A DNA stretch of 61,915 nt from Paludibacteraceae bacterium. Lineage in GTDB: Bacteria > Bacteroidota > Bacteroidia > Bacteroidales > Paludibacteraceae. Positions within the stretch are counted from its first letter, which is position 1. Each line of letters opens with the position of its first letter. The position numbers were made by a program, and so were the translations under genes. The stretch lies in contig JAFVDD010000018.1 in the NCBI GenBank assembly GCA_017478725.1, positions 1-61,915 on the forward strand, given 5' to 3'. Positions 1 through 61,915 of this stretch are shown here, in pieces. The notes under the pieces are model-generated. The model had not been told where the DNA came from. It saw only the letters and a list, made by a program, of their open reading frames with translations, and ran no database searches.

Positions 1-1
1 C

Positions 2-847
2 GCGCAGATCGGTAAAGCCTTCCGCAACGAGATCGTGGCACGCCAGTTCATCTTCCGCATGCGCGAGTTCGAGCAGATGGAGATGCAGTTCTTCGTTCGT
101 CCGGGCGAGGAACTCAAATGGTTCGAGCACTGGAAGCAGTTCCGCCTCAAATGGCACAAAGCGCTCGGTCTGGGCGATGAGAAATACCGTTTCCACGACC
201 ACGACAAACTGGCGCACTACGCCAACGCCGCGACAGACATCGAGTTCCAGATGCCGTTCGGTTTCAAGGAGGTGGAGGGCATCCACAGCCGCACGAACTT
301 CGACCTTTCGTCGCACGCCAAATACTCCGGCAAGAAGATCGAGTACTTCGACCCCGAACTCAACCAGTCCTACACCCCGTACGTCATTGAGACCTCGATC
401 GGCGTGGACCGTATGTTCCTCTCCGTCATGTGCTCGGCGTACGAGGAGCAGGCGCTCGAAGGCGGCGATACCCGCGTCGTACTCCACTTGCCGCCGGTAC
501 TCGCACCGGTTAAGGCTTGTATCATGCCGCTTGTCAAGAAAGACGGACTGCCCGAGAAAGCACGCGAGATCATGAACGAACTCAAGTTCGATTTCAAGGT
601 CGCTTATGACGAGAAAGACTCCATCGGCAAGCGTTACCGCCGCCAGGACGCAGTCGGCACGCCGTTCTGCATCACCGTGGACCACGATACGCCCAACGAC
701 GGCTGCGTCACTGTCCGTTACCGCGACACCATGCTTCAGGACCGCGTTCGCATCGAAGACTTGCACGAACTCATCCGCAAAGCCACCGACCCGAAGGAAC
801 TCTACCGCAAGATCGTCGGCGCCTCCCTCGAAGACACCATGGAATAA
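2..847 (+). CDS. glyS: Glycine--tRNA ligase, C-terminal part (5' end outside window)
   Basis: Charges tRNA-Gly with glycine in the cytoplasm. The frame is open to the window edge, so the N-terminal part is missing. The visible part begins with the class II motif-2 region GKAFRNEI, continues through FEQMEMQFF, WKQFRLKWH, the subdomain with HSRTNFDLSSHAKYSG and the motif-3-like IETSIGVDRMFLSV, and ends with an anticodon-binding domain (LPPVLAPVKACIMPL to the C-terminus). This is the single-chain alpha2 type, not the alpha/beta GlyQ/GlyS type of proteobacteria. It ends TAA and is followed within 25 nt by a hairpin terminator. The next gene converges on it. GTG at position 35 is not the true start because recognisable family sequence extends upstream of it. 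Confidence 0.95.
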   Translation, partial: AQIGKAFRNEIVARQFIFRMREFEQMEMQFFVRPGEELKWFEHWKQFRLKWHKALGLGDEKYRFHDHDKLAHYANAATDIEFQMPFGFKEVEGIHSRTNFDLSSHAKYSGKKIEYFDPELNQSYTPYVIETSIGVDRMFLSVMCSAYEEQALEGGDTRVVLHLPPVLAPVKACIMPLVKKDGLPEKAREIMNELKFDFKVAYDEKDSIGKRYRRQDAVGTPFCITVDHDTPNDGCVTVRYRDTMLQDRVRIEDLHELIRKATDPKELYRKIVGASLEDTME

Positions 848-870
848 TTCATCTGTTCCATCAACCACAC

Positions 871-899
871 AAAAGGCGACTCACATGAGCCGCCTTTTG
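871..899. terminator. Bidirectional hairpin terminator between glyS and the GH13 operon
   Basis: AAAAGGCG pairs with CGCCTTTT around an inner CTC/GAG. A-tract and T-tract flank the stem on both strands, so it can serve the convergent transcription units on either side. Confidence 0.7.
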
Positions 900-992
900 T
901 TGTGTCACACTTCTGCACGGTCGCAACCGTTCGCATCTCGTTCGCATTACGGAGCATTCTGCTCCGTCTCTGCGCTGCCGGACGCAGGGTGT

Positions 993-3401
993 TCACTCCA
1001 CCCTCTGACCGGTCACGGTGTACATCTGACCGCCGCGAATAATCAGCATCTGTCCATCCCTGAGAATTTTGGTACTTGGTACTTGGTCAGTTTGCACCTT
1101 CTCTATGGGTGTATTTTCGCGTTTCTCGATATCCGCGAACTGAGGAGCCTGGACAGCAGTGGATGTAAACACCTTCAGTTCGCCCGGCTGCAGCTGGTAG
1201 GAACTGCCGGCACGGCTGCCGCCTGCCAAATAATCATACCACACACCCGAAGGCAGTGTAGCTGTTTGAACCGAGACAGTATCAAAATTAGCTACCGCAT
1301 ACACATCGTCGCCCCACTGTACGGAGCGCAGTTTGACGCCGGAACCGATGCTTGAAGCCGTAGGATTGCCCTCAAACACCTGCGGCATGAGTTGGGTGCG
1401 GAGGGTGATAACCTGGGCGCATCGGGTAAAGGCAGCCACGCGCGCCGGTTGGGTGAAATAGCCGTATTTCTCCGGTCGCGGTTTCTTGTTGCAGCGGTAA
1501 GCGGAGTTGCTGGAATTAGGGTGGTCAACATCACTGTTGATTGAGAAATCATAGCCGATTTCCTCAAACTGCCACAGCATGTGCGAACCGTTGAGCAGCA
1601 CATTGAATGCCACATTCTCTGCCACACGCGCCAGACGCACACTATCCTCCGGGATATTATATGTTCCCCATTTCTTGGCTTTGTATTGCATGCGTTCTTC
1701 GTCGTGGCTCTCGCAATAACTGACGTAGCCGTCTTTGTTCGCATCGGCAAAACTGTCTCCCTCCTTGAGCCATCCCATCGCAGTCTGGCAATAAGCATTG
1801 GAGGTGTTTGCCCAACAGAGCATTCCCTCGCTGATCAGCGTCGGACGCTCCGAAGACATATTGTTTCCCCAGTGCTCCAAAATCATATAAGAATCCGGAC
1901 TGACCGCTTTGACACCCTTGTTGTAGTAGTCCTTCAGGTTGGCTACGGATGTGTTTGGCTGGTCGGAGCAGAGGCCGTGACTGAGGTCCAGCCGGAAACC
2001 GTCCACCTTGTATTCCGTCAGCCAGTATTGCAGCGCGCGGATAAACATCCGGTGTGCCGGCTCAAAGCCATGATTCCAGTCCTCATACACGTTATCGTTG
2101 TGCGGAGCATTGACATTGAACCAGGGATTCTGTGCCAAGTCGGATCCATAGGGATAGAGTTTGTTCATCGGGTTGAGACCCGTAGCATGGTTGAACACCA
2201 TATCCAGAATGACAGCCATCCCGCGACGGTGACATTCATCTATCAACTGTTTGAGCATTGTCTCCGAACCGTATGCCCTGTCGGGGGCAAAATAGTGGTT
2301 GGGCGAATAGCCCCAGTTGTAATTCCCGTCAAACTCGCACACCGGCATCAGTTCGATAGCGTTTACGCCAAGGTTCTGGATATAATCAAGCCGCTCGCTC
2401 AGACCTTTGAGGGAACGATTTGCCGTGTAGTCATACACCCAAAGTTCGTATATCACCAGATTATTCTTGTTAGGGCGCTGGAAACGGAGGGTTGCGTCGC
2501 TCCACAGATATGCCGGCTTATTGGTCTGAATAACTGTCACATAACCGCCGTCAGCTCCTTTTGCAGGATAAGCCGTTAGTGTAGGATCAACATTGCGCGG
2601 TTCGTATTGGTCATCCGGGTGAAGCACTTTCTCGGAATACAAATCCGAGATCTGCTTCTTCACGCCGTCGGCGCGCTCCACTGCATATTGGAACCGGTAT
2701 TCCTTACCGGGCGTCAAACCTGTCAGGGTAATCCAGAAATAATTGCCGTCCTTATACAACTGATACTCCTCGCTCAGTTTCCAGTCGGTCATGTCGCCGA
2801 TCAGGAATACACGCCTGGCGGCTGCTGTTTTGCTGGCAGCGTAGGTGCAGAGCGTTACCGACCTGCCGTCCTCGCCGTAATAAATACCTTGCTCAACGCC
2901 CGCCGGACGCACCTGCTCAACCGCTTCCACGCCATCTACAGCCGCCCATATATCGCTCTCGGAATTGTCTTCGCCCAGATATATTAATATATCTCCGGTT
3001 CCCGATTTGCCCTCTTTGGTTCCGCCGGGGCCGTCATGAAAAACAAACGCGAGCGCTTTGATTTCCGTTGTCTCTGCCACGTTGTAGAACGTGTAGATAT
3101 TGGGAATTACCAGCTGCCACAGGTTCTCCCCTACGGAACTCAATTGGGGCTGCGAAGCGCTGCGCCATGAGCCCACTACATTCTTCCAGTCGCTCGTACT
3201 GGAGGATGCAGCTGTTATCAGACCGGTATGGGCGTAGCACTTGCCAGCACCCGCCATTCCGCCGTTGCCCCGGGTGGCATCAAAGGTGATGGTCACTTCG
3301 CCGGTATAACCCGCAGGAATAATGGCCGGTTCGGTCGTTACTTGCGCACGCATGCACAACACGCACACACATGATACTAATAGGATAAACAATCGTTTCA
3401 T
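993..3401 (-). CDS. Secreted GH13 alpha-amylase-family protein with two N-terminal beta-sandwich modules and short C-terminal tail
   Basis: Predicted alpha-glucan hydrolase or transglycosylase. A signal peptide (~1-19) is followed by a glycan-binding-like region (~25-145), a CBM48/E-set-like module (~170-285, with RRVFLIGDMTDW) and a GH13 barrel (~315-700). Catalytic residues are intact: D400-H405 in DMVFNH (region I), nucleophile D472 in GFRLD, acid/base E509 in ILEHWG, and D567 in ESHDEER (region IV). The NWGYSPNHYFAPD stretch before region I resembles pullulanase/branching-type GH13 more than the three upstream paralogues. The last ~28 residues (ILRDGQMLIIRGGQMYTVTG) match tails on seven other secreted proteins here. 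It is the last gene of a four-gene operon and overlaps the preceding gene by 4 nt (ATGA). Exact substrate is not determinable. Confidence 0.88.
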   Translation of the reverse strand: MKRLFILLVSCVCVLCMRAQVTTEPAIIPAGYTGEVTITFDATRGNGGMAGAGKCYAHTGLITAASSSTSDWKNVVGSWRSASQPQLSSVGENLWQLVIPNIYTFYNVAETTEIKALAFVFHDGPGGTKEGKSGTGDILIYLGEDNSESDIWAAVDGVEAVEQVRPAGVEQGIYYGEDGRSVTLCTYAASKTAAARRVFLIGDMTDWKLSEEYQLYKDGNYFWITLTGLTPGKEYRFQYAVERADGVKKQISDLYSEKVLHPDDQYEPRNVDPTLTAYPAKGADGGYVTVIQTNKPAYLWSDATLRFQRPNKNNLVIYELWVYDYTANRSLKGLSERLDYIQNLGVNAIELMPVCEFDGNYNWGYSPNHYFAPDRAYGSETMLKQLIDECHRRGMAVILDMVFNHATGLNPMNKLYPYGSDLAQNPWFNVNAPHNDNVYEDWNHGFEPAHRMFIRALQYWLTEYKVDGFRLDLSHGLCSDQPNTSVANLKDYYNKGVKAVSPDSYMILEHWGNNMSSERPTLISEGMLCWANTSNAYCQTAMGWLKEGDSFADANKDGYVSYCESHDEERMQYKAKKWGTYNIPEDSVRLARVAENVAFNVLLNGSHMLWQFEEIGYDFSINSDVDHPNSSNSAYRCNKKPRPEKYGYFTQPARVAAFTRCAQVITLRTQLMPQVFEGNPTASSIGSGVKLRSVQWGDDVYAVANFDTVSVQTATLPSGVWYDYLAGGSRAGSSYQLQPGELKVFTSTAVQAPQFADIEKRENTPIEKVQTDQVPSTKILRDGQMLIIRGGQMYTVTGQRVE

Positions 3402-5506
3402 TGTATCTGTTTGCCTGTTATGTCAAACACATTGTTGCCGATACGGATGAGCAGCCTGCCGTCACGGATAAGTTTCTCTGCTTTTTGTACCGGTTCACTC
3501 TGTGTATCACCGATAGCCATCGGCAGCGGAGTGACGCGATTCACCCACATCTGGAAACTGGCGTCATGACCGGAGTTCTGGTCATTCTCGGCGTAGTAAC
3601 TGGCTTTGCAGTCATAGCCGTACTGCGAGAAGTCCTGGTGCGCCTTGTCGCCCAGACAAAGAATCAAATAACCGTACTTGCCTACTATCGTAGCCTGATA
3701 GCCGGTAGAGGTGGCATACTCGTCACGCACCTCGCTCTCGGAGTGTACTCCGGCCAGCTTGCGCGCCTCTATCATCGGCTTGATAAACTCTTTGTGTTTT
3801 TTCCAATGGGGATAGAAAACGCAGGGCACACCCGGCATACTCAGCAGGAACGCATTGGCCTGCAACAGACGGGCTTTCATCGTTTCGGTCAGCGAGTTGC
3901 CGCGACCGCCGAACTCATTCTCGTTGTCGGAACGCAGGAACCAGTCGTGGCTGTCGATGAACGTGACGGCATAACGACCGTTGTTGCGGCCTAACAAACC
4001 ATCACCGCGGGGACTGTCGTTCTTGCCGTTGTAGTCCCAACCTGCGAAGGCGTCAAAGACATGCCATTTGGTATCGAAATCCAGAGCCATGAGATTGTAA
4101 TTGGCCTGCTGGATGCGACTCCATATCTCGTCCGTATTCGAATAGCACTCCATGAACGCGATATAAGGACCGGCTGCCTTGTTGTAGTTGTCATGGTGCC
4201 AGTTGTTGAAACCGTCCCCTTTGTCGTAACGGAAACCGTCATAGCCTACTACTTCGCGCATCCACTGCAGATAAGCCTTGAACATGTTCTGCACCTCCGG
4301 CATATCGTGTGCCCAGTCGCGTGCACCTTCCCAGTTCTCGCCATCATCATAACTGCCGGTCGCTTTTCCATAATCGGCTCCTGCTTCAGGATTCGTGTTC
4401 ACCTCGTCGTTCTTGCACACCCATGCGCCGGAGGGTTGGAACTTGCCGTACTCGCCGAAATCGAACTCCGGGAAACCCAACCAGCCGTTCGTGCTCTGGC
4501 AGTGGTTGATCACTATATCCGCCACCACTTTGGTGCCACCGTCATGCAGCGCATTGAGCAGTGAGGCCAATTCAGCGGCAGAACCCCAATTGGAATTTTG
4601 ATTGCCGTAGTTCTTGGGGTGATAACCCATGCCGTCGCCGGCTGCTGAAGGCGGCAGCCACACAAGGTCAAAATAACTGCTTATCTCCTCGGATTGCGCA
4701 AGAAGAGTGGACCATTGGGTATTACCCAATTCGCTGACGCCGGCTGCACTATTGTCATACGACTCGTTGAAGAACGCCTGCATCAGCACATCCTCACATT
4801 GGCTCGGAACAGCCGAACCATAAAATCCATGGAGTGCGATATAAACCTCGTCGGCCTCATAGATGAACTTGAAATAGAAATCATAAGTACCGGTCTTGTC
4901 AACCACGTACTTGTTGTTTTGTATTGCGAAGGTATGGCTGGTCTCTGCGAACCTGTCAAACACCCAAGCTGCATCTGCACAAACACTATATACTTGCAAC
5001 GAGTCACCTTGATTCAGCTCCACATTGCGCAACATGTATTCCTTCCAACCTGTCTGCAGTTCGTTCTTTGTTCCGGCATGATATACGCCGTTTATCAGCA
5101 AGCCGTACGACTCCTCGCATCCCGGTTCGGAAGCCTCATATTGGGACCATGTTGTGGTACTGCCGTCCCAGTCGCCGTCGGGAATAGTAAACAAATCTTT
5201 GCCATCCGTAGGAACGGTTAAATCGCCGGTTTGGTTCCATTTGCCATCCCATTTGTCACCCAACGACTTGTCAGGATTCATTCGGCAGAAGATAACACTC
5301 GGGTACTTGTCATCTATGGCTGCTTGATAAACATCGCCGGTAGCTGTCATTGCATACCACTCTTCTCCGTCTCCGAATGCATATACGGCAAACCATGCAT
5401 TAGCCGTTTTCCAATTCGCATTAGGGCTCAGATAGAGAGTTTTGGTTCCTGCCCACATTCCCGCACTAAGCAGCGCGGCTGTCAATATTGCAAATATCTT
5501 TTTCAT
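3398..5506 (-). CDS. Secreted GH13 alpha-amylase with two N-terminal starch-binding-like modules
   Basis: Signal peptide ~1-19. Module 1 (~20-125, KTLYLSPNANWKTANAWFAV ... WNQTGDLTVP ... TWSQY) resembles CBM26-type starch-binding domains and is clearly related to a module in the beta-helix protein that starts at 26469. Module 2 (~132-226) is related to the N-terminal module of the next paralogue upstream (shared VELNQGDSL/VSLKANDKL and KTGTYDFYFKF/KAGTYNIYIKL). The catalytic barrel begins at CEDVLMQAFF (~240). Catalytic residues: D330-H335 in DIVINH, nucleophile D428 in GFRYD, acid/base E453 in FMECY, D521 in FIDSHD. It ends with the shared tail (LIRDGRLLIRIGNNVFDITG). It overlaps the following gene by 4 nt and lies 26 nt after the preceding one, so translational coupling is likely. 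Confidence 0.9.
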   Translation of the reverse strand: MKKIFAILTAALLSAGMWAGTKTLYLSPNANWKTANAWFAVYAFGDGEEWYAMTATGDVYQAAIDDKYPSVIFCRMNPDKSLGDKWDGKWNQTGDLTVPTDGKDLFTIPDGDWDGSTTTWSQYEASEPGCEESYGLLINGVYHAGTKNELQTGWKEYMLRNVELNQGDSLQVYSVCADAAWVFDRFAETSHTFAIQNNKYVVDKTGTYDFYFKFIYEADEVYIALHGFYGSAVPSQCEDVLMQAFFNESYDNSAAGVSELGNTQWSTLLAQSEEISSYFDLVWLPPSAAGDGMGYHPKNYGNQNSNWGSAAELASLLNALHDGGTKVVADIVINHCQSTNGWLGFPEFDFGEYGKFQPSGAWVCKNDEVNTNPEAGADYGKATGSYDDGENWEGARDWAHDMPEVQNMFKAYLQWMREVVGYDGFRYDKGDGFNNWHHDNYNKAAGPYIAFMECYSNTDEIWSRIQQANYNLMALDFDTKWHVFDAFAGWDYNGKNDSPRGDGLLGRNNGRYAVTFIDSHDWFLRSDNENEFGGRGNSLTETMKARLLQANAFLLSMPGVPCVFYPHWKKHKEFIKPMIEARKLAGVHSESEVRDEYATSTGYQATIVGKYGYLILCLGDKAHQDFSQYGYDCKASYYAENDQNSGHDASFQMWVNRVTPLPMAIGDTQSEPVQKAEKLIRDGRLLIRIGNNVFDITGKQIQ

Positions 5507-5532
5507 GGTAATTTTATGGTAATTATATTGTT

Positions 5533-7362
5533 TTATTGTATTCTGATGCCTCTTACGTCATACACCGCTTCTCCTACGCGGATATAGAGTTTGCCGTCCT
5601 GCATAAACTTGGTCCCTTGGTGCTGGGGAACCGGGTCATTCTGCACATTCTCTATGCCCAGTGTGCGGTCCACACGCTCGGTGTTCTTGTCGCCGCGCGC
5701 ACTGTTCACTTTGTAATAAACGCCGTAGCCTGTTCCCTTGACTGCCAGCGTGAAGCCCGCCGGAGTAGTGTCATAGCCGGACGGACCTACAATGATGCGG
5801 ATCTGACCGTTCGTACCGGTGATGGTAGCTACATAACTGCCGTTGGAGATGTAATCCTCCACGCTGCTCTCGCTGTGTACGCCTGTCTTGTAACGCGCAT
5901 TGAGCATCGGCTTGATCTTCTCTTTGAACGTCACCCAGTGGGGGAAGAACACCAGCGGCACACCCGGCATCGACAGCATATACGCATAGCATTGCATGAT
6001 TTTGTCTGGATAGTTCATCGAATTGCCGTACCCCATAAACTCATTGCTGTAACCGTTGTCGTCTTTGCGCAGAAACGAGTCGTGGCTGTCCAAGAACGTC
6101 ACGGCATAGCGGCCTTTGCCTGCACCCAGCAGGCCCGCTCCTTTCAGCTTGTCGTAGTTGCCGGAGGCTATTCCGTCGTGGAAGGCGGTGTATTTGGTGG
6201 CAAAATCAAAGGTGAGCGTGTTCCATCCGGCATCGTTCAGATGCGACTGCAGTACGCCTACATTGCCGTCCCACATCTCCATTACACTGAAATATGCCTC
6301 TGCCGCACGGTTGTAATCATCGATATGACTGTTGTGGAAACCTTTGCAGTAATCGTAGCGGAAACCGTCTATCTTGATTTCGTCGCGCAGCCATCTCAGG
6401 TAAGCCTTGCACATCTTCCTTACCTCGGCGTTGTTGTGATCCCAGTCGCGGCCCGAGTCATAGTTGGCCTCGCTGCCGTAACCGTCGTCATCGGCACCCG
6501 TGGGCGTACAGGATATGCCGGTTACATCCTTCATCTCGTCGGTACGGCAGATCCATGCGGATGTGGGTTTGAACACGCCGTAAGAACCGAAATTCTGCGT
6601 CGCAAAATTGCACCAGCCGCTTTGCGCCACTGCATGATTAATCACTATGTCTGCCACCACGCGCGCACCGTTCTTGTGCAGCGTTTCTATCAGTTTGACC
6701 AGGTTCTTTTTTGTTCCCCAGTCACCCTCTAAACTGCTATAGCAAATAGGCAGATAACCCGTGCCGCCTGTCGATTTGGTCATAGGCGGAAGCCATACAA
6801 GGTCAAACCACTGACCTATCTCCTCGGCACTGGTGCCGTTGTTACCATTATTGTAATCCACCCATTTGGTGCGGCCGTAACCCTGATCCTTGTAACTATC
6901 CCAATAGAATGCTTGGAATACTACATCCGGGCATTTCTCGGGAGCTGAAGTGGTATAGGCGGGATCGGGAGTCGGGGTTACGGGTGTTTCGCCCTCGCCG
7001 GGATTCGACTCTTCTATATACCACATATCGTTCTCATACTGCAACTTGATATATATGTTATAGGTTCCGGCTTTGCCGCAAACGAGCGCGGTAGTGCCGG
7101 CCGTGAAGTTCTCATACGCACCGTAGGGGTCTATCACCGCTATGTTCCATTCGGCATTCCCGCCTTGGTTATAACAGGTCAGTTTGTCATTGGCTTTCAG
7201 GCTTACGTTATAAGCGGCATACTGGTCGCGTCCCTGATAGTCCTTCTCGCCCGTCGCCGTGGCGGCATAGTCGGTTTTGCCGTTCACGCGCACAAAATAC
7301 GGCTCGGCCAGCACTGTCAGTCCCACCGTCAAACCCATACATAAAAGGAAAAACTTTTTCAT
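5533..7362 (-). CDS. Secreted GH13 alpha-amylase with one N-terminal binding-like module
   Basis: 609 residues from the ATG at 7362, chosen because the signal peptide (MKKFFLLCMGLTVGLTVLA) starts exactly there and lies 16 nt after the upstream stop; the frame also has an ATG at 7386 that would add eight residues and overlap the previous gene. An N-terminal beta-sandwich (~17-118) is paralogous to module 2 of the next gene. A Pro/Thr/Glu-rich linker precedes the GH13 barrel (~140-480), with DIVINH, nucleophile D337 in GFRYD, E362 in SVMEMW and D428 in FLDSHD. The C-terminal tail is FMQDGKLYIRVGEAVYDVRG. The very similar barrel sequences suggest that this gene, 3398..5506 and 7379..8875 arose by tandem duplication followed by gain or loss of binding modules. 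Confidence 0.9.
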   Translation of the reverse strand: MKKFFLLCMGLTVGLTVLAEPYFVRVNGKTDYAATATGEKDYQGRDQYAAYNVSLKANDKLTCYNQGGNAEWNIAVIDPYGAYENFTAGTTALVCGKAGTYNIYIKLQYENDMWYIEESNPGEGETPVTPTPDPAYTTSAPEKCPDVVFQAFYWDSYKDQGYGRTKWVDYNNGNNGTSAEEIGQWFDLVWLPPMTKSTGGTGYLPICYSSLEGDWGTKKNLVKLIETLHKNGARVVADIVINHAVAQSGWCNFATQNFGSYGVFKPTSAWICRTDEMKDVTGISCTPTGADDDGYGSEANYDSGRDWDHNNAEVRKMCKAYLRWLRDEIKIDGFRYDYCKGFHNSHIDDYNRAAEAYFSVMEMWDGNVGVLQSHLNDAGWNTLTFDFATKYTAFHDGIASGNYDKLKGAGLLGAGKGRYAVTFLDSHDSFLRKDDNGYSNEFMGYGNSMNYPDKIMQCYAYMLSMPGVPLVFFPHWVTFKEKIKPMLNARYKTGVHSESSVEDYISNGSYVATITGTNGQIRIIVGPSGYDTTPAGFTLAVKGTGYGVYYKVNSARGDKNTERVDRTLGIENVQNDPVPQHQGTKFMQDGKLYIRVGEAVYDVRGIRIQ

Positions 7363-7378
7363 GGTATCGTTGGTTTTA

Positions 7379-8875
7379 CTATTCATTTACCTTGTTTCCC
7401 AGAACGTCATACACTCTCTCGCCCATGCGGATATAGAGTTTGCCGTCCTTCACAAACTTCTCGCCTCTCGCCGTCCGTCCATTGGCCGTTACGGACTCAA
7501 CGCCCTGAGCTCCTTCCCGATAGAAAATCGTATAATTGCCATACTCTCCGCCGTCCAGCACTTGCTCATATCCTTCCGGCGCCTCTTTCGAACGATTGAC
7601 ACCCATCCGCAGAATCACTGTGCCGCGATGACCATATACAGTAGCCTCATACAAGCGATCCAGCGAAGTAGTACTCGTCTCTTCAATCTCTGATTCCGAG
7701 TGAATACCGGCCTTCTTGCGAACGGCTATCAACGCATTGATCTCGTCCTTGTAACTGCTCCAATGAGGATAGAACACACACGGTACGCCCGGCAGCATCA
7801 AAATATACGCATTGGCCTCCATAATACGACGCTTCACGTCAGCTGTTCCCAAATTGGCGTTGTATTTGATAAACTCACCGCTCTGATTGTCAGAACGTTC
7901 GAATGTATCATGGTTATCGATAAACGTCACTGCATACCGCTTGTACCCCTTGTTTCGTAGCGAGTTAGTTGGGTTCTTCAAGAGGTTATAACGCGTCGCA
8001 CCGCTACTGCCGTCCACGCCTAACGCGTTGTTAATCACATATTTCAACGGAAAATCAAAAATCAACGTGTTATAATTGGTCGCCTTCAGATGATTAACCT
8101 GCGTATTGATGTCGCTCCAACACTCCGACACCGAGAAATACGGATTCGCCGCTTCGTTGTACATACTCAAATACTTGCCGTGATAGCCAAGCGTCATGTC
8201 GTACCGGAAACCGTCGAAATTCATAACATTCAGCATCCACTGCACATACGCCTTCGCCCAGCTCTGCACATATTCGTTGCTATGATCCAAATCCCTGCAA
8301 CCGCCGTCGTTGGTACCCGTGTCCGCTGCGCCGTGAGTCGTGCTTCCTTTGTACGGAGAATCACTGCTCGTGAACGCCTCATCGCCCGAACAGATATGTT
8401 CCTGCTTCAAAGTGAAAGTACCGTACGTCCCGAAATTATCCGTATAAAAATTCACCCAACTGCTCTTGTTGTTACGGTGGTTAATGACGATGTCTGCCAG
8501 CACTTTTGTGTTGCCTGCATGGAGCGCCGTAATCAACTTGACCAGATTATTCTTGGTTCCCCAAAACGTATTGTCCTGATTGCTCGCCTGACGGTGATAG
8601 TAACCTACGCCGCCGTCATCACCCGCCCACGCACTCGGCGGAAACCATACCAAATCAAAATTCGCATTGATAGCTGCCGTGTCTTTCAGCAAATCAATCC
8701 ATTTGGTACGGCCATACTTGCTGTCCGTACTTGTCTGCGTCTTGTAACTGTCCCAATAGAACGCCTGCAGCATCACATCTTCACACTCGGCCGGCACACC
8801 GATATTTTCGGCACGCACAGCATTCCAATTAACGCATAGTAGTACAACTAAAACGGAGAGAATAAGTTTCTTCAT
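7379..8875 (-). CDS. Secreted GH13 alpha-amylase, minimal architecture; first gene of the amylase operon
   Basis: 498 residues with signal peptide (~1-22) running straight into a GH13 barrel (ECEDVMLQAFYWDSYKTQ). Region I is DIVINHR (128-134), nucleophile D226 in GFRYDMTLGY, acid/base E251 in FSVSECW, transition-state stabiliser D323 in FIDNHD. The 'DIVINHR' and 'MLQAFYWDS' forms recall GH13 subfamilies 5/6/7 (liquefying or plant-type alpha-amylases); subfamily assignment is tentative. No binding module is present, unlike its three downstream paralogues. It ends with FVKDGKLYIRMGERVYDVLG, the shared tail. A promoter lies ~195 nt upstream, leaving a long repeat-filled leader. Confidence 0.9.
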   Translation of the reverse strand: MKKLILSVLVVLLCVNWNAVRAENIGVPAECEDVMLQAFYWDSYKTQTSTDSKYGRTKWIDLLKDTAAINANFDLVWFPPSAWAGDDGGVGYYHRQASNQDNTFWGTKNNLVKLITALHAGNTKVLADIVINHRNNKSSWVNFYTDNFGTYGTFTLKQEHICSGDEAFTSSDSPYKGSTTHGAADTGTNDGGCRDLDHSNEYVQSWAKAYVQWMLNVMNFDGFRYDMTLGYHGKYLSMYNEAANPYFSVSECWSDINTQVNHLKATNYNTLIFDFPLKYVINNALGVDGSSGATRYNLLKNPTNSLRNKGYKRYAVTFIDNHDTFERSDNQSGEFIKYNANLGTADVKRRIMEANAYILMLPGVPCVFYPHWSSYKDEINALIAVRKKAGIHSESEIEETSTTSLDRLYEATVYGHRGTVILRMGVNRSKEAPEGYEQVLDGGEYGNYTIFYREGAQGVESVTANGRTARGEKFVKDGKLYIRMGERVYDVLGNKVNE

Positions 8876-9067
8876 GGATATTAAGGTATTTGTTCGTAAC
8901 TATTTTATCGCGGCTTGCCAACATCTATGTTTGAGGGTGGCCCTCTTTGGGGGTCCCCGGTGCAAACCGAAGCCTTTGGCTGTTTGCGCTGGGGAAACGC
9001 GGAGCCCCCGAGAACCCTAATGACGGCTTGCCGTCAGTCTATGTTTGAGGGTGGCGACGCGTAAGCG
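8876..9067 (-). repeat. Repeat-filled leader of the amylase operon
   Basis: Part of the 364-nt gene-free stretch 8876-9239. Two imperfect direct repeats at 8911..8941 and 9024..9055 (CGGCTTGCC...TCTATGTTTGAGGGTGGC) flank a GC-rich block. The block holds GGGGTCCCC (8950..8958) running into a large hairpin (8955..8994: arms CCCC-GCAAAC and GTTTGC-GGGG, inner AGCC/GGCT). A small TGACGG/CCGTCA hairpin sits at 9021..9036. No open frame is convincing. The remainder (9079-9239) holds the promoter, AT-rich DNA and a GGGGTTTCATC repeat. Confidence 0.6.
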
Positions 9068-9070
9068 ACT

Positions 9071-9103
9071 GCAAAGTTACACAAAAAAAATCACTTATCC
9101 AAA
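9071..9103 (-). promoter_or_regulatory. Promoter of the four-gene amylase operon
   Basis: On the minus strand the -7 box TAACTTTG (complement of 9071..9078) is preceded by GTTTGG (9098..9103) with 19 nt between, the Bacteroidetes primary-sigma arrangement. Transcription would start near 9064 and give a ~190-nt leader. Confidence 0.7.
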
Positions 9104-9220
9104 CTTTTCCCACAAAAATCATACTTTTTGATGAGTTTTTAATAAGATTTCCGCTCTTTCCCCAAGCGAAAACAGATGAAAAGCGCATTGCCCGAATATC
9201 AGGTGCATATCGGGAGCAAC

Positions 9221-9256
9221 TCGGGGTTTCATCGGGGTTTCATCGGGGTTTCATCG
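9221..9256. repeat. Three tandem copies of GGGGTTTCATC at the trmO stop codon
   Basis: An 11-bp unit repeated three times. The trmO stop codon (complement of 9240..9242) lies inside it, so the last residues of TrmO (DTMKPR) are encoded by the repeat. Confidence 0.75.
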
Positions 9257-10070
9257 TATCATACCCGACTTTATATATACTACGTATATATACTTGTGAT
9301 TTTGGAAAACGCCCCTCATCCTTCGTACTTTCTGCCCCATCCTTCGTACATCGTACATCCTCCCTTCGTACATTAAACGCCACCCTCCATCCTCCGTAAT
9401 CCAACTTATACTCCCTTTCAGGGTCGGTTTGATACCCAGGACGGGGATCCTGCCGCAGAATATACAAAATATCCTCAGCCACATCTGCCGGCACGCCCCA
9501 CTCTTCCGCCAGTGCCTCCTTCGTACAGCGTACATCGTTCCTCAGTACCTCCAGCTCATAATCCTTCGTCTCCTCCGCGAAACCGTTCCTTGCCTCCTCA
9601 TGGCTGTCACTGAAACTCAAATACGGCTTGATATCATATATCGGCGTACCGTCCAGCACATCCGCCCCGCTGACAATCAACTCCAATCGTCCTTCCTTCG
9701 TACTTTCACTCCTTTGCCCATCCTTCGTACATCGTACATCCGTCCTTCGTACCTCAATCAGCCTGACGCTGCTCAGTCCTATCGGATTAGGCCGGAACGG
9801 ACTCCGTGTCGCAAAAACGCCCATCCTTCTGTTTCCTCCCAGCCTTGGCGGTCGCACCGTCGGAGACCACGAAGCACTTCCGCCTTTACTGAATCCCCAT
9901 AGCAGCCATAGATGGCTGAACCCTTCTATGCCACGCAACGCTTCCGCCACGTTATATTCCGGCTCAAACACAATCTGGGTCAGTATAGGACTTTCCTCCC
10001 TGCTCTGACGCGGAATGCCGAACTTGTCTGTGTGCCCGTTTCGGGCATATGCAATCACTTTTAACTCCAT
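9240..10070 (-). CDS. trmO: tRNA (N6-threonylcarbamoyladenosine(37)-N6)-methyltransferase, with in-frame repeat insertions
   Basis: SAM-dependent methylation of t6A37 in ANN-decoding tRNAs (TrmO/YaeB/TsaA family). Family signatures are present: KFGIPRQ, FSHLWLLWGF, RPPRLGGNRRMGVFATRSPF, RPNPIGLSSVRL, DVLDGTPIYDIKPYL and QDPRPGYQ. The start is MELKV at 10070, next to a promoter; an upstream ATG at 10109 would add 13 atypical residues. Three segments of low-complexity sequence are inserted in frame: RRTDVRCTKDGQRSESTKEG after the RPNPIGL strand, LRNDVRCTKEA, and RREDVRCTKDGAESTKDEG before the C-terminus. They are encoded by GTACGA-type repeats (9315..9372, 9516..9548, 9689..9752). Core motifs are intact, so the enzyme is probably still active. 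Confidence 0.9.
   Translation of the reverse strand: MELKVIAYARNGHTDKFGIPRQSREESPILTQIVFEPEYNVAEALRGIEGFSHLWLLWGFSKGGSASWSPTVRPPRLGGNRRMGVFATRSPFRPNPIGLSSVRLIEVRRTDVRCTKDGQRSESTKEGRLELIVSGADVLDGTPIYDIKPYLSFSDSHEEARNGFAEETKDYELEVLRNDVRCTKEALAEEWGVPADVAEDILYILRQDPRPGYQTDPEREYKLDYGGWRVAFNVRREDVRCTKDGAESTKDEGRFPKSQVYIRSIYKVGYDTMKPR
9315..9372. repeat. CTTCGTAC/GTACATCGTAC repeat, copy 1 (inside trmO)
   Basis: Copies of CCTTCGTAC and CATCGTACATCC arranged in the order seen in copy 3. Both contain the block ATCCTTCGTACATCGTACAT followed by a further CCTTCGTAC, and both begin with TTCGTACTTTC. It encodes the insert EDVRCTKDGAESTKDEG. Confidence 0.8.
9516..9548. repeat. CTTCGTAC/GTACATCGTAC repeat, short copy 2 (inside trmO)
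   Basis: CTCCTTCGTACAGCGTACATCG with a trailing AGTACC; a shorter, more diverged copy that encodes RNDVRCTKEA. Confidence 0.65.
9689..9752. repeat. CTTCGTAC/GTACATCGTAC repeat, copy 3 (inside trmO)
   Basis: Same word order as copy 1 with a spacer about 6 nt longer between the first CTTCGTACTTTC and the CATCCTTCGTACATCGTAC core. It encodes RRTDVRCTKDGQRSESTKEG. Confidence 0.8.
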
Positions 10071-10078
10071 AACGACTG

Positions 10079-10109
10079 CAAAATTACAAAAAAATACGCA
10101 TATTTGCAA
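10079..10109 (-). promoter_or_regulatory. trmO promoter
   Basis: TAATTTTG on the minus strand (complement of 10079..10086), with TTTGC ~19 nt upstream. The start codon is only 8 nt from the -7 box, so the mRNA may be nearly leaderless. Confidence 0.6.
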
Positions 10110-10125
10110 AAAAAATGCGAAATTA

Positions 10126-10157
10126 TTTGGTCATGTCAAAAAAAAGCAGTACCTTTG
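10126..10157 (+). promoter_or_regulatory. tRNA-Phe promoter
   Basis: TTTGG (10126..10130), 19 nt, then TACCTTTG (10150..10157). The stretch TCAAAAAAAAGCAGTACCTT is also found in the promoter of the DeoR regulator near 23585-23605. Confidence 0.75.
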
Positions 10158-10222
10158 CACCCGCTTTTGACCTCAACGTCAGAAACATTCGCGCCTTCAA
10201 CCATTCGATGGTTTCGCCGCGA

Positions 10223-10295
10223 GGTGCCATAGCTCAGTTGGTAGAGCAAAGGACTGAACATCCTTGTGTCACTGGTTCGATTCCCGTTGGCACCA
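10223..10295 (+). tRNA. tRNA-Phe (anticodon GAA)
   Basis: A full cloverleaf can be folded: acceptor GGTGCCA/TGGCACC, D-arm GCTC/GAGC, anticodon stem AAGGA/TCCTT with loop CTGAACA, T-arm ACTGG-TTCGATT-CCCGT, discriminator A, CCA not encoded. The anticodon GAA (10256..10258) reads Phe codons. Two oddities: position 37 is C instead of the usual A of tRNA-Phe, and the T-stem has one T-C mismatch. A terminator follows directly. Confidence 0.88.
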
Positions 10296-10298
10296 CAT

Positions 10299-10326
10299 AA
10301 AAAAGAGACTTTCGGGTCTCTTTTTT
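10299..10326 (+). terminator. Intrinsic terminator of tRNA-Phe
   Basis: Perfect stem AAAAAAGAGAC/GTCTCTTTTTT with a six-base loop and a T-run, starting 4 nt after the tRNA. Confidence 0.9.
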
Positions 10327-10391
10327 ATGCTAATAGGGAATCTCCCAGGGTTCTTATCTCGCTGCGCTTGAACGATTATTGCTCCGCAATC

Positions 10392-10413
10392 TTCGATTCC
10401 CGTTGGCACCACA
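10392..10413 (+). repeat. Duplicated 3' end of tRNA-Phe
   Basis: TTCGATTCCCGTTGGCACCA plus CA is an exact 22-bp copy of the tRNA T-loop and 3' acceptor strand (10276..10297). The 5' half of a second tRNA is not recognisable. It could be the remnant of a tandem tRNA copy or an attachment-site duplication left by an integrated element. Confidence 0.75.
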
Positions 10414-10448
10414 AAAAAGGCTTTCACTTTCACGTGAGAGCCTTTTTT
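10413..10448. terminator. Bidirectional terminator after the tRNA remnant
   Basis: AAAAAAGGCT/AGCCTTTTTT extended by CTTTCAC/GTGAGAG, with T-runs readable on both strands. It can also end the operon arriving from the minus strand (10503..12101). Confidence 0.8.
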
Positions 10449-10502
10449 CGTATATTCCGTTACCGGAACTGTCGTGCCTTGCGGACAAGAGCCTCCGCCC
10501 GG

Positions 10503-12101
10503 CTATTCCACGCGACGGCCGTCCAGACTATACAACGCATCCTTGACACGCAGATAGAGCGCATTGCCCTTGAGCACCAGCTGTTTGATGGCGCACTTTT
10601 CTTCGGCAGAAGTTTGTTCTACGCCTTCAGGCATATCCCGCACATACTTATAGATAGGTGGTTCGCTGGCAATGTCGGAGTCGGAGGTGGTATAGAAAGT
10701 ATTGTTATCGCGCCATGCGATAGCCTCTCCCTGCCATTCGTATTCATAGCAGTCAATGACTTGCGGCTGACGGTTTTGGAGTGTCTGAGCGATACTCTCA
10801 TTGCCGACACGTTCCCAATAGAGGATCCACGAATAGATGGCCACATAATTGTTGTGGTTCTTGATAAGGATGTATCTGCCATCGGGTGAGATGTCCGCTG
10901 CGGTAGCAAGATGAAAACCTTTGTACCGATGAGTGGCACCACTATATTCGCCTTCGCCGATGTCGGATGTTACGCCAAGGTCACATACGTAAGTGAGAGT
11001 CTGCTGCGTATCTCCGTAATCGAGGCGGAAAGGCAGGCTGAAGACTTGGTTGACATCATCATAGACCTTGGTAACAATATATAGTTTCTGCTCTATGTTG
11101 TCATACATCATCGACTCACAGTTATGCTTCCTGCCGTCCGGATAAGCAAATTTGATGCGGTGCGCCTGTACCGATATATTCGGATTGGCAGGGTCGATAG
11201 CCGGTTCTTCGAACCAGATGATGCAGTATTCGCCGTCGGTATGGTTGTTATCGCCAAATCCGCCGATGAAGAGGTAGTTCGTGTTGTTATACACACCGCC
11301 GCACATATCTTCCCAATCCCAGCGATAGACATGGTCGAAGCTCACTTTAGCGCCTAAAACGGTACCCGTTTCATCGGTTGCGACGATGAAGGGGTTCGTA
11401 TTGGCATCCGTCTCGTCACTCTGCATCCATATATATCCCGGTGTGACACGCGAGCAGGCGATACCGGACACTTCCGGAATACCAATGTGTTTGCCAATCT
11501 GTCCGCTCATGGTGCGAGTGAACTCGGTATTAATGGGCAAAACATCACCTTTATAAGTCAAGGGTAAAGACTGACCTTCCGGAGTTGGATCTATATTCTC
11601 TCCTGAGGTAACAAGCTTCACATTGCGCAGTTTGAAAGTGCCGGAGGTCGGATTTTCAGGATTAGCCACAAAACTCAAAGACACTATCGGAGATCCGCCA
11701 AACTCATAACTCGGCGAACTCCATAATGCCGTACCAGGAGTAAGAGAAGCTTGCTGCCACTCGGTGGATTTCAGATCAAACCAACCTTGAGGATCCCACC
11801 AGAAGGTTCCTTGCTCATCACAAAAATAATGTAGGAAGGCGTGCTCAGACCCATCTCCTTGGTATTCGTACATAAGACCGGTTATTCCCGTGAGACTTCG
11901 CAAAGGAATTTGTATACCACTTACTTCCCAGCCTGTTGAGACAGTCCAATTGACAGTAAGCACACCGTCCTCCTCTGAATACTCAAAAGTGGAAGATCCG
12001 GCAGTAGAATACGATTTGGCCTTACTCAGGTCTAAGTCTATAACAGCCGCGTTAGCGGTCAGTGCTACGCACATTGCAGCAAGAAAGAAGATTTTCTTCA
12101 T
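10503..12101 (-). CDS. Secreted beta-propeller protein with N-terminal jelly-roll-like domain and short C-terminal tail
   Basis: A signal peptide (~1-18) is followed by a ~150-residue beta-rich region resembling a galactose-binding-like domain (SGIQIPLRSLTGITGLMYEY) and a propeller-like domain (~180-490). The motifs DWEDMCGGVYNN and LFIGGFGDNN match the 'DWEDIA...GDNN' signature of a propeller family of unknown function. It ends with LVLKGNALYLRVKDALYSLD, a divergent version of the tail shared with the amylases. It is the last gene of the run beginning at 14477 and probably lies on the cell surface or outside the cell. No catalytic residues can be named. Confidence 0.7.
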   Translation of the reverse strand: MKKIFFLAAMCVALTANAAVIDLDLSKAKSYSTAGSSTFEYSEEDGVLTVNWTVSTGWEVSGIQIPLRSLTGITGLMYEYQGDGSEHAFLHYFCDEQGTFWWDPQGWFDLKSTEWQQASLTPGTALWSSPSYEFGGSPIVSLSFVANPENPTSGTFKLRNVKLVTSGENIDPTPEGQSLPLTYKGDVLPINTEFTRTMSGQIGKHIGIPEVSGIACSRVTPGYIWMQSDETDANTNPFIVATDETGTVLGAKVSFDHVYRWDWEDMCGGVYNNTNYLFIGGFGDNNHTDGEYCIIWFEEPAIDPANPNISVQAHRIKFAYPDGRKHNCESMMYDNIEQKLYIVTKVYDDVNQVFSLPFRLDYGDTQQTLTYVCDLGVTSDIGEGEYSGATHRYKGFHLATAADISPDGRYILIKNHNNYVAIYSWILYWERVGNESIAQTLQNRQPQVIDCYEYEWQGEAIAWRDNNTFYTTSDSDIASEPPIYKYVRDMPEGVEQTSAEEKCAIKQLVLKGNALYLRVKDALYSLDGRRVE

Positions 12102-12133
12102 AGTAGTAAGATTTTAGAGTTACAATAGATTGA

Positions 12134-13006
12134 TTATTTCGACAGTGCGTACATCGCAAAAGCGGCGCAGCATATACCGGCTATCTGTAGCGGATTGGGG
12201 ATGACGCTGAGGATGATAAGCGACAGCAGCACAGTGACCATAGGCGAGAGGCCTTCCATAGGCGATACAATGACTGCTTTGCCGTAGCGATAGGCATAAA
12301 CAAGCGTGAGCGCACCGATGGAGTTGAGGATCTGGATGCCAAAGCATCCAAGGCTCTTTGACCACACCTCTTCACCGGCAAAGAAAGCCGCAGCATCGCC
12401 GTTCATATAATAGGCAACGGGGATGAGTACCAGCGCGGAGAGAGCCATCCAGATGAAGATCGACTCGGCATCCATCGAGTTGTTGGCAAACTTCATGAAG
12501 AAACCCTGCACACCCCATGCAAAGAGCACAAGGACAGCCAATACTATCCACAGCCATCCGCTGACGGGACTTCCTTCCTGACCTGTCTCCAATGAGAGAA
12601 GCAGAATAGCCACCAACGCAACGGCTATACCGGCTATCTGCCAGCGCGTAGCTTTCTCCTTCAGGAAAATAGCCGCAAGCGAGATAACAATCACCGGCGA
12701 CATGGAGATGAAAGGATAAATGATGTAACTGGGACCAAGCGTCAGCGCCTTGAAGAGAACCAATTGTCCTCCTGCGCCGAGCAGCCCCACCGTACAGCCG
12801 AGTAGCGCCGATTTGGCGTCATGCAGGAACTTGCCCTTATTGAGAACAAGCGCCACAAGAGCACATGGGATCATCGACAGTGCCCAAAGGATATACACTA
12901 CGGTATCCGGTATGCCGTTCTGAATCTGGTAGCCGGAGAAGGCACCCCATACACCCCAAGTCACTACTGTGATGAGGATAAAAACCAACCAAAGTTTGTT
13001 CTTCAT
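12134..13006 (-). CDS. EamA/DMT-family inner-membrane transporter
   Basis: 290 residues with ten hydrophobic segments in the two-fold EamA arrangement; each half ends in a short basic or polar loop (LKEKATRWQ after half 1). Family members export or import small metabolites, and the substrate cannot be read from sequence. Lying between a surface lipoprotein and a propeller protein at the end of a glycan locus, it may carry a product sugar. It begins 67 nt after the upstream stop, in an AT-rich gap containing ATTATAAATTACAAATTAAA, another word-like repeat. Confidence 0.88.
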   Translation of the reverse strand: MKNKLWLVFILITVVTWGVWGAFSGYQIQNGIPDTVVYILWALSMIPCALVALVLNKGKFLHDAKSALLGCTVGLLGAGGQLVLFKALTLGPSYIIYPFISMSPVIVISLAAIFLKEKATRWQIAGIAVALVAILLLSLETGQEGSPVSGWLWIVLAVLVLFAWGVQGFFMKFANNSMDAESIFIWMALSALVLIPVAYYMNGDAAAFFAGEEVWSKSLGCFGIQILNSIGALTLVYAYRYGKAVIVSPMEGLSPMVTVLLSLIILSVIPNPLQIAGICCAAFAMYALSK

Positions 13007-13073
13007 ATGCTTACGAATTATAAATTACAAATTAAACGTGCCTTTTAAGCAGTGCAACTACTGTCGAACATCT

Positions 13074-14477
13074 CTACTCCACCGTTACGCGGGCGATGAA
13101 GTTGTAGCCGGTAGCTTCATCCCAGATATCTTCGTTCGCCAGGCGAATGGAGTACAGCGGATTATCATGCAGCGAGGGGTACGGATCCGGCAGGTTGAGA
13201 TAGAGGTTGTAATCGCCATGCATCTTGGCATCCAGCGTACAAGCCAGCGTGAACTTGTGTTCCTCACCTGCCATCCAGAAACGCGGATCTTCGGTCTGCG
13301 GATAGACATATTTCTCGTTGGGGTTGGATTTGCTGACAAACACCAACTCCAGTCCGCGGGGATTGTTAGGCGCGGCAAAACCTACATTGCGCAATTGGAA
13401 GTAAGCTTTATACTCCTGACCGGCTTTAGGTGCCGGTGTCAAGATAGCCTTGTCCAGCACGAATCGGTAGCCGAGCCGGCGCATAATTGTTTCCATCGTA
13501 CCATCCTGACGCCACATGTTTGTAACCGACTCACGGTAGTCACGGTTGAGATAGGACCAGTGGTAAGTTTCCATCTCGCTGATAGCGTGCGGGCCGTTGG
13601 ACTGCGCGCATTTCTCACAAGTCTCTCCGCCCATAAAAGTGTATTTGGTATCTTCTGCCCAGAAATCACGATCCGCCTGTCCGTTGTAGGTGCCCACATC
13701 GGAAGCCGATGACACAAAGCAGTCGTTATGTCCGCATATGCGGGCTTTGAAAGTATTCTGGTAGGCCTCCTGAGCCGTTAGAGGCGTAGAGGCAGTATCT
13801 CCGCGCATCTTGAGATAGCGTCTCTTGAAGGCGGGTGTACGCAGTCCCACCTGACGGTCAGCCGGCAAGACGCGCAGCAAGTGCTCCAGTACTTCCCACC
13901 GCATCTCGAAATCCTCGTCGCGTGTGGGGTTTTGTTTGTATCCGTTATCGGTGTAATACCATTCGCCCCATGAGCCGAGCAATCCGCATTGCTGGCACAG
14001 GATGACATCCGCATGTTTCTGCAGGTAAGGAGCAATCTGGTCGATATGTTTGTGAATCCATTCGGGCGTAGCGTTCCAAGGCTTGTCCTTGGGTTCCATA
14101 CTACTCTTATAGGAGAAACGCACGACGGCTTTTCCACCACCGTTGCGCAGGGCGTTCATATTGGTCTCCAAGCGATCGAGGAACTCTTGGGGAATATCGC
14201 TCTCCATATAATCGGTAAGATAATAGGAGTGCAGATAGAGTGTCATTTTGTATTGCGATCCACGGAGGCTTTTGATAGTAGTGGCACTCGCGTGGTTATT
14301 CAAGTCTGCCGAAGTGTAATAAGTTTGCGAGAACAAACCGCGCTCGGGATTGGGGAAGTTTTCATCCGATTCGGTAAACGAGACGGTTGTCCCTTGGGGT
14401 TCAGGTTGGTTGGTATTGCAAGCAGCAAGGAGCACTGCAACTATTAAAAAATATTGAATAATAACTATCTTTTTCAT
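13074..14477 (-). CDS. DUF4874/DUF4832 surface lipoprotein
   Basis: 467 residues from the ATG at 14477, where a lipoprotein signal (MKKIVIIQYFLIVAVLLAAC) begins; the frame is open upstream but that part is atypical. The first ~300 residues carry the DUF4874 signature FPNPERGLF and a barrel-like segment with VRFSYK, ATPEWIHKHI and GSWGEWYY. The rest (~320-467) is DUF4832, a beta-sandwich (LRNVGFAAPNNPRGLELVFV). The same family recurs at 41356..42894. Function is not established; the GEWYY and FSYK positions resemble TIM-barrel glycosidase strands, which is an inference only. It is separated from the SusCD genes by a terminator. Confidence 0.78.
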   Translation of the reverse strand: MKKIVIIQYFLIVAVLLAACNTNQPEPQGTTVSFTESDENFPNPERGLFSQTYYTSADLNNHASATTIKSLRGSQYKMTLYLHSYYLTDYMESDIPQEFLDRLETNMNALRNGGGKAVVRFSYKSSMEPKDKPWNATPEWIHKHIDQIAPYLQKHADVILCQQCGLLGSWGEWYYTDNGYKQNPTRDEDFEMRWEVLEHLLRVLPADRQVGLRTPAFKRRYLKMRGDTASTPLTAQEAYQNTFKARICGHNDCFVSSASDVGTYNGQADRDFWAEDTKYTFMGGETCEKCAQSNGPHAISEMETYHWSYLNRDYRESVTNMWRQDGTMETIMRRLGYRFVLDKAILTPAPKAGQEYKAYFQLRNVGFAAPNNPRGLELVFVSKSNPNEKYVYPQTEDPRFWMAGEEHKFTLACTLDAKMHGDYNLYLNLPDPYPSLHDNPLYSIRLANEDIWDEATGYNFIARVTVE

Positions 14478-14499
14478 AGCGATAAAGCTATTATAGTGT

Positions 14500-14542
14500 A
14501 AAAAACGATGCCGGTGTGGGGCGGTGCGCCACCACACCGACA
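14500..14542 (-). terminator. Intrinsic terminator after the SusE-position gene
   Basis: On the minus strand CGGTGTGG/CCACACCG forms a strong stem followed by CATCGTTTTTT. It lies between the SusCD-associated lipoprotein and the DUF4832 gene, so downstream genes may depend on readthrough or their own promoter. Confidence 0.75.
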
Positions 14543-14606
14543 CTTTCAATCAACATTGATTAAGCTTAATTGTGTTGTATGACGTTAAGAATAACAAGTT
14601 CCGGAA

Positions 14607-15377
14607 TTATTTGTCAATCTTAACTTTCAGCTTCATTGTATAGCCATAGGGGTTGTCTTCGGTCGGAGAAACGAGCGGGAGAACACCTACAGAGCTCCAG
14701 CTTTGCTGAATATCGAAACCGATACCGATCTCATCCTCATTCCAGCCGGCCGGCGTCGGAACGAGCTCACGCATAATCTGGATTTCAAACTTGCCGTCAA
14801 TGAACTGGCTTGTAGTACCTTGCAGTTCGCCTTCGCCAACATCTGCACCCCATTTGTCATCACCAGAGTGCTCAACGCTCGGGTCTTGCCAGATCCAGCC
14901 GCCCTCGCCTACAGCACCCCACCAGTGGAATACAGCGGGGCCCCAAGCAACCGGAGCGCCATCCGCATAGACAACACCCTCAAGCAAGACGTCTGCGTTC
15001 GGATCTTTGAACTCGTCACCATAACCACCGGTAGCGTCACTGTTATCAGTGTCGATGTACACATGGAACGGAGTCCAGCTAAGATCTGTAACGGTCTTAG
15101 GATCAGGCTCGGCAATAATGAAGATAAAGTACTTATCCGCATACACCTTTACGCTCTTGAGGCCAAGGAGAGCCGCATCTTCAGGGCATGTAGCCGTAAC
15201 AATCATGTCTTGAGGAACATTTGCCCAGTCTGCCAACGAGTTGTCGTTCACTTGGATCACTTGCTTGTACTCAGTTTGCGGATCATCACCGCCACCGCCG
15301 CCACCTTGTTTCTTTTCACAGGCAACAAATGCAAGCATTGCAACGCACATAAGCGCAATTTTCCAATTTGCTTTCAT
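14607..15377 (-). CDS. SusE-position surface glycan-binding-like lipoprotein
   Basis: 256 residues. Lipoprotein signal MKANWKIALMCVAMLAFVAC, then a Gly/Asp-rich spacer (EKKQGGGGGGDD) typical of proteins held at the outer leaflet of the outer membrane. The body looks like one beta-sandwich related to the CBM9/DOMON superfamily (SWTPFHVYIDTDNSDATGGY, GKFEIQIMRELVP). It directly follows SusD, the usual place for an auxiliary glycan-binding lipoprotein. No family name can be given with certainty, and binding to the transported glycan is inferred from position. Confidence 0.75.
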   Translation of the reverse strand: MKANWKIALMCVAMLAFVACEKKQGGGGGGDDPQTEYKQVIQVNDNSLADWANVPQDMIVTATCPEDAALLGLKSVKVYADKYFIFIIAEPDPKTVTDLSWTPFHVYIDTDNSDATGGYGDEFKDPNADVLLEGVVYADGAPVAWGPAVFHWWGAVGEGGWIWQDPSVEHSGDDKWGADVGEGELQGTTSQFIDGKFEIQIMRELVPTPAGWNEDEIGIGFDIQQSWSSVGVLPLVSPTEDNPYGYTMKLKVKIDK

Positions 15378-15453
15378 AATAATAAGTTTTTAAGGGTTAA
15401 TAAATAATGTTGATTGGTTGTTTTATATTATCATTCAGTTTCCTGAAATCAGA

Positions 15454-17193
15454 TCAATATCCCGGGTTCTGCTGAATACCGCTTACCGTCCACTCGTTAT
15501 TCGGAATGGGGTAAATGATATGTGACTCAGTAGTAGGATCAACAATCTTAAACGGCTGTGCTCCGGCATAGCGACGATCCATTTTCTGTTTCGTACGACA
15601 CATGTCGAAATGGCGATGTCCTTCAAAGGCCAACTCGAGACGACGTTCATCCATCACCACATCGGTGACATTGTCATAGCCGTGGAGGTTGCCGGTGGAG
15701 AACATGCCTTCCGCCGGAATACCGGCGCGGTCGCGAATGACGTTGACATCATCCAGCGCCTTGGAGTCTTGTCCGCTGCGTGCGTAAGCTTCCGCGCGGT
15801 TGAGAATCACCTCGCCCCAGCGGCATAGAACCGGTGAAGAAAGCATCGGGTTGCCGTCCTGATAGCTGAATTTGTTGACAAAGACCATCGGGATTGTAAA
15901 GCTGGGCCGCAGCGTCACGTCGTTGTTGATACGGCAGAGGCACTCTTGACCCTTATAGTTGACATAATACATCACATACTCACCGGAGGGATCTGCCTTG
16001 CCTTCACCGTTAATCTTACGCGCCTCAATATTGTAAACCGTAGCACCATCTTTGAACGAATAGTTGCCCGCGCCGTCGTCAATGAGGTCATAGCGCGCTT
16101 TGATATGCGGTTCTTCGGGACTGCCGTCAGTAGCAGGTACAGTAACATATACACGCTTGCCCGTCCTGCCCGAGAACTGCGGCATGATAAAGCCCGTATA
16201 GCGGACATCCGAAGGATAGCGCTCGTAGAGATACATCAGCAGGTCGGATGGATAGACCTCGCCCCATCCTATACCGTCCTTGAGGTACATAGAGCCGATA
16301 GAGGACTGACCGCGGTCGTCCGAAGCCTCATGAGCAACGCAGAACAAGGTTTCGGCGGACGTCTTGGCATTTTTGAAGTAATCGGGGAACGTAACTGTCG
16401 GTTCCAGTTTGGAGGCAGGTGCAGCACCATTGAGCGCTTCATCTACTGTTGCGATACACTCATCGTATTTCTCCATATAGAGATATACGCGCGAGAGAAC
16501 GCCGAGCGCAGCGTCTTTGCAAGGATAGCCGGCGTTGCCACGGGATTTACCCATCAAATCAGCAGCCTTGCGGAGGTCGGCAGCAATCTGGTCATATACC
16601 TCGCCTACCGAATTACGTTTGATTCCCTCTGAAGAGGTAGAAATGCGGAGAGGTACACCGAGGTTGTCGCGTCCGAACGAATAAGGCTGCGCATAGAGCG
16701 TCACCATATGCAGGTGAAGCAGACCACGCATGAAGTAGGCTTCGCCAAGCAACTGCTTGCTGGACGCATCATCTTCCTTAAGCGTAGAGATGACGGTGTT
16801 GCACATATAGATAGCTTTGTAGGCTACCATCCAAGGTGTGCCGACATTCTTCAAACCATCGTTGCAGCAATAGGCAGTAGCCTCATAGAGCGGATCGGTA
16901 GTGTGCGCCGAGAGGCAGATATTGTCGGCAGGGTACTCCGACAATTGGAAATAGTGGCGAATATAGGTATTGCCCGACGCATAGCCGAGGAACTCCACTT
17001 CGTCCTTCAGGATAGCATAGCAACCATCCATGATATACTCCGCTCCTTTGGCGTCTTGCAGCAAGAGATCGCTGTTCAACTCATCGGAAGGAAAGGTATC
17101 GAGATTGCAACTGCTGAAACCGAACGCCATAACAATGTACAAAGGCAAAATGTACAATGTACGAAGGGTTTTATTAACAATATTCGTTTTCAT
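15454..17193 (-). CDS. SusD-like outer-membrane glycan-binding lipoprotein
   Basis: 579 residues from the ATG at 17193. The signal peptide ends at the lipobox GFSSC, followed by NLDTFPSDELNSDLLLQDAK, the typical SusD start. The TPR-like region (GTPWMVAYKAIYMCNTVIST, LLGEAYFMRGLLHLHMV, YAQPYSFGRDNLGVPL) and the C-terminal RWGEVILNRAEAYAR ... RAGIP ... RRLELAFEGHRHFDMCR are diagnostic of SusD/RagB proteins. It caps the SusC channel and delivers oligosaccharide. It lies 40 nt after susC in the same operon. The signal-peptide codons (NKTLRTLYILPLYIVM) consist largely of a TGTACAATGTACGA-type repeat (17131..17168). Confidence 0.95.
   Translation of the reverse strand: MKTNIVNKTLRTLYILPLYIVMAFGFSSCNLDTFPSDELNSDLLLQDAKGAEYIMDGCYAILKDEVEFLGYASGNTYIRHYFQLSEYPADNICLSAHTTDPLYEATAYCCNDGLKNVGTPWMVAYKAIYMCNTVISTLKEDDASSKQLLGEAYFMRGLLHLHMVTLYAQPYSFGRDNLGVPLRISTSSEGIKRNSVGEVYDQIAADLRKAADLMGKSRGNAGYPCKDAALGVLSRVYLYMEKYDECIATVDEALNGAAPASKLEPTVTFPDYFKNAKTSAETLFCVAHEASDDRGQSSIGSMYLKDGIGWGEVYPSDLLMYLYERYPSDVRYTGFIMPQFSGRTGKRVYVTVPATDGSPEEPHIKARYDLIDDGAGNYSFKDGATVYNIEARKINGEGKADPSGEYVMYYVNYKGQECLCRINNDVTLRPSFTIPMVFVNKFSYQDGNPMLSSPVLCRWGEVILNRAEAYARSGQDSKALDDVNVIRDRAGIPAEGMFSTGNLHGYDNVTDVVMDERRLELAFEGHRHFDMCRTKQKMDRRYAGAQPFKIVDPTTESHIIYPIPNNEWTVSGIQQNPGY
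17131..17168. repeat. AATGTACAAAGG/AATGTACAATGTACGAAGG repeat inside the SusD signal-peptide codons
   Basis: Three near-copies of AATGTACAA or AATGTACGA in 38 nt, related in wording to the GTACGATGTACGA repeats of trmO and of the ftsK leader. It is read in frame as hydrophobic residues. Confidence 0.7.
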
Positions 17194-17233
17194 AATCTTC
17201 GAATTATTTATGTTATACATTACACTTTACACA

Positions 17234-20200
17234 TTAGAACGAGATTTCCACACCACCTTGGAAAGTACGGCCCACAGGATAGTTCTCTGTGTACATACCG
17301 GCGAGCCTGCCGGAACCGCCCTCAAGTGTGATTTCCGGATCCATACCGGAGAACTTGCTAAAGGTCAAAATATTGTCCGCGCTGAAATAGATGCGGCATT
17401 TGGTCATGTGGGCTTTCTTGATCATCTGAATCGGGAAGTCATAACCGAGCGTGAGGTTCTTGATACGGAAGTAAGAACCATCCTCCAAGTAACGGGACGA
17501 GATAGAGTTAGCCGACTTGTTTCCGTTGAGTTGTGCTTTGGGGTGAGTAGCGTTATCACCGGCTTTGGTCCAACGGCTCCATCCCAGCGAAGAGTTCTCA
17601 ATCGAAAGTTGGTTGTAGCCCAGATAAGCACCATCGGCATCATACGCCTGACGGGTGTAGTTGTATATCTGATTGCCGAACATGAAATTGGTATTAAGAT
17701 GGAGGAAGATACCATTCCAACTGACTTGCGTATTGAGACCACCGGAGAAGAGCGGTGTAGCCTTTCCTACAGCATGCTCATACGTAGCGTTGTAATCATT
17801 CGTAGTAGTCTTGTTACCTGCTCCATCCAATACATAGTTGCCATTTGCATCCACTACGTACCATAGCGGGTCACCGTTAGCCGGATCTACACCAGCCCAC
17901 TCTTTCATATACCACGTATAGATATCCTGTCCTTCTGCCACTTGTTGGTGAACAGAAGACTCAATCTGCAGGAACGGAGTGTGGTTGGGGAGGCTGACTA
18001 CGCGGTTCTGGTTGAAACCGATGTTAAAGCCGAGATCCCAGCGCCATTTGTTCATATTGATAATATTGGCATCAATGCTATACTCGATACCGCGGTTGCG
18101 TACGGCACCAATGTTCTTCGTTACCTCATAGAAACCTGTGGAAGGAGCAACGGGCACATTAAGCAGCAGACCTGTGTTATCGGTTTGATAAAGGTCAATA
18201 GACATATTAATACGGTCAATGAATGCCAAATCAACACCTACTGCTGCCATGTTGGCGGTCTCCCAGTGAAGTTCAGGGTTAGCCAGACGACTCGGACTAC
18301 CAGCCACGTTGGTCTGATAGAGTTTGTTCAGCGCGTAGGTAGAGAGGTACTTGTAAGCAGGGATATTGTTGTTACCCGTGATACCATACGAAGCGCGCAG
18401 TTTGAGGAAAGTGACGATATCCTGCTCACGCATAAAGTCCTCGTTGGAGATGAGCCAGGAAGCAGCGACCGAGGGGAAATAACCCACACGGTGGTTCGGT
18501 GCGAAGATAGAACTTGCCTCAGCACGGAAGGTGGCTGTAATGAAATAGCGTTTGTTCCAGTCGTAGCTGGCTTGGATGAATGCCGCCCAACTCTTGCCCG
18601 GCATAATATAACCGCCATTGGCCAACGGGGAAGATGAGTTGAGCGCATCTACGCCGTTAGGCATTCCCACGCCGGAAGCGGATGTATATTCTGTCCGCCA
18701 AAGGCCGTACTCGAATCCTGCCATGGCATTGAAACTATGCTTATCCCATTGATAGCCTCCTTTGAGGATATTGGTTGTTCCAAAACTTTTGCTGAGACCT
18801 ACGCTCTTGCCTATATAGCCGTTGGGATACGATGTATCATAAACACGCGGGTCTATATAGTCTGTTGAGAGCCAGTGGCCGGCGCCAAAGGTGTTGGTAG
18901 TAGTAAAATGCAACCAATCGGTGAAATGTACATTGAGTTGAAGTACACCCGAGAAGTCGAAATTATCACCCTTAGCATAGTTGTATTCCGAAGAATGGAG
19001 CGAGTTCCATGTCTCCTGGCTCCACCATTTGCCTCCGTTGTCAGGACGTGCACCTTTCTCAATACGTATATATTCGTTGGTAACGTTGCCGTTAGCGTCG
19101 TACACATACGGGCAGTCCCAAGGCATCTTGCCATAAGCATCCGCCATCATGGTCCATGTAGCGGGATAATCTACGGACGATTTGCTGAAATCAACCTTCA
19201 CATTCATATCGAGCCACTTGGTAATATCGGCTTTGAGCGAAGCATGACCGCTGACTTTCTGCATACCGGTGGATTTGAAAGTACCTTGCTCGCCGAAATA
19301 GTCGAGCGAGACGTAGTAGCCTACATGCTCCGAGCCGCCGTGAACAGCTACGTTGTAGTTTTGTACCACACCTATGTGGAAGAACTCGTTTTGCCAGTTG
19401 TAATCGGACAGTTCGTTGAGTTTCGGATAAATAGCCAAGAACGCGCCTGCGCTATACAAAGACTTATGGTAGTTGTACAACTCACGCGAGTCCATCATCC
19501 TATAGTTGCCGTAGAGTGCCTGCTTGGCACCGGCGGTAGCACGGAGATCCACATGCACTTTGTCGCCTTTCTTATCGGACTTGGTAGTCACTACAATGAC
19601 ACCACCGGCAGCAGCGGCACCGTAGATACCCGTAGAACCGGCATCCTTGAGGACGGAGATGGTCTCCACATCATTGGGGTTGAACGTACCGCCCATGACA
19701 CCATCTACTACGTAAACAGGGTCACTTCCTGCAGTGATTGAGCCCGTACCGCGGATACGGATCTGAGCCGCATCGCCCGGCTGGCCACTGGCGTTGGTAA
19801 CCGTCAAACCGGCTACTTTACCTTGCAGCATGTTTCCGATATCACTGGTGGTGACGTCGGTCAGTTGCTCAGCACTCACTGTTACTACCGCCGAAGAAAG
19901 TTCGGCTTTCTTGACAGCCGAATAACCCAGCGACACTACTTCCTGCAGCTGCAGGGCGTCGGACTCCATGATAATCTGCATCTCGTCCACGGCGCGGATC
20001 TCGATGGTCTTGTAGCCCAGGTAGGACAATTGCAGGGTAGCTTTGTCCGGCACTGTCAGTTCGAAGTTACCGTCAAAATCCGTAACGGTACCTACCGTCG
20101 TACCCTGTACCAGCACACTCACGCCAATCATCGGTTCCGAGTTGTCGGCGTCGATTACCTTACCCCTCACATGGATGTCGGCGGCTGCCGATACCACGAT

Positions 20201-20236
20201 CAGTAGGCTGAAAAAGATTGTTTGTAATCGTTTCAT
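17234..20236 (-). CDS. SusC/RagA-type TonB-dependent outer-membrane transporter
   Basis: 1,000 residues. After the signal peptide, a carboxypeptidase-regulatory-like beta-sandwich (~22-90: VRGKVIDADNSEPMIGVSVL ... DFDGNFELTV), the conserved linker LQEVVSLGYSAVKKAELSSA, a plug (~115-225: IGNMLQGKVAGLTVTNASGQ, IRIRGTGSITAGSDPVYVVD, ISVLKDAGSTGIYGAAAAGG) and a large beta-barrel ending in an aromatic residue (GGVEISF). It imports oligosaccharides with SusD using TonB energy. The gap upstream to the GH36 gene is 62 nt and filled by a TTCTAG word repeat. Members of this size usually handle neutral or host glycans, but substrate cannot be assigned from sequence. Confidence 0.96.
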   Translation of the reverse strand: MKRLQTIFFSLLIVVSAAADIHVRGKVIDADNSEPMIGVSVLVQGTTVGTVTDFDGNFELTVPDKATLQLSYLGYKTIEIRAVDEMQIIMESDALQLQEVVSLGYSAVKKAELSSAVVTVSAEQLTDVTTSDIGNMLQGKVAGLTVTNASGQPGDAAQIRIRGTGSITAGSDPVYVVDGVMGGTFNPNDVETISVLKDAGSTGIYGAAAAGGVIVVTTKSDKKGDKVHVDLRATAGAKQALYGNYRMMDSRELYNYHKSLYSAGAFLAIYPKLNELSDYNWQNEFFHIGVVQNYNVAVHGGSEHVGYYVSLDYFGEQGTFKSTGMQKVSGHASLKADITKWLDMNVKVDFSKSSVDYPATWTMMADAYGKMPWDCPYVYDANGNVTNEYIRIEKGARPDNGGKWWSQETWNSLHSSEYNYAKGDNFDFSGVLQLNVHFTDWLHFTTTNTFGAGHWLSTDYIDPRVYDTSYPNGYIGKSVGLSKSFGTTNILKGGYQWDKHSFNAMAGFEYGLWRTEYTSASGVGMPNGVDALNSSSPLANGGYIMPGKSWAAFIQASYDWNKRYFITATFRAEASSIFAPNHRVGYFPSVAASWLISNEDFMREQDIVTFLKLRASYGITGNNNIPAYKYLSTYALNKLYQTNVAGSPSRLANPELHWETANMAAVGVDLAFIDRINMSIDLYQTDNTGLLLNVPVAPSTGFYEVTKNIGAVRNRGIEYSIDANIINMNKWRWDLGFNIGFNQNRVVSLPNHTPFLQIESSVHQQVAEGQDIYTWYMKEWAGVDPANGDPLWYVVDANGNYVLDGAGNKTTTNDYNATYEHAVGKATPLFSGGLNTQVSWNGIFLHLNTNFMFGNQIYNYTRQAYDADGAYLGYNQLSIENSSLGWSRWTKAGDNATHPKAQLNGNKSANSISSRYLEDGSYFRIKNLTLGYDFPIQMIKKAHMTKCRIYFSADNILTFSKFSGMDPEITLEGGSGRLAGMYTENYPVGRTFQGGVEISF

Positions 20237-20260
20237 GTTATTTGTTTTTTGGTTAATTAT

Positions 20261-20306
20261 AGTTTTCTAACTTTCTAGCATTCTAGTTTTCTAGTCTTCT
20301 AGTTTT
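20261..20306. repeat. TTCTAG word repeat between the GH36 and SusC genes
   Basis: About five degenerate copies of TTTTCTAG/TTTCTAGC/TTCTAGTC in tandem. It runs into the GH36 stop region, so the final LTEN residues are part of it. Confidence 0.75.
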
Positions 20307-22203
20307 CGGTTAGTTTCAGCAGATAGTTGCGCTCGAAGGCTGCATTGATCTGCGGGCAGTTGCCGTTCACCTCAAACTCCCGCGGCTCGTCGGCAGTGTA
20401 TTCCACGGCCGTGTATATCTTGCCCTTCTCCAGTCCGCGGAGCTCAATCGTGCCCTCAAACGGCTTCTCGTCCGAATAGAAAGCATAATACAATGCACCC
20501 TTTGAACATTCGCCGTTCGCCTCTTCGCCATTCGTCTTTATCACGTGTGCCTCGGGATAATCATAGCCCCATGTGTAGAGATTCAGATACTCGCCGCGCG
20601 CCAGATTGTTCTCCTTGTATATCTTCATCCATTTGCGGATCAGTTGCTCCTTCTCGGGCGTAAGCAGGTAGGATTGATCCGGATTATACGGGTTGTCCTT
20701 GGGATAGGTGAACTTGGTACCAATCACCGAGCCGGTGCCTATCTGCGAAGCGAAATCATCGCCTCCGTCGGTCAGCTCCACATGGTCGCCGTAATAAGCG
20801 AGAGCGGGTGCCATAGCCGCATAGGCTTTGCGTTTCATCCGCACCTGACGCGAACTGGTAGGGTCGGAAGCCACAGCCTGGTTGATATTCGGCAGGATGA
20901 AATAATTCACTGCGCAGCCGCAGGGGCAGACCTGAATGACAGCGTGAGGCTTGTAGCTACGCGCTTCCGCCAGCACTTTGCCGAAATAGCCCGGCATCTG
21001 CTCCGGTGCGTCCCAAGGGCTCTCCAGTTGCGAAGCCTCGTTGTAGTCCGGCAGACAGCAGTTCAGGTGCTGACCGTCGATCTTCAGGCCGTCAAAGCCC
21101 CAGGTCTGCATAAACATTTTCAATAAGTCTCGGGTATAGGTATCGGTAATAGGATTGACGGGGGAGAGGTACCAGCTGTCCCACCATGTGATATATTCGC
21201 GTGCCCACTCTTCGGTGCGGAGCAGCATCTCCGGATGTTCGCGCACGAGTCTGGTATCGGGGTCGGCAGCCAGCGGTGCCCACCATAGTTTGGCTTTCAT
21301 GCCGCGGCGGTGTACCTCGTCGGTCATACGGCGCATATCCCTGTCGCCGCCCGGGAAACGGCTGTTGGTCTGCCAGTCGCCTTCGGCTATCTGGTAGCCG
21401 TCGTCGATGTCCACCCATTTGAAGCCTAACTCTGCTACTTTGTCCAGCGTGCCGATCACCTCGTCAATGGTGAACAAACGGTGATAACCCCATGCGCACC
21501 ACACAGGCTCAAACGCCTCCGGCTCCGAGGGCTGCATCTGCACGCCGAGGTGCGCCTGCATGTAGTCGGAGAACACCCTGAGTGCATTGAAATAATCGCC
21601 TTTGTGGGTATAGCGGAATGCCCTGAAGCAGGTGAGTGTATCGCCTTGCTGCAGCACTACCGGTTCCGGCAGGTTGTAGCGCAGCGCCATCGTCACATGT
21701 TTGCTGTCGTACTGCCATTCTACCGGCATGCTGATCATACGCAGCACCGGCTCCAGCAGACCGATAGCCACGCCGCCGTCCCGCTGCCACAGATCCACCA
21801 CGGGGATGCCGCCGCCGTAGTCGCAGTTGTTCATACCCAGGTAGTTGTCTTTGGCAAAGCCGCGTGTCACAGGCAGCACCCAGTCCATGCGTGCGGCGGT
21901 AGAACTCGGCTGGAGCGACCATACCACGCTGTCCTGCGCCTCCACTTCGGTGCGGCAGAGCTCATAACCTTTCACCGTCACGGGCTGGCCGTGGTTGATA
22001 AACCGGGTCTCAATCAACTCCAGCCCCGGCACGCCTTCCACAGGTGTCACGGTCTGCAGTTTGCTTACTATGAATCCGCTATGATGGTACGGAAACTGCT
22101 GAATATCCGCCTCGGCACATATCAGCCGCTCGTTCTGCGGACGAGTAGCGCACCCTGTCAACAGCAAGATGAGACTCAATGCTATGTATGATGATTTTTT
22201 CAT
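20299..22203 (-). CDS. GH36-like (clan GH-D) alpha-galactosidase or alpha-N-acetylgalactosaminidase lipoprotein
   Basis: 634 residues. Lipoprotein signal ending LLLTGC; N-terminal beta-sandwich (~30-225); TIM barrel (~230-530) with WVDIDDGYQIAEGDWQ, GMKAKLWWAPLAADPDTRL and nucleophile Asp in GFDGLKIDGQ. VCPCGCAVN and the candidate acid/base Asp in ASDPTSSR follow; a C-terminal beta-domain closes the protein. Clan GH-D enzymes retain configuration and cleave terminal alpha-galactose or alpha-GalNAc. The amino-sugar catabolic genes nearby make alpha-GalNAc an attractive substrate, but this is an inference. A word repeat (20504..20536) is read in frame as TNGEEANGECSKG in the C-terminal domain. 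It lies between the amidohydrolase and susC genes of the same operon. Confidence 0.82.
   Translation of the reverse strand: MKKSSYIALSLILLLTGCATRPQNERLICAEADIQQFPYHHSGFIVSKLQTVTPVEGVPGLELIETRFINHGQPVTVKGYELCRTEVEAQDSVVWSLQPSSTAARMDWVLPVTRGFAKDNYLGMNNCDYGGGIPVVDLWQRDGGVAIGLLEPVLRMISMPVEWQYDSKHVTMALRYNLPEPVVLQQGDTLTCFRAFRYTHKGDYFNALRVFSDYMQAHLGVQMQPSEPEAFEPVWCAWGYHRLFTIDEVIGTLDKVAELGFKWVDIDDGYQIAEGDWQTNSRFPGGDRDMRRMTDEVHRRGMKAKLWWAPLAADPDTRLVREHPEMLLRTEEWAREYITWWDSWYLSPVNPITDTYTRDLLKMFMQTWGFDGLKIDGQHLNCCLPDYNEASQLESPWDAPEQMPGYFGKVLAEARSYKPHAVIQVCPCGCAVNYFILPNINQAVASDPTSSRQVRMKRKAYAAMAPALAYYGDHVELTDGGDDFASQIGTGSVIGTKFTYPKDNPYNPDQSYLLTPEKEQLIRKWMKIYKENNLARGEYLNLYTWGYDYPEAHVIKTNGEEANGECSKGALYYAFYSDEKPFEGTIELRGLEKGKIYTAVEYTADEPREFEVNGNCPQINAAFERNYLLKLTEN
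20504..20536. repeat. ATTCGCCGTTCGCC/TTCGCCATTCG repeat inside the GH36 gene
   Basis: Three or four copies of TTCGCC[A/G]TTCG-type words. Reverse-complement words (GGCGAATGGACGAATGG) occur at 39599..39650, 40796..40827 and 31687..31725. Confidence 0.6.
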
Positions 22204-22209
22204 AATTGT

Positions 22210-22261
22210 GGAGTTCTGGAGTTCTGGATTACCGGAATTCCGGATTACCGGAGTTCCGGGA
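22210..22261. repeat. GGAGTTCYGGA/TTACCGGA word repeat between the amidohydrolase and GH36 genes
   Basis: Six degenerate copies of [G/A]TTCCGGA-like words fill almost the whole gap. The same words occur in frame in ftsK (46541..46605) and in the gap at 44088..44106. Confidence 0.8.
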
Positions 22262-22266
22262 GGCGA

Positions 22267-23364
22267 TTATTTATATTCCTTTAGGATACGTGCGGCGTTG
22301 TCATGATAGATTTTCTTCAGCACCTTGTCCGGCAGATTGAATCCGCTGAGCGCCCAATGGTAGTTGTATTCGGGCACATAGAAATGCTCGTCGTTGGTCT
22401 CCAGCACACGGAAAATATTCTGATACATCGAAGCCTCCATGCCGTTGTCGGTGCCGAACAGTACGCGGTCCTGATACTTGATTAAGAACTCACGCGTAGC
22501 GCGCGGCGTGTGCGCGGACTCAGCTACGCGGGCGGCGATGTCGATATACATATTCGGGTATTTGTCCAGCATGGCGCCCAGCTGCGGGAGGTCGTGGTTC
22601 ATATTCAGGTAGTGGCAGGCAATGAAGATGGTATTGGGGTTCTCGCGCACGGCGTTCTCAAACGATTGTACCAATCCCCAGTAGCCCAGACAACCGGTGC
22701 TGTCCACATGCCATACGCCGGCATTGGGCAGACCGTCGTTGCTTGCATCCATCGGCAGGTACATCCAGTAAGGCTCGGCTATATGGATGCTGACCGGCAT
22801 TTTCAGTTCCGCACATTTGGCAAGAAGCGGACGGATACGCGGGTCGTCGATATGTATATCCTTGCCTTCCACCGGACGGGCGTAGAGATCGCCCTCACCC
22901 TTGTCGCCCAACTCGCCTACACCTACGGCACCCATCTCGTGGTAGCGTGCCAGGGTTTCGCAGGCATGCTGAATACCGGCTTCGCTCATGTCGCTGTAAT
23001 CGAAGCAGCACCAGAGGCGGAAACGCTCTTTGTAGGGCGCATAGGCGGCTACGACCTCCTCAAAAGGACGTCCTATCCACGAACAATGCATCACAGCCGT
23101 GTGCTCTACGCCTACCGCGTCCATCACCTTCACCCACTCCGCTATCTCTTCGTCAGACGAAGCGTAGTCATGCGAGTGCATATCAATAATCGGGAATTTG
23201 GCACGCTCTACAAACGTCTCAGGAATATTGTTCACCACCTGAGGATGAAAGTCCTGCAGCAGGATGGTGTCCACCGGCGATGTTACAGCTGATTCCTCTG
23301 ACTGCGGCGCCCCACATGAGGCAAGCAGAGCTACACAAATGACTGAAAAGTAGAATTTTTTCAT
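22267..23364 (-). CDS. Amidohydrolase-family (amidohydrolase 2) metal-dependent hydrolase, lipoprotein
   Basis: 365 residues from the ATG at 23364, where a lipoprotein signal MKKFYFSVICVALLASC begins; longer in-frame starts add sequence with no signal character. TIM-barrel metal ligands can be placed: HxH in IIDMHSHDY, His in PVSIHIAEPYW, His in FIACHYLN and Asp in VLFGTDNG. Members of PF04909 cleave C-N, C-C or lactone bonds in small ring compounds; the substrate here is unknown. It is the first gene of the GH36-SusCD operon and diverges from the DeoR regulator, with a palindromic operator between them. An exported amidohydrolase in a glycan locus is unusual. Confidence 0.8.
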   Translation of the reverse strand: MKKFYFSVICVALLASCGAPQSEESAVTSPVDTILLQDFHPQVVNNIPETFVERAKFPIIDMHSHDYASSDEEIAEWVKVMDAVGVEHTAVMHCSWIGRPFEEVVAAYAPYKERFRLWCCFDYSDMSEAGIQHACETLARYHEMGAVGVGELGDKGEGDLYARPVEGKDIHIDDPRIRPLLAKCAELKMPVSIHIAEPYWMYLPMDASNDGLPNAGVWHVDSTGCLGYWGLVQSFENAVRENPNTIFIACHYLNMNHDLPQLGAMLDKYPNMYIDIAARVAESAHTPRATREFLIKYQDRVLFGTDNGMEASMYQNIFRVLETNDEHFYVPEYNYHWALSGFNLPDKVLKKIYHDNAARILKEYK

Positions 23365-23537
23365 AGTATATCGGATATTTGTTCTATTTCGCGCATTAGA
23401 TTTCACCGCAAAATTACAACTTTTTTTCAAAACATCGGGGTAGTATCTATCATGCTTTATAACATAAATCTCCGCCCTTAAACTCATCATGCACATTTTC
23501 AGATATTTACGAAATATTCGTACCCTAAAAAAGTCCT

Positions 23538-23553
23538 TTCGAAACGTTTCGAA
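23538..23553. promoter_or_regulatory. Perfect 16-bp palindromic operator TTCGAAACGTTTCGAA
   Basis: Perfect dyad with central CG. Near-identical sites are at 39004..39019 (one mismatch) and 43067..43082 (two mismatches), each upstream of another unit of this locus. It lies ~50 nt upstream of the regulator's -7 box and ~125 nt upstream of the amidohydrolase -7 box. Confidence 0.7.
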
Positions 23554-23575
23554 TATTAGTAATGAAATATTTTAC

Positions 23576-23606
23576 TTGCGTAATTCAAAAAAAAGCAGTA
23601 CCTTTG
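23576..23606 (+). promoter_or_regulatory. Promoter of the DeoR-family regulator
   Basis: TTG at 23576..23578 and TACCTTTG at 23599..23606 with 20 nt between. The start codon is ~150 nt downstream, so the leader is long. Confidence 0.7.
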
Positions 23607-23612
23607 TCGTCG

Positions 23613-23738
23613 GAAACGGCTCGTCTAAGTGATTTCGCACAAAGCGAAATGAAGCGACTCGCATTTCCTCCTCCCCCCACCGGACGCTGTTTGCATCCGG
23701 CGGGGACCCCAAAAAAGAAAGAGAAACGGCTCGTCTAA
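23613..23738. repeat. Leader element: 16-bp direct repeats enclosing a GGGGTCCCC hairpin
   Basis: GAAACGGCTCGTCTAA occurs exactly at 23613..23628 and 23723..23738. Between them, read on the minus strand, GGGGTCCCC (23702..23710) is followed by the hairpin CCGGATGC-AAACA-GCGTCCGG (23673..23705) and preceded by a pyrimidine tract. It matches the element in the amylase leader and those at 59311 and 56181. Confidence 0.75.
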
Positions 23739-23755
23739 TATCATCTATCTACTAT

Positions 23756-24532
23756 ATGAATCCTTCATCCGCCAAGGAGCGCAGGGCGCTCATCATCCGA
23801 ATGCTTGAGAAAAAAGAGGAAGTGCTGGTCAGCGAACTCAGCCGCGAAACGGGAATCTCCGAAGTAACCATCCGCAAGGATCTGACGATTCTGCAGAACC
23901 GCAACCTGCTTGTCCGCACCAGAGGCGGCGCCATGCGCAAGCCGATAGAGAACCTCAATGCCGATGTGGCTATCGCCAAGAAAAAGATGTTCAACTTCAA
24001 GGAGAAGGAGCGTATAGGCGAGGAGGCTTCCAAACTCATCAAAGACGGTGATTTCATTATGCTTGACTCCGGCACCACCACTCTGGAGGTGGCGCGTCAT
24101 CTGCATAAGTTCCACAATCTGCACATCATCACCAACGCCATGAACATCGCCACCGAGCTGATGAACTACAAGCGGTTTGATGTGATGCTGTTAGGCGGCA
24201 ACGTGCGCGTCAACAGCCATTCGACGGTAGGTCCGCTCGCGCTCTCCACGCTCCGTAATTTCAACGGCTACAAACTGTTCCTCGGCGTAGATTCGTTCAA
24301 TATAGAGAACGGCGTCTCCACGCCCGAACTGGAAGAGGCATTGCTCAACCAGATCATGATCCAGCAGGCAGGCAAAGTGATTGCCGTATTTGATTCCTCC
24401 AAATTCAACAAACGCAGTTTTGTACACATCGCCGATGCGGGCGAACTGGATTGCATTGTGACCGACACGGCTATCCCTGCCGGCATGGCATCCAAACTGA
24501 GGTCACTCGGCATTGAGGTGCGGATTGTGTGA
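23756..24532 (+). CDS. DeoR-family transcriptional regulator
   Basis: 258 residues, full family length. N-terminal winged helix-turn-helix (~5-60: RRALIIRMLEKKEEVLVSEL, ETGISEVTIRKDLTILQ, RTRGGAM), then the DeoR C-terminal sensor related to sugar-phosphate isomerases (~75-250: IGEEASKLIKDGDFIMLDSG, TTTLEVARHL, ITNAMNIATEL, LLGGNVR, LGVDSFNIENGVSTP, VFDSSKFNKRSFVHIA). Such regulators are usually repressors released by a phosphosugar. Its position beside AgaS/GatZ/PfkB genes fits an AgaR-like role sensing a galactosamine or tagatose phosphate. It is the only complete protein gene on the plus strand here and lies between the two large minus-strand operons. Confidence 0.92.
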   Translation: MNPSSAKERRALIIRMLEKKEEVLVSELSRETGISEVTIRKDLTILQNRNLLVRTRGGAMRKPIENLNADVAIAKKKMFNFKEKERIGEEASKLIKDGDFIMLDSGTTTLEVARHLHKFHNLHIITNAMNIATELMNYKRFDVMLLGGNVRVNSHSTVGPLALSTLRNFNGYKLFLGVDSFNIENGVSTPELEEALLNQIMIQQAGKVIAVFDSSKFNKRSFVHIADAGELDCIVTDTAIPAGMASKLRSLGIEVRIV

Positions 24533-24588
24533 ACGCAGTAAGGCGCGTTTGACAGTTTATACGTCCTTTGGACGGTTTGAAAGTTTAT

Positions 24589-24626
24589 ATCAAAGAGAGT
24601 GTGCCGAATAGCACACTCTCTTTGAT
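24589..24626. terminator. Bidirectional hairpin between convergent deoR-type and beta-helix genes
   Basis: Perfect 16-bp stem ATCAAAGAGAGTGTGC/GCACACTCTCTTTGAT with six-base loop. It sits in the 146-nt gap between two converging genes. Confidence 0.85.
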
Positions 24627-24629
24627 AAG

Positions 24630-24672
24630 GACGTTATGACGTCATATCGTCATGGCGTCATGGCGACATATC
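24630..24672. repeat. GTCATATCGTCATGGCGTCATGGCG word repeat
   Basis: Four or five copies of a 9-bp word TCGTCATGG/GCGTCATGG. It belongs to the family also seen at 29935..29964, 56115..56176, 57201..57228 and 57988..58080, and inside the DUF3575 gene. Confidence 0.75.
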
Positions 24673-24678
24673 GAACGG

Positions 24679-26469
24679 TTATTTTACTTCAGCACCAAGA
24701 ACATTGAAGGTCTTGCCGTCACGGGTAATGAGGAGTTGACCGTTGACGATGGCTTTCACAGCCTTGCCCTCAATAGCGATGTTGCCGCTATAGGTAACTA
24801 CCGGTTCGTTGGGAGCGATGTAGAAGTGTCCGCTCCATGCGTCATGGTACGTAGGACGGAAGAAGATAGTCTTCTCACCAGCAGTCCAAGCGGTGACCAC
24901 ATACTCGTTGTTAACGCCGTCGGGATACCAAGTAGTGATTGCATCATTCTCCACATAAACGGCTTTGAACTTGTCACCGATAGCCAAGTCGGCTACGATG
25001 CTATATTCATTTTCGTCCGAGGGGTTAACAGTAAACTTCTTGGCGGCATCCAGATCACCGACACTCCACGCGTCAACGGAATTGAATGAACCTACGAGAT
25101 AGAAGCCGTTTTCCAGAACAGGAACATACTCCTCGCCATACTTAGACCAAACGCCGTTGCATTCACTGCCGGTACCGCCGGAAGTAACGGTAAAGAAGTC
25201 ATTGTCTTCAGGAATAGTCAAGTTGACTGTCTGGCTCCATTTATTATCCCAATTCACCTCGGTTGCTTCGCCATTCAGACGTACAAAGATAATCTTGTCA
25301 TCTGCATATTCAGCAGGAATAGTGCCCACATAGATATTCTCCTCTTCGGGAACAGCCGTCATGAAATCCGACCAACCATTGGTAGTTTCATCAAAGTAAT
25401 AGATAGCATATTTAGCCGGCCATCCCGCCCAGTCGGAACTCAGTTTGAGATAGAGGGTCAAAACTTCTGGTTCTTCAGCAGCCGGCCACCAGCGCGGGTC
25501 ACCGATAGCGCCGCCGTCCGTAGCAGCAGTCAAGGCAGGCGAGCCTTCGCCGAGGGTATAGTCACCGTTAGCAGCGTCAGCGAAGAGAGGGTCTTGACCT
25601 TTAATACAGTTACTTTGACTAACACTAGAATAAATTCCTCCAGCATCTTTCACATAATTGAACGTAAGACAATTGCTGGCAGATGCAACATCGCGAATAG
25701 CTCGTACACCATCTGTGCTTGTCGGCAACATGAAGATACAGTTGGATACTATTCCATTAGAGATTGTATAATTCGACTTTCCAATAGCTGCATAGTCAGT
25801 ATTCATTGGTATCACATTGTAAAATGTACAATAGTCAACCCGCAGTTCTGCTGCTGTAGCTCTTATATCAATAGGACCTGCCCAGTAACTTTTGGTGTTG
25901 GTAGATATATTGTAGAAAGTAGAATTGGATATATGAAGACCTTTGAAACTTGTGCTCTCTACAAAAATACAACTCTTCATAATATCATAGAACTTACAGT
26001 TCGTGACGATGATTGAGTCGAGTTTATTTGACGAACTGCAATATATGACACTATTGTTCAATGTGTCATTATAAAACTCACAACCATCAAACACCAGCAC
26101 ATTGCCTTCAGTGGCATCAGTAGAATAAATCAGGTGTTCATACCATGATTGTCCATGCAAATTCTCCATGTCGAACTTGATGCCGATAAACTCGGCACGA
26201 GCGCCACTGGAGATTTGAGCAGGAACCGTAAATTTTACTATTGGAGCTGCACCATCAGCAGCTTTTACAACAAGGTTTTTGTCGAAAATCGTGTAATTAG
26301 AGCCTTGAGTATACGTACCATCAGCAAGAACAATGGTATCACCTGAGCTTGCCTGGTCGCGTACTGCATGACGAAGATCAACTGAGCCGTCCGGTGTAAT
26401 GTTTACTACTTTTGCATTCACTGCCAATGCGACGAGCATTGCAGTGAGGAATGTGAATAGTTTTTTCAT
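24679..26469 (-). CDS. Secreted parallel beta-helix protein with starch-binding-like and SusE/F-like modules
   Basis: 596 residues from the ATG at 26469 (signal peptide MKKLFTFLTAMLVALAVNA). The N-terminal ~300 residues are a pectate-lyase-fold helix of the DUF4957/DUF5123 type: VRDQASSGDTIVLADGTYTQ, repeated xNCxFYxI rungs, and the closing DPLFADAANGDYTLGEGSPA. Next come a CBM26-like module (~330-435: LTLYLKLSSDWAGW ... KWSQTVNLTIPEDNDFFTV ... VWSKYGEE), homologous to the first module of amylase 3398..5506, and a SusE/F-like module (~440-550: FYLVGSFNSVDAW ... GDKFKAV). The short tail is AIVNGQLLITRDGKTFNVLG. No catalytic site is visible; it may be a surface glycan binder. It is last in the agaS operon. 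Confidence 0.78.
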   Translation of the reverse strand: MKKLFTFLTAMLVALAVNAKVVNITPDGSVDLRHAVRDQASSGDTIVLADGTYTQGSNYTIFDKNLVVKAADGAAPIVKFTVPAQISSGARAEFIGIKFDMENLHGQSWYEHLIYSTDATEGNVLVFDGCEFYNDTLNNSVIYCSSSNKLDSIIVTNCKFYDIMKSCIFVESTSFKGLHISNSTFYNISTNTKSYWAGPIDIRATAAELRVDYCTFYNVIPMNTDYAAIGKSNYTISNGIVSNCIFMLPTSTDGVRAIRDVASASNCLTFNYVKDAGGIYSSVSQSNCIKGQDPLFADAANGDYTLGEGSPALTAATDGGAIGDPRWWPAAEEPEVLTLYLKLSSDWAGWPAKYAIYYFDETTNGWSDFMTAVPEEENIYVGTIPAEYADDKIIFVRLNGEATEVNWDNKWSQTVNLTIPEDNDFFTVTSGGTGSECNGVWSKYGEEYVPVLENGFYLVGSFNSVDAWSVGDLDAAKKFTVNPSDENEYSIVADLAIGDKFKAVYVENDAITTWYPDGVNNEYVVTAWTAGEKTIFFRPTYHDAWSGHFYIAPNEPVVTYSGNIAIEGKAVKAIVNGQLLITRDGKTFNVLGAEVK

Positions 26470-26553
26470 AATAGTAAATAAATTGAGGTTAATTAATAAT
26501 TTATATATTTTGGTTATAATTGAAGCTTCAATGGATGCCTGCAACTATTTCAA

Positions 26554-26650
26554 GGGTGACCCGATATTGACCCGATATTGATCCGATATGACCCCGAGGC
26601 ACTACCGAGTCGGTTCTCTCTCGGCAGTGTCTCGCCAGTCTGATTTCGGG
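26554..26650. repeat. Compound repeat: GACCCGATATT words plus an interspersed element shared with 44734..44795
   Basis: 26554..26593 holds four copies of GACCCGATATT/GATCCGATAT. 26594..26650 holds a ~55-bp element whose second half (TTCTCTCTCGGCAGTG, then TCTCGCCAGTCTGATTT) recurs between lolA-like and ftsK. Both copies sit between genes in the same orientation. Confidence 0.7.
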
Positions 26651-26651
26651 T

Positions 26652-29600
26652 TTATAACTCTACCGGCTGCCCGAGCATGTTGAACGTACGGCCGTCCTTG
26701 CGGATGAAGATTTGTCCGTTGCGGATGAACTTCTGCCGGTCACGCCAGTTCCGCTCCACCGGCACTTCGTCAATACCGGTAGGCAGCGTATGCGGTTTAG
26801 TACGTTTTACCTTAATCGTATTGAACACTTCCTTGTTGCCTTCCGCGTCGGTCTTATAGGTAATGACTTCTATTCCTTCGCCTGAGACATTGAAACGGCT
26901 GTAGGAAGGAGCACCGGGTTGGCCGAACTTGGTAGTGAAGAGGTCGAAGAGGTCAGGCACGTTGTGATGGCGGTTGTCATACAACTTAGCCGGATCAACC
27001 GTATAAGCGGTGTCCATCACATAGCGGCTGTAGGGCTCGTAGCGTTTGCGTCCGCAGGTAGCGCCGATGAAATAGAGCGTACCATCGTCGGTAGTGAAAG
27101 TGCCGCCTTCAAGACCTGTTTTGTTGGAGCTGCGCTCCCATCTGCCGGTAGCTTCGGGTGCTACGCGTACGGTGTCGGCAACAGAGCCCGGAACGACTTT
27201 CCATGTATCGGGATCAACCGGTCCCATCACTTCGTAGCAGTGGTCGTGACCCTGGATAGCCAGGTCGATCTCACACTCTTTCATCACAGGCACCATCAGC
27301 GTGCGGAGCAGAGTACACTCATCATCCAAATGGTGGCCTGCGCCGGAGAAGACATTCTTGTGAGAGAGGGTGACACGGTATTTGGCCTCCGGATGCGCCG
27401 CAATCTGCTCAACGAACCAGTTGCGGATGTCCTGGGTGATATAGGTGGATTTCATGACGCTCTCGGTAGTGCCGCTCTCACGCCACCAGTCTTGGAGCGA
27501 ATAGACGAGGAAGAGCACATCGCCATAGACGAATGAATAGGTGATACCATGGAACTGCGGTTTGACGGAAGCAGCGTTGGCAAAGCCCCAGTCGGTATTG
27601 AAATGGTAGTCGTAGTTGAGCGAGGGGCTGTCGTCGTGGTTGCCGTCGGTAGGCACTACGGTCATGGCGTTGAGCATCGGCCGCATCGAAGCGAACCAGC
27701 GCTCCCACTGCCACTCGGAGTTGGTTTTGCCGCCCGTGTCCACGAAATCGCCCGGGAAGACGCAGAAGTTGACGTCCGGTTCGTTCTTGACCACCGCCTT
27801 GGCACACTGGAGTGCCTGCTCGATATACTCGGCATCCTGGATATGGCTGTCGGACATATAAACGAAGGAGAAATCGCCCTGGTTGGTTTCCTTGGTGACA
27901 AAGTGCGCGATGTCGCTCCAGTGTCCCTCGTAGCCTACGCGCCATGAGTAGGCAGTGCCGGGTTGGAGGTTGGAGGCGTTCGCCTTGTGGCTGACGTAGT
28001 CAAACTTGGTGTTGCGCGGCAGTCCGGCAGCCGTACAGATGTCATAACGCGGGTTCTCGGTAGCCTGAATAGGCGTGTAATGGAGGTTGGCAGCAGAGGT
28101 AACGGCTTCCACCGTTATCACACCTGCGCCGGCGAAGTCTTCGGCTGTAGCGTCAGCTTTCGCAACGAGTTGGACCACTCCGTCGGTGATACCGCCGTTG
28201 GTGAACCAGCAGAACGCCATGTTGGTAGCAGGGTCGCCGTTGACCGTAGCAATCTGGTTGTAGGGTTCCTCCTTGCCGACGAGTTCCGCAATACGCTGAT
28301 TCATGACCACCAGTTTCTCGGCGATAACGGTGACGTCCGACTCGGGATTGACGCTATCGATCTTGGCTTCCTGTTTGGCGACGAGGAAAGGAATGAAGGA
28401 AGGAATGGTGTAATCCTCGATCTTATAGGCCGCCTCGGCGTCAAGTACTTCTTTCGGATACTTGACCGGCATTACCGTGATGGCAGCCGAAGCTTTGAAC
28501 CCGCCGTCTTCCGTTTCCACCCATGCAGTGGTGGTACCTTCCTTGAGACCGGTCACTCTGCCTTTGTCCATCGAAGCGATTGTCTCGTCCTCGATAGACC
28601 ATGTGACGTGTTTGTTCTTGGCGTTGGCGGGTTCTATTTGGGCTACCAGCGTACCTGTCGAGCCCACGCTCATCGTCAGCGACTCCTGAAGGATGCTGAC
28701 GCCTGTCACGGCGATAGCCACGGCATTCGGATCGTACTCATACGCACCGATATCCACGCCATCGCCTGTCGGACGGGCTGTGCCGACGATATCCGTAGCC
28801 GGTGCCTGGGCGGCATCTCCTTGGTTGATCAGCGCTACAGACAGATCGGTGAGGGAGAAATCGGCTTTCTGCAAAGCCACCCGTTCCGCGTCGGTTTTCG
28901 GCACGCCGATAAAGGTAGTAGGATTGCTGAAATTAGGGCCATCGGCTGCGGTGTTATTGCTGTTGAGACCGTTGGTCATACCTGTGCCGATGTCTGCGAT
29001 GTTGTTGGAAGAACCTGCACCTGAGGCGATGTAGTTCTGGTTGGTAGCCGAAGAGGTGCCTTCTGCTTTGTTGCCCCAGAAAACGGTATTCACCACTTTG
29101 CCGTCCACACGTGCGCCGCCGTAACGACCGGAAGCTCCGGCGTTGTTGCAGACGGTATTGTTGATAAACGTACCTTTGCCGTAGAGACAGCCGTTGTAAT
29201 CCGCCTGGTTGTTGTAGAACACGCAGTTTTGGATTGTAGCGCCGGCACGCGAATAGATAGTCACGCCGCCTTGGCAACCGCGGAAGATACAGTTCTCCAC
29301 CATGGCATTCAGGTGGGCTCTGTCTTCAAAGCAAACAGCTGCCGCCTGCTGCGCCAGCGTATTGTTGCAATACTCGAAGATACAGTTGCCAATAATCACC
29401 TGTGCGTCGGTAGATGGATCGATAAAGATACCGCCCGCCTTCGAGCCACTGGTGCAGTTGCGGAAGATACAGTTGTTGACCGTCATGTTGCCGCGTGCAT
29501 ACATGGCCGCTCCGCCCCATACGCTATGGTTGGCGTTTTGGAGGATGAAACCATCCACTGTGATACGCGCCTCAGGGTCTCCGTCGTATTTGACAATCAG

Positions 29601-29909
29601 ATAGGTGCCGAGGTCGGTACCATCCAGGATCGTTTCATACATCTCAGGGTCACGCGCACCGGTCTCCGCGTTGTAGCCTCCCATGTAGGTGGCACCGCTC
29701 TGGGCAGAGACAGACTCGTTGTACACACCTTCGGCGATAAACATGGTATCGCCGACGCCTACATCCCATATCGCGGCACCGATGGATGTCTTGGCGTTTG
29801 CCCATGATTTACCGTCCCCGTCATTGCCAGTCGGGGAGATGTAACGGTTGCTTGCAGACGCACATAGCACGGCTATGCAGAGCGTCAAAAGAAGTAAAGT
29901 TTTTCTCAT
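26652..29909 (-). CDS. Secreted beta-helix / Ig-like / calcineurin-type metallophosphoesterase
   Basis: 1,085 residues. Signal peptide; beta-helix with NxxVCNNAG/NCIFRNCTSG rungs (~20-390) ending DIGAYEYDP; bacterial Ig-like domain (Big_2, ~400-480: VTGVSILQESLTMSVGSTGT); fibronectin/PAP-like sandwich (~560-680: AFCWFTNGGITDG, YVSHK, TAYSWRVGYEGHWSDIAHF). The calcineurin-like phosphoesterase (~695-1010) has metal-ligand motifs MSDSHI, FPGDFVD, DGNHDD, LSHKNVFSG and QGHDHCYE. The tail is FIRNGQIFIRKDGRTFNMLG. Its phosphoesterase half is paralogous to the next two upstream genes. It could release phosphate from phosphorylated surface glycans or nucleotides; the substrate is unknown. Confidence 0.85.
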   Translation of the reverse strand: MRKTLLLLTLCIAVLCASASNRYISPTGNDGDGKSWANAKTSIGAAIWDVGVGDTMFIAEGVYNESVSAQSGATYMGGYNAETGARDPEMYETILDGTDLGTYLIVKYDGDPEARITVDGFILQNANHSVWGGAAMYARGNMTVNNCIFRNCTSGSKAGGIFIDPSTDAQVIIGNCIFEYCNNTLAQQAAAVCFEDRAHLNAMVENCIFRGCQGGVTIYSRAGATIQNCVFYNNQADYNGCLYGKGTFINNTVCNNAGASGRYGGARVDGKVVNTVFWGNKAEGTSSATNQNYIASGAGSSNNIADIGTGMTNGLNSNNTAADGPNFSNPTTFIGVPKTDAERVALQKADFSLTDLSVALINQGDAAQAPATDIVGTARPTGDGVDIGAYEYDPNAVAIAVTGVSILQESLTMSVGSTGTLVAQIEPANAKNKHVTWSIEDETIASMDKGRVTGLKEGTTTAWVETEDGGFKASAAITVMPVKYPKEVLDAEAAYKIEDYTIPSFIPFLVAKQEAKIDSVNPESDVTVIAEKLVVMNQRIAELVGKEEPYNQIATVNGDPATNMAFCWFTNGGITDGVVQLVAKADATAEDFAGAGVITVEAVTSAANLHYTPIQATENPRYDICTAAGLPRNTKFDYVSHKANASNLQPGTAYSWRVGYEGHWSDIAHFVTKETNQGDFSFVYMSDSHIQDAEYIEQALQCAKAVVKNEPDVNFCVFPGDFVDTGGKTNSEWQWERWFASMRPMLNAMTVVPTDGNHDDSPSLNYDYHFNTDWGFANAASVKPQFHGITYSFVYGDVLFLVYSLQDWWRESGTTESVMKSTYITQDIRNWFVEQIAAHPEAKYRVTLSHKNVFSGAGHHLDDECTLLRTLMVPVMKECEIDLAIQGHDHCYEVMGPVDPDTWKVVPGSVADTVRVAPEATGRWERSSNKTGLEGGTFTTDDGTLYFIGATCGRKRYEPYSRYVMDTAYTVDPAKLYDNRHHNVPDLFDLFTTKFGQPGAPSYSRFNVSGEGIEVITYKTDAEGNKEVFNTIKVKRTKPHTLPTGIDEVPVERNWRDRQKFIRNGQIFIRKDGRTFNMLGQPVEL

Positions 29910-29934
29910 AATATTAAGGGTTTAAAGGGGTTTT

Positions 29935-29964
29935 GTCGGGATGTCGTCATGGCGTCATGGCGAG
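29935..29964. repeat. GTCGTCATGGCGTCATGGCG word repeat
   Basis: Three copies of the 9-bp word, the same family as 24630..24672, in the gap between two phosphoesterase genes. Confidence 0.75.
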
Positions 29965-29969
29965 GTTAT

Positions 29970-31733
29970 TTAATTGAGTACCGGGACGGTGTGGGGTTGG
30001 GTGCGGATGATGCGCATGGTGTTGATGAGCGATACATTGCCCTGGTCATCGTCCGCAGTATAAGAGTTGAGTTCAATACAGTCATCCTTGACCGTGACCT
30101 TGGTGAAACACGGTGCCTCGGGCTGGCCGAACATACCAGTGAAGAGGTCGAAATAATTCTTCACGTTGTGGTGTTTGTTGTCCTTGAGCAAAGCGGGATC
30201 TTCGGTATAGTCGTTCTCCATACGCTCGCGCGAGTGGGGATAATAGCGTTTGCGGCCGCAGGTAGCTCCGATGAAATAGAACGTACCCTCGTCGGTGCAG
30301 TAGGTACCGCCCTTGTAGCCGGTAGCATTCCTGTTTTTGTCAATCGCCACCTCTTCGCGGTCGGAGACAGCAGAGAGTATAGGTGTGAGGCTGTCTGGGT
30401 TAACCGGGCCGATGACTTCGTAGGTATGGTCGTGTCCCTGGAGTGCGACATCAATCTCGCAGGCCTTGAACGTAGGCAGCATACATGCGCGGAATAACGG
30501 AGGTTCTTCGTCGGTGGAGTGATCGGAGCCGGAGAAGAGGTTGAAATGCGCGAGCGAGATACGGTAAGGCGTGTTGGGGTTCGCACGCACCTGGTCGCGG
30601 AACCATGCTCCTACATGGTCGGTAAGATAGACCGAAGTCCAGTTGATGTAACTATAGGTCTCACGCCAGAAATCCTGCATCGAGAAGACCAGGAAGAGTG
30701 CGTCACCATATACAAAACTATAGGTTATTCCGTCAAACTGCGGCCTGGAGGTATAATTGGTATTGAAATCGTTGTTGGTATTGAAATGGTAGGTATAGTT
30801 GATGTTCGGACTGTCGTCGTGGTTGCCGTCGGTAGGCACCATCGCCATCTGTTTGATAACCGGCTCCATCGCCTCCTCAAACCAGCGTTCCCATTCCCAT
30901 TCGGAGTTGTTGGCATCGCCGTCCTCCACAAAATCGCCGGGGAAGCAGCAGAAGCGTGCCTCCGGCACCGTCTTGACAGCCGCCAAAGCGCAACGGCGTG
31001 CATAGCGGATATATTCCTCATTCATGATATGGCTGTCGCTCATGACCAGGAACGAGAACTCTCCCTGGGCGGCGTCCTGCGTGCGGAAATGCGCAACGGG
31101 ACTCCAGTGTCCCTCGTAGCCTACACGCCAACAGTAATCGGTGCCGGGCGTGAGGTTCTCTGCGAGCGCTTTATGGCTGACGTAGTTATAGCGCGTAGCG
31201 GCGCTGAGCCCCGACGCATTGACGATATAACGCGTTTTGCCGGTATAGCGCAGCACTTTGGTAGTGGTAGGTACGGCAGGCACGGTGACCACGCCGGCTG
31301 AGAAATCCGCCTCGTCGGGAGAGGCGGCAGCCACTATCTGGACTTCGCCGTCGGTGACACCCTCGTTGGTAAACCAGCAGAAGCCCATGCGGGTATGGGG
31401 GTCGCCGTTGATAGTAGCCACCATACAATAAGGCTCGGTTTTAGGCACGAGCGCCTTAATCGCCTGATCCAAGGCAGCCAGATTGGCTTCGGAGGAATCG
31501 GCGATACAGGCAGTGAGGGCTATTCTGAACGCCGTATGGCTGGGCACGGTGTAGTCGTTGACCGTATAAGTGGTATCCAGAACCTCCCACCGAGTCAGTG
31601 CGGCCGGAACGGTATCCTGCGGTTGTTCCGGCTCGGGAGGAGTAACCGGATTGTCGGGATTGCAGGAAAGGAGCAGCAGAGCTGCTATAATGGCGAACGG
31701 GCGAACAGAATAATGGCGAATGTCGATATTCAT
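29970..31733 (-). CDS. Metallophosphoesterase lipoprotein (no beta-helix)
   Basis: 587 residues. Lipoprotein signal ending ALLLLSC, then a Pro-rich spacer (NPVTPPEPEQPQ), a PAP-like fibronectin domain (~95-220: MGFCWFTNEGVTDGEVQIV, YVSHKALAENLTPGTDYCWR) and a calcineurin-like phosphoesterase (~225-540) with VMSDSHI, FPGDFVED, DGNHDD, AHFNLFSGSDH and QGHDHTYE. It lacks both the N-terminal beta-helix and the short C-terminal tail of its paralogues, replacing the tail by lipid anchoring. This supports the idea that the tail is a localisation signal. The first codons (MNIDIRHYSVRPFAI) come from a GGCGAA(C/T)GGGCGAA-type word repeat. It is 5 nt from the preceding gene. Confidence 0.87.
   Translation of the reverse strand: MNIDIRHYSVRPFAIIAALLLLSCNPDNPVTPPEPEQPQDTVPAALTRWEVLDTTYTVNDYTVPSHTAFRIALTACIADSSEANLAALDQAIKALVPKTEPYCMVATINGDPHTRMGFCWFTNEGVTDGEVQIVAAASPDEADFSAGVVTVPAVPTTTKVLRYTGKTRYIVNASGLSAATRYNYVSHKALAENLTPGTDYCWRVGYEGHWSPVAHFRTQDAAQGEFSFLVMSDSHIMNEEYIRYARRCALAAVKTVPEARFCCFPGDFVEDGDANNSEWEWERWFEEAMEPVIKQMAMVPTDGNHDDSPNINYTYHFNTNNDFNTNYTSRPQFDGITYSFVYGDALFLVFSMQDFWRETYSYINWTSVYLTDHVGAWFRDQVRANPNTPYRISLAHFNLFSGSDHSTDEEPPLFRACMLPTFKACEIDVALQGHDHTYEVIGPVNPDSLTPILSAVSDREEVAIDKNRNATGYKGGTYCTDEGTFYFIGATCGRKRYYPHSRERMENDYTEDPALLKDNKHHNVKNYFDLFTGMFGQPEAPCFTKVTVKDDCIELNSYTADDDQGNVSLINTMRIIRTQPHTVPVLN
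31687..31725. repeat. AATGGCGAACGGGCGAACAGAATAATGGCGAATG word repeat in a lipoprotein signal sequence
   Basis: Four copies of [T/G]GGCGAA[C/T]-type words, read in frame as the first residues of the phosphoesterase lipoprotein. Confidence 0.6.
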
Positions 31734-31738
31734 AGTAT

Positions 31739-34066
31739 CTATTTGTTTAAAGTTACAGTATTAAACAGTTCGGTAGTGCCGTCAGGCAGAACTTTGTACG
31801 TATCCAGCACGAGGCGGTCGGGAGAGACCGTCACACGGGTGTAGGAGGGTGCGCCGGGCTGGGCGAAAGGTTTCCGGAAGAGATCGAAATAGTTCTCCAC
31901 ATGATGGATATGCTTGGTAGCGTCCATCTCCTCGCGTGTGAGAGGCGTGTAGCGTTTGGCGCCACAGGTAGCTCCGATAAAATAGAGGGTGCTGTCCACA
32001 GGACCGATGACCTCGTAGCAGTGGTCGTGCCCCTGCAGCACCAGATCGAGCCGGCAATCCTTGATGACCGGCAGCATCGTTGCGCGGAGCAGCGGTGTTT
32101 CGCGGTCGCGCTGGTGGTCGGAGCCGGAGAAGAGATTCTTATGGACCAGCCCGACATGCCAGCGTGCCTGCGGAGCCATGGCAACCTGACGGCGCATCCA
32201 GCCGCCAAGGTCCTGCTCCAAATATTGGGACGTTAAGGTTTGATAATCATATTCGCCGCGCCAGAAATCCTGCATAGAGAAAGCAATCAGTTGCAAGTCA
32301 CCATAGGTGAAACTATAGTTGATTCCGGCGAATTGCGGGCGCACATGCGTGTGTGCATTAAAAGAGGTGTCGGTGTTGAAATGGCAGGAATAATTGAGGA
32401 GCGGACTGTCGTCGTGGTTGCCGTCGGTAGGCACCAGCGGCATTATTTGAATCACCGGCTTCATCACCTCTTCAAACCACCGCTCCCATTCCCATTCGGA
32501 GTTGTTGGAGGTGCCGGTATCCACAAAATCGCCGGGGAATACGCAGAAGCGTGCCTCCTTCTCGTTGCGTGCCACCGCCTCGGCACAGAGGCGTGCAGCA
32601 TCGATATATTCTTGATTCTGGATATGGCTGTCGGTCATGTAGATGAAGGAGAATTCGCCTTGACCGGCATCGGCTGTGCGGAAATGACGGGGCTCGCTCC
32701 AATGTCCGTCGAAGCCCACGCGGTAGGTATAATCGGTACCGGGCTGCAGGCCGGTAGCCAGAGCCTTGTGGCTGACGTAGCGGAAAGCGGTATTTTTATC
32801 CAGCCCGGCCTTGGTGAGGATGCCAGAAGTAGAGATTGCATAATGGAGCGGGAGGGTAGTCGTCGGGGTAGCGTCGGCATACTGACGTACGCCTTCACCG
32901 TCGGCTGACCGTCGGCTGACCGTCGGGATGAGCTCGACTTTGCCGTTGGTGACACCCTCGTTGGTGAACCAGCAGAACGCCATCTGTGTGCGGGGGTCGC
33001 CATTGACGGTTGCCACCACGCAATAGGGGTCCTCTTTCGGGCGGAGGGGCGCGGCGGAGTCCTGCAGGAAGGCGATGAAGGAAGGAACGGTGTAGTCCTC
33101 GGAGCGGTACTCCACCCCGTTCACCCGTTTGACGCAAGGGAAGGTACGGATTTCCTTCGGTTCGTAGTTGCGCGGAGAGGCCGGCGGCATAGCGGCTATG
33201 CGGCGGGCTGGTGCGCCGACAGAATAATCGGCGGCGAGGATGATAGCCTCTTCGGCGGGCGTCACGGGCACACCGGCAAACGTAGCAGGGTCGCGGAAAT
33301 GCGGACCTGCCGGCGCATCGTTGACGGGCGAGAGCCAGGGACGGGAGAAGAAATGCTCCTCAAAGCCTTCATCGGCACGGCTGATGCCGGAAGTGCTCTC
33401 ATCGGAGATATAATTGGAGGGATCGACAAATCCGTACTCGGAACGGTTGCCCCAGAGGGTGCAGTCATAGACCGAACTCTCGGAATGGATGCCGCCATAG
33501 CGGTCGCCGTAGCAGTTGGCGACGGTGCAGCGCGTGAGTATGCCGTCGAAGTTCGCCACTCCGCCTGCATCAGGCCATTCGTGGCCCGTAGCAGAGCAGT
33601 TATGAACCAGACAATCCTCGAGCCGTGCGCCCAGCGCCGACGCCTCGGGCAAGTCGCCCTTGATGAGCACGCCTCCGCACTGCAGACCGCTGCAGCCGCG
33701 GATGACGCACCGGCGCATGATAACCTTGCCTCTCAGCCAAGCGGCTCCTCCGCGCTGCCGGTGGCGAGCGTTCTGGAGCGTCAGACGGCAGACGAGCGTA
33801 GGCAGCTGGCAATCCGCGTCACAGGAGATGAGGCGTGTGTCGAGGCCGGTGCCGTCGAGTATGACCTCGCCCTGACCGATTAGCGCCACGCCGTCCTTGA
33901 GGGTGAGCGCCTCATGATACACGCCTGCGGGGATATACAAGGTGTCGCCCGGGCGGGTATCTGCCAAGGCCTCAGCGATAGAGCCGCCCTCACGCACATG
34001 CCATGCAGCCGCTGACGCTTGTAGCGCCAGGGAGGCAAGGAGGAATATGGAGAGAAGGCGTTTCAT
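31739..34066 (-). CDS. Secreted beta-helix / metallophosphoesterase
   Basis: 775 residues from the ATG at 34066 (signal peptide MKRLLSIFLLASLALQASAA); a longer in-frame start would run into the pfkB gene. Right-handed beta-helix (~20-290: VREGGSIAEALADTRPGDTL, NARHRQRGGAAW, RCVIRGCSGLQCGG), no Ig domain, then the PAP-like sandwich (~360-460) and phosphoesterase (~465-770) with MTDSHI, FPGDFVD, DGNHDD, VHKNLFSGSDH and QGHDHCYE. It lacks the ~60-residue insertion that its paralogues carry after the GHDH motif and has no C-terminal tail. Three 11-bp repeats at 32897..32927 encode part of a loop (VSRRSADGEG). It lies 40 nt after pfkB. Confidence 0.86.
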   Translation of the reverse strand: MKRLLSIFLLASLALQASAAAWHVREGGSIAEALADTRPGDTLYIPAGVYHEALTLKDGVALIGQGEVILDGTGLDTRLISCDADCQLPTLVCRLTLQNARHRQRGGAAWLRGKVIMRRCVIRGCSGLQCGGVLIKGDLPEASALGARLEDCLVHNCSATGHEWPDAGGVANFDGILTRCTVANCYGDRYGGIHSESSVYDCTLWGNRSEYGFVDPSNYISDESTSGISRADEGFEEHFFSRPWLSPVNDAPAGPHFRDPATFAGVPVTPAEEAIILAADYSVGAPARRIAAMPPASPRNYEPKEIRTFPCVKRVNGVEYRSEDYTVPSFIAFLQDSAAPLRPKEDPYCVVATVNGDPRTQMAFCWFTNEGVTNGKVELIPTVSRRSADGEGVRQYADATPTTTLPLHYAISTSGILTKAGLDKNTAFRYVSHKALATGLQPGTDYTYRVGFDGHWSEPRHFRTADAGQGEFSFIYMTDSHIQNQEYIDAARLCAEAVARNEKEARFCVFPGDFVDTGTSNNSEWEWERWFEEVMKPVIQIMPLVPTDGNHDDSPLLNYSCHFNTDTSFNAHTHVRPQFAGINYSFTYGDLQLIAFSMQDFWRGEYDYQTLTSQYLEQDLGGWMRRQVAMAPQARWHVGLVHKNLFSGSDHQRDRETPLLRATMLPVIKDCRLDLVLQGHDHCYEVIGPVDSTLYFIGATCGAKRYTPLTREEMDATKHIHHVENYFDLFRKPFAQPGAPSYTRVTVSPDRLVLDTYKVLPDGTTELFNTVTLNK
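32897..32927. repeat. ACCGTCGGCTG tandem repeat inside a phosphoesterase gene
   Basis: Two exact 11-bp units and most of a third, in a loop between beta-strands where the paralogues differ in sequence. Confidence 0.75.
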
Positions 34067-34110
34067 ATTATTAGTTGGATAGCTGACTAGTTGACCAGCT
34101 GAGTAGTTAT
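34067..34110. repeat. TAGTTGGATAGCTGACTAGTTGACCAGCTGAG word repeat
   Basis: Degenerate TAG[C/T]TGA/CTAGTTGA words fill the 40-nt gap between pfkB and the phosphoesterase gene and include the pfkB stop codon. Confidence 0.65.
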
Positions 34111-35054
34111 TTTTCCCAGCCGAAGCGTTCGCGTCCGATGCGCTCGACCTCTTCGCGGGAGGTAAAGGCCGTAGTGCCACCTGCGGCGGTGGTATTGACC
34201 GCTCCGGTCATATTGCCGTACTGCTGGCAGAGCTCCAGCGGGTCGCCGGCAGCGAGGCGGGTGATGAAACCCGAGTTGAACGAATCGCCGGCACCGATGC
34301 AGTCCACGACGTTCTTGTTGAGCAAGGCTTTCTGGATACGGTCCGGCTTGCCCTGACGCATCAGCAGACTACCGCGGCTGCCGCATTTGATAACCGCCGC
34401 GTTGGTGTAAGGCCGGATTTTCTCGATTGCCTCGTCGAGTTTGGTGGAATGCGTCAGGAACTTGAGTTCCGTTTCGTTCGGCATGAAGACCGTGAGCAGA
34501 GGCAAGACTGCTTTGTAGTCCAGATCCCATTGCTCCACGGGATCCCACTGGGTGTCCAGCGAGGTGGTCACGCCGTTGGCTTTGCACAGTTCGAGTATTT
34601 TCATGAGGTCGCGTTTGACGCCACCCTGCATGAAGATAGAGGAGATGTGGATATGCTTGGCAGATTTGAACACCTCGGGGTTGATGTCCGCCAGCGACAT
34701 GAAATCCATCGCGCCCTGATAGGTCAGATTGGCCCGGTCCTCGTCATAACTCATACAGATGGTGGCACCTGTTGCATACTTGTCCTGCCGGATGAGATAG
34801 CGCGTGTCCACGCCTTTTTGCTGCAGGCTGGTCTCTACCAGATCGCCGAAACTGTCGTTGCCGATCATGCCGCAGAACGCCACTCTGGCTCCCAAAGCGG
34901 CTGCATTGGCGGCGAAGATAGCGGTGCTGCTACCCAGTGTGAGGGTCATCTGTTTGGCAAACTTCTCCTTGCCGATTTCGGGCTGTCCCTCTATCTGATT
35001 GAGAATAAGATCGACATTCAGTTCGCCTAAGGCTATAATATCAAAGGGCTTCAT
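34107..35054 (-). CDS. PfkB-family sugar kinase (candidate tagatose-6-phosphate kinase)
   Basis: 315 residues. Ribokinase fold with the N-terminal GELNVDLILNQIEG, substrate-binding GSSTAIFAANAAALGARVAF and GMIGNDSFGDLVETSL, and the catalytic C-terminal signature DCIGAGDSFNSGF with the Asp base. PfkB enzymes phosphorylate sugars or sugar phosphates with ATP. Between an AgaS-type isomerase and a GatZ-type aldolase subunit, the expected job is tagatose-6-P to tagatose-1,6-bisphosphate. Direct phosphorylation of a free sugar cannot be excluded. It lies 33 nt after the esterase gene and overlaps a word repeat at its stop codon. Confidence 0.87.
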   Translation of the reverse strand: MKPFDIIALGELNVDLILNQIEGQPEIGKEKFAKQMTLTLGSSTAIFAANAAALGARVAFCGMIGNDSFGDLVETSLQQKGVDTRYLIRQDKYATGATICMSYDEDRANLTYQGAMDFMSLADINPEVFKSAKHIHISSIFMQGGVKRDLMKILELCKANGVTTSLDTQWDPVEQWDLDYKAVLPLLTVFMPNETELKFLTHSTKLDEAIEKIRPYTNAAVIKCGSRGSLLMRQGKPDRIQKALLNKNVVDCIGAGDSFNSGFITRLAAGDPLELCQQYGNMTGAVNTTAAGGTTAFTSREEVERIGRERFGWEK

Positions 35055-35061
35055 GGGATGT

Positions 35062-35096
35062 AATGGTTAATGGTTGATGGTTAGGGGTTATTGGTA
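35062..35096. repeat. GGTTAATGGTTGATGGTTAGGGGTTATTGG word repeat
   Basis: Four copies of a 7-8-bp word GGTTAAT/GGTTGAT in the gap between the esterase and pfkB genes, running into the esterase stop codon. Confidence 0.75.
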
Positions 35097-36467
35097 ATTC
35101 TTGAAGAAAGCGACGGGTGACCAGCCTTTGGGATAGTCGTGCCCCATTTCGGGTCCGAAGATATATTTCTTGTCCGCTTCGGGCGTCAAGAGGTTGTTGA
35201 AGGGCACAACGTTGGTTCGCGGCGGGCATACGTCGTCCTGCAATCCGCTGCTCGCCATCACCGGGCAGGAGATACGCGTAGCGAGGTTCTTGGTATCAAA
35301 ATAAGAGAGGAAAGCCAGCATCTCTTCGGTGGTCATCGCGCCTTTGCAGCGTTTGGATATCTCGACCGCCAGCCCGCCTATCTCCCAGGCATCGGCATAA
35401 TCGCCGAGGAAAGCCACGTTGGCCGCAATGGCTGTGAACGGATAATCGCTCAGCGCCGCCGCGGCGTAGGTGAGCGCACCGCCCTGCGAGGACCCTTCAG
35501 CAAAGAGGCGGGTCATGTCGCTGGTGGGGCGGGTAGCCATAAACCGCACGGCTTGCACCACATCCATAAACGCGCCGCGGTAGTAATAACTGTCCTTGTC
35601 GCCGAAATGATAGGCGAACCAGTCGGAGTTGTAGATATTGATACAATCCTCTGTCACTCCGGGATTGCCCGTCGAGGCAGGACGGTTGTTGAGGTACTGT
35701 CCGCGATGGGAGAGATAGAACTCGGCGTACTGCGACGAGCCTCCTGAGGGACATTCGCATTTGGCTTTGCTGCCGGCGGTGTCGTAGCCGTAGAAATGGA
35801 GGATAACCGGGTGTTGGGCTCCGTCCTGCGGCTCGCAGTAATAGCCGCGTATCTTGACCGGCTCGCCTGTCAGGCCGTCCGGCACGGAATAGAACTCCAC
35901 CAGATAGACCTTGCGCGCGGCACTGCTCTTGGACTCAATCTCAATGAGTTGCGGCGCCATGTCCACCTCAGCAAGCTGGTCCTTGGCCGCCTGCCAGAAA
36001 GCATCATAATCCGGCTGTTGGTCAGGGGCGGAGACAATAGCAAAGGGGTCGATACCGAAGATAAAATGGCGTGCGGTTTTTCCGTTCACGAAACAGGACG
36101 CGCGGTAGAATCCGGGCGCGAGATTGTCGGTAGTAGTGAAGACGAAATCTTTTTCGCTCTTGCCCGCCAGTTCCAGCGAGTCGGTGATGGTAGTCACCGC
36201 CTTTTTGCTATCGGTAGCGATGCGTATCAGCGCCTCCACCTTGACCGCCTCAGCGTTGGGGTTAGCCACATGCAGGGTGATCTGCGGCCGGGCAGACCAT
36301 ACCCAGTCGCCGGTCACAGGCACCGAAGCCGTCACCAGCGAGAGGTCGGGTTGCTCCAGCGGTTCGTTGCCGTCAGGCCCGTTATGAGACTGTTTCTCAC
36401 ACCCGCACGCGCCCATTATCAGTATGGACGCGAGCGCGAGCGCGAAGATGTAGAAGCGATGTTTCAT
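35088..36467 (-). CDS. Acetyl-xylan-esterase-like (CE7/AXE1) exported hydrolase
   Basis: 459 residues. A signal sequence with lipobox-like MGAC is followed by a beta-sandwich domain (~40-135) and an alpha/beta-hydrolase of the AXE1 family. Motifs: HFYGYD, SHRGQYLNN (the RGQ typical of CE7), nucleophile Ser in AEGSSQGG, Asp in SGLQDDVCPP and His in GPEMGHDYP, giving a complete Ser-Asp-His triad. CE7 enzymes deacetylate small acetylated sugars and antibiotics. In this locus it may remove O-acetyl groups from the target glycan; N-deacetylation would be outside known CE7 activity. It overlaps the upstream gatZ-like gene by 4 nt, so it is translationally coupled to cytoplasmic catabolism although itself exported. 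Confidence 0.85.
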   Translation of the reverse strand: MKHRFYIFALALASILIMGACGCEKQSHNGPDGNEPLEQPDLSLVTASVPVTGDWVWSARPQITLHVANPNAEAVKVEALIRIATDSKKAVTTITDSLELAGKSEKDFVFTTTDNLAPGFYRASCFVNGKTARHFIFGIDPFAIVSAPDQQPDYDAFWQAAKDQLAEVDMAPQLIEIESKSSAARKVYLVEFYSVPDGLTGEPVKIRGYYCEPQDGAQHPVILHFYGYDTAGSKAKCECPSGGSSQYAEFYLSHRGQYLNNRPASTGNPGVTEDCINIYNSDWFAYHFGDKDSYYYRGAFMDVVQAVRFMATRPTSDMTRLFAEGSSQGGALTYAAAALSDYPFTAIAANVAFLGDYADAWEIGGLAVEISKRCKGAMTTEEMLAFLSYFDTKNLATRISCPVMASSGLQDDVCPPRTNVVPFNNLLTPEADKKYIFGPEMGHDYPKGWSPVAFFKNYQ

Positions 36468-37693
36468 TTCAGATAATCGTTCAGATTGACAATATTGAAT
36501 GCGTTGTAGTACTTGTCCATGTTATGCTCTATACGCATGAGTACCACCTCCTCTGCGTGGATGCCGAGGCGTTCAAGGTTGTCATAGAGCGTCTGGCGTG
36601 CCACGAGTGCCTCGGGTTTCTGCCAGATGTAGCGGCAGCCTGTCATCACGAGCCACAGCTGGCGTTCGGGTGTGCAGTCCTTGAGGTCCTTGCCCACCTC
36701 GTCGCCATGCAGCCATTTTTTCCAGCGGTTGGACTCATAGACGAGTTTCCAGAGGACATCGGTCATGTGGCTCAGTTGCGCCACCTTGCCGGCTGCGAAC
36801 TGTTTTTTCTCTTCCTCCTCCAGTTCAGCCAGCGCCTCGTACTCGTTCATGGTGAACTCCGGTCCGACATTGGCGGCACCCATACCCGCCTTCGGGTAGT
36901 CCTCGGGATTATCCACATCGTCGGAGTAGTGACCCTTGATATAACTGCCGTAAGGACGCACTTTGGCGGTCAGTTTGCGTGCCACCTCTGCATCAAAGAA
37001 CGTAGTATGCAGGTCGGTGCCCACCTTGCCGACGATGAAGCATGGCCAGATGTCGTCGAGTCCGACCTCATGCAGACCGGCTTTGAGACCCTCGAGGAAA
37101 GTATCAAAGGTTTTCTCGTCAGCCAGACCGCCGTGTACCTCCTCGGTACCCACCTCGTAGGAGATAGGAGCGATGCCGTGTGCTTTGCGGAAATCCTCGG
37201 CATGCTTGATCAGTTCGACGGTGCGTTTCACCACCACGTGGATGTCGATGATCTCACCCTTGGGCAGGAAGATGTCCACTGTCGGATCGACATGGATGAG
37301 GTCGTAGCCGGCCAGGATAGCCGCCTCGTAGCTCTTTTTCACGCCGTTCATGGCGCGCTCGGTGTCCCAACGCTCGATGGACTGTTTGTCCTTGAGCCAC
37401 GGGCCGCCGTGATCGATAGCCACGACGTAGGGCCCGGTGTAATGGACGGCTGCCGCTTCGCGGGCCAGAATCTTGGTAAACTCCTCCTGCGTCATACCTG
37501 TGTAGCCTCCGTCGCAGTCCACCTGATTGAGGGTAGTAGCGAAATAGATAGGCGAGTTGTTGCGTTTCGCAGCGCGGAACGATGCTTTGATTACTGACAA
37601 GGAGTTCGGGCACGCTGCAAAAAGTGTCATCGGGACTCCTGTTGCTTTTTTACGTTCCTCCATCACGCGGAGGATATTTTCAGTCTTTGCCAT
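36464..37693 (-). CDS. D-tagatose-1,6-bisphosphate aldolase subunit, GatZ/KbaZ type
   Basis: 409 residues, PF08013 family. Diagnostic segments: GVPMTLFAACPNSLSVIKAS, NQVDCDGGYTGMT, VVAIDHGGPWLKD, GYDLIHVDPTVDIFLPKG, ISYEVGTEEVHGGL, CFIVGKVGTDLHTTFFD and GMGAANVGPEFT. In enterobacteria GatZ/KbaZ supports the catalytic class II subunit GatY/KbaY; no GatY homologue is in this window. Either the catalytic partner is elsewhere or the protein acts alone, as has been considered for some stand-alone members. Its role would be cleavage of tagatose-1,6-bisP to DHAP and glyceraldehyde-3-P. It lies 41 nt after agaS. Confidence 0.88.
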   Translation of the reverse strand: MAKTENILRVMEERKKATGVPMTLFAACPNSLSVIKASFRAAKRNNSPIYFATTLNQVDCDGGYTGMTQEEFTKILAREAAAVHYTGPYVVAIDHGGPWLKDKQSIERWDTERAMNGVKKSYEAAILAGYDLIHVDPTVDIFLPKGEIIDIHVVVKRTVELIKHAEDFRKAHGIAPISYEVGTEEVHGGLADEKTFDTFLEGLKAGLHEVGLDDIWPCFIVGKVGTDLHTTFFDAEVARKLTAKVRPYGSYIKGHYSDDVDNPEDYPKAGMGAANVGPEFTMNEYEALAELEEEEKKQFAAGKVAQLSHMTDVLWKLVYESNRWKKWLHGDEVGKDLKDCTPERQLWLVMTGCRYIWQKPEALVARQTLYDNLERLGIHAEEVVLMRIEHNMDKYYNAFNIVNLNDYLK

Positions 37694-37697
37694 AAAA

Positions 37698-37742
37698 CTA
37701 TTTAATCATTTAATCATTTATCTATTTTTCTCATTTATTCAT
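37698..37742. repeat. TTTAATCATTTAATCATTTATC word repeat
   Basis: A 9-bp unit TTTAATCAT followed by decayed copies (ATTTATC, TCATTTATTCAT), filling the agaS-gatZ gap and including the agaS stop codon. Confidence 0.75.
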
Positions 37743-38856
37743 AGATGGTCACTCCTTCGACTACGCGGTGGATATTGCCGCTTACGGATGGTGCGTCGGG
37801 ATTCAAGCCATGAGCGAGTGAGGCGTAATAGCCGAGCAGCTGGCCCACCAGTACATAAGGCACTACACCATAGAAATCCGTCTCGGCTTTGCTGTAAGGC
37901 AGCTGCACAACGAGGTCCGCCTTGACATCCGGCATACCGGGTTCGCGGCCGGAGATGACGATGATCTGGGCTACGGGCTGGTTGTTGGCATCCACCTGAC
38001 GGATCAGGTCGCGCTCGTAGCGCATGATTTTCTCCTCATCGGTCATGAGATAGACCACAATGGATTTGTTGTTCACCACGGCTTTGGGTCCGTGACGGAA
38101 GCCCAGGAAACTATCGAACTTGCAGACCACCGCACCGTCGGTGAGTTCCTGCAATTTCAGATGGCACTCCTCGGCGATACCTTTCAAGGCTCCCGAGCCG
38201 AGGAACACACCGCGCTCGAACGGGCGGGAAGCAATCTCTTTCAATTTCTCTTCGTATTGCGCGATCACCGTCTCGGCATTTTTCACCGCTTTCTCTATCA
38301 CCGCGGCGTCCTGCTCCAACGTATCAATATGACCGAGCATCAGGCATGTGAGCAGCATGGTGGAGAAACTGCTGGTCATAGCCAGCGACTTGTCGTCGGT
38401 CTCCTCCGGCAGCAACAAAAGCAGGATATTGTCTTTCCCCTCCGCCTGCAGCGCCAGTTTGCCGCTCTTGTTGCAGGTGATATAGATATGCGCCACATTC
38501 TTGCATAGTTTGTTCGCCAGATTGACGGCTCCGACACTCTCAGGGCTGTTGCCTGAACGGGCGAAACTGATGAGCAGGAGGGGTCTCTCCTTGTCCAGCA
38601 GGTACTCGGAGTGGGTGATCAGATCGGTAGTAGGCACTGACCGCACGTTGCGCCACATGCCGCGCATCACCGGACAAATAGCATCCCCGATGAATGCCGA
38701 CGTACCTGCACCGGTGAGTACGATGTCCGTATCGGGGGTGAGGTACTTGTGCATGAACGCACGGATCTCATCCTTCGCTGCCAGTAATGCCTCATGCTCC
38801 TTGCGCCACATAGCCGGCTGCTGATGAATCTCGCTGATTGTGAATGAAGTTTTCAT
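37735..38856 (-). CDS. agaS: SIS-domain galactosamine-6-phosphate deaminase/isomerase (AgaS-like)
   Basis: 373 residues with two SIS domains. SIS1 (~30-185): DTDIVLTGAGTSAFIGDAIC, TTDLITHSEYLLD, LLISFARSGNSPESVGAV. SIS2 (~215-350): RGVFLGSGALKGIAEECHLK, LQELTDGAVVCKFDSFLGFR, HGPKAVVNNKSIVVYLM, QIIVISGR. The HGPK and FARSGNSPES forms are those of the AgaS group, which converts galactosamine-6-P to tagatose-6-P and ammonia, not of GlmS. It is the first gene of its operon. A -7 box lies 30 nt upstream and the palindromic operator ~150 nt upstream of the start. Confidence 0.9.
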   Translation of the reverse strand: MKTSFTISEIHQQPAMWRKEHEALLAAKDEIRAFMHKYLTPDTDIVLTGAGTSAFIGDAICPVMRGMWRNVRSVPTTDLITHSEYLLDKERPLLLISFARSGNSPESVGAVNLANKLCKNVAHIYITCNKSGKLALQAEGKDNILLLLLPEETDDKSLAMTSSFSTMLLTCLMLGHIDTLEQDAAVIEKAVKNAETVIAQYEEKLKEIASRPFERGVFLGSGALKGIAEECHLKLQELTDGAVVCKFDSFLGFRHGPKAVVNNKSIVVYLMTDEEKIMRYERDLIRQVDANNQPVAQIIVISGREPGMPDVKADLVVQLPYSKAETDFYGVVPYVLVGQLLGYYASLAHGLNPDAPSVSGNIHRVVEGVTIYE

Positions 38857-38885
38857 AGCTGTTGAGTGTTAGAATTATTTTGGTG

Positions 38886-38893
38886 CAAAATTA
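38886..38893 (-). promoter_or_regulatory. -7 box of the agaS operon
   Basis: TAATTTTG on the minus strand, 30 nt before the agaS start. No convincing -33 box stands 19-21 nt upstream, which would suit an activator-dependent promoter. Confidence 0.5.
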
Positions 38894-39003
38894 CTATAAG
38901 TTTCTTAACTTCGGTTAATTATTTCATATGCTTTTCAGCATATTCCGAAACAATAATGCATAAACTATTGTTTATCAGTAGCTTAATAGGTTTCATTTCT
39001 TAT

Positions 39004-39019
39004 TTCGAAACATTTCGAA
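39004..39019. promoter_or_regulatory. Palindromic operator TTCGAAACATTTCGAA upstream of agaS
   Basis: Matches the perfect palindrome at 23538..23553 at 15 of 16 positions. It lies ~110 nt upstream of the agaS -7 box, between agaS and the CBM9-like gene. Confidence 0.65.
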
Positions 39020-39022
39020 GAT

Positions 39023-39592
39023 TCATGTCAGCAGGATCTCTCCGAAATACTCCGGGCGGTGAAAATCCGGTTCGGGCAAGCGGATGGGTTGCCAGCTCAC
39101 GAAATGAGGGAGTTTGGTTTTATCGCCGCATTTATAGAAATTGGCGCGGAGGCGCTGCGGGAAGACAGGCGGTTGCTCCCTGAATATGAGGCGTAGCGGA
39201 ATATCCAGTTCCACCTCCCATTCAAACACTCCGTCCCGCTCAGGAATCGCCTCATGCGGGCAGGTACAGCGACGGCGTATAAGCGCCATCTCATCGGGCG
39301 TCAGAGGGGTTACGGCCTCCGCCCTCCCCATGCGGCGTGAGGCGACCATGGCTCCGATACAGTTCGCCTCGAAATTCATATAGTATTTATCACCGGGTAC
39401 CTGGCAGAAGAACTCGACACACGAGTCCTCCCAGACGGGTCCCTGGTCGGCGGTTGTCAGGGCGCGCAGTTGCGCGCCTTTGACATAGTAATGCAAATAG
39501 AGGAAAGCATGATCGTTGGTCACGGACACCCGCGTCTCGGGGCAATAGGGGAAGCGGTCACGCCAGTTCACTTGGTCAATCGGAAGAAGCAT
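39023..39592 (-). CDS. CBM9-like carbohydrate-binding protein without signal peptide
   Basis: 189 residues. A single beta-sandwich of the CBM9-like/DOMON-related group: FLYLHYYVKG, WEDSCVEFFCQVPGD, YYMNFEANCIGAM, WEVELDIPLRLIF and ANFYKCGDKTKLPHFVSW. No signal peptide or lipobox is visible, so a cytoplasmic location is predicted, odd for a CBM9-like protein. It is last in a three-gene operon 27 nt after the HAD-kinase fusion. Its role may be sugar or lipid-sugar binding in the cytoplasm; no enzymatic function is evident. Confidence 0.75.
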   Translation of the reverse strand: MLLPIDQVNWRDRFPYCPETRVSVTNDHAFLYLHYYVKGAQLRALTTADQGPVWEDSCVEFFCQVPGDKYYMNFEANCIGAMVASRRMGRAEAVTPLTPDEMALIRRRCTCPHEAIPERDGVFEWEVELDIPLRLIFREQPPVFPQRLRANFYKCGDKTKLPHFVSWQPIRLPEPDFHRPEYFGEILLT

Positions 39593-39598
39593 TTATAA

Positions 39599-39650
39599 TT
39601 AAGGGTTAAGGGTTAAGGGTTAATGGCGAATGGACGAATGGTGAATGATT
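39599..39650. repeat. GGGTTAA and GGCGAATGGACGAATGG word repeats
   Basis: Three copies of AAGGGTTA, then GGCGAATGGACGAATGGTGAATG. The second half is read in frame as the C-terminal IIHHSSIRH of the HAD-kinase protein, so the gene end was extended or replaced by repeat. Confidence 0.75.
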
Positions 39651-41332
39651 TGCAGCATTTGGTCTGCTACTTTCTCCTGCTCCTCGAGCAGGCGCAGCTG
39701 GGCACGCGTACGCACCAGATTGTGCTCGGGGTACTGTATCTTATAATAGGTGTCGCCGTTGATATAATCCGTGAAGAAGCGCACAGCCTGCATGTAACTG
39801 AGCAGGCGGCATCCATAAGGCAGCAGCTCTTTCTCCATATCGGTCAGGAATGAGGCTTCCCTGAGATAGCCTCGCGTATAGGCCTCATAAATCTCCATAT
39901 CCACATGAATGCGGTCCAGATCAGGATCGTCCTCCAAGCCCGTGTTGGCCGCAGTACGCATGAAATCGCCAAAATCGCTCAGCACGAAGCCCGGCATGAC
40001 CGTATCCAGATCGACGATACAGATAGGTTTGCCTGATTCGTCGAAAAGGACGTTGTTGACCTTGGTGTCACAATGATTGATATGCTTGCTCAGTTTGCCC
40101 TCCCTGAACAAGCGTTCCGCCAGACACATCGCCTCGCGGCGGCTGTCAATCGCCGCGATAATATCCGCGCAGGCAGCCTTGCGTCCGACGGGGTCGGCAG
40201 CCAATGCTTCGTCCAGCTGCTGCAGGCGGAACTCCATGTTATGGAAATTAGGGATAGACTCGCACAGGGCGTCAAAGGGCAGATCCGCCAGCTGGCATTG
40301 GAAGCGTCCGAAAGCTTCGCCGGTCAGTTCGGCGGAGAGAGGCGTCACTTTCTCCTGCGAGGTAGCATGTTCGATGAGCACATACACACGCCAATAATCG
40401 CCCATAGGGGTACGGTAGTAGAGTTTGCCGTCCGTAGCAGGCACCAGTTCCATCACCTTGCGGTCGATATCCTTCTCGCCTGCCGTCTCCAGTTTGCGGC
40501 GGATATGCTCTGTCACGATCCGGATATTTTGCTGCAGCCCTTCCACATTCCGGAAGATATGATGGTTGATGCGTTGCAGGAAATAGGATTTCCCGCCCGG
40601 GTGTTTCGCCCGCACCACATACGAATCATTGATAAACCCTATTTTCAGGGGCCTCGGGGCTTCCAGTTCGCCGGACAGGGCAAAATGATCCAGGATCAGC
40701 CGCAGCGCCAGTTCGTCAATCGAGGCGCATGTCTGCCATCCCAGGCACTGCTCTGCCGCCGCCCGGTTGCGGTCCAGATCATCGACATAGATAACGGACG
40801 AAGGGTTGATGGACGAAGGGCGAATGGCTTGGTTGACATACTCAAACATCTCTCGCGAAGGCTTAGCCATATGCAAGTGCTGCGACGCGAAAACGCCGTC
40901 GAAATAGCGGTCGAGGTGATAGCGCTCGAATATCGGGTCCCAGTGCAGCTGATTCGAATTGGAGAGCAGATAGGTTTTGTAGCCCGCCTGACGCAAAGCG
41001 GCAATATACTCCAAGCGCTCCTCCGGCAAATCGCCCAGCATGCTCATCCACGCCGTGCGTACATCCTCTATCGTCGTTCCGGGACGGCAGTATTCCAAGA
41101 GCGAGGAGAGGAATTCGCCGGTAGAGATGAGTCCGTGCTCGTAGTCATGCATCAGCTGGCGCGAAGCCACACTGACCGCCGCTACTCCTTCGCCCTCATC
41201 GTCGATACCCAGCACATTGCGTACGTTTTCCTCGCCCATCAGGCGTTTGAAATTCCCCACACATCGGGGCACATTCAGATTGATGATCACGCCGCCCATA
41301 TCGAAGACGACGGTGTTGATTCGGTTTTTCAT
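39620..41332 (-). CDS. Fusion of a YihX-like HAD phosphatase and a NahK-like sugar kinase
   Basis: 570 residues. N-terminal HAD-IA domain (~1-205): motif I VVFDMGGVIINLN, motif II LLSNSN, motif III Lys in HMAKPSREMF, motif IV VIYVDDLDRN. The DMGGV motif resembles YihX-type sugar-1-phosphatases. C-terminal APH-fold kinase (~225-560): FINDSYVV, FLQRINHHIFRNVEGLQQNI, Brenner motif HINHCDTKVNNVLFD, and the Asp of CIVDLDTVMPG, as in NahK-type N-acetylhexosamine-1-kinases. One chain would thus pair a possible sugar-1-P phosphatase with a kinase that makes sugar-1-P. A GGACGAAGGGTTGATGGACGAAG-type repeat adds RPSSINPSS before HAD motif IV. It sits 23 nt after the DUF4832 gene. Confidence 0.85.
   Translation of the reverse strand: MKNRINTVVFDMGGVIINLNVPRCVGNFKRLMGEENVRNVLGIDDEGEGVAAVSVASRQLMHDYEHGLISTGEFLSSLLEYCRPGTTIEDVRTAWMSMLGDLPEERLEYIAALRQAGYKTYLLSNSNQLHWDPIFERYHLDRYFDGVFASQHLHMAKPSREMFEYVNQAIRPSSINPSSVIYVDDLDRNRAAAEQCLGWQTCASIDELALRLILDHFALSGELEAPRPLKIGFINDSYVVRAKHPGGKSYFLQRINHHIFRNVEGLQQNIRIVTEHIRRKLETAGEKDIDRKVMELVPATDGKLYYRTPMGDYWRVYVLIEHATSQEKVTPLSAELTGEAFGRFQCQLADLPFDALCESIPNFHNMEFRLQQLDEALAADPVGRKAACADIIAAIDSRREAMCLAERLFREGKLSKHINHCDTKVNNVLFDESGKPICIVDLDTVMPGFVLSDFGDFMRTAANTGLEDDPDLDRIHVDMEIYEAYTRGYLREASFLTDMEKELLPYGCRLLSYMQAVRFFTDYINGDTYYKIQYPEHNLVRTRAQLRLLEEQEKVADQMLQIIHHSSIRH
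40796..40827. repeat. GGACGAAGGGTTGATGGACGAAGGGCGAATGG repeat inside the HAD domain
   Basis: Imperfect tandem copies of GGACGAAGGG[T/C] words, read as RPSSINPSS between helix and motif IV. The same words form the gap repeat just downstream of this gene. Confidence 0.7.
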
Positions 41333-41355
41333 GGTGTGGTTGTTATAGTGTTTTG

Positions 41356-42894
41356 CTATCGCGCAGGCTGCCCGAGAATGGTATAACGTGCGCCGTCGGC
41401 AGATTGAATATATATTATTCCGTTCTCAATGACCTTGCTGAACCCCGGAGCTGTCTCTCCCTCTGCCGGCAACAGTCCGTCGGTTTGCGGCAGTGCCCCC
41501 GGGTCAGGCGAAGCGCTCTTGAAGACAGTGACCGTTGCTCCCAGATCGTTATAGCCCGTGGCGCTGTCCCACACATCCTTGTTGGCCAGACGGACGGCAT
41601 AACGGGGATCAGACGCTATCGAGGCGTACTTGTCCGGCAGGTGGAGATAGAGGTGATACGTACCCTCCTGCATGTCCGCCGGAAGGGAAACCTGTTCGTT
41701 GATCCAGCTGATGGCTCCATTGGGCAGCCACCTGCGCGGATCAGCCGTCAGGGGCAGGCGGTAGGTCTTATTGCCGTTGGAGAGAACCAGATAAACAGGA
41801 CGCTCGTTGTAGATAGGAGCATAGCCGGCATTGCGTATTTGAATGGTGACATTCATCTTGCCGCCGGGCGCAGCCTTGTCGCTATACCGGGCGGATAAGA
41901 GGTTGTAGCGATAGCCCATATAAATATTGAGCGTGTCGAAGAGTCCGCTGCTGCGCCAGCGGCTTGTGACCGGCGTGGCGTAGGTAGAGCCGCAGAAGGA
42001 CCAGTGGTAGGTGCTCATATCGGACGGCGCCTGGGCATAGCGGCGCTCAGCCAGCGCGTCATCGTCGTCGATATTGGTCTCGCCTCCGTTGGGCGTATAG
42101 AGACACTGGGTAGCCACATACCGGCGTTGCTGCGGGTCATCGCTCTTGTTGTCGCTGGCGTAGGTGCCCATATTGCCCCAGTCGTGCAGGAAGGCATCGT
42201 TATGGCATCCCATGCGTGCTTTAGTGGTTCCTGAGAATCCTTCGGACGCACTCAAGGGCGTTGCGTCGTTGAGGTATTCCTGCTGGATCATCGGATAGCG
42301 GAAGAGGATAAAGCAGTCGGCCGGGGCATTGGCGAAGAGGTAATCAATCACCTTGCGGCGGTTGGCCGTGACATGCTGCGTCTCATTGCCGTAGTTCTGC
42401 GAGTAATACCACTCGCCCCACACTCCCACGAAGCCTGCCTCCAGCACATAAATCACATCCGCATTGGCCGCCAGATGGGATTTCAGTTGCTCCAGATGCC
42501 TTTTCACCCATTCGGGCGTAGCATCCACCTTGTCGCTCTCCTTCTCGGTATAAGCGAAACGCAGCACACACTTGAGTCCCATATCCCGGAGGATCTGCAT
42601 GTCCGTGTCAAAGCCCTTCAGCACCGCCTCCGGCAGATCCTTCGACTTGAAATTGCCGAGATTGTAGAGCACGACAGGCATAGTCATACAATCCTTGTCG
42701 CCCCACGTGCTGCTGATATGGTTTTTGATGCGGTAGGGGCTACTCTCGGAGACCTTGCCGTTCAACTCTTCGGTAAAACCACGCTCGGGGTTTTTGAACA
42801 CCGTGGTATTATCCGGCGTATAAACCACGCTGACGGCGTGCGCTAAAAAAAGAAAGGCAAAGATGAAACTGCCTGAAACAAGAAATCTTTTCAT
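41356..42894 (-). CDS. Secreted DUF4874/DUF4832 protein with short C-terminal tail
   Basis: 512 residues. Cleavable signal peptide (MKRFLVSGSFIFAFLFLAHA), DUF4874-type region (~25-330: VFKNPERGFTEEL, VLRFAYTEKESD, ATPEWVKRHLEQL, GFVGVWGEWYYSQNYG, FRYPMIQQEYL) and DUF4832 sandwich (~340-470: IQIRNAGYAPIYNERPVYLV). The tail VIENGIIYIQSADGARYTIL follows a linker. It is a paralogue of the lipoprotein at 13074..14477, which is lipid-anchored and lacks the tail, again pairing tail with absence of a lipobox. It is the first gene of a three-gene operon with the HAD-kinase fusion and the CBM9-like protein. Function unknown; an exported glycan-active role is inferred from context. Confidence 0.78.
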   Translation of the reverse strand: MKRFLVSGSFIFAFLFLAHAVSVVYTPDNTTVFKNPERGFTEELNGKVSESSPYRIKNHISSTWGDKDCMTMPVVLYNLGNFKSKDLPEAVLKGFDTDMQILRDMGLKCVLRFAYTEKESDKVDATPEWVKRHLEQLKSHLAANADVIYVLEAGFVGVWGEWYYSQNYGNETQHVTANRRKVIDYLFANAPADCFILFRYPMIQQEYLNDATPLSASEGFSGTTKARMGCHNDAFLHDWGNMGTYASDNKSDDPQQRRYVATQCLYTPNGGETNIDDDDALAERRYAQAPSDMSTYHWSFCGSTYATPVTSRWRSSGLFDTLNIYMGYRYNLLSARYSDKAAPGGKMNVTIQIRNAGYAPIYNERPVYLVLSNGNKTYRLPLTADPRRWLPNGAISWINEQVSLPADMQEGTYHLYLHLPDKYASIASDPRYAVRLANKDVWDSATGYNDLGATVTVFKSASPDPGALPQTDGLLPAEGETAPGFSKVIENGIIYIQSADGARYTILGQPAR

Positions 42895-42923
42895 AGAATG
42901 GTGTTTTTAGTAATATTGCGCTG

Positions 42924-42931
42924 CAAAGTTA
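42924..42931 (-). promoter_or_regulatory. -7 box of the DUF4832-kinase operon
   Basis: TAACTTTG on the minus strand, 30 nt upstream of the start codon; no clear -33 box. Confidence 0.5.
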
Positions 42932-42981
42932 GTTAAAATAAACGGAAACACCTCCTTAGAGGGCTTCCTTTTTTTGCGCAC

Positions 42982-43011
42982 AAAAAAAACAGAGTAGTCT
43001 CCTACTCTGCT
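42982..43011 (-). terminator. Intrinsic terminator of the ftsK-lolA-trxB unit
   Basis: CAGAGTAG-GAGA-CTACTCTG followed by eight T residues on the minus strand, ~75 nt after the trxB stop. Confidence 0.88.
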
Positions 43012-43066
43012 TCAAGCGTTTGTTTTTCCTGCGAAAAGCCGTGTTCTGTTTCCGGGAAACGAAACT

Positions 43067-43082
43067 TTCGGAACGTTACGAA
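43067..43082. promoter_or_regulatory. Degenerate palindromic operator TTCGGAACGTTACGAA
   Basis: 14 of 16 positions match the palindrome at 23538..23553. It lies between the trxB stop and its terminator, ~140 nt upstream of the -7 box of the DUF4832-kinase operon. Confidence 0.5.
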
Positions 43083-43086
43083 AAGC

Positions 43087-44064
43087 TTACAGACTCTTGA
43101 TGTACTTGTCCGCCTCGATGGCTGCTTTGGCGCCTGAGCCTGCCGCCACGATAGCCTGGCGGTAGTGCGGGTCGGCACAGTCGCCTGCGGCGAAGACTCC
43201 GGGGAGGCCTACCCCCTGCCCCTCCCTAAAGGGAAGGGAGAAACACTGTGTGGAAGCTCCGTCGGTAATGATGTATCCCTCGGCGTCGCGGGCGAGGAAA
43301 CCGGCGAAGAGCTCGGTGTTGGGATGGTGGCCGATAGCGAGGAAGAAGCCGTTGATAGCTATATGACGGAGTTGCTCGTCCGGTTCGCCCTTGCGATAGA
43401 CGAGGTCGGCTCCTTCCACCTTGCCGTCGCCGGTCAGTTGGAGGGTGTTGTGCTCAAAGAGGACTTCGATCTTGGGATTGTTCAAGACACGCTGCTGCAT
43501 GATCTCCGACGCACGGAGATAGGGTTTGCGGACAATCATATAGACTTTTTCGCAGAGGCCGGCGAGGTAATTGGCTTCCTCGCAGGCGGTGTCGCCTCCG
43601 CCCACTACGGCTACTGTTTTCTTGCGATAGAAGAAACCGTCGCAGGTGGCGCAGGCACTGACGCCGCGGCCCTTGTAAGTCCGCTCGGACTCGATACCAA
43701 GGTATTTGGCGGACGCGCCGGTGGCTATGATAACTGCGTCGGCTTCATAGAGGTCGGTGTCTTCGACCCAGACTTTGTGAGCTTTCAGCTTTGAGCCATC
43801 AGTATTCAGCTCCACTTTCGTTACGATGCCGGAGACGAAGGTGGTACCGAAACGCTCCGCCTGACGGCGCATGTCGTCCATCATTTGGAAGGGCTCGACG
43901 CCGTCGGGATAACCGGGGAAATTCTCCACCTCAGTGGTAGTGGTCAACTGTCCGCCGAGTTGCGGTCCTTCGATGAGAACGGGCTGCAGATTAGCACGGG
44001 AAGCATAGATAGCGGCGGTATAGCCGGCAGGGCCGGAGCCTATAATCAAGCATTTTGTTTTCAT
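43087..44064 (-). CDS. trxB: Thioredoxin-disulfide reductase with a short in-frame insertion
   Basis: NADPH-dependent flavoenzyme that reduces thioredoxin. 325 residues: FAD motif IIGSGPAGYTAAIYASRAN, GGQLTTTTEVENFPGYP, redox-active ACATCDGFFY, NADPH motif VAVVGGGDTACEEA, and the C-terminal FAD-binding GVFAAGDCADPHYRQAIVAA. Between GYIITDGAST and PGVFAAGD there is an extra stretch (QCFSLPFREGQGVG), about 11 residues longer than usual. It is encoded by a C/G-rich palindromic repeat (43211..43240) and lies in a surface loop, so activity is probably kept. It lies 39 nt after the lolA-like gene. Confidence 0.95.
   Translation of the reverse strand: MKTKCLIIGSGPAGYTAAIYASRANLQPVLIEGPQLGGQLTTTTEVENFPGYPDGVEPFQMMDDMRRQAERFGTTFVSGIVTKVELNTDGSKLKAHKVWVEDTDLYEADAVIIATGASAKYLGIESERTYKGRGVSACATCDGFFYRKKTVAVVGGGDTACEEANYLAGLCEKVYMIVRKPYLRASEIMQQRVLNNPKIEVLFEHNTLQLTGDGKVEGADLVYRKGEPDEQLRHIAINGFFLAIGHHPNTELFAGFLARDAEGYIITDGASTQCFSLPFREGQGVGLPGVFAAGDCADPHYRQAIVAAGSGAKAAIEADKYIKSL
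43211..43240. repeat. C-rich palindromic repeat inside trxB
   Basis: CCCCCTGCCCCTCCCT followed by AAAGGGAAGGGAG, able to fold as CTCCCT/AGGGA(A)GGGAG-type hairpin. It resembles intergenic REP-like elements by composition and is read in frame. Confidence 0.6.
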
Positions 44065-44087
44065 ATTGGTGAGTTTGAGTTTTTTTT

Positions 44088-44106
44088 CTGGAGTTCCGGA
44101 ATTTTA
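44088..44106. repeat. Short CTGGAGTTCCGGAATT repeat between lolA-like and trxB genes
   Basis: Two words of the TTCCGGA family also found at 22210..22261 and inside ftsK. Confidence 0.5.
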
Positions 44107-44667
44107 GAACCGCATGTCATTGACAAAGGTGGTTGATTCGGGGCGGATGAGGTAGTCGGGTTCGGATGTCAGGAAAACCGGGTTGTTCAGTTTGAGGGTA
44201 GTGAGTTTTTTGCCCTCCTTGATGGTAGCCTCAAGCGGGATAAGGTCGCTGTTGCGTACCTTGAGCGTGAAACGGTCGATGCCGGCAGAGGCATCCTTGG
44301 GCGTCAGGGTGAGGAGGGTCAGTTGGCCGTCCTGAAGGGGACGTTCGGTCACGTTGCAACTCTCGGCGATAGCTTTCGCAAAGAGGAAGGGGTTGGCTTC
44401 GTACAGTTCCTGCTCGGAGGGGTTGGAAAGCGTGAGTTCATCCGTTTGGGCGGAGTACATATAGAGGGTTTTCCCGTCGTACGCCGCGTCCAGATCAAAG
44501 GCAGAGAGCCGGAACAGGCGTCCGTGGACGGTAATGGTGCCGGGATAGTTCAAGGGTGCGTTCACCTCTTCCGCCACCGTGACGGTGAAATCCGATTGCA
44601 GGGTCTTCGTCTCCAGGTTCGCGAGGAAAGATGAAAGGACGGTCAGTATGATTAGTAAATTGGTCAT
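44104..44667 (-). CDS. LolA-like outer-membrane lipoprotein carrier protein
   Basis: 187 residues from the ATG at 44667, where the signal peptide MTNLLIILTVLSSFLA starts; an upstream in-frame ATG would add 22 residues without signal character. Beta-rich body with LQSDFTVTVAEEVNAPLNYP, GRLFRLSAFDLDAAYDGKTL, YMYSAQTDELTLSNPSEQEL and ESCNVTERPLQDG fits the LolA/LolB fold. LolA proteins carry lipoproteins across the periplasm. The ftsK-lolA-trxB order is common in Bacteroidales, which supports the call. It has the short, divergent sequence typical of Bacteroidetes LolA-like proteins. Confidence 0.8.
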   Translation of the reverse strand: MTNLLIILTVLSSFLANLETKTLQSDFTVTVAEEVNAPLNYPGTITVHGRLFRLSAFDLDAAYDGKTLYMYSAQTDELTLSNPSEQELYEANPFLFAKAIAESCNVTERPLQDGQLTLLTLTPKDASAGIDRFTLKVRNSDLIPLEATIKEGKKLTTLKLNNPVFLTSEPDYLIRPESTTFVNDMRF

Positions 44668-44733
44668 TGTTGTAAACAGATTGACGGCATTTTTGGATTG
44701 CGGTAATTCAATTTGATTAGGACTTGCTCCCAA

Positions 44734-44795
44734 GATGATCCCGAGACGCTCCCGTCTCGATTCTCTCTCGATAGTGTCTCGCCAGTCTGATTTGG
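44734..44795. repeat. Interspersed element shared with 26594..26650
   Basis: CGATTCTCTCTCGATAGTG then TCTCGCCAGTCTGATTT; 17-18 nt at the right end are identical to the other copy. It can fold at GAGAC/GTCTC. It fills the ftsK-lolA gap. Confidence 0.7.
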
Positions 44796-44818
44796 CTACT
44801 TTACAGTCCCAAAGCAGG

Positions 44819-47392
44819 CTATTTCACACCGAGGTCTTCGAGGAGTTGGTCGAGTTGGGAGAGGTCCTGTATGAGAACGTCGCGTCCTTTGGGTCCTTTG
44901 TTGGGTCCGACGATACCGGCGGCTTCGAGTTGGTCGGACAGTTTGCCTGCGCGGTTGTAGCCTATCTCGAAGGCGCGCTGGAGGCGGGAAGTGGAGCCCT
45001 CCTGCTTGGTTACCACGTATCGGGCTACGTCGGCAAACATCGGATCGAGGCGTTTCATATCTACGCTACCCGGCGCGAGCGCTTCTCCTTCGCCGCCCTC
45101 GCCGAAGTATTCAGGCAGCTGGTACGGCTCGGTATAACGCTGCTGCTTGCTGATATGCTTCACTATCTCATCGACTTCGGGCGTATCCACGAACGCACAC
45201 TGGATACGTGTGACGGAAGCGTTGCCGGCATAGAGGCTGTCGCCGCGTCCGATGAGTTGCTCCGCTCCCTTGGCGTCGAGCACGGTACGCGAGTCGATGA
45301 CCGACTGGGTGCGCAGGGCTATACGCGTCGGGATATTCGCTTTGATGACACCCGTGACGATATTGACGGACGGACGCTGGGTAGCGAGGATCATGTGCAT
45401 TCCGACGGCACGCGCTTTCTGGGTGATTCGCGCGATAGGCGTCTCCACCTGTTTGCCCGCCTGCATGATAAAATCGCCGTACTCGTCGATGATGATGACG
45501 ATATAGGGCAGGTACTGGTGGTGCAGGCTGTCGCCGACCAGTTTGTTGGGGTTGAGGCGACGGCGTACGAACTTGTCGTTGTAGTCCTCCAGATTGCGCA
45601 CTCCGGCATCCATGAGCAGTTTGTATCGGTTCTCCATCTCGATGACGAGCGAGTTGAGGGTGTTGATGACCTTGTCGCAATCGGTGATAACCACCTGCTC
45701 GGGATCGGTGTCGGGCTGAGCGGCCAGGAAATGCTTGATGAGCGGTTTGTAGGGCGCGAACTCGACCATCTTCGGGTCCACCATCACCAGTTTCAGCTCC
45801 GCCGGATGTTTCTTGTAGAGCAGCGAGGTGATGATAGCATTGATAGCGACGGACTTACCCGTTCCCGTAGCACCGGCTACGAGCAGGTGGGGTGTCTTGG
45901 CGAGGTCGAACATAAAGACCTCGTTGGTGATGGTTCGTCCGTAAGCAATAGGCAGCCGCATCTTCTGCTCCTCCTGGAAGCGCTTGGAGGCAATGACGGA
46001 GTGCATCGAAACGACCTGCGGTTTCTCGTTCGGTACCTCGATACCGATAGTTCCCTTGCCCGGCATCGGGGCGATGATACGGATACCCGTGGCGGAGAGG
46101 GAAAGCATGATATCGTTCTCCAGCGCCTGGATCTTCGCTACGCGGACTCCGGCTTTCGGCACTATTTCGTAGAGCGTGACGGTCGGTCCGACCGTTGCTT
46201 TGATACTATCAATTTCTATGCCATAATTGCGGAGAGTGGTCACAATGCGTGCGCCGTTGGCGCGTTGCTCGTCCTCGTTGATGACCGGCGCCGCCTCGTT
46301 GTCATAGACCTTGAGCAGGTTGAGGGAAGGGAACTTATAGAACTCCAGATCCTTGCGCGGGTCGTAGGGTCCGAGTTTCTCCAGCAGTTTGTCGGGGTCT
46401 TTGGAATAGAGTTCGTCCTCAACCACCTCTTCTATCTCCAGATCGGCCTCGCCTACAGGCTCAGGTTCCGGCTTAGCCTCCTCTACCATCAGATCGGTAA
46501 GCGAAGCGTCGGCGGGACCGCCGTCATCGGGGAGCTCAATCTGGATTTCCGGAATTCCGGATTCCTGAATTTCCGGAGATTCCGGAGAATCCGGAGAATC
46601 CGGGGTCTCGATTGTGAAGGTGATTTCGTCCGGGGTATCGGAGGAGTCGGAGGGTTCGTCAACGGGCAAGTCGAGTGTCACTTCGGCGGGTTCGTCTGTC
46701 GGCTGTTCTTTTTTAGGTTTGCGCGCGAAAGCCTGCTTGAGCCAAGCGGCGAAGGCTTTGCAATGCGGGATAAAGTTCGGGTCAGTCACCACCAGAAAGA
46801 TGATGAGCGTCAGCGCCAGCAGGATGCTTATTCCCGCTATCTGGATATAACTCAGCAGCCACGCCGATGCGCTGTAGCCGAAGGCGCCTCCCCAGCGGAA
46901 CGTACCCAGATGGATCATCTGCTGCGCAAAGCCCAGCAGGAGCGCCCCCCACAGCACCCAGAACACACCGCCGCAGAGCATCTTGACGGCATGAATATCC
47001 CGGAAGACATGCATCAGTCGCAAACCGTACACGGCTATCATGAACACCAGCAGAATACTCACCAGTCCGAAGCTGCCGTCGATCATGAACTGCGCCAGCG
47101 TAGCACCCGGGAGCCCCAGCATGTTTTTCACCTCCAGACGGTTGGACACACGCTCGGCGTGATCCATAGCGAGCACCGACTGGTCAGCCGTGCCTGTGAA
47201 CAGATAGCTCACGTACGCCAGCAATGCCACTACGGCAAAGCCGAGCAGGATGAGTCCGAAGACCATCTGCGTGCGGCGGTCGAGGAAGAAGCGCCTGAGG
47301 CTCTCCCACCATTTCTCTTTTTCCACTTTGATAGCCCGCTCCTCACGGCGGTCGGACATACTATGGCTTGATTTGGATGATGTTCTGGGCAT
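44819..47392 (-). CDS. ftsK: DNA translocase FtsK/SpoIIIE
   Basis: Septal ATPase that pumps chromosomal DNA and activates XerCD resolution. 857 residues: N-terminal membrane domain with four to five helices (~42-215), an acidic Pro/Ser/Glu linker (~220-330), and the alpha/beta motor (~345-790) with Walker A GATGTGKSVAINAI and Walker B YIVIIIDEYGDFI, plus QRPSVNIVTGVIKANIPTRI. A C-terminal gamma winged helix follows (~795-850: SRLQRAFEIGYNRAGKLSDQ), which recognises the polarity sequences. The linker holds an in-frame TTCCGGA word repeat (46541..46605) read as TPDSPDSPESPEIQESGIPE. MSDRREERA at 47359 is an alternative start. Confidence 0.97.
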   Translation of the reverse strand: MPRTSSKSSHSMSDRREERAIKVEKEKWWESLRRFFLDRRTQMVFGLILLGFAVVALLAYVSYLFTGTADQSVLAMDHAERVSNRLEVKNMLGLPGATLAQFMIDGSFGLVSILLVFMIAVYGLRLMHVFRDIHAVKMLCGGVFWVLWGALLLGFAQQMIHLGTFRWGGAFGYSASAWLLSYIQIAGISILLALTLIIFLVVTDPNFIPHCKAFAAWLKQAFARKPKKEQPTDEPAEVTLDLPVDEPSDSSDTPDEITFTIETPDSPDSPESPEIQESGIPEIQIELPDDGGPADASLTDLMVEEAKPEPEPVGEADLEIEEVVEDELYSKDPDKLLEKLGPYDPRKDLEFYKFPSLNLLKVYDNEAAPVINEDEQRANGARIVTTLRNYGIEIDSIKATVGPTVTLYEIVPKAGVRVAKIQALENDIMLSLSATGIRIIAPMPGKGTIGIEVPNEKPQVVSMHSVIASKRFQEEQKMRLPIAYGRTITNEVFMFDLAKTPHLLVAGATGTGKSVAINAIITSLLYKKHPAELKLVMVDPKMVEFAPYKPLIKHFLAAQPDTDPEQVVITDCDKVINTLNSLVIEMENRYKLLMDAGVRNLEDYNDKFVRRRLNPNKLVGDSLHHQYLPYIVIIIDEYGDFIMQAGKQVETPIARITQKARAVGMHMILATQRPSVNIVTGVIKANIPTRIALRTQSVIDSRTVLDAKGAEQLIGRGDSLYAGNASVTRIQCAFVDTPEVDEIVKHISKQQRYTEPYQLPEYFGEGGEGEALAPGSVDMKRLDPMFADVARYVVTKQEGSTSRLQRAFEIGYNRAGKLSDQLEAAGIVGPNKGPKGRDVLIQDLSQLDQLLEDLGVK
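46541..46605. repeat. TTCCGGA word repeat inside the ftsK linker
   Basis: About eight copies of [A/G]TTCCGGA/AATCCGGAG words, all in frame, in the unstructured linker between membrane domain and motor. Confidence 0.85.
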
Positions 47393-47398
47393 AAAGAG

Positions 47399-47441
47399 AT
47401 GTACGATTTATGATGTACGATGTACGATTTAAGTACGATGG
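47399..47441. repeat. ATGTACGATTTATGATGTACGATGTACGATT word repeat in the ftsK leader
   Basis: Four copies of GTACGATTTA/GTACGATG words between the ftsK promoter and start codon, related to the trmO and SusD repeats. Confidence 0.8.
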
Positions 47442-47457
47442 ATTGCGAAATACCGCG

Positions 47458-47489
47458 CAAAGGTACGAAAAATATTTGACATACACAAA
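47458..47489 (-). promoter_or_regulatory. ftsK promoter
   Basis: TACCTTTG on the minus strand (complement of 47458..47465) with TTTG (47486..47489) 20 nt upstream; leader ~60 nt. Confidence 0.7.
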
Positions 47490-47518
47490 AAAAAATCGCC
47501 ACTACGGGCGATTTTTTA
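47488..47518 (-). terminator. Terminator of the giant-protein gene
   Basis: AAATCGCC-CGTAGT-GGCGATTTTTTTTT on the minus strand, starting at the stop codon. Its T-run overlaps the ftsK -33 region. Confidence 0.85.
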
Positions 47519-50500
47519 TTGGACAAAGATTTTCTTTCCTTCCGTAATATAGATTCCGGGGGTGAGACGCAGGCGCCATGTGCCGTCCAGCACTTCCGCC
47601 CCGGTAGCCACCTTGCGTCCCAACAGGTCATAGACGCCGTCGGTGGGTGCAGGCTGCTGATTGCCGTCAGGCTTCGTCTCGTCCGGCTGCTCCTCGTCCG
47701 GGTCGTCAAAGAGAACAGGCACGAACCAGACATCGTGTTTCGGTGCCGGAGCTACTGCCGGTGCGCGGTAGTAAATCCTGTTGTGGAGGACGTAATAGTT
47801 GTTGCGCGTCCATCCGGCTCTTGTCAGACCCGCCTCTTTGTTGGGATTGGCATTGAGGTGGAAACCGACGTTGGTGTTACCCAGAGACGGCAGGGTGGCA
47901 GTGATTTCACCTGTTGATTCATTGAGCGTTAACGTTCCCTCCATCTTCGGTCCGAAGACATAGACACGCCGGCTATCCACATAGGGCGTCAGCAACTGCT
48001 CCAGATATTCATAGGAGAAGATGGTGGAGATAGAGGTTGAAGGCGTGGTGGTAGGAATCGTAGCCTTGACATACGACGTAGCGCGGCGGGTAGAGAAGAT
48101 GACCGGTGTGCCGGCAGGCACGAAGTAATCGTTGTCCTCCTCCTCGTCCTCAGCCGTAGTGCGTCTGCGCAGAGTCTCGGGATAATTGGCTTTTACTGCA
48201 TCGTCATTGGTGTATTTACCGATGGCTTTGGGGTGCAGCATCGTCTCGCTCCACGGGGACTCGGAAGGTACACATGTATAGGCATTGGACGAGTGTGCGG
48301 GGTCATCGTCTTTGTTGGAAACCATCAAGTCGAACGGCACACAGAGGGTGGCATAATACCAGAGGGTAGAGAGCGTAGCTTCCTCACCGCCGCTGTGGGT
48401 CTCGATATAGAGTCCTGTTTTGTTGGCAGGCTCCATAGACCACTTGGTTTCATCCGCAATACCGATGTTGGCCGAGAACTTGACATCATAGATATCCTCT
48501 CCCTGACCATAGTTCAGATAGTATGCCGATTCACCACGGTCTGAATGATCACGCAGGGTTACCACCGCACCGCCGAGGTCGTCAATGTAGAATGAGGTAG
48601 CACTTCCTTCGGTCTCGGTCATCGCAGCGCCGTTGACATAGAGCCCCTGAGTCTGCATTTTGGCTGCGTTTTTGGTGCCGGTGATATAGAAGATGCTGGC
48701 AGGGTCGTATTCCGGTCCGGTAACAGGTATAGCGCCGCGGGTAGCCGGAGTAGAGGTAAAGCCGGAGCCTAAGACCTCATAGGTGGTGGTCACGCCCATC
48801 CTCTCATAGAAGTGCATCGGGATAGGCGTACCGCCGGCACCGGCGGTCAGTTCAATCTTGTGGGTATAACCGCTGAGGTATCTGGGGCTGGTGATACCCG
48901 ACGAGCCGGGTTCGTTAGAGAGACGGTAATAGCCCGGGGTGAACTGCACGATATTGGCATCGTTGTACACAATATCCTGCTTCGCCATCAATTGGGCAGC
49001 CAGCCCCAGAGAAGAATTCTTCTCCACCCCCTCATATGCCGTTTTGCCGGCATCGTTCAAACCGCCCACATTGCCGGCACCCTGATAGTACGGCGCGAAC
49101 AGGGAGTTGCTCAAACCGAACATCCACTCCGTCGGGGTGGAGGCTTTCAGCTTCATCGTGCCACCGCTATTCTCTATATAATAAGGTGTGCCGCTTCCCG
49201 GGATGGTCAAAGTCTGCACTTTGAAGTAACCGGAGGCGGAGCCGGGCAACAGTTCATAGACAGGATTGTTTGTGTCGTCCTTCTTCATAACGATGTCGGC
49301 ATCAGCCACAGGTGTGGAGGCGGTGGTCATGACGTAGGTGGATTGTCCGCCATTCTTGAAGACATAACGGTTGTACATCACAAAGCCGTACGGGTCGCCC
49401 ACCGGTGACCAGAGGAAGTCGTTGGTATAGTGTCCCACCTGTCCTTCTACAGCCGTTAGTTTATTCGCCTTATAAGTATAGTGCGCCAGATAAGGTGTCT
49501 CATCGTTGGTTTCGAAGGTGTACCACTCGGTACTGTTCGCATTGGTCACAAATTTCGAACCGCTGTTAGACGACAGTCCGTCATCGAACTGATATTCGAT
49601 GTTGATACGCACGGTTGCTCCTACCAATTCCGGTTCAGCCCCCATTCGGGTAATCTGAAGGCCTCGGTAGTCATCGTCAAGTGCATGAACATGAGAAGGA
49701 GTGGAACGATCGCAATCACCATCGGTGTAGATACCCTCGACATAGAAGAAATACTTGCAGTTAGGTCTCTTGAGCGCCGATGGCACAGTCAATGAGTCAC
49801 CCAGCGTGATATGCCCTTTATTCACACAATAGTTCACGCCGTTGATGGTTTCGCCCAACTGGTAGGTAGCGGTTGTCAAGTCACGTTTGGTAGAGCCGGA
49901 GATGGTTTTGTCGCCAAGAGTTCCTCCTTTCTCAGCGCGATACTTTATCGTCTCGCTACTGCCTACATTGGCTATCACCAAGTGATAAATCACCGTGTTG
50001 GTCGAGAGACCGAAGATGATGAACTTGGTGGGGTCGGACGAAACAGTCGTCTCGCCATAACCGCTGAGTTTATCGGTAGTACCGGTTTTTTGCAGCATAC
50101 CGTATTGCCAGCCATCGGAGGCGGGCAGGAGCATGAAGGTAGAGGTGGCGGTTGCGGCCAATGTATTCGTTCCTACGGCGTACTTGCCGGAGTTCTTATG
50201 CTTGAGTTGGAGCGCATATGGGTCATCGCCCACAAACTGCCAGACATAGTCATCTGCACCATCCAATGCCCGAGCACCTCCGTCGGTGACATTGGTGCCG
50301 TCGGAAGCCATCATATTATCGGTGTACCAGATAATATTGTAGATCAGTTCGCCGCTGATATCCAGCGCGGCATCATTGGAGGCAGCATCGCGAGCCACCG
50401 TACCGCCTGTTGCATTACGGACATTCGGGACCTTGTACTCCGTCGTCAGAATGTCGTAGTCGGTGTAGCGTACATACACATCGTCTTCGTAGAGGCCGTA

Positions 50501-53500
50501 GAGATGATGGAGTTCTTTGGCAGCGTCGCCCATATAGGCCTCTGCTTCATAATAAAGGTACTGGTTGGAATGGAGCAGCGGAGACTGTATTTCTTCGGGC
50601 AGAACAGGAACATAGTCGTTATCCACAGCCTCGTAGTAGGTCTGCGTGGCGCTGACTGCCTCCACTCCGTATTTCACGGCATTGCTGCCATTCTCGCCGT
50701 TCGTATAGACCTTATAGGTATAGGTATGCTGCACATCATCGTTCAGTTCAATCTTCGCGTCGGTGTTCGTGTAGCTGCACGAAGTGCTCTTGAAATTCGC
50801 TTCCGAAGCCGTCGTAGCGGCAACAGAGGTTGTCATGCTTGCGCCGTTCACAAAAGCGTAGCTGTATGTTCCGGTTCCTGCCACGGCTAAGGTATAGGCG
50901 GCAGGATCAATGGCGCCGTCATACCAGTTGAGCAGGGCGAACTTGGTCTTTTCATTAACGGCAGTGGCATCGCCGTTTTGGCTGCGGTTGTAGAGCGAGA
51001 CGGCATATGGGTCGGGGTCAGTCTGCGGCGTTGCCAGGAACTTCCATTGCCAAGTACGGTCATCGCCGACCACAGGAGCAGGTTTGCTGCTGCCTTGCTT
51101 GAGGCCGCTGTCATATACGGCATTCAGTCCGTTCAGCGTCATAGTCAGCCATTTGCCTTGCAGCACTTTATCCACATCCGCATCAGCGTTATAGGTATAG
51201 CGTACATAGACATCGTTGCCTGCGCTGCCGGCGGTGGTCAGTCCGGCGCCTGCCAGCGAACTATCGTCGGTGATTTCTCCCGTGCCGGTACTGCCTGTGT
51301 GACCGGTATAGTACGTAAAGTCCTTCGCCAGCCGGCTCTTGAACCAGTCCGGTGTCTGCGGCATGAGATCACCGCCGCTCTGATAGCGCAGCGACTCATT
51401 ACCATCGTTGTCAATGATATGGTAATTGTACACCAGCGGGCGATAGAGCGTGGTGTGGGTTTTCTCAATCTCGGCATCGGAGGAAGATACCAGATCCGCA
51501 AAATCCTTCATACGCTTGGTCTGGTCGAAGCGCGGCATGAGTTGCATGTTGCCGCTCTCGTCCTGCACCGCCATGAAAGTCTTGTTGGTGATAGTGAGCG
51601 TACGGCTGTCGTACCAACGGACGGAGACCGTTGCAGCGGAGTTGCTCATGCTTACGGCCGGGTCGGCGCTATACGTACCTTCCAATATACCGTCATGCAG
51701 CGTGGCGCCCGTGGCATTCGTCCTGAAAAAGTCGGTATTCGTATGAACACTGGAAATCCGGATGTTGTAGGGGTCAAAGCCGTTGGTGTTGAATCCGGCA
51801 ATATCCGTTGCGTCCTTATAGGCATCGTCAAAATTGTCATGAGGAGCATCGTTATACCCCATCTCCTCGTCTATCGCAGGGTTGGGTTTGAGGTACCATA
51901 ATTCCACATTCCGGCTGCCATCGACAGTGAGATTAGCTATATTGTCCAAGATATGCTGCGACATGCCGCCGGTGGCCGGCACATCCTCCTTCGTCAGCGC
52001 TGAACCGTTATAGGAAGCATAGTGACTACCCTGCTGAATGAGGAAAGGCGCACCTTTTTTATTGACGGGGTCGTAACTCCGCGCATATTCGTCCTTGGCG
52101 ACATAGGTGACATACTGGTCATACACATTCCCTTTGGCGTCCTTGACATTGGTAGCATCAATAGGCGGCAGGTCGCCCAGCGAGTGAGACGTATAATTTA
52201 CGCCATCGACACTGATTCGGCGGCTGAGGTTGTAGTACTGGTGGAAACCGGAGCGTTTGGAAGCGCCTGTCCAGAAATAATACTCCTTCACCATCGGGCT
52301 GTCATACACGCGCAGGGCGGCGTGTTTGGCTTCCAGTTGGGGATCGTCGGCACTGTTAGGCAGCGGCTTGCGCATGATCTCCCATCCGTGCTGGTCAAGC
52401 AGAATGAGGGCAGGGTCAATCACAATAGGCACCAGGTCGAAATAGCCCTCGCCCATCGCAACCGTCTGGTACCAGTGTTCGATAGGCTCCCAGCCTTTGG
52501 CTGTAGCACCTGAGATATTATATCCGTTCCAACGCTTGGCGTACGCCCACTGTTCGTAACTGTGCCAGCCTTTGACGTCGGTCAGATAGGTTCGGTTACC
52601 CTTATCGGCAGCAGCGGCAGTAGGAGCCGCCGGCGTTTCCGGCACGGTGTTCGGGTCGGTCTGACTGGCCACAGCGCTCCCGTCGCCCAAGACCTTTCTG
52701 CGGACGGTGTCCCAGGTCTTCCAGTACTGCTCGAAGGAGGTAACCGTGCGGCGCTCATTCTCGCCGGAATCCAAGAGGTCACCGTCATTATTGAGGTCGA
52801 TACCATAGGTCGTTACCAACCGGAACTGCCCCACTGTTCCCAGTACCATGTATTCCGTTCCGGGAACACTGGATATACCCGGCCATGTGAGGGTGGTGAC
52901 TACTTGCGAATAGTCAGAAGGCTTATATGTATGGAAATACGCGCGCGCCTGATCCCCATTATATGTCTCTGTCTGACGCGAGCATATCTTGACATGGTAG
53001 GGGTCATTGTTGTCGGACTCCAGGAACCACGCCCAGCGGGTACGCGTAGAGGCAGCACCTTGCTGCTGTATATCGAACTGCTCCTGACCATAGACAAAGA
53101 AGTTGCAGTCGCCGTTGCAGTAAGGATAAATAGCCTTTTGGGCCTCTACGTTCACTCCGTCCGCACCATCCTCCTGATTGAAGGTATCACCCATCTCGTA
53201 CTTGAGCAGATACATGATTTTTTTGTTCTGCAGGTCGTAATCGCTACGGGTATCATAGGTGACATAGATGTCATATGTCCCGTCACTCTCCGGGTCTGCG
53301 TCGGCAATCGTGCTAACGGTGGCTTCTCCGACTGTCTTGTAATAATAGGTCTCTACCAGCGGGCTCCAATAGTCACTGGGGAAGACCGGTGATTCGGTGG
53401 TAGCCTGACGAGCCACTACCTGCAGCAGATCCACGCCTGCCTTGTCGATGAGGTGATAAGTAACGTTTTTGGCATCCTTTAATGTCAACTGGAAACGCAG

Positions 53501-56146
53501 CTGCTGATAGTCGTGTGCATAGGTAGCGTTACTGAAGATCCGGGTGCCGTTGGTGGCATCACGGCCTATATTATAATAGGTAGCAGAGGCATCTACTTCA
53601 TCGCCGGTAGCCAGCATCACCTCATATACACTGGGGGTGCCGGTGCCCTTGATGATGAATGGGGTGCCGGTGTCGCCCCAACCGAGCGCGGAATTGTTGG
53701 AAGCAGAGGCGGTGATAAATTTGTTTTTCAACTTATTCTTGACGGTCATGGCGTAGGGATCAGAGCCGCCATTATACCATAGGAATTCAACAGCATCGGC
53801 CTCACTGTCCGTAATGGTTTCCTTACTCAAGATAGCGTCTGTTTCGCTGTCATAATAGAGATACTGACCATTCAGGCGGACGTTGACTTCGTGCAAGCCG
53901 TCTATGTAATCCAAATAACTCTTATACGGCTCTTCAGTAATGCCCGAAATGTCATAACGCACATAGATGTGTTGTTCCTCGTCCCCTTCCGGGGCATAGG
54001 TGATGGCAGACGAACTGTTTTTTGCATTGTCCTCCGTTTCATAGAACGACAATGTAGCACCCGGGAAACCTACAAACGGGCTTCGGATGATTTCGGGGAT
54101 ATGGGAGAAATCGAGTTTGGTGCTGACCTCCTGGGTGGTTGATGCCTTGGCAGCGATAGAGCCGTCGCTGCGCATGATATGATAGACATAATCCTTGGAC
54201 GGCAGATCAATGACTGTCAGACGGGCGGCATCGGTAGCACTTCCTCTTAGAGGGTAGCCCTCATCTGTGTTGCCGTAATGCCAGCCCAGATATTTGGTCG
54301 CGCCGCTTCTGTCATTGGCGAATTGCTCCATCCGGAAGCAGTCGGAATAGCTACCTGTGTTGTCGTCATACTTGATTTCCCACGCCGTGCCTGTACCGTC
54401 ATAGGTCAGGTTGTCGGTAAACGTAGCGGCAAACGTCAGATACCGCAACGCTCCTGCGGCATTAGAGGCGAAGCGCGAGACGATCTTCATCTCGAACGGG
54501 TCGCCGATGAAAGCGAAATGGCTGTCTTCAAGAATACGTGAATGGTGTTTGTTGGTCTTGAAAAGCCCGTCTTCCAGCCATACGATATATTGGGGTTCCT
54601 TGTTGGTGTAGAAATTGTACCAAGTGAGGTCGCTGTAGGTGGCATCCGCAGAAGCAGTCTCAAAAGGCATGTCAGTCTCGTAGGAGAGATAAATAACCTT
54701 GCGCTCTACACCGTCAACCGTTTCGGTAGTAGTACAAGCGCTAAACGCCTCCTGGAAAGTGGTGACCTCGCTGGTCATCTCCTCGTCACTATAGGCGCCG
54801 GTAAAGGTCGCATACTTGCGCATCAACTTATCCGGGATGCAGCTCATCGGATCCTCATCGCCGAAGATGGAAGTCATGTCAAGGGGTTCCGACACCCAGT
54901 TGCCGAACGGCGTTTTCACCTTGTAGAGGAAATGCTCTACCCGGCCTATCTTGATAAGAGTGGAGTTGTAGTTTTCTCCCGTTTTGAACTGCGGGTTCAA
55001 ACCGCCGTTAGGCACCAGGTTGTAGTAGAGGCCTGCTGCGGTAGGCTGGCGGGTCTGGCCGTTGCAGTTCACCTTGGAAGCCACAAAGGTATATTCGCCG
55101 CCGTCGTTTGCGAAGGATTGCCATGCTGCGGGTTTACCCGCTTCGGGATGAGGGAGCAGCGCCACCGCACTGATCATATTCGTCATCTTTGAGCCCTCGG
55201 CGTTGTCCTTAAAGGTACCGGGCACTGTGTCGGGAATGGCAGATGAGCCGTCGGTCCATTGTATCCGGTCTTCGTTCTGAAACCACAGGTTGTTGACCAG
55301 TCCGCCGTACAAGATAGCGCCGTCCGGTTTTTTCTTGAAGCCGTTCTGCGTATAGGTCCAGCCGTCGGAGGCTGTGCTATAGCCGGTCTGGATGATGATA
55401 TGATAGGGGTCGCCGCCTTGGAAATTGAAAAGGAAATAGAAATCGCCGCTCATATCGCTCACCTGCTGGTTGGTCAGGGATACAATCGCATCCTGGAAGA
55501 TCAATTCCTTGATTCGGGTAAAATACAGCGACCGGTCATAGATATTATCATTGGTGGTCTTACTGTCCTTCGGCGCCGTGATACGGTTGCCGCGGGTTCT
55601 GTTGTAAGCCAGAAAGCGGTCGCGGGAGAGCTGGATGTTGTATTTGGCACCGCCATTCAGGTTGAGGTTCTGACCCATTTCCGTACAATAGGTGGCATTG
55701 GAACGGTCGTAGTCATACACCACATAGATATGGGTGCCGTCGGCTACCGTTGCTCCTTTCTTGTCGGTAGGGGAAGCGCTAATCTGATAGAGATCCAGCT
55801 TGGTATTGTTATTGGCATAAACTTTCGCTAGGGCGGTGATGGTCACATCCGATGCAAGATAGTAGTGATACGCGGCGTCCTTGAGCAGCGGGCTCTTGAA
55901 ATCGGCAGGCAGATCTACCGTAGTAGAAGTGCTGGTGCAGACCAGTGCCTCATAGCGGTAGTTATCCGCGGAATTGTTTGTTGCATCGAAGTTCCAGTCA
56001 TGCAGTTTGCCCGTTGCCTGTGTTGTGCTGATCGGCAGCGTCAGAATATGGTATGTCACATCCGCATAGCTGCCGACGCTCGCCAGCAAAGCTATCAGCA
56101 GAATGGTGATTCGTTTCGTTATGTCGTTATGTCGTCGCATCATCAT
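47516..56146 (-). CDS. Giant (2,876-residue) modular secreted protein with full T9SS C-terminal sorting domain
   Basis: No enzyme family recognised. Signal peptide near the start (ITILLIALLASVGSYA); the preceding MMMRRHNDITKR is encoded by a gap repeat, so an internal start is possible. The body has about eight divergent copies of a 250-400-residue module. Each opens with YHLIDKAG/YNYHIIDNDG-like strands, passes [S/N]PL..YYY, then [D/H][I/V]YVRY or YVTY, and closes with W.W[F]..[G/D]DPY followed by a strand. The DPY/DPF marks lie near residues 245, 547, 795, 1047, 1457, 1710, 1972 and 2250. A C-terminal non-repeat region (LWYYATLCVPFDL, VPAGTPVIFSTRR) precedes a full sorting domain (VYDLLGRKVATG, LTPGIYITEGKKIFVQ). 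It follows a fimbrillin gene and could be a surface adhesin; function unknown. Confidence 0.8.
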   Translation of the reverse strand: MMMRRHNDITKRITILLIALLASVGSYADVTYHILTLPISTTQATGKLHDWNFDATNNSADNYRYEALVCTSTSTTVDLPADFKSPLLKDAAYHYYLASDVTITALAKVYANNNTKLDLYQISASPTDKKGATVADGTHIYVVYDYDRSNATYCTEMGQNLNLNGGAKYNIQLSRDRFLAYNRTRGNRITAPKDSKTTNDNIYDRSLYFTRIKELIFQDAIVSLTNQQVSDMSGDFYFLFNFQGGDPYHIIIQTGYSTASDGWTYTQNGFKKKPDGAILYGGLVNNLWFQNEDRIQWTDGSSAIPDTVPGTFKDNAEGSKMTNMISAVALLPHPEAGKPAAWQSFANDGGEYTFVASKVNCNGQTRQPTAAGLYYNLVPNGGLNPQFKTGENYNSTLIKIGRVEHFLYKVKTPFGNWVSEPLDMTSIFGDEDPMSCIPDKLMRKYATFTGAYSDEEMTSEVTTFQEAFSACTTTETVDGVERKVIYLSYETDMPFETASADATYSDLTWYNFYTNKEPQYIVWLEDGLFKTNKHHSRILEDSHFAFIGDPFEMKIVSRFASNAAGALRYLTFAATFTDNLTYDGTGTAWEIKYDDNTGSYSDCFRMEQFANDRSGATKYLGWHYGNTDEGYPLRGSATDAARLTVIDLPSKDYVYHIMRSDGSIAAKASTTQEVSTKLDFSHIPEIIRSPFVGFPGATLSFYETEDNAKNSSSAITYAPEGDEEQHIYVRYDISGITEEPYKSYLDYIDGLHEVNVRLNGQYLYYDSETDAILSKETITDSEADAVEFLWYNGGSDPYAMTVKNKLKNKFITASASNNSALGWGDTGTPFIIKGTGTPSVYEVMLATGDEVDASATYYNIGRDATNGTRIFSNATYAHDYQQLRFQLTLKDAKNVTYHLIDKAGVDLLQVVARQATTESPVFPSDYWSPLVETYYYKTVGEATVSTIADADPESDGTYDIYVTYDTRSDYDLQNKKIMYLLKYEMGDTFNQEDGADGVNVEAQKAIYPYCNGDCNFFVYGQEQFDIQQQGAASTRTRWAWFLESDNNDPYHVKICSRQTETYNGDQARAYFHTYKPSDYSQVVTTLTWPGISSVPGTEYMVLGTVGQFRLVTTYGIDLNNDGDLLDSGENERRTVTSFEQYWKTWDTVRRKVLGDGSAVASQTDPNTVPETPAAPTAAAADKGNRTYLTDVKGWHSYEQWAYAKRWNGYNISGATAKGWEPIEHWYQTVAMGEGYFDLVPIVIDPALILLDQHGWEIMRKPLPNSADDPQLEAKHAALRVYDSPMVKEYYFWTGASKRSGFHQYYNLSRRISVDGVNYTSHSLGDLPPIDATNVKDAKGNVYDQYVTYVAKDEYARSYDPVNKKGAPFLIQQGSHYASYNGSALTKEDVPATGGMSQHILDNIANLTVDGSRNVELWYLKPNPAIDEEMGYNDAPHDNFDDAYKDATDIAGFNTNGFDPYNIRISSVHTNTDFFRTNATGATLHDGILEGTYSADPAVSMSNSAATVSVRWYDSRTLTITNKTFMAVQDESGNMQLMPRFDQTKRMKDFADLVSSSDAEIEKTHTTLYRPLVYNYHIIDNDGNESLRYQSGGDLMPQTPDWFKSRLAKDFTYYTGHTGSTGTGEITDDSSLAGAGLTTAGSAGNDVYVRYTYNADADVDKVLQGKWLTMTLNGLNAVYDSGLKQGSSKPAPVVGDDRTWQWKFLATPQTDPDPYAVSLYNRSQNGDATAVNEKTKFALLNWYDGAIDPAAYTLAVAGTGTYSYAFVNGASMTTSVAATTASEANFKSTSCSYTNTDAKIELNDDVQHTYTYKVYTNGENGSNAVKYGVEAVSATQTYYEAVDNDYVPVLPEEIQSPLLHSNQYLYYEAEAYMGDAAKELHHLYGLYEDDVYVRYTDYDILTTEYKVPNVRNATGGTVARDAASNDAALDISGELIYNIIWYTDNMMASDGTNVTDGGARALDGADDYVWQFVGDDPYALQLKHKNSGKYAVGTNTLAATATSTFMLLPASDGWQYGMLQKTGTTDKLSGYGETTVSSDPTKFIIFGLSTNTVIYHLVIANVGSSETIKYRAEKGGTLGDKTISGSTKRDLTTATYQLGETINGVNYCVNKGHITLGDSLTVPSALKRPNCKYFFYVEGIYTDGDCDRSTPSHVHALDDDYRGLQITRMGAEPELVGATVRINIEYQFDDGLSSNSGSKFVTNANSTEWYTFETNDETPYLAHYTYKANKLTAVEGQVGHYTNDFLWSPVGDPYGFVMYNRYVFKNGGQSTYVMTTASTPVADADIVMKKDDTNNPVYELLPGSASGYFKVQTLTIPGSGTPYYIENSGGTMKLKASTPTEWMFGLSNSLFAPYYQGAGNVGGLNDAGKTAYEGVEKNSSLGLAAQLMAKQDIVYNDANIVQFTPGYYRLSNEPGSSGITSPRYLSGYTHKIELTAGAGGTPIPMHFYERMGVTTTYEVLGSGFTSTPATRGAIPVTGPEYDPASIFYITGTKNAAKMQTQGLYVNGAAMTETEGSATSFYIDDLGGAVVTLRDHSDRGESAYYLNYGQGEDIYDVKFSANIGIADETKWSMEPANKTGLYIETHSGGEEATLSTLWYYATLCVPFDLMVSNKDDDPAHSSNAYTCVPSESPWSETMLHPKAIGKYTNDDAVKANYPETLRRRTTAEDEEEDNDYFVPAGTPVIFSTRRATSYVKATIPTTTPSTSISTIFSYEYLEQLLTPYVDSRRVYVFGPKMEGTLTLNESTGEITATLPSLGNTNVGFHLNANPNKEAGLTRAGWTRNNYYVLHNRIYYRAPAVAPAPKHDVWFVPVLFDDPDEEQPDETKPDGNQQPAPTDGVYDLLGRKVATGAEVLDGTWRLRLTPGIYITEGKKIFVQ

Positions 56147-56176
56147 ATCGTCATGTCGTTATGTCGTTGTGTCGTT
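56115..56176. repeat. TTATGTCG/TCGTCATG word repeat overlapping the giant gene's start
   Basis: Seven or so copies of [C/G]TTATGTCG and ATCGTCATG words; the start codon and the next ~10 codons of the giant protein are inside it. Confidence 0.8.
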
Positions 56177-56180
56177 TATC

Positions 56181-56200
56181 TTCTTTTGGGGTCCCCAAAC
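56181..56200 (+). repeat. GGGGTCCCC element, truncated copy
   Basis: CTTCTTTTGGGGTCCCCAAA: pyrimidine tract plus the GGGGTCCCC core (56189..56197) without the following hairpin. Confidence 0.6.
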
Positions 56201-56204
56201 GCGC

Positions 56205-57206
56205 CTACCATTGTTCCGTAAAGTTATTTACATTCACCGTCAAATCCTCCGGCGAGATATTAAAGGTATAGGTATAACTGTATCCCGCCTGCCATGTTAT
56301 CGGGCTGACCGTAGTACTCAGCGCGTGGGCAACCGGCGTGTCACCCCAGTCATTCCAAGACGCGTTCACCTCTATCTCGCCTGCCCATTCCTGAGGAATG
56401 ACAATCAGGTCATTGCCTATCTGCTGCGCGGCAACATTGAGCGTGAAAGCGGTGGTATCGCCGAATACCAAGTTGGTAGCGTCGCCCGAGAGCGTCCATT
56501 CAGGGGAGGCGCTGAGGTCGTACGAGCCGTTGTTCTTGATCGTTTTGAACGTAATAGTGTTGATCGTTATGTCCGGGTGCGAAGCTGCCAGTTGCATCTT
56601 GATCCGGGCGAAAGGATGCCGGAAAGTCAGGCTCACACCGGCAACAGGCACATTCGTTTTGTTCTGCTCCAATGCCATAGCGAACATAAACTCCTTGAGA
56701 TCTTCCTGCTCGGTATCGGTCATGGGCAGGTTGGTGCAAGCGAACGTCACATTGTGCTCGTCGGTGTCATACGTGAGATCCGCTATATACGAAGGTGTCT
56801 CGTACGGGCAGTAGCCCACGAAATCCAGTGTTGAGACAGTGATGGCAGCACCCGCAGGGTCGTACACCGAACCCTCTACAGGCCAGTAGTAATGGAGCTG
56901 AGCGTCCGCATCCGAGTCCCAGAACTGCCATGCCGAAGCGTTGTAATGGAGTGTGGCACCGTTCAGATACTTGGTTGCCGTGCCATGGAAATACGCATCT
57001 ATGCGCAAATCCTCTGCCTGCAGATTTGTTGTGTTATCATAGGTCGTAGTGCGGCGCGGAGCTATCCGCTGCGTCATGGGGCGCACTTCGGTACGCATCG
57101 TTATCTCCGGCTGCGCCGGTTGTATCTCCGGCGTGTCGGTGCTACACCCTGCCAGCAGCCCGGCTGCCAGCAGGAATGATGTCAATATGGGGTGATTTTT
57201 CGTCAT
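56205..57206 (-). CDS. Fimbrillin-family (Mfa-like) lipoprotein
   Basis: 333 residues. Lipoprotein signal ending GLLAGC. Two-domain beta-sandwich of the fimbrillin family: the N-terminal part has LRIDAYFHG, HYYWPVEGS and LDFVGYCPYE; the C-terminal part has VSLTFRHPFARIKMQL, NDLIVIPQEWAGEIEV and WQAGYSYTYTFNISP. A basic site (RIAPRRTT, ~48-54) could be a processing point, as Arg-directed cleavage matures many Bacteroidales fimbrillins. It is likely a minor or anchoring pilus subunit. It lies between a four-helix-bundle protein gene and the giant modular protein gene, ~58 nt from the latter. Confidence 0.83.
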   Translation of the reverse strand: MTKNHPILTSFLLAAGLLAGCSTDTPEIQPAQPEITMRTEVRPMTQRIAPRRTTTYDNTTNLQAEDLRIDAYFHGTATKYLNGATLHYNASAWQFWDSDADAQLHYYWPVEGSVYDPAGAAITVSTLDFVGYCPYETPSYIADLTYDTDEHNVTFACTNLPMTDTEQEDLKEFMFAMALEQNKTNVPVAGVSLTFRHPFARIKMQLAASHPDITINTITFKTIKNNGSYDLSASPEWTLSGDATNLVFGDTTAFTLNVAAQQIGNDLIVIPQEWAGEIEVNASWNDWGDTPVAHALSTTVSPITWQAGYSYTYTFNISPEDLTVNVNNFTEQW

Positions 57207-57228
57207 ATCGTCATGTCGTCATGTCGAT
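57201..57228. repeat. CGTCATATCGTCATGTCGTCATGTCG word repeat
   Basis: Three copies of the 9-bp TCGTCATGT word in the gap between the four-helix-bundle and fimbrillin genes; it enters the fimbrillin N-terminus. Confidence 0.75.
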
Positions 57229-57972
57229 CTAATTGATTCGTCTTGTGCCGGTGCATTCGGGGTAGCCGCTGCAGCTCCAGAACTCCTTGCCGGAGTTGAG
57301 GCCTTTCTTCGCCACACGTTTGATCATCGGTTTGCCGCAGACGGGACAAGCGGGTGCTTCGTCGGTGAGGCTCTGTTGCGTGCGGTGCGCCAGCCGTTCG
57401 GCTGTCAGGCCTTCTGTGAAACCGCCTTCCTCGCGGAACTGCTGCAGCTGTTTCTCCATCTGCCGACTGAGCATCTGCACCAGACGGCGGCAGAGGATCA
57501 AGAGGCAGTTGGCGGCCTGTATGGAGTCGTTGCCTTCGAGCCACGGGTTAAACTTATGTTTCTGCGCCAGTATATGGATACTGCATTGATGGAGCACATC
57601 GTCCTGATAATCGGCACGATCCAGTTGAATGGCGCTGACGGCTTTGTATGCCGCATCGTTGACCGACCATGGGATCGACTCCAGACGTAGCAGCCAGTTC
57701 ATGTAGTCGTTCGCTAATTCCGACAAGGTCGCACGTGCCACGTCGGTGAGTTTCATTTCGGTCTCCCGGGAGGTAGAATGGCGGGAGGTTCCCTCGGCGA
57801 TGTTAGCCGGTGCCGAACGCGCCGCTTGTGTCATCTGGTCGTATTGTCTGCCGCCGGGGTCGTTGGTGTGGTTCAGATAGCGCAGACAGAAATCCTGCGT
57901 AGCCAGCTGAATCACATTAGCCAGCACCCACGTATCCAGCCAATAGTATCCGAAGTTTTTTATTTCGACCAT
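57229..57972 (-). CDS. Four-helix-bundle protein with C-terminal topoisomerase-type zinc finger
   Basis: 247 residues. The first ~190 residues are helical and match the four-helix-bundle/S23 family (RQYDQMTQAARSAPANIAEG, ETEMKLTDVARATLSELAND, YMNWLLRLE, ANCLLILCRRLVQMLSRQME). Residues ~205-245 form a C4 zinc finger of the topoisomerase I C-terminal type (CPVCGKPMIKRVAKKG ... FWSCSGYPECTGTR). S23-type bundles are often encoded in 23S rRNA intervening sequences, where their role is unknown. The zinc finger suggests nucleic-acid binding. Its place between two fimbrillin genes is unexpected; it may be co-transcribed cargo or a regulator of the locus. Confidence 0.85.
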   Translation of the reverse strand: MVEIKNFGYYWLDTWVLANVIQLATQDFCLRYLNHTNDPGGRQYDQMTQAARSAPANIAEGTSRHSTSRETEMKLTDVARATLSELANDYMNWLLRLESIPWSVNDAAYKAVSAIQLDRADYQDDVLHQCSIHILAQKHKFNPWLEGNDSIQAANCLLILCRRLVQMLSRQMEKQLQQFREEGGFTEGLTAERLAHRTQQSLTDEAPACPVCGKPMIKRVAKKGLNSGKEFWSCSGYPECTGTRRIN

Positions 57973-57987
57973 AGTGTTTGTGTTTTT

Positions 57988-58080
57988 TCGTCATGTCGTC
58001 ATGACGTCATGTCGTTATGACCTTTCTTTTCGTCATGTCGAGACGTCGTCGAGACGTCATCGGGATGTCGTCAGGGCGAC
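57988..58080. repeat. TCGTCATGTCG / CGAGACGTCGTC word repeat
   Basis: Two blocks (57988..58022 and 58031..58080) of 8-13-bp words: TCGTCATG, ACGTCATG, TCGAGACG, GGGATGTCG. It makes up most of the 176-nt gap between fimbrillin and four-helix-bundle genes. A weak hairpin CCAAGC/GCTTGG (58088..58118) may be the fimbrillin terminator. Confidence 0.75.
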
Positions 58081-58148
58081 TTTGTAACCAAGCGGAGAAC
58101 CAACCCCGCCTGGCTTGGGAGAATTAGATTATTCTAATTAGATGATTC

Positions 58149-59171
58149 TTAAGGAATAGCTACTGCTGTGGAAACATCAGTCCAGTCAGCTACAGAAGCG
58201 TCAACAACGATTTCGTGCAATGTGAATGTGATGTTGAAGAGATAGTGTTTTGCCTGTTGCACATTGGCTGCAGCAGCATCTGCGGGTGTGTACGTGTAGT
58301 CGTAGGTTTTACCATCCATGGTGTAGTTGATAACAAAGCTGGTCCAATCTCCTGCTGCATCGTTATCATCAGGTACAACCAACAGACCATGACTAACCTG
58401 TACCAAACTGGTGGTCAATGCTGCAGCACTCCATCCTGGAACGGCCACATTAGCAGCATCGCCTAAGCTGCTCCACGCACCGGCAACGCTTTGAGATGTC
58501 TTGGCATTATAGTTGGTGTGCGTAATCGTGTATGTACCTGCATATTTGGCTCCATTCAATGTGATGCTATTAATGGTGATAGCAGCCTCTGCTGCGCTGG
58601 CACCTTTCACATAGAAATCCATCCATGCCTGAGCGTGTTTGAACTCCATGTCAACAGCGGTGGGGAATGTCAGGGTGTTGCCGGACTGAGTAACCTCACC
58701 ATTTCCGATAGCGTACATCAAGTCGGTCTGTGCCGAAGAGTTGTCTGTCTGCGTGATAACGGCTGCAGAAGCATAGTTCGTTGCATTAAAAGCGGCCGTT
58801 CCTGTTACATTGGCATAAGCCAAGAAGTTGATGTAGCATGCAGAAAGCGGCCAGTATCTTTTCGTGACGCCTCCCCAATAAGCTGTACCATTGTAGGTGT
58901 ACTGTGTGCCTGCGAAATAGTTTGCTGTCGAAGGCTCTACTTGGTAAGCTGCTACATACATGTTCAAGTCAGTTGGGAAGGTTGTTCCGTCGATAGCATA
59001 CTGATACGTGTCAGCGGCTACACGTCTTGTTCTCCGCGCATACGTAGAGAAAGCAATCTCTTTCTGGGCGTTAGAGCCTTCAAGAGCAGTGTTCTCTGCC
59101 AGTTTCACGTCGTTGTTGCAGGATACGAGCACTAAGGCCGCTGCTGCCACGAAAAATAAACTTTTTTTCAT
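58149..59171 (-). CDS. Fimbrillin-family major subunit candidate
   Basis: 340 residues. Lipoprotein signal MKKSLFFVAAAALVLVSC followed by a propeptide-like stretch with the dibasic run ARRTRR (~45-50), a likely Arg-specific maturation site. The N-terminal domain has LNMYVAAYQVEP, RYWPLSACYINFLAYANV and DLMYAIGNGEVTQSG; the C-terminal domain has VDMEFKHAQAWMDFYVKGAS, HGLLVVPDD and KHYLFNITFTLHEIVVDASV, ending in a short strand usable for donor-strand assembly. Composition is rich in Ala/Thr and poor in Cys after the lipobox, as in structural pilins. A ~250-nt AT-rich leader precedes it, compatible with strong separate expression. Confidence 0.85.
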   Translation of the reverse strand: MKKSLFFVAAAALVLVSCNNDVKLAENTALEGSNAQKEIAFSTYARRTRRVAADTYQYAIDGTTFPTDLNMYVAAYQVEPSTANYFAGTQYTYNGTAYWGGVTKRYWPLSACYINFLAYANVTGTAAFNATNYASAAVITQTDNSSAQTDLMYAIGNGEVTQSGNTLTFPTAVDMEFKHAQAWMDFYVKGASAAEAAITINSITLNGAKYAGTYTITHTNYNAKTSQSVAGAWSSLGDAANVAVPGWSAAALTTSLVQVSHGLLVVPDDNDAAGDWTSFVINYTMDGKTYDYTYTPADAAAANVQQAKHYLFNITFTLHEIVVDASVADWTDVSTAVAIP

Positions 59172-59419
59172 AACTTTGATAATTTAGAAAGTTAATAATT
59201 GGGTTAATTAATGGGGTTGATTGTTTATATTGGTTTTTTGTATGTTTTACTGTCTGGTTTGTTTGGTTCCTTTCTTGGTTAAAAAGTGAGTAATAAATGT
59301 ATTTTGTTTTCTTTTCTTGGGGTCCCCGCAAATTTTAATTTGTGGGGAGAGCGGAAGCAATGGTCGCACCAACGATTTAGCAGAGCGGTATCGTCAAATG
59401 CGATCCATTTGCAGAACGC
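59172..59419. other. Leader/intergenic region upstream of the fimbrillin gene
   Basis: 248 nt. The half next to the fimbrillin gene is AT-rich, with repeated GGTT words (TGTCTGGTTTGTTTGGTTCC). The other half carries the GGGGTCCCC hairpin element. No -7 box is clear enough to list and no open frame is convincing. Confidence 0.4.
59305..59350 (+). repeat. GGGGTCCCC hairpin element
   Basis: Pyrimidine tract TTTTCTTTTCTT, GGGGTCCCC (59319..59327), then hairpin CCCCGCAAATT/AATTTGTGGGG (59324..59347). It matches the layout of the elements at 8943..8995 and 23671..23725. Confidence 0.75.
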
Positions 59420-60391
59420 TCATCCTATCGGTACATCCGTATTCACGTTTTCCCATTCCTCCACTGTAGGAGCTATACCGCCGCTGGTTTCCGGCTTGGG
59501 GATAATCACCGAATCCTCTATCACGATCGTATGGTCAGGATCGTCAAACTGATCGGTGATATCATCCGTTACGGTATAAATATTTCCCTCCGCATCTGTC
59601 ACCACTATATGCAGATAACTCATGCTCTCGCCCGGCAGTTTGCCGAAAGTGTTGAAGGTGCTTTTCAGTACGCCTTTCTCCTTGTTCACATCCAACGGAA
59701 ACGAGACGGTAGCCGCTTCCGTGCTCTTTTCACCACGACCGAAATAACTGCTGCGTGCCTGGTTGGTCACAAAAGCCTCCACGCTCGCGATATACTCTAT
59801 TCCGTCTATATTGGGCACCTCAAAACCATAGGTCTCCACAATAGTAGCCGCCGTAGCCGTGACGGTAACTACTTGCTGGCCAAGCGTATAGACTGGTATC
59901 TCCACATCCTTCTTCGCCACCAACAAGTGGTCCGGCGTATAGATAATCGGTCCCGGCGCATTGTACTTGCCGCTCTGCGTTGCATGAGCCAGCATCTGCT
60001 GTTTCTGGGTAGTGATATCACTCGTATAAGCCTCCAGACTGTTTTGGTCGCTCTCGCCGCGGATCCATGTCCACTCGGTGTCAAACGCATAAACCACCAT
60101 TTTGTAGCTGCCCGGCGGAACCTGTATATCGCCGCCGTAGGGGCCCACAAAAGCCGTGTGGATCAGCGCACCGCTCTGCGGGGCGTAGAAACAAACCTTC
60201 ATCAGTTCGGGCACCTTGATCTTGGTATGCGCCTCGTCGCTGACTTCCAGATCGACATCAAGGTCCAGATCCAGATTCAGTTTCAGCGAGAGGTTATAAG
60301 CCGGCTGGTGATTATGGTCGTAGCACAGTTCCTTGTACCGGCAGGAGGCGAAAATCAGCAACAAGGCGGCGAAGAGAATCAGCTTTTTCAT
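59420..60391 (-). CDS. DUF5119 fimbria-associated lipoprotein
   Basis: 323 residues from the ATG at 60391, which begins the lipoprotein signal MKKLILFAALLLIFASC and overlaps the stop of the upstream DUF3575 gene by 4 nt. An N-terminal region rich in alternating Leu/Asp (SLKLNLDLDLDVDLEV) leads into two beta-sandwich domains: KVCFYAPQSG, GSYKMVVYAFDTEW, then IASVEAFVTNQARSSYFG and TFNTFGKLPGESMSYLHIVV. DUF5119 proteins are encoded beside fimbrillin genes in many Bacteroides-type genomes and are thought to be accessory pilus components. Coupling with DUF3575 is typical of such loci. Confidence 0.82.
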   Translation of the reverse strand: MKKLILFAALLLIFASCRYKELCYDHNHQPAYNLSLKLNLDLDLDVDLEVSDEAHTKIKVPELMKVCFYAPQSGALIHTAFVGPYGGDIQVPPGSYKMVVYAFDTEWTWIRGESDQNSLEAYTSDITTQKQQMLAHATQSGKYNAPGPIIYTPDHLLVAKKDVEIPVYTLGQQVVTVTATAATIVETYGFEVPNIDGIEYIASVEAFVTNQARSSYFGRGEKSTEAATVSFPLDVNKEKGVLKSTFNTFGKLPGESMSYLHIVVTDAEGNIYTVTDDITDQFDDPDHTIVIEDSVIIPKPETSGGIAPTVEEWENVNTDVPIG

Positions 60392-61914
60392 AACTCGCCT
60401 CCTTTCTTCTTTTGCTTCAACGGCGCAAAAATGAGCCATTTCAGACTTATCTCCGCCTTGGTGGGACCGAACCAGCGGCGCCTGTACGTTGCCAGCCATT
60501 CGTAGTGACCCGTGCCGTCGTCGGTAGGACGATAGACCTCGTATTCGCCGCCCTGATAACCGACGCCTATATTGAAATCAATAGTCAGACACCTGTGTAC
60601 CGGCAGCGAATAACCGTACTCCACGCCGCCGCCGAAGCCGAACTTGGACGCCTGATAGCCATTGCCGCCAAACTCCACGTCATGCGTCAGAGCCGTTCCG
60701 TAGAGACCCACATGGTGGCCGGCAAAACGCTGTTCGGCTGCCGTCTTGCCAAAATAATACCGCAGCGTCAGATAGCCGCCGTAGCCCTGCCAGAAGATAT
60801 GCTTGGCGTCGGACGACAGCCATGTGCCGAACCAGTCGGCGCCAAGGGTGAATCCCTTGCCCAGCCATACCTCGATACCTATATTGGGCACCAACACTGC
60901 GTCATACAGCAGGTTGGTCCTAAGCGCCACTACTGGCACCTTGACCGGTGCCAGCGTGCTGTCAAAAGCCGCAGCAATCGTATCCGCCGCTGCCGCCGCA
61001 ATACTTGTCGTATCTGCCGCAGCCGCTGCGCTTGTCGTATCCGCCGTAGCCGCGATGCTTGTCGTGTCCGTAGCCGCAGTACTTGTCGTATCTGCCGCCG
61101 CCGCTGCGCTTGTCGTATCCGCCGCAGCCGCGATGCTTGTCGTATCCGCCGTAGTAGCGGTGCTATCGTCATGTCGGGATGTCGCCATGTCCTCATGTCG
61201 AGCCGCTACGCCTGTTGCACCGGCTGTTGCACCCACCGCCGCTACGCCTGTTATATCCGCCGTACCCGCTGCGCTTGTCGTATCCGCCGCAGCCGCAGTA
61301 CTTGTCGTGTCCGCCGTAGTAGCGGTGCTATCCTCATGTCGGGATGTCGTCATGTCCTCATGTCGAGCCGCGCCTGCAGTCGCGCCTGTTATATCCGCCG
61401 TACCCGCCGCGCTTGTTGTGTCTGCCTCAGCCACGGTGCTTGTCGTGTCCGCCGTAGTAGCGGTGCTATCCTCATGTCGGGATGTCGTCATGTCCTCATG
61501 TCGAGCCGCGGCGCTTGTTACACCGGCTGTTGCACCCGCCGCCGCAGCGCCTGTTATATCCGCCGTACCCGCCGCGCTTGTTGTGTCTGCCTCAGCCGCG
61601 GACGCTTCATTCGCACCATGAGCGCGCGTACGAGAAACTGTCCGGTTGCCCTCTGCGGACTCATCCGCGCCTGCTACTACAGCACCCCCTGTAGCTACCG
61701 TATCAGCGGTCTCTGCAACTACAGGTTCAGCGGTCCTTGCGCCCGCCTGTGTAAGTGTATCGGTAATTTCTACGGCCTCCGAGCTCTGCGCCTCTTCAGC
61801 CGTCTGTTCTACAGCCTCAGCCGCCTGCCCATCCTCCGCCTCTTGACCTACAGCCTCCGAGCTCTGCGCCTCTTCAGCCGTCTGTTCTACAGCCTCAGCC
61901 GCCTGCCCATCCTC
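60388..61914 (-). CDS. DUF3575 outer-membrane beta-barrel protein with very long repetitive N-terminal region (5' end outside window)
   Basis: The frame is open to the window edge, so the start is not seen. The last ~185 residues are DUF3575 (LRTNLLYDAVLVPNIGIEVW, FTLGADWFGTW, GYGGYLTLRYYFG, HHVGLYG, FGFGGGVEYGYSLPVHRCLT, RRRWFGPTKAEISLKWL), predicted as an eight-stranded barrel. Upstream lies more than 320 residues of low complexity. First come two 26-residue Glu/Ala repeats (SSEAVGQEAEDGQAAEAVEQ...). Then follow many ADTTS[A/I]AAA units, interrupted three times by a block with ARHEDMTTSRHED that is made of the locus's TCATGTCGGGATGTCG word repeat. The Ala/Thr region would suit a surface or periplasmic spacer. 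It precedes DUF5119 and fimbrillins. Confidence 0.82.
   Translation of the reverse strand, partial: EDGQAAEAVEQTAEEAQSSEAVGQEAEDGQAAEAVEQTAEEAQSSEAVEITDTLTQAGARTAEPVVAETADTVATGGAVVAGADESAEGNRTVSRTRAHGANEASAAEADTTSAAGTADITGAAAAGATAGVTSAAARHEDMTTSRHEDSTATTADTTSTVAEADTTSAAGTADITGATAGAARHEDMTTSRHEDSTATTADTTSTAAAADTTSAAGTADITGVAAVGATAGATGVAARHEDMATSRHDDSTATTADTTSIAAAADTTSAAAAADTTSTAATDTTSIAATADTTSAAAAADTTSIAAAAADTIAAAFDSTLAPVKVPVVALRTNLLYDAVLVPNIGIEVWLGKGFTLGADWFGTWLSSDAKHIFWQGYGGYLTLRYYFGKTAAEQRFAGHHVGLYGTALTHDVEFGGNGYQASKFGFGGGVEYGYSLPVHRCLTIDFNIGVGYQGGEYEVYRPTDDGTGHYEWLATYRRRWFGPTKAEISLKWLIFAPLKQKKKGGEL
61137..61509. repeat. Three ~70-bp coding repeats containing gap-type TCATGTCG words
   Basis: Copies near 61137..61206, 61301..61372 and 61438..61509 share the block ending GTAGTAGCGGTGCTATC and then the words CATGTCGGGATGTCGTCATG and TCCTCATGTCGAGCCGC. 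They are read in frame as DMTTSRHEDSTATTADTTS. The words match the intergenic repeats at 57988..58080 and 56115..56176. Confidence 0.85.
61776..61914. repeat. 78-bp tandem coding repeat
   Basis: CCTCCGAGCTCTGCGCCTCT begins at 61776 and again at 61854. The unit is 26 codons, and the second copy runs off the window edge, so more copies may exist. Confidence 0.85.
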
Positions 61915-61915
61915 C

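Follow-up and report, generated by a model that had tools for sequence, protein, structure and literature searches.

Palindromic elements of Rickettsia form defined families of palindromes and are found in frame in housekeeping genes, where they are tolerated in loops. REP elements with RAYT transposases are short, have a high copy number, and are located mainly between genes. Simple sequence repeats of other bacteria, as far as the consulted parts of two reports describe them, consist of tandem 5-11-nt units, with 7 nt favoured; they are located mainly in gaps and at some gene ends, are sporadic across species, and slippage has been put forward for them (PMC4679880, PMC4692102). Among these, the TAACTGA repeats were found in Beggiatoaceae, cyanobacteria, and five Bacteroidetes. 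They are formed by one dominant heptamer, with related heptamers rarely repeated and coding copies mostly at the protein periphery; for Beggiatoaceae, a regulatory or RNA-level binding role was proposed (PMC4679880). GGGAATC heptamer repeats were described in Xanthomonas (PMC4692102), and (GATAGRA)n, a species-specific heptamer-derived satellite, is scattered through the genome of Chloroflexus aurantiacus (PMC6749651). Tandem repeats of Borgs are fast-evolving and found in gaps and genes, often as disordered protein segments; they are characterized there as perfect and virtually all unique within a genome, with in-gene units divisible by three (PMC9879509). In an open-access literature search, no publication on Paludibacteraceae tandem repeats was found, and no paper on the word turnover described below was found among the results as judged by title and start of abstract.

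The window analyzed here is a stretch of 61,915 nucleotides from a MAG of Bacteroidales (Paludibacteraceae-like; sample label G000, 84% complete), herein referred to as the source genome. The other assemblies with which it was compared are drafts and in many cases MAGs. Words of 7, 8, and 11 letters occupy gaps between genes as well as flexible parts of proteins in this gut bacterial group.

Word arrays in gaps and genes

Arrays were located with TRF (Table 1). For four of them, TRF gave slightly narrower limits than those tabulated: 22210-22259, 35061-35095, 46547-46603, and 47398-47428. Degenerate tandem arrays with periods of 7, 8, 11, and 14-16 bp were found in 17 of the 28 gaps in the window that measure 20 bp or more, one of these 28 "gaps" containing trmO, which was missed by the simple gene caller. 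Dinucleotide-shuffled gaps had 0.31 arrays on average and 2 at most (100 shuffles). The dozen or more word-filled gaps reported in the preliminary description were an underestimate, and the different words that it named for different gaps were all recovered by TRF.

Table 1. Word arrays found in the analyzed window.
Position	Strand	Period (bp)	Array and location	Method
9221..9256	.	11	TCGGGGTTTCA x3.3, over trmO stop codon (TrmO end ..TMKPR*)	TRF
9344..9359	-	7	TCGTACA (GATGTAC), in-frame DVRCTKD close to TrmO C terminus	TRF
9725..9752	-	7	TCGTACA, in-frame TDVRCTKD of TrmO; an insertion when compared with 1xqb and many relatives	TRF, comparison
17213..17236	.	7	TTACACA, gap and start of SusD-like gene	TRF
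20256..20307	.	8	CTAG-type (TTCTAG-type) TTCTAGTT, fills gap	TRF
20507..20534	-	7	CATTCGC/GGCGAAT, within GH36-like (Melibiase) gene	TRF
22206..22259	.	8	GGAGTTCC/TTCCGGA, fills gap	TRF
24630..24670	.	8	TCGTCATG family, gap	TRF
26557..26594	.	11	TGACCCGATAT, gap	TRF
29934..29962	.	8	TCGTCATG family, gap upstream of phosphoesterase gene	TRF
32897..32926	-	11	CCGACGGTCAG, in frame in phosphoesterase gene; also in two gaps of contig C38	
34072..34108	.	16	TAGTTGAACAGCTGAC, start region of phosphoesterase gene	TRF
35061..35099	.	7	TAATGGT, over gap and gene end	TRF
37700..37742	.	8	TTTAATCA/ATTTATTC, gap	TRF
39599..39647	.	7	TTAAGGG, running into AATGGCG words at HAD-kinase gene end	TRF
46540..46603	-	8/9	TTCCGGA (GGAGTTCC/TTCCGGA) words in FtsK linker (PESPEIQESGIPEIQ)	TRF
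47398..47431	.	7	GATGTAC, gap upstream of ftsK	TRF
56116..56176	.	8	TCGTCATG-family arrays, over start of 2876-aa gene and gap	TRF
57200..57226	.	8	TCGTCATG, filling 22-bp gap	TRF
57988..58019	.	8	TCGTCATG	TRF
58037..58075	.	11	GTCGAGACGTC, adjoining the 57988..58019 array (word mosaic)	TRF
61166..61510	-	27/138	TCGTCATG words within larger repeats, N terminus of DUF3575 protein	TRF

In 460 kb of the source genome, the periods of intergenic arrays are mainly 7, 8, and 11 bp. Tandem units of 5-11 bp exceed chance in shuffle comparisons for the source genome and by density relative to other families: of 17 further genomes sampled within the group, 15 (all except G023 and G012) have a higher intergenic array density than every one of the three other-family genomes. 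As tandems, the words are above expectation, and the concern that they merely follow genome composition was not borne out; words standing singly outside arrays mostly have near-expected counts, with the exception of GGAGTTCC (5 versus 0.93 expected). Several word families are present per genome instead of one dominant heptamer, TAACTGA itself not being among the words searched. Most arrays are direct rather than inverted repeats. Palindromes and hairpin words (CAGACCG[stem-loop]TGACAGA) are also present, and there are REP-like palindromes read in frame, examples being NLTPTLSTREG in TrmO and CCCCCCTC..GAGGGGGG.

Of 206 coding arrays, 43 begin within 30 residues of the N terminus and 16 finish within 30 of the C terminus; all others are internal. 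Both start and stop codons are overlapped, as previously claimed, and stop codons are touched often. In the source genome sample, 74 of the 162 coding arrays have a period of 7, 8, 11, 14, or 16 bp (17 in one shuffle), and 86 have periods not divisible by three. Numbers for the orientation of words relative to genes are small; stop codons may explain the bias in coding sequence.

The words previously noted in frame in the trmO, ftsK, GH36-like, HAD-kinase, and DUF3575 genes correspond to arrays present in each of them. In TrmO, DVRCTK is found at three places; the predicted TrmO structure (mean pLDDT 45) played no part in the conclusions. The arrays in the FtsK linker are weak evidence because this linker is variable in any case. 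For the DUF3575 protein, the claim held in that the TCGTCATG word is present, but the repeats near 61 kb are mainly 27/78/138-bp minisatellites that include it. For the signal sequences of the SusD-like and phosphoesterase proteins, what was found are arrays at the start of the former gene and in the start region of the latter.

Word content in orthologous proteins and close species

Within genes, the words lie in frame in variable protein segments. In 202 comparisons covering 98 coding arrays, array segments had an identity of 0.48 versus 0.86 in control segments; for protein pairs 75-85% identical, the values were 19% and 83%. Residues of the word segments are absent from most orthologues outside the closest species and, at TrmO, also from 1xqb, an outcome in line with the preliminary description. 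Words at one site of the same gene can differ considerably even between close relatives. Near-identical arrays are located at the same sites in separate assemblies of neighbouring species, and the frames are open. Both observations speak against an artefact of MAG binning, which is extremely improbable even though the compared genomes are drafts and many of them MAGs.

G062 and G063 represent two species approximately 97% identical, for which 168 kb were aligned. The 40 segments of difference, classed by eye, comprise 7 unit-type indels, 11 patches (replacements or insertions) with word content, and 22 others. Of these 22, 14 are divergent stretches in giant secreted proteins, four belong to a single AT-rich gap, and one is an exchanged allele; among the remaining three, one has a far-apart match in G063. 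Eleven of the 18 slippage or patch segments are located inside genes. In 10 of these 11, the change in length is divisible by three (27, 21, 6; 6, 18, 24, 6, 21, 39, and 9 bp), a property that the preliminary description proposed to check; the sole non-multiple, 47 bp, is six codons from a stop. One in-frame site could be polarised: a palindrome is common to three species, and an array of the 7-mer GCCATCA is found in the fourth.

Unit-sized indels, together with variants copied along with their units, make slippage a part of the process, and growth of arrays by slippage is well supported. Simple slippage alone is insufficient because word content replaces unrelated content at one site in species approximately 97% identical. 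Thus, of the earlier proposal of active copying or template switching instead of simple slippage, the insufficiency of slippage stands and its exclusion does not. Template switching as the source of seeding and replacement is a guess. At one site, two alleles are distributed crosswise among four species, so recombination can mimic replacement. Divergence within 100 bp of patches is 5.5-5.7% versus approximately 3.3%, which falls near the 95th percentile of random placement; this slight increase may reflect variable segments. For one patch, a donor search in its own genome gave no second site with fewer than 3 mismatches in 24, and a match with 2 mismatches was found in another species, G061.

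Vocabularies of individual species and their possible origin

As claimed in the preliminary description, one word family is found in unlinked gaps and coding segments, far above the reversed-pattern control. Vocabularies are unequal among species. In total, 137 TCGTCATG tandems were found in the source genome, 17-74 in four congeners, and at most 5 in the other 32 of the 36 examined; TACGATG, CCTTTCA, and TCAGCCA are also unequally distributed, CCTTTCA tandems being high in one other-family genome as well (23 versus 2). Array 12-mers recur elsewhere in their own 120 kb at 16, 37, 19, and 10%, versus 2-8% in three congeners each, and the all-gap control gave 5-7% for the own genome versus 3-6% for congeners. 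In some sets (7-mers and 8-mers of G062, 7-mers of G036 and G063), word clusters were not above those of letter-shuffled units. Each species re-uses few words at many loci.

Copying between loci, as previously suggested, was not recovered: in none of 10 families was multi-unit block sharing between unlinked arrays found, the mean longest common substring being at most approximately 1.4 SD above unit-permuted arrays, and the donor search for one patch was likewise negative. A conserved 4-6-bp core with free spacers was apparent when all copies were counted (7-mer sum of squares 1166 versus 894 ± 20). The signal was lost with each distinct variant counted once (435 versus 436 ± 10.6, 207 versus 199 ± 8, and 282 versus 272 ± 9); core conservation was therefore rejected and unit-wise copying of variants retained.

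These negative results, the slippage-sized indels, the re-copying of variants, the crosswise alleles, and the slightly raised divergence round patches are consistent with local slippage and homologous import only, whereby words would derive from local sequence, patches would be whole alleles imported from other species, and no copying would take place between loci. This reading is possible but doubtful, since the 137 TCGTCATG tandems versus at most 5 in 32 of the 36 congeners, and the near-expected frequency of most words outside arrays, would be explained only by a species-specific mutation bias toward words.

An enzyme specialized in writing species-specific words at breaks (reverse transcriptase, terminal-transferase-like, or telomerase-like) would also suit the unequal vocabularies, the repeated use of few words, the replaced patches, and the periods of 7, 8, and 11. 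Such an enzyme is very improbable: none was identified in a search confined to Y1_Tnp, MutS, and SbcD, and the block-copy and core tests were negative. Loss of SbcD was considered as a cause: matches over the cut-off came from 5 of 24 other same-genus genomes and from 8 of 16 other-family genomes, with none in the source genome. Intergenic array density does not appear to track SbcD (0.15-1.93 per kb in five SbcD-bearing genomes versus 0.74-2.20 in eight without a match over the cut-off). Loss of mismatch repair was rejected as a cause, mutS1 being over the cut-off in the source genome and in 39 of 41 genomes.

The in-frame REP-like palindromes and the hairpin words could point to small mobile elements of the REP, MITE, or Rickettsia type that depend on a transposase, for example RAYT, for their movement. 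Against this very unlikely origin, most arrays are direct repeats, and Y1_Tnp had no matches in the source genome, its matches in the searched genomes of the genus being weak throughout. There is similarly little to be expected from a binding role of the arrays in regulation or at the RNA level, the role put forward for TAACTGA in Beggiatoaceae. Their location in operon gaps, often touching stop codons, would agree with such a role, but 44 arrays in co-directional gaps longer than 100 bp are evenly spread with no preferred site, many arrays are inside genes, the words at a given site vary from species to species, most words standing alone have near-expected counts, and no unit position is specially conserved once distinct variants are counted once.

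Proposed word turnover and comparison with known systems

The preferred reading, with a probability of about 0.5, is that short DNA words turn over in the genomes of this genus by a process combining slippage, segment exchange, and an in-frame filter. Arrays of 7-, 8-, and 11-bp units would grow, shrink, and re-copy their own variants via replication slippage, which is well supported. Where the sequence is permissive, as in operon gaps, the ends of genes, signal peptides, and variable protein segments, pieces of approximately 20-70 bp would be swapped for unrelated word or hairpin content; the outcome is seen in the compared species, and the route would probably be template switching guided by microhomology or the repair of ends at stalled forks. 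Afterwards, new alleles could pass between species via ordinary homologous recombination. Selection would act mainly as a filter keeping in-gene changes in frame, a supported step. This explanation does not require a function of the arrays, and the first arrival of a word at a new locus lies outside its steps. An active, species-specific writing of words, with a repair or polymerase pathway overwriting short permissive segments, including those of housekeeping proteins, from a small genome-wide vocabulary, is unlikely; if true, protein loops and signal peptides would be rewritten wholesale between sister species.

Bacterial heptamer repeats were already known; the turnover of a vocabulary within coding sequence is a new form of them. 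It provides a natural comparative record of new peptide segments entering conserved bacterial proteins, apparently without transposons, and makes the filtering for frame visible. Why bacteria favour repeats of 7 bp, an old question, becomes testable because dozens of sequenced congeners show gain, loss, and replacement of words. For annotation, DVRCTKD, SAISHQLSAIS, and LTPTLSTREG look here like translated repeats, not conserved motifs.

The likeness to Rickettsia palindromic elements drawn in the preliminary description holds for in-frame insertion into conserved genes (TrmO and others) only, the arrays being short direct repeats without a defined palindrome family. Like REP elements, they are short, of high copy number, and mainly intergenic, with some REP-type palindromes; unlike them, they lack REP architecture, and the incomplete source genome (84%) has no Y1_Tnp match. 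A copied donor tract elsewhere in the genome, as template-switch insertions would have, was not found for the one patch searched (nearest site, 3 of 24 mismatches), and the block-sharing test was negative. In comparison with phase-variable repeats, 10 of 11 in-gene slippage or patch changes keep the frame, in between-species data. The (GATAGRA)n satellite is likewise species-specific, heptamer-derived, and scattered through a genome, but it represents one word family in one species, and the consulted part of its description mentions no in-frame replacement among close relatives (PMC6749651). Borg repeats are similarly fast-evolving and located in gaps and genes; unlike those described, the arrays here are degenerate, their words recur genome-wide, and more than half of the coding periods in the source genome sample (86 of 162) are not divisible by three (PMC9879509). 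With the bacterial 5-11-bp repeats, as reported in the parts considered, the arrays share tandem units above chance and length changes by whole units (7 of the 40 close-pair segments, by eye). They differ from the TAACTGA and GGGAATC types in having several degenerate words with periods of 7, 8, and 11, in occupying internal segments of conserved proteins, and in the replacement of content at the same site (PMC4679880, PMC4692102).

Word arrays in the window and in related genomes

The draft genome containing the window (contig C29), herein G000, comprises 2.16 Mb in 60 contigs and is 84% complete. Genes for SusCD, glycoside hydrolase, and phosphoesterase proteins and the genes trmO, trxB, and ftsK were found in the window. 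The tandem arrays of short degenerate words that the preliminary description had reported were also listed by the tandem-repeat finder TRF. Arrays of period 7, 8, 11, or 14-16 were found in 17 of the 28 window gaps of at least 20 bp, versus a mean of 0.31 and a maximum of 2 in 100 shuffles.

For array counts, the window and 20 further stretches were sampled (460 kb, about 21% of the genome). At a stricter threshold, 89 arrays in this sample were intergenic, whereas three shuffles yielded 0, 2, and 0; coding arrays numbered 100, compared with 14 in a single shuffle. Between genes, the periods were mainly 7 (21 arrays), 8 (18 arrays), and 11 (28 arrays), and no intergenic arrays of period 5, 10, or 12 were found in the sample. 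Across 18 sampled genomes of the group, the density of intergenic arrays with periods 7, 8, 11, 14, or 16 was 0.15-2.39 per kb; by the same measure, three genomes of other families had 0.18-0.65 per kb. Because two group members, G012 and G023, are as low as these outsiders, richness in arrays is a majority trait of the sampled group, not a universal one.

Species vocabularies

Tandem TCGTCATGTCGTCATG, counted with up to two mismatches and with the reversed pattern as a control, was found 137 times in G000 (control 3). Four congeners had 74, 34, 19, and 17 occurrences, and none of the remaining 32 had more than 5. The word CCTTTCACCTTTCA was found in G015 (232), G030 (138), G035 (115), and G000 (94; controls 17, 16, 9, and 0, respectively), was absent from G002, G004, G017, G019, G020, and G022, and occurred outside the group in one other-family genome (23, control 2). 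Counts of TCAGCCATCAGCCA were 83 in G000 (control 2), 25 in G026, where one long array contributes many, 21 in G018, and 0 in G015. TACGATGTACGATG was found 44 times in G000 and 29 times in G018; GGAGTTCC dimers were found 22 times in G000 and at most 7 times in each of 40 other genomes.

Families of consensus units exceeded those of letter-shuffled units in G000 (8-mers, 12 versus a maximum of 3; 7-mers, 15 versus 8), G015 (7-mers, 13 versus 6), G002 (7-mers, 6 versus 3), and G036 (8-mers, 5 versus 2), but not for the 7-mers and 8-mers of G062 or the 7-mers of G036 and G063. Array 12-mers recurred more often elsewhere in their own 120 kb than in congeners. Outside arrays, most of 14 words tested were close to their expected frequency.

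In-frame words and their replacement

The 27 TrmO relatives found come from Bacteroidales or Paludibacteraceae draft genomes, several with ruminant-derived names. When TrmO from the window was aligned with that of 26 loci (27 sequences), inserts were found at four places, with species differing in the translated word: the window protein has DVRCTK three times; L016 and L025 have NLTPTLSTREG at two places; L018, L019, and L021 have a PPNHPLITPLSPPNHPL-like insert; and L013 has (QCTMYKG)n. At one place, L013 has 99 bp of ACAATGT/ACAAAGG words more than L011. The first insert of the window TrmO, TDVRCTKDGQRSESTKEG, is mostly missing from the Haemophilus structure 1xqb.

In total, 206 coding arrays (period 7, 8, 11, 14, or 16) were collected in 161 proteins from eight genome samples, and 98 of them had alignable orthologues, giving 202 comparisons with segments of the same proteins as controls. 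With close species counted more than once, orthologue identity was 0.48 in arrays versus 0.86 in controls, and was at most 0.2 in 76 of 202 array comparisons versus 82 of 3381 controls. Array identity reached 0.85 where proteins were at least 96% identical; the overall value is pushed up because the closest pairs have arrays in common. For protein pairs 75-85% identical, identity was 0.19 in arrays and 0.83 in controls, with 40 of 47 array comparisons at or below 0.25. The encoded peptides are abundant in S, Q, K, R, and C.

Kinship is documented for G001-G036; four further genomes, G061-G064, were reached through named TrmO loci. The close species G062 (L028) and G063 (L029), initially compared over 109 kb, diverge by 3.3% over 168 kb. 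Their 40 difference segments, classified by eye, comprise 7 unit-type indels (for example, of 8, 11, 16, 21, and 27 bp), 11 patches with word content replaced or inserted, and 22 others. Eight patches are located in genes and three on gene edges. Together with three slippage indels in genes, the former give 11 in-gene length changes. Ten of these are divisible by three, and the remaining one is located six codons from a stop. The clearest case is in a 527-codon gene: at codon 387, the palindrome CCCCCCTCAATCCCCCCATGGAGGGGGG is common to G062, G061 (differing at one base), and G064, and only G063 has GCCATCAGCCATCAGCAGTCAGCT, with flanks 94-96% identical to G062. Another gene has two very different alleles paired crosswise (G062 with G064; G063 with G061), which suggests interspecies recombination or sorting of old alleles. 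Words or hairpin words are also present in five of eight gaps between neighbouring G062/G063 alignments. Giant proteins of these species contain blocks of strongly divergent sequence.

Features located in the window and in comparison loci
Feature	Position	Observation
trmO end	window 9240-9262	frame continues beyond the stop positions of L009 and L012; stop inside TCGGGGTTTCA array
TrxB	window 43087-44064	contains FSLPFREGQGVG, resembling a translated REP-type palindrome; alignment of this segment to the best solved thioredoxin reductase is poor
2876-aa protein	window 47516-56146	no Pfam match
Two-part protein	window 57229-57972	23S rRNA-intervening-sequence-like match (below cut-off) and topoisomerase zinc ribbon
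DUF3575 protein	window 60978-61915	A/T/S-rich N terminus encoded by 27/78/138-bp minisatellites; more repeats up to contig end
Repeated stretch	L028:2925-3045	recurs in six related genomes, in most of the matches listed; looks promoter-like, A- and T-rich
Repeated stretch	L028:4832-4885	recurs in six related genomes, in 12 of the matches listed
Hairpin words CAGACCG[stem-loop]TGACAGA	L104 ~17190	
Same hairpin words	L137 ~13500-15830	
Same hairpin words	G064 loci L125	

Possible mechanisms and known repeats

Growth of arrays by slippage is supported, since indels are unit-sized and variants are copied along with the units. Replacement of site content is observed directly as an outcome. Its route may be template switching, as suggested in the preliminary description; we only infer this: no multi-unit copying between loci was seen in a block-sharing test of unlinked arrays, a search of its own genome found no near donor for one patch, and divergence next to patches was raised only marginally. 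The palindromes and hairpin words have stems that vary in sequence yet are self-complementary, which is compatible with fold-back synthesis but does not prove it. Stem variants of the CAGACCG[stem-loop]TGACAGA hairpins are TCCTTTGGA, CCCTTCGGG, and AGGCTAAGCCT. MutS is present, and G000 gave no RAYT match. Of 24 other same-genus genomes, only 5 had the hairpin nuclease subunit SbcD above the cut-off, and SbcD presence did not track array density in the sampled genomes.

Earlier work covers bacterial heptamer repeats, their excess, and the slippage idea (PMC4679880, PMC4692102), species-specific satellites (PMC6749651), and in-gene repeats of Borgs (PMC9879509). A literature search found no description of a species-specific multi-word vocabulary with in-frame mutual replacement at conserved-protein sites in sister species. 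Relative to known bacterial short tandem repeats, we regard such a vocabulary as the new feature here.
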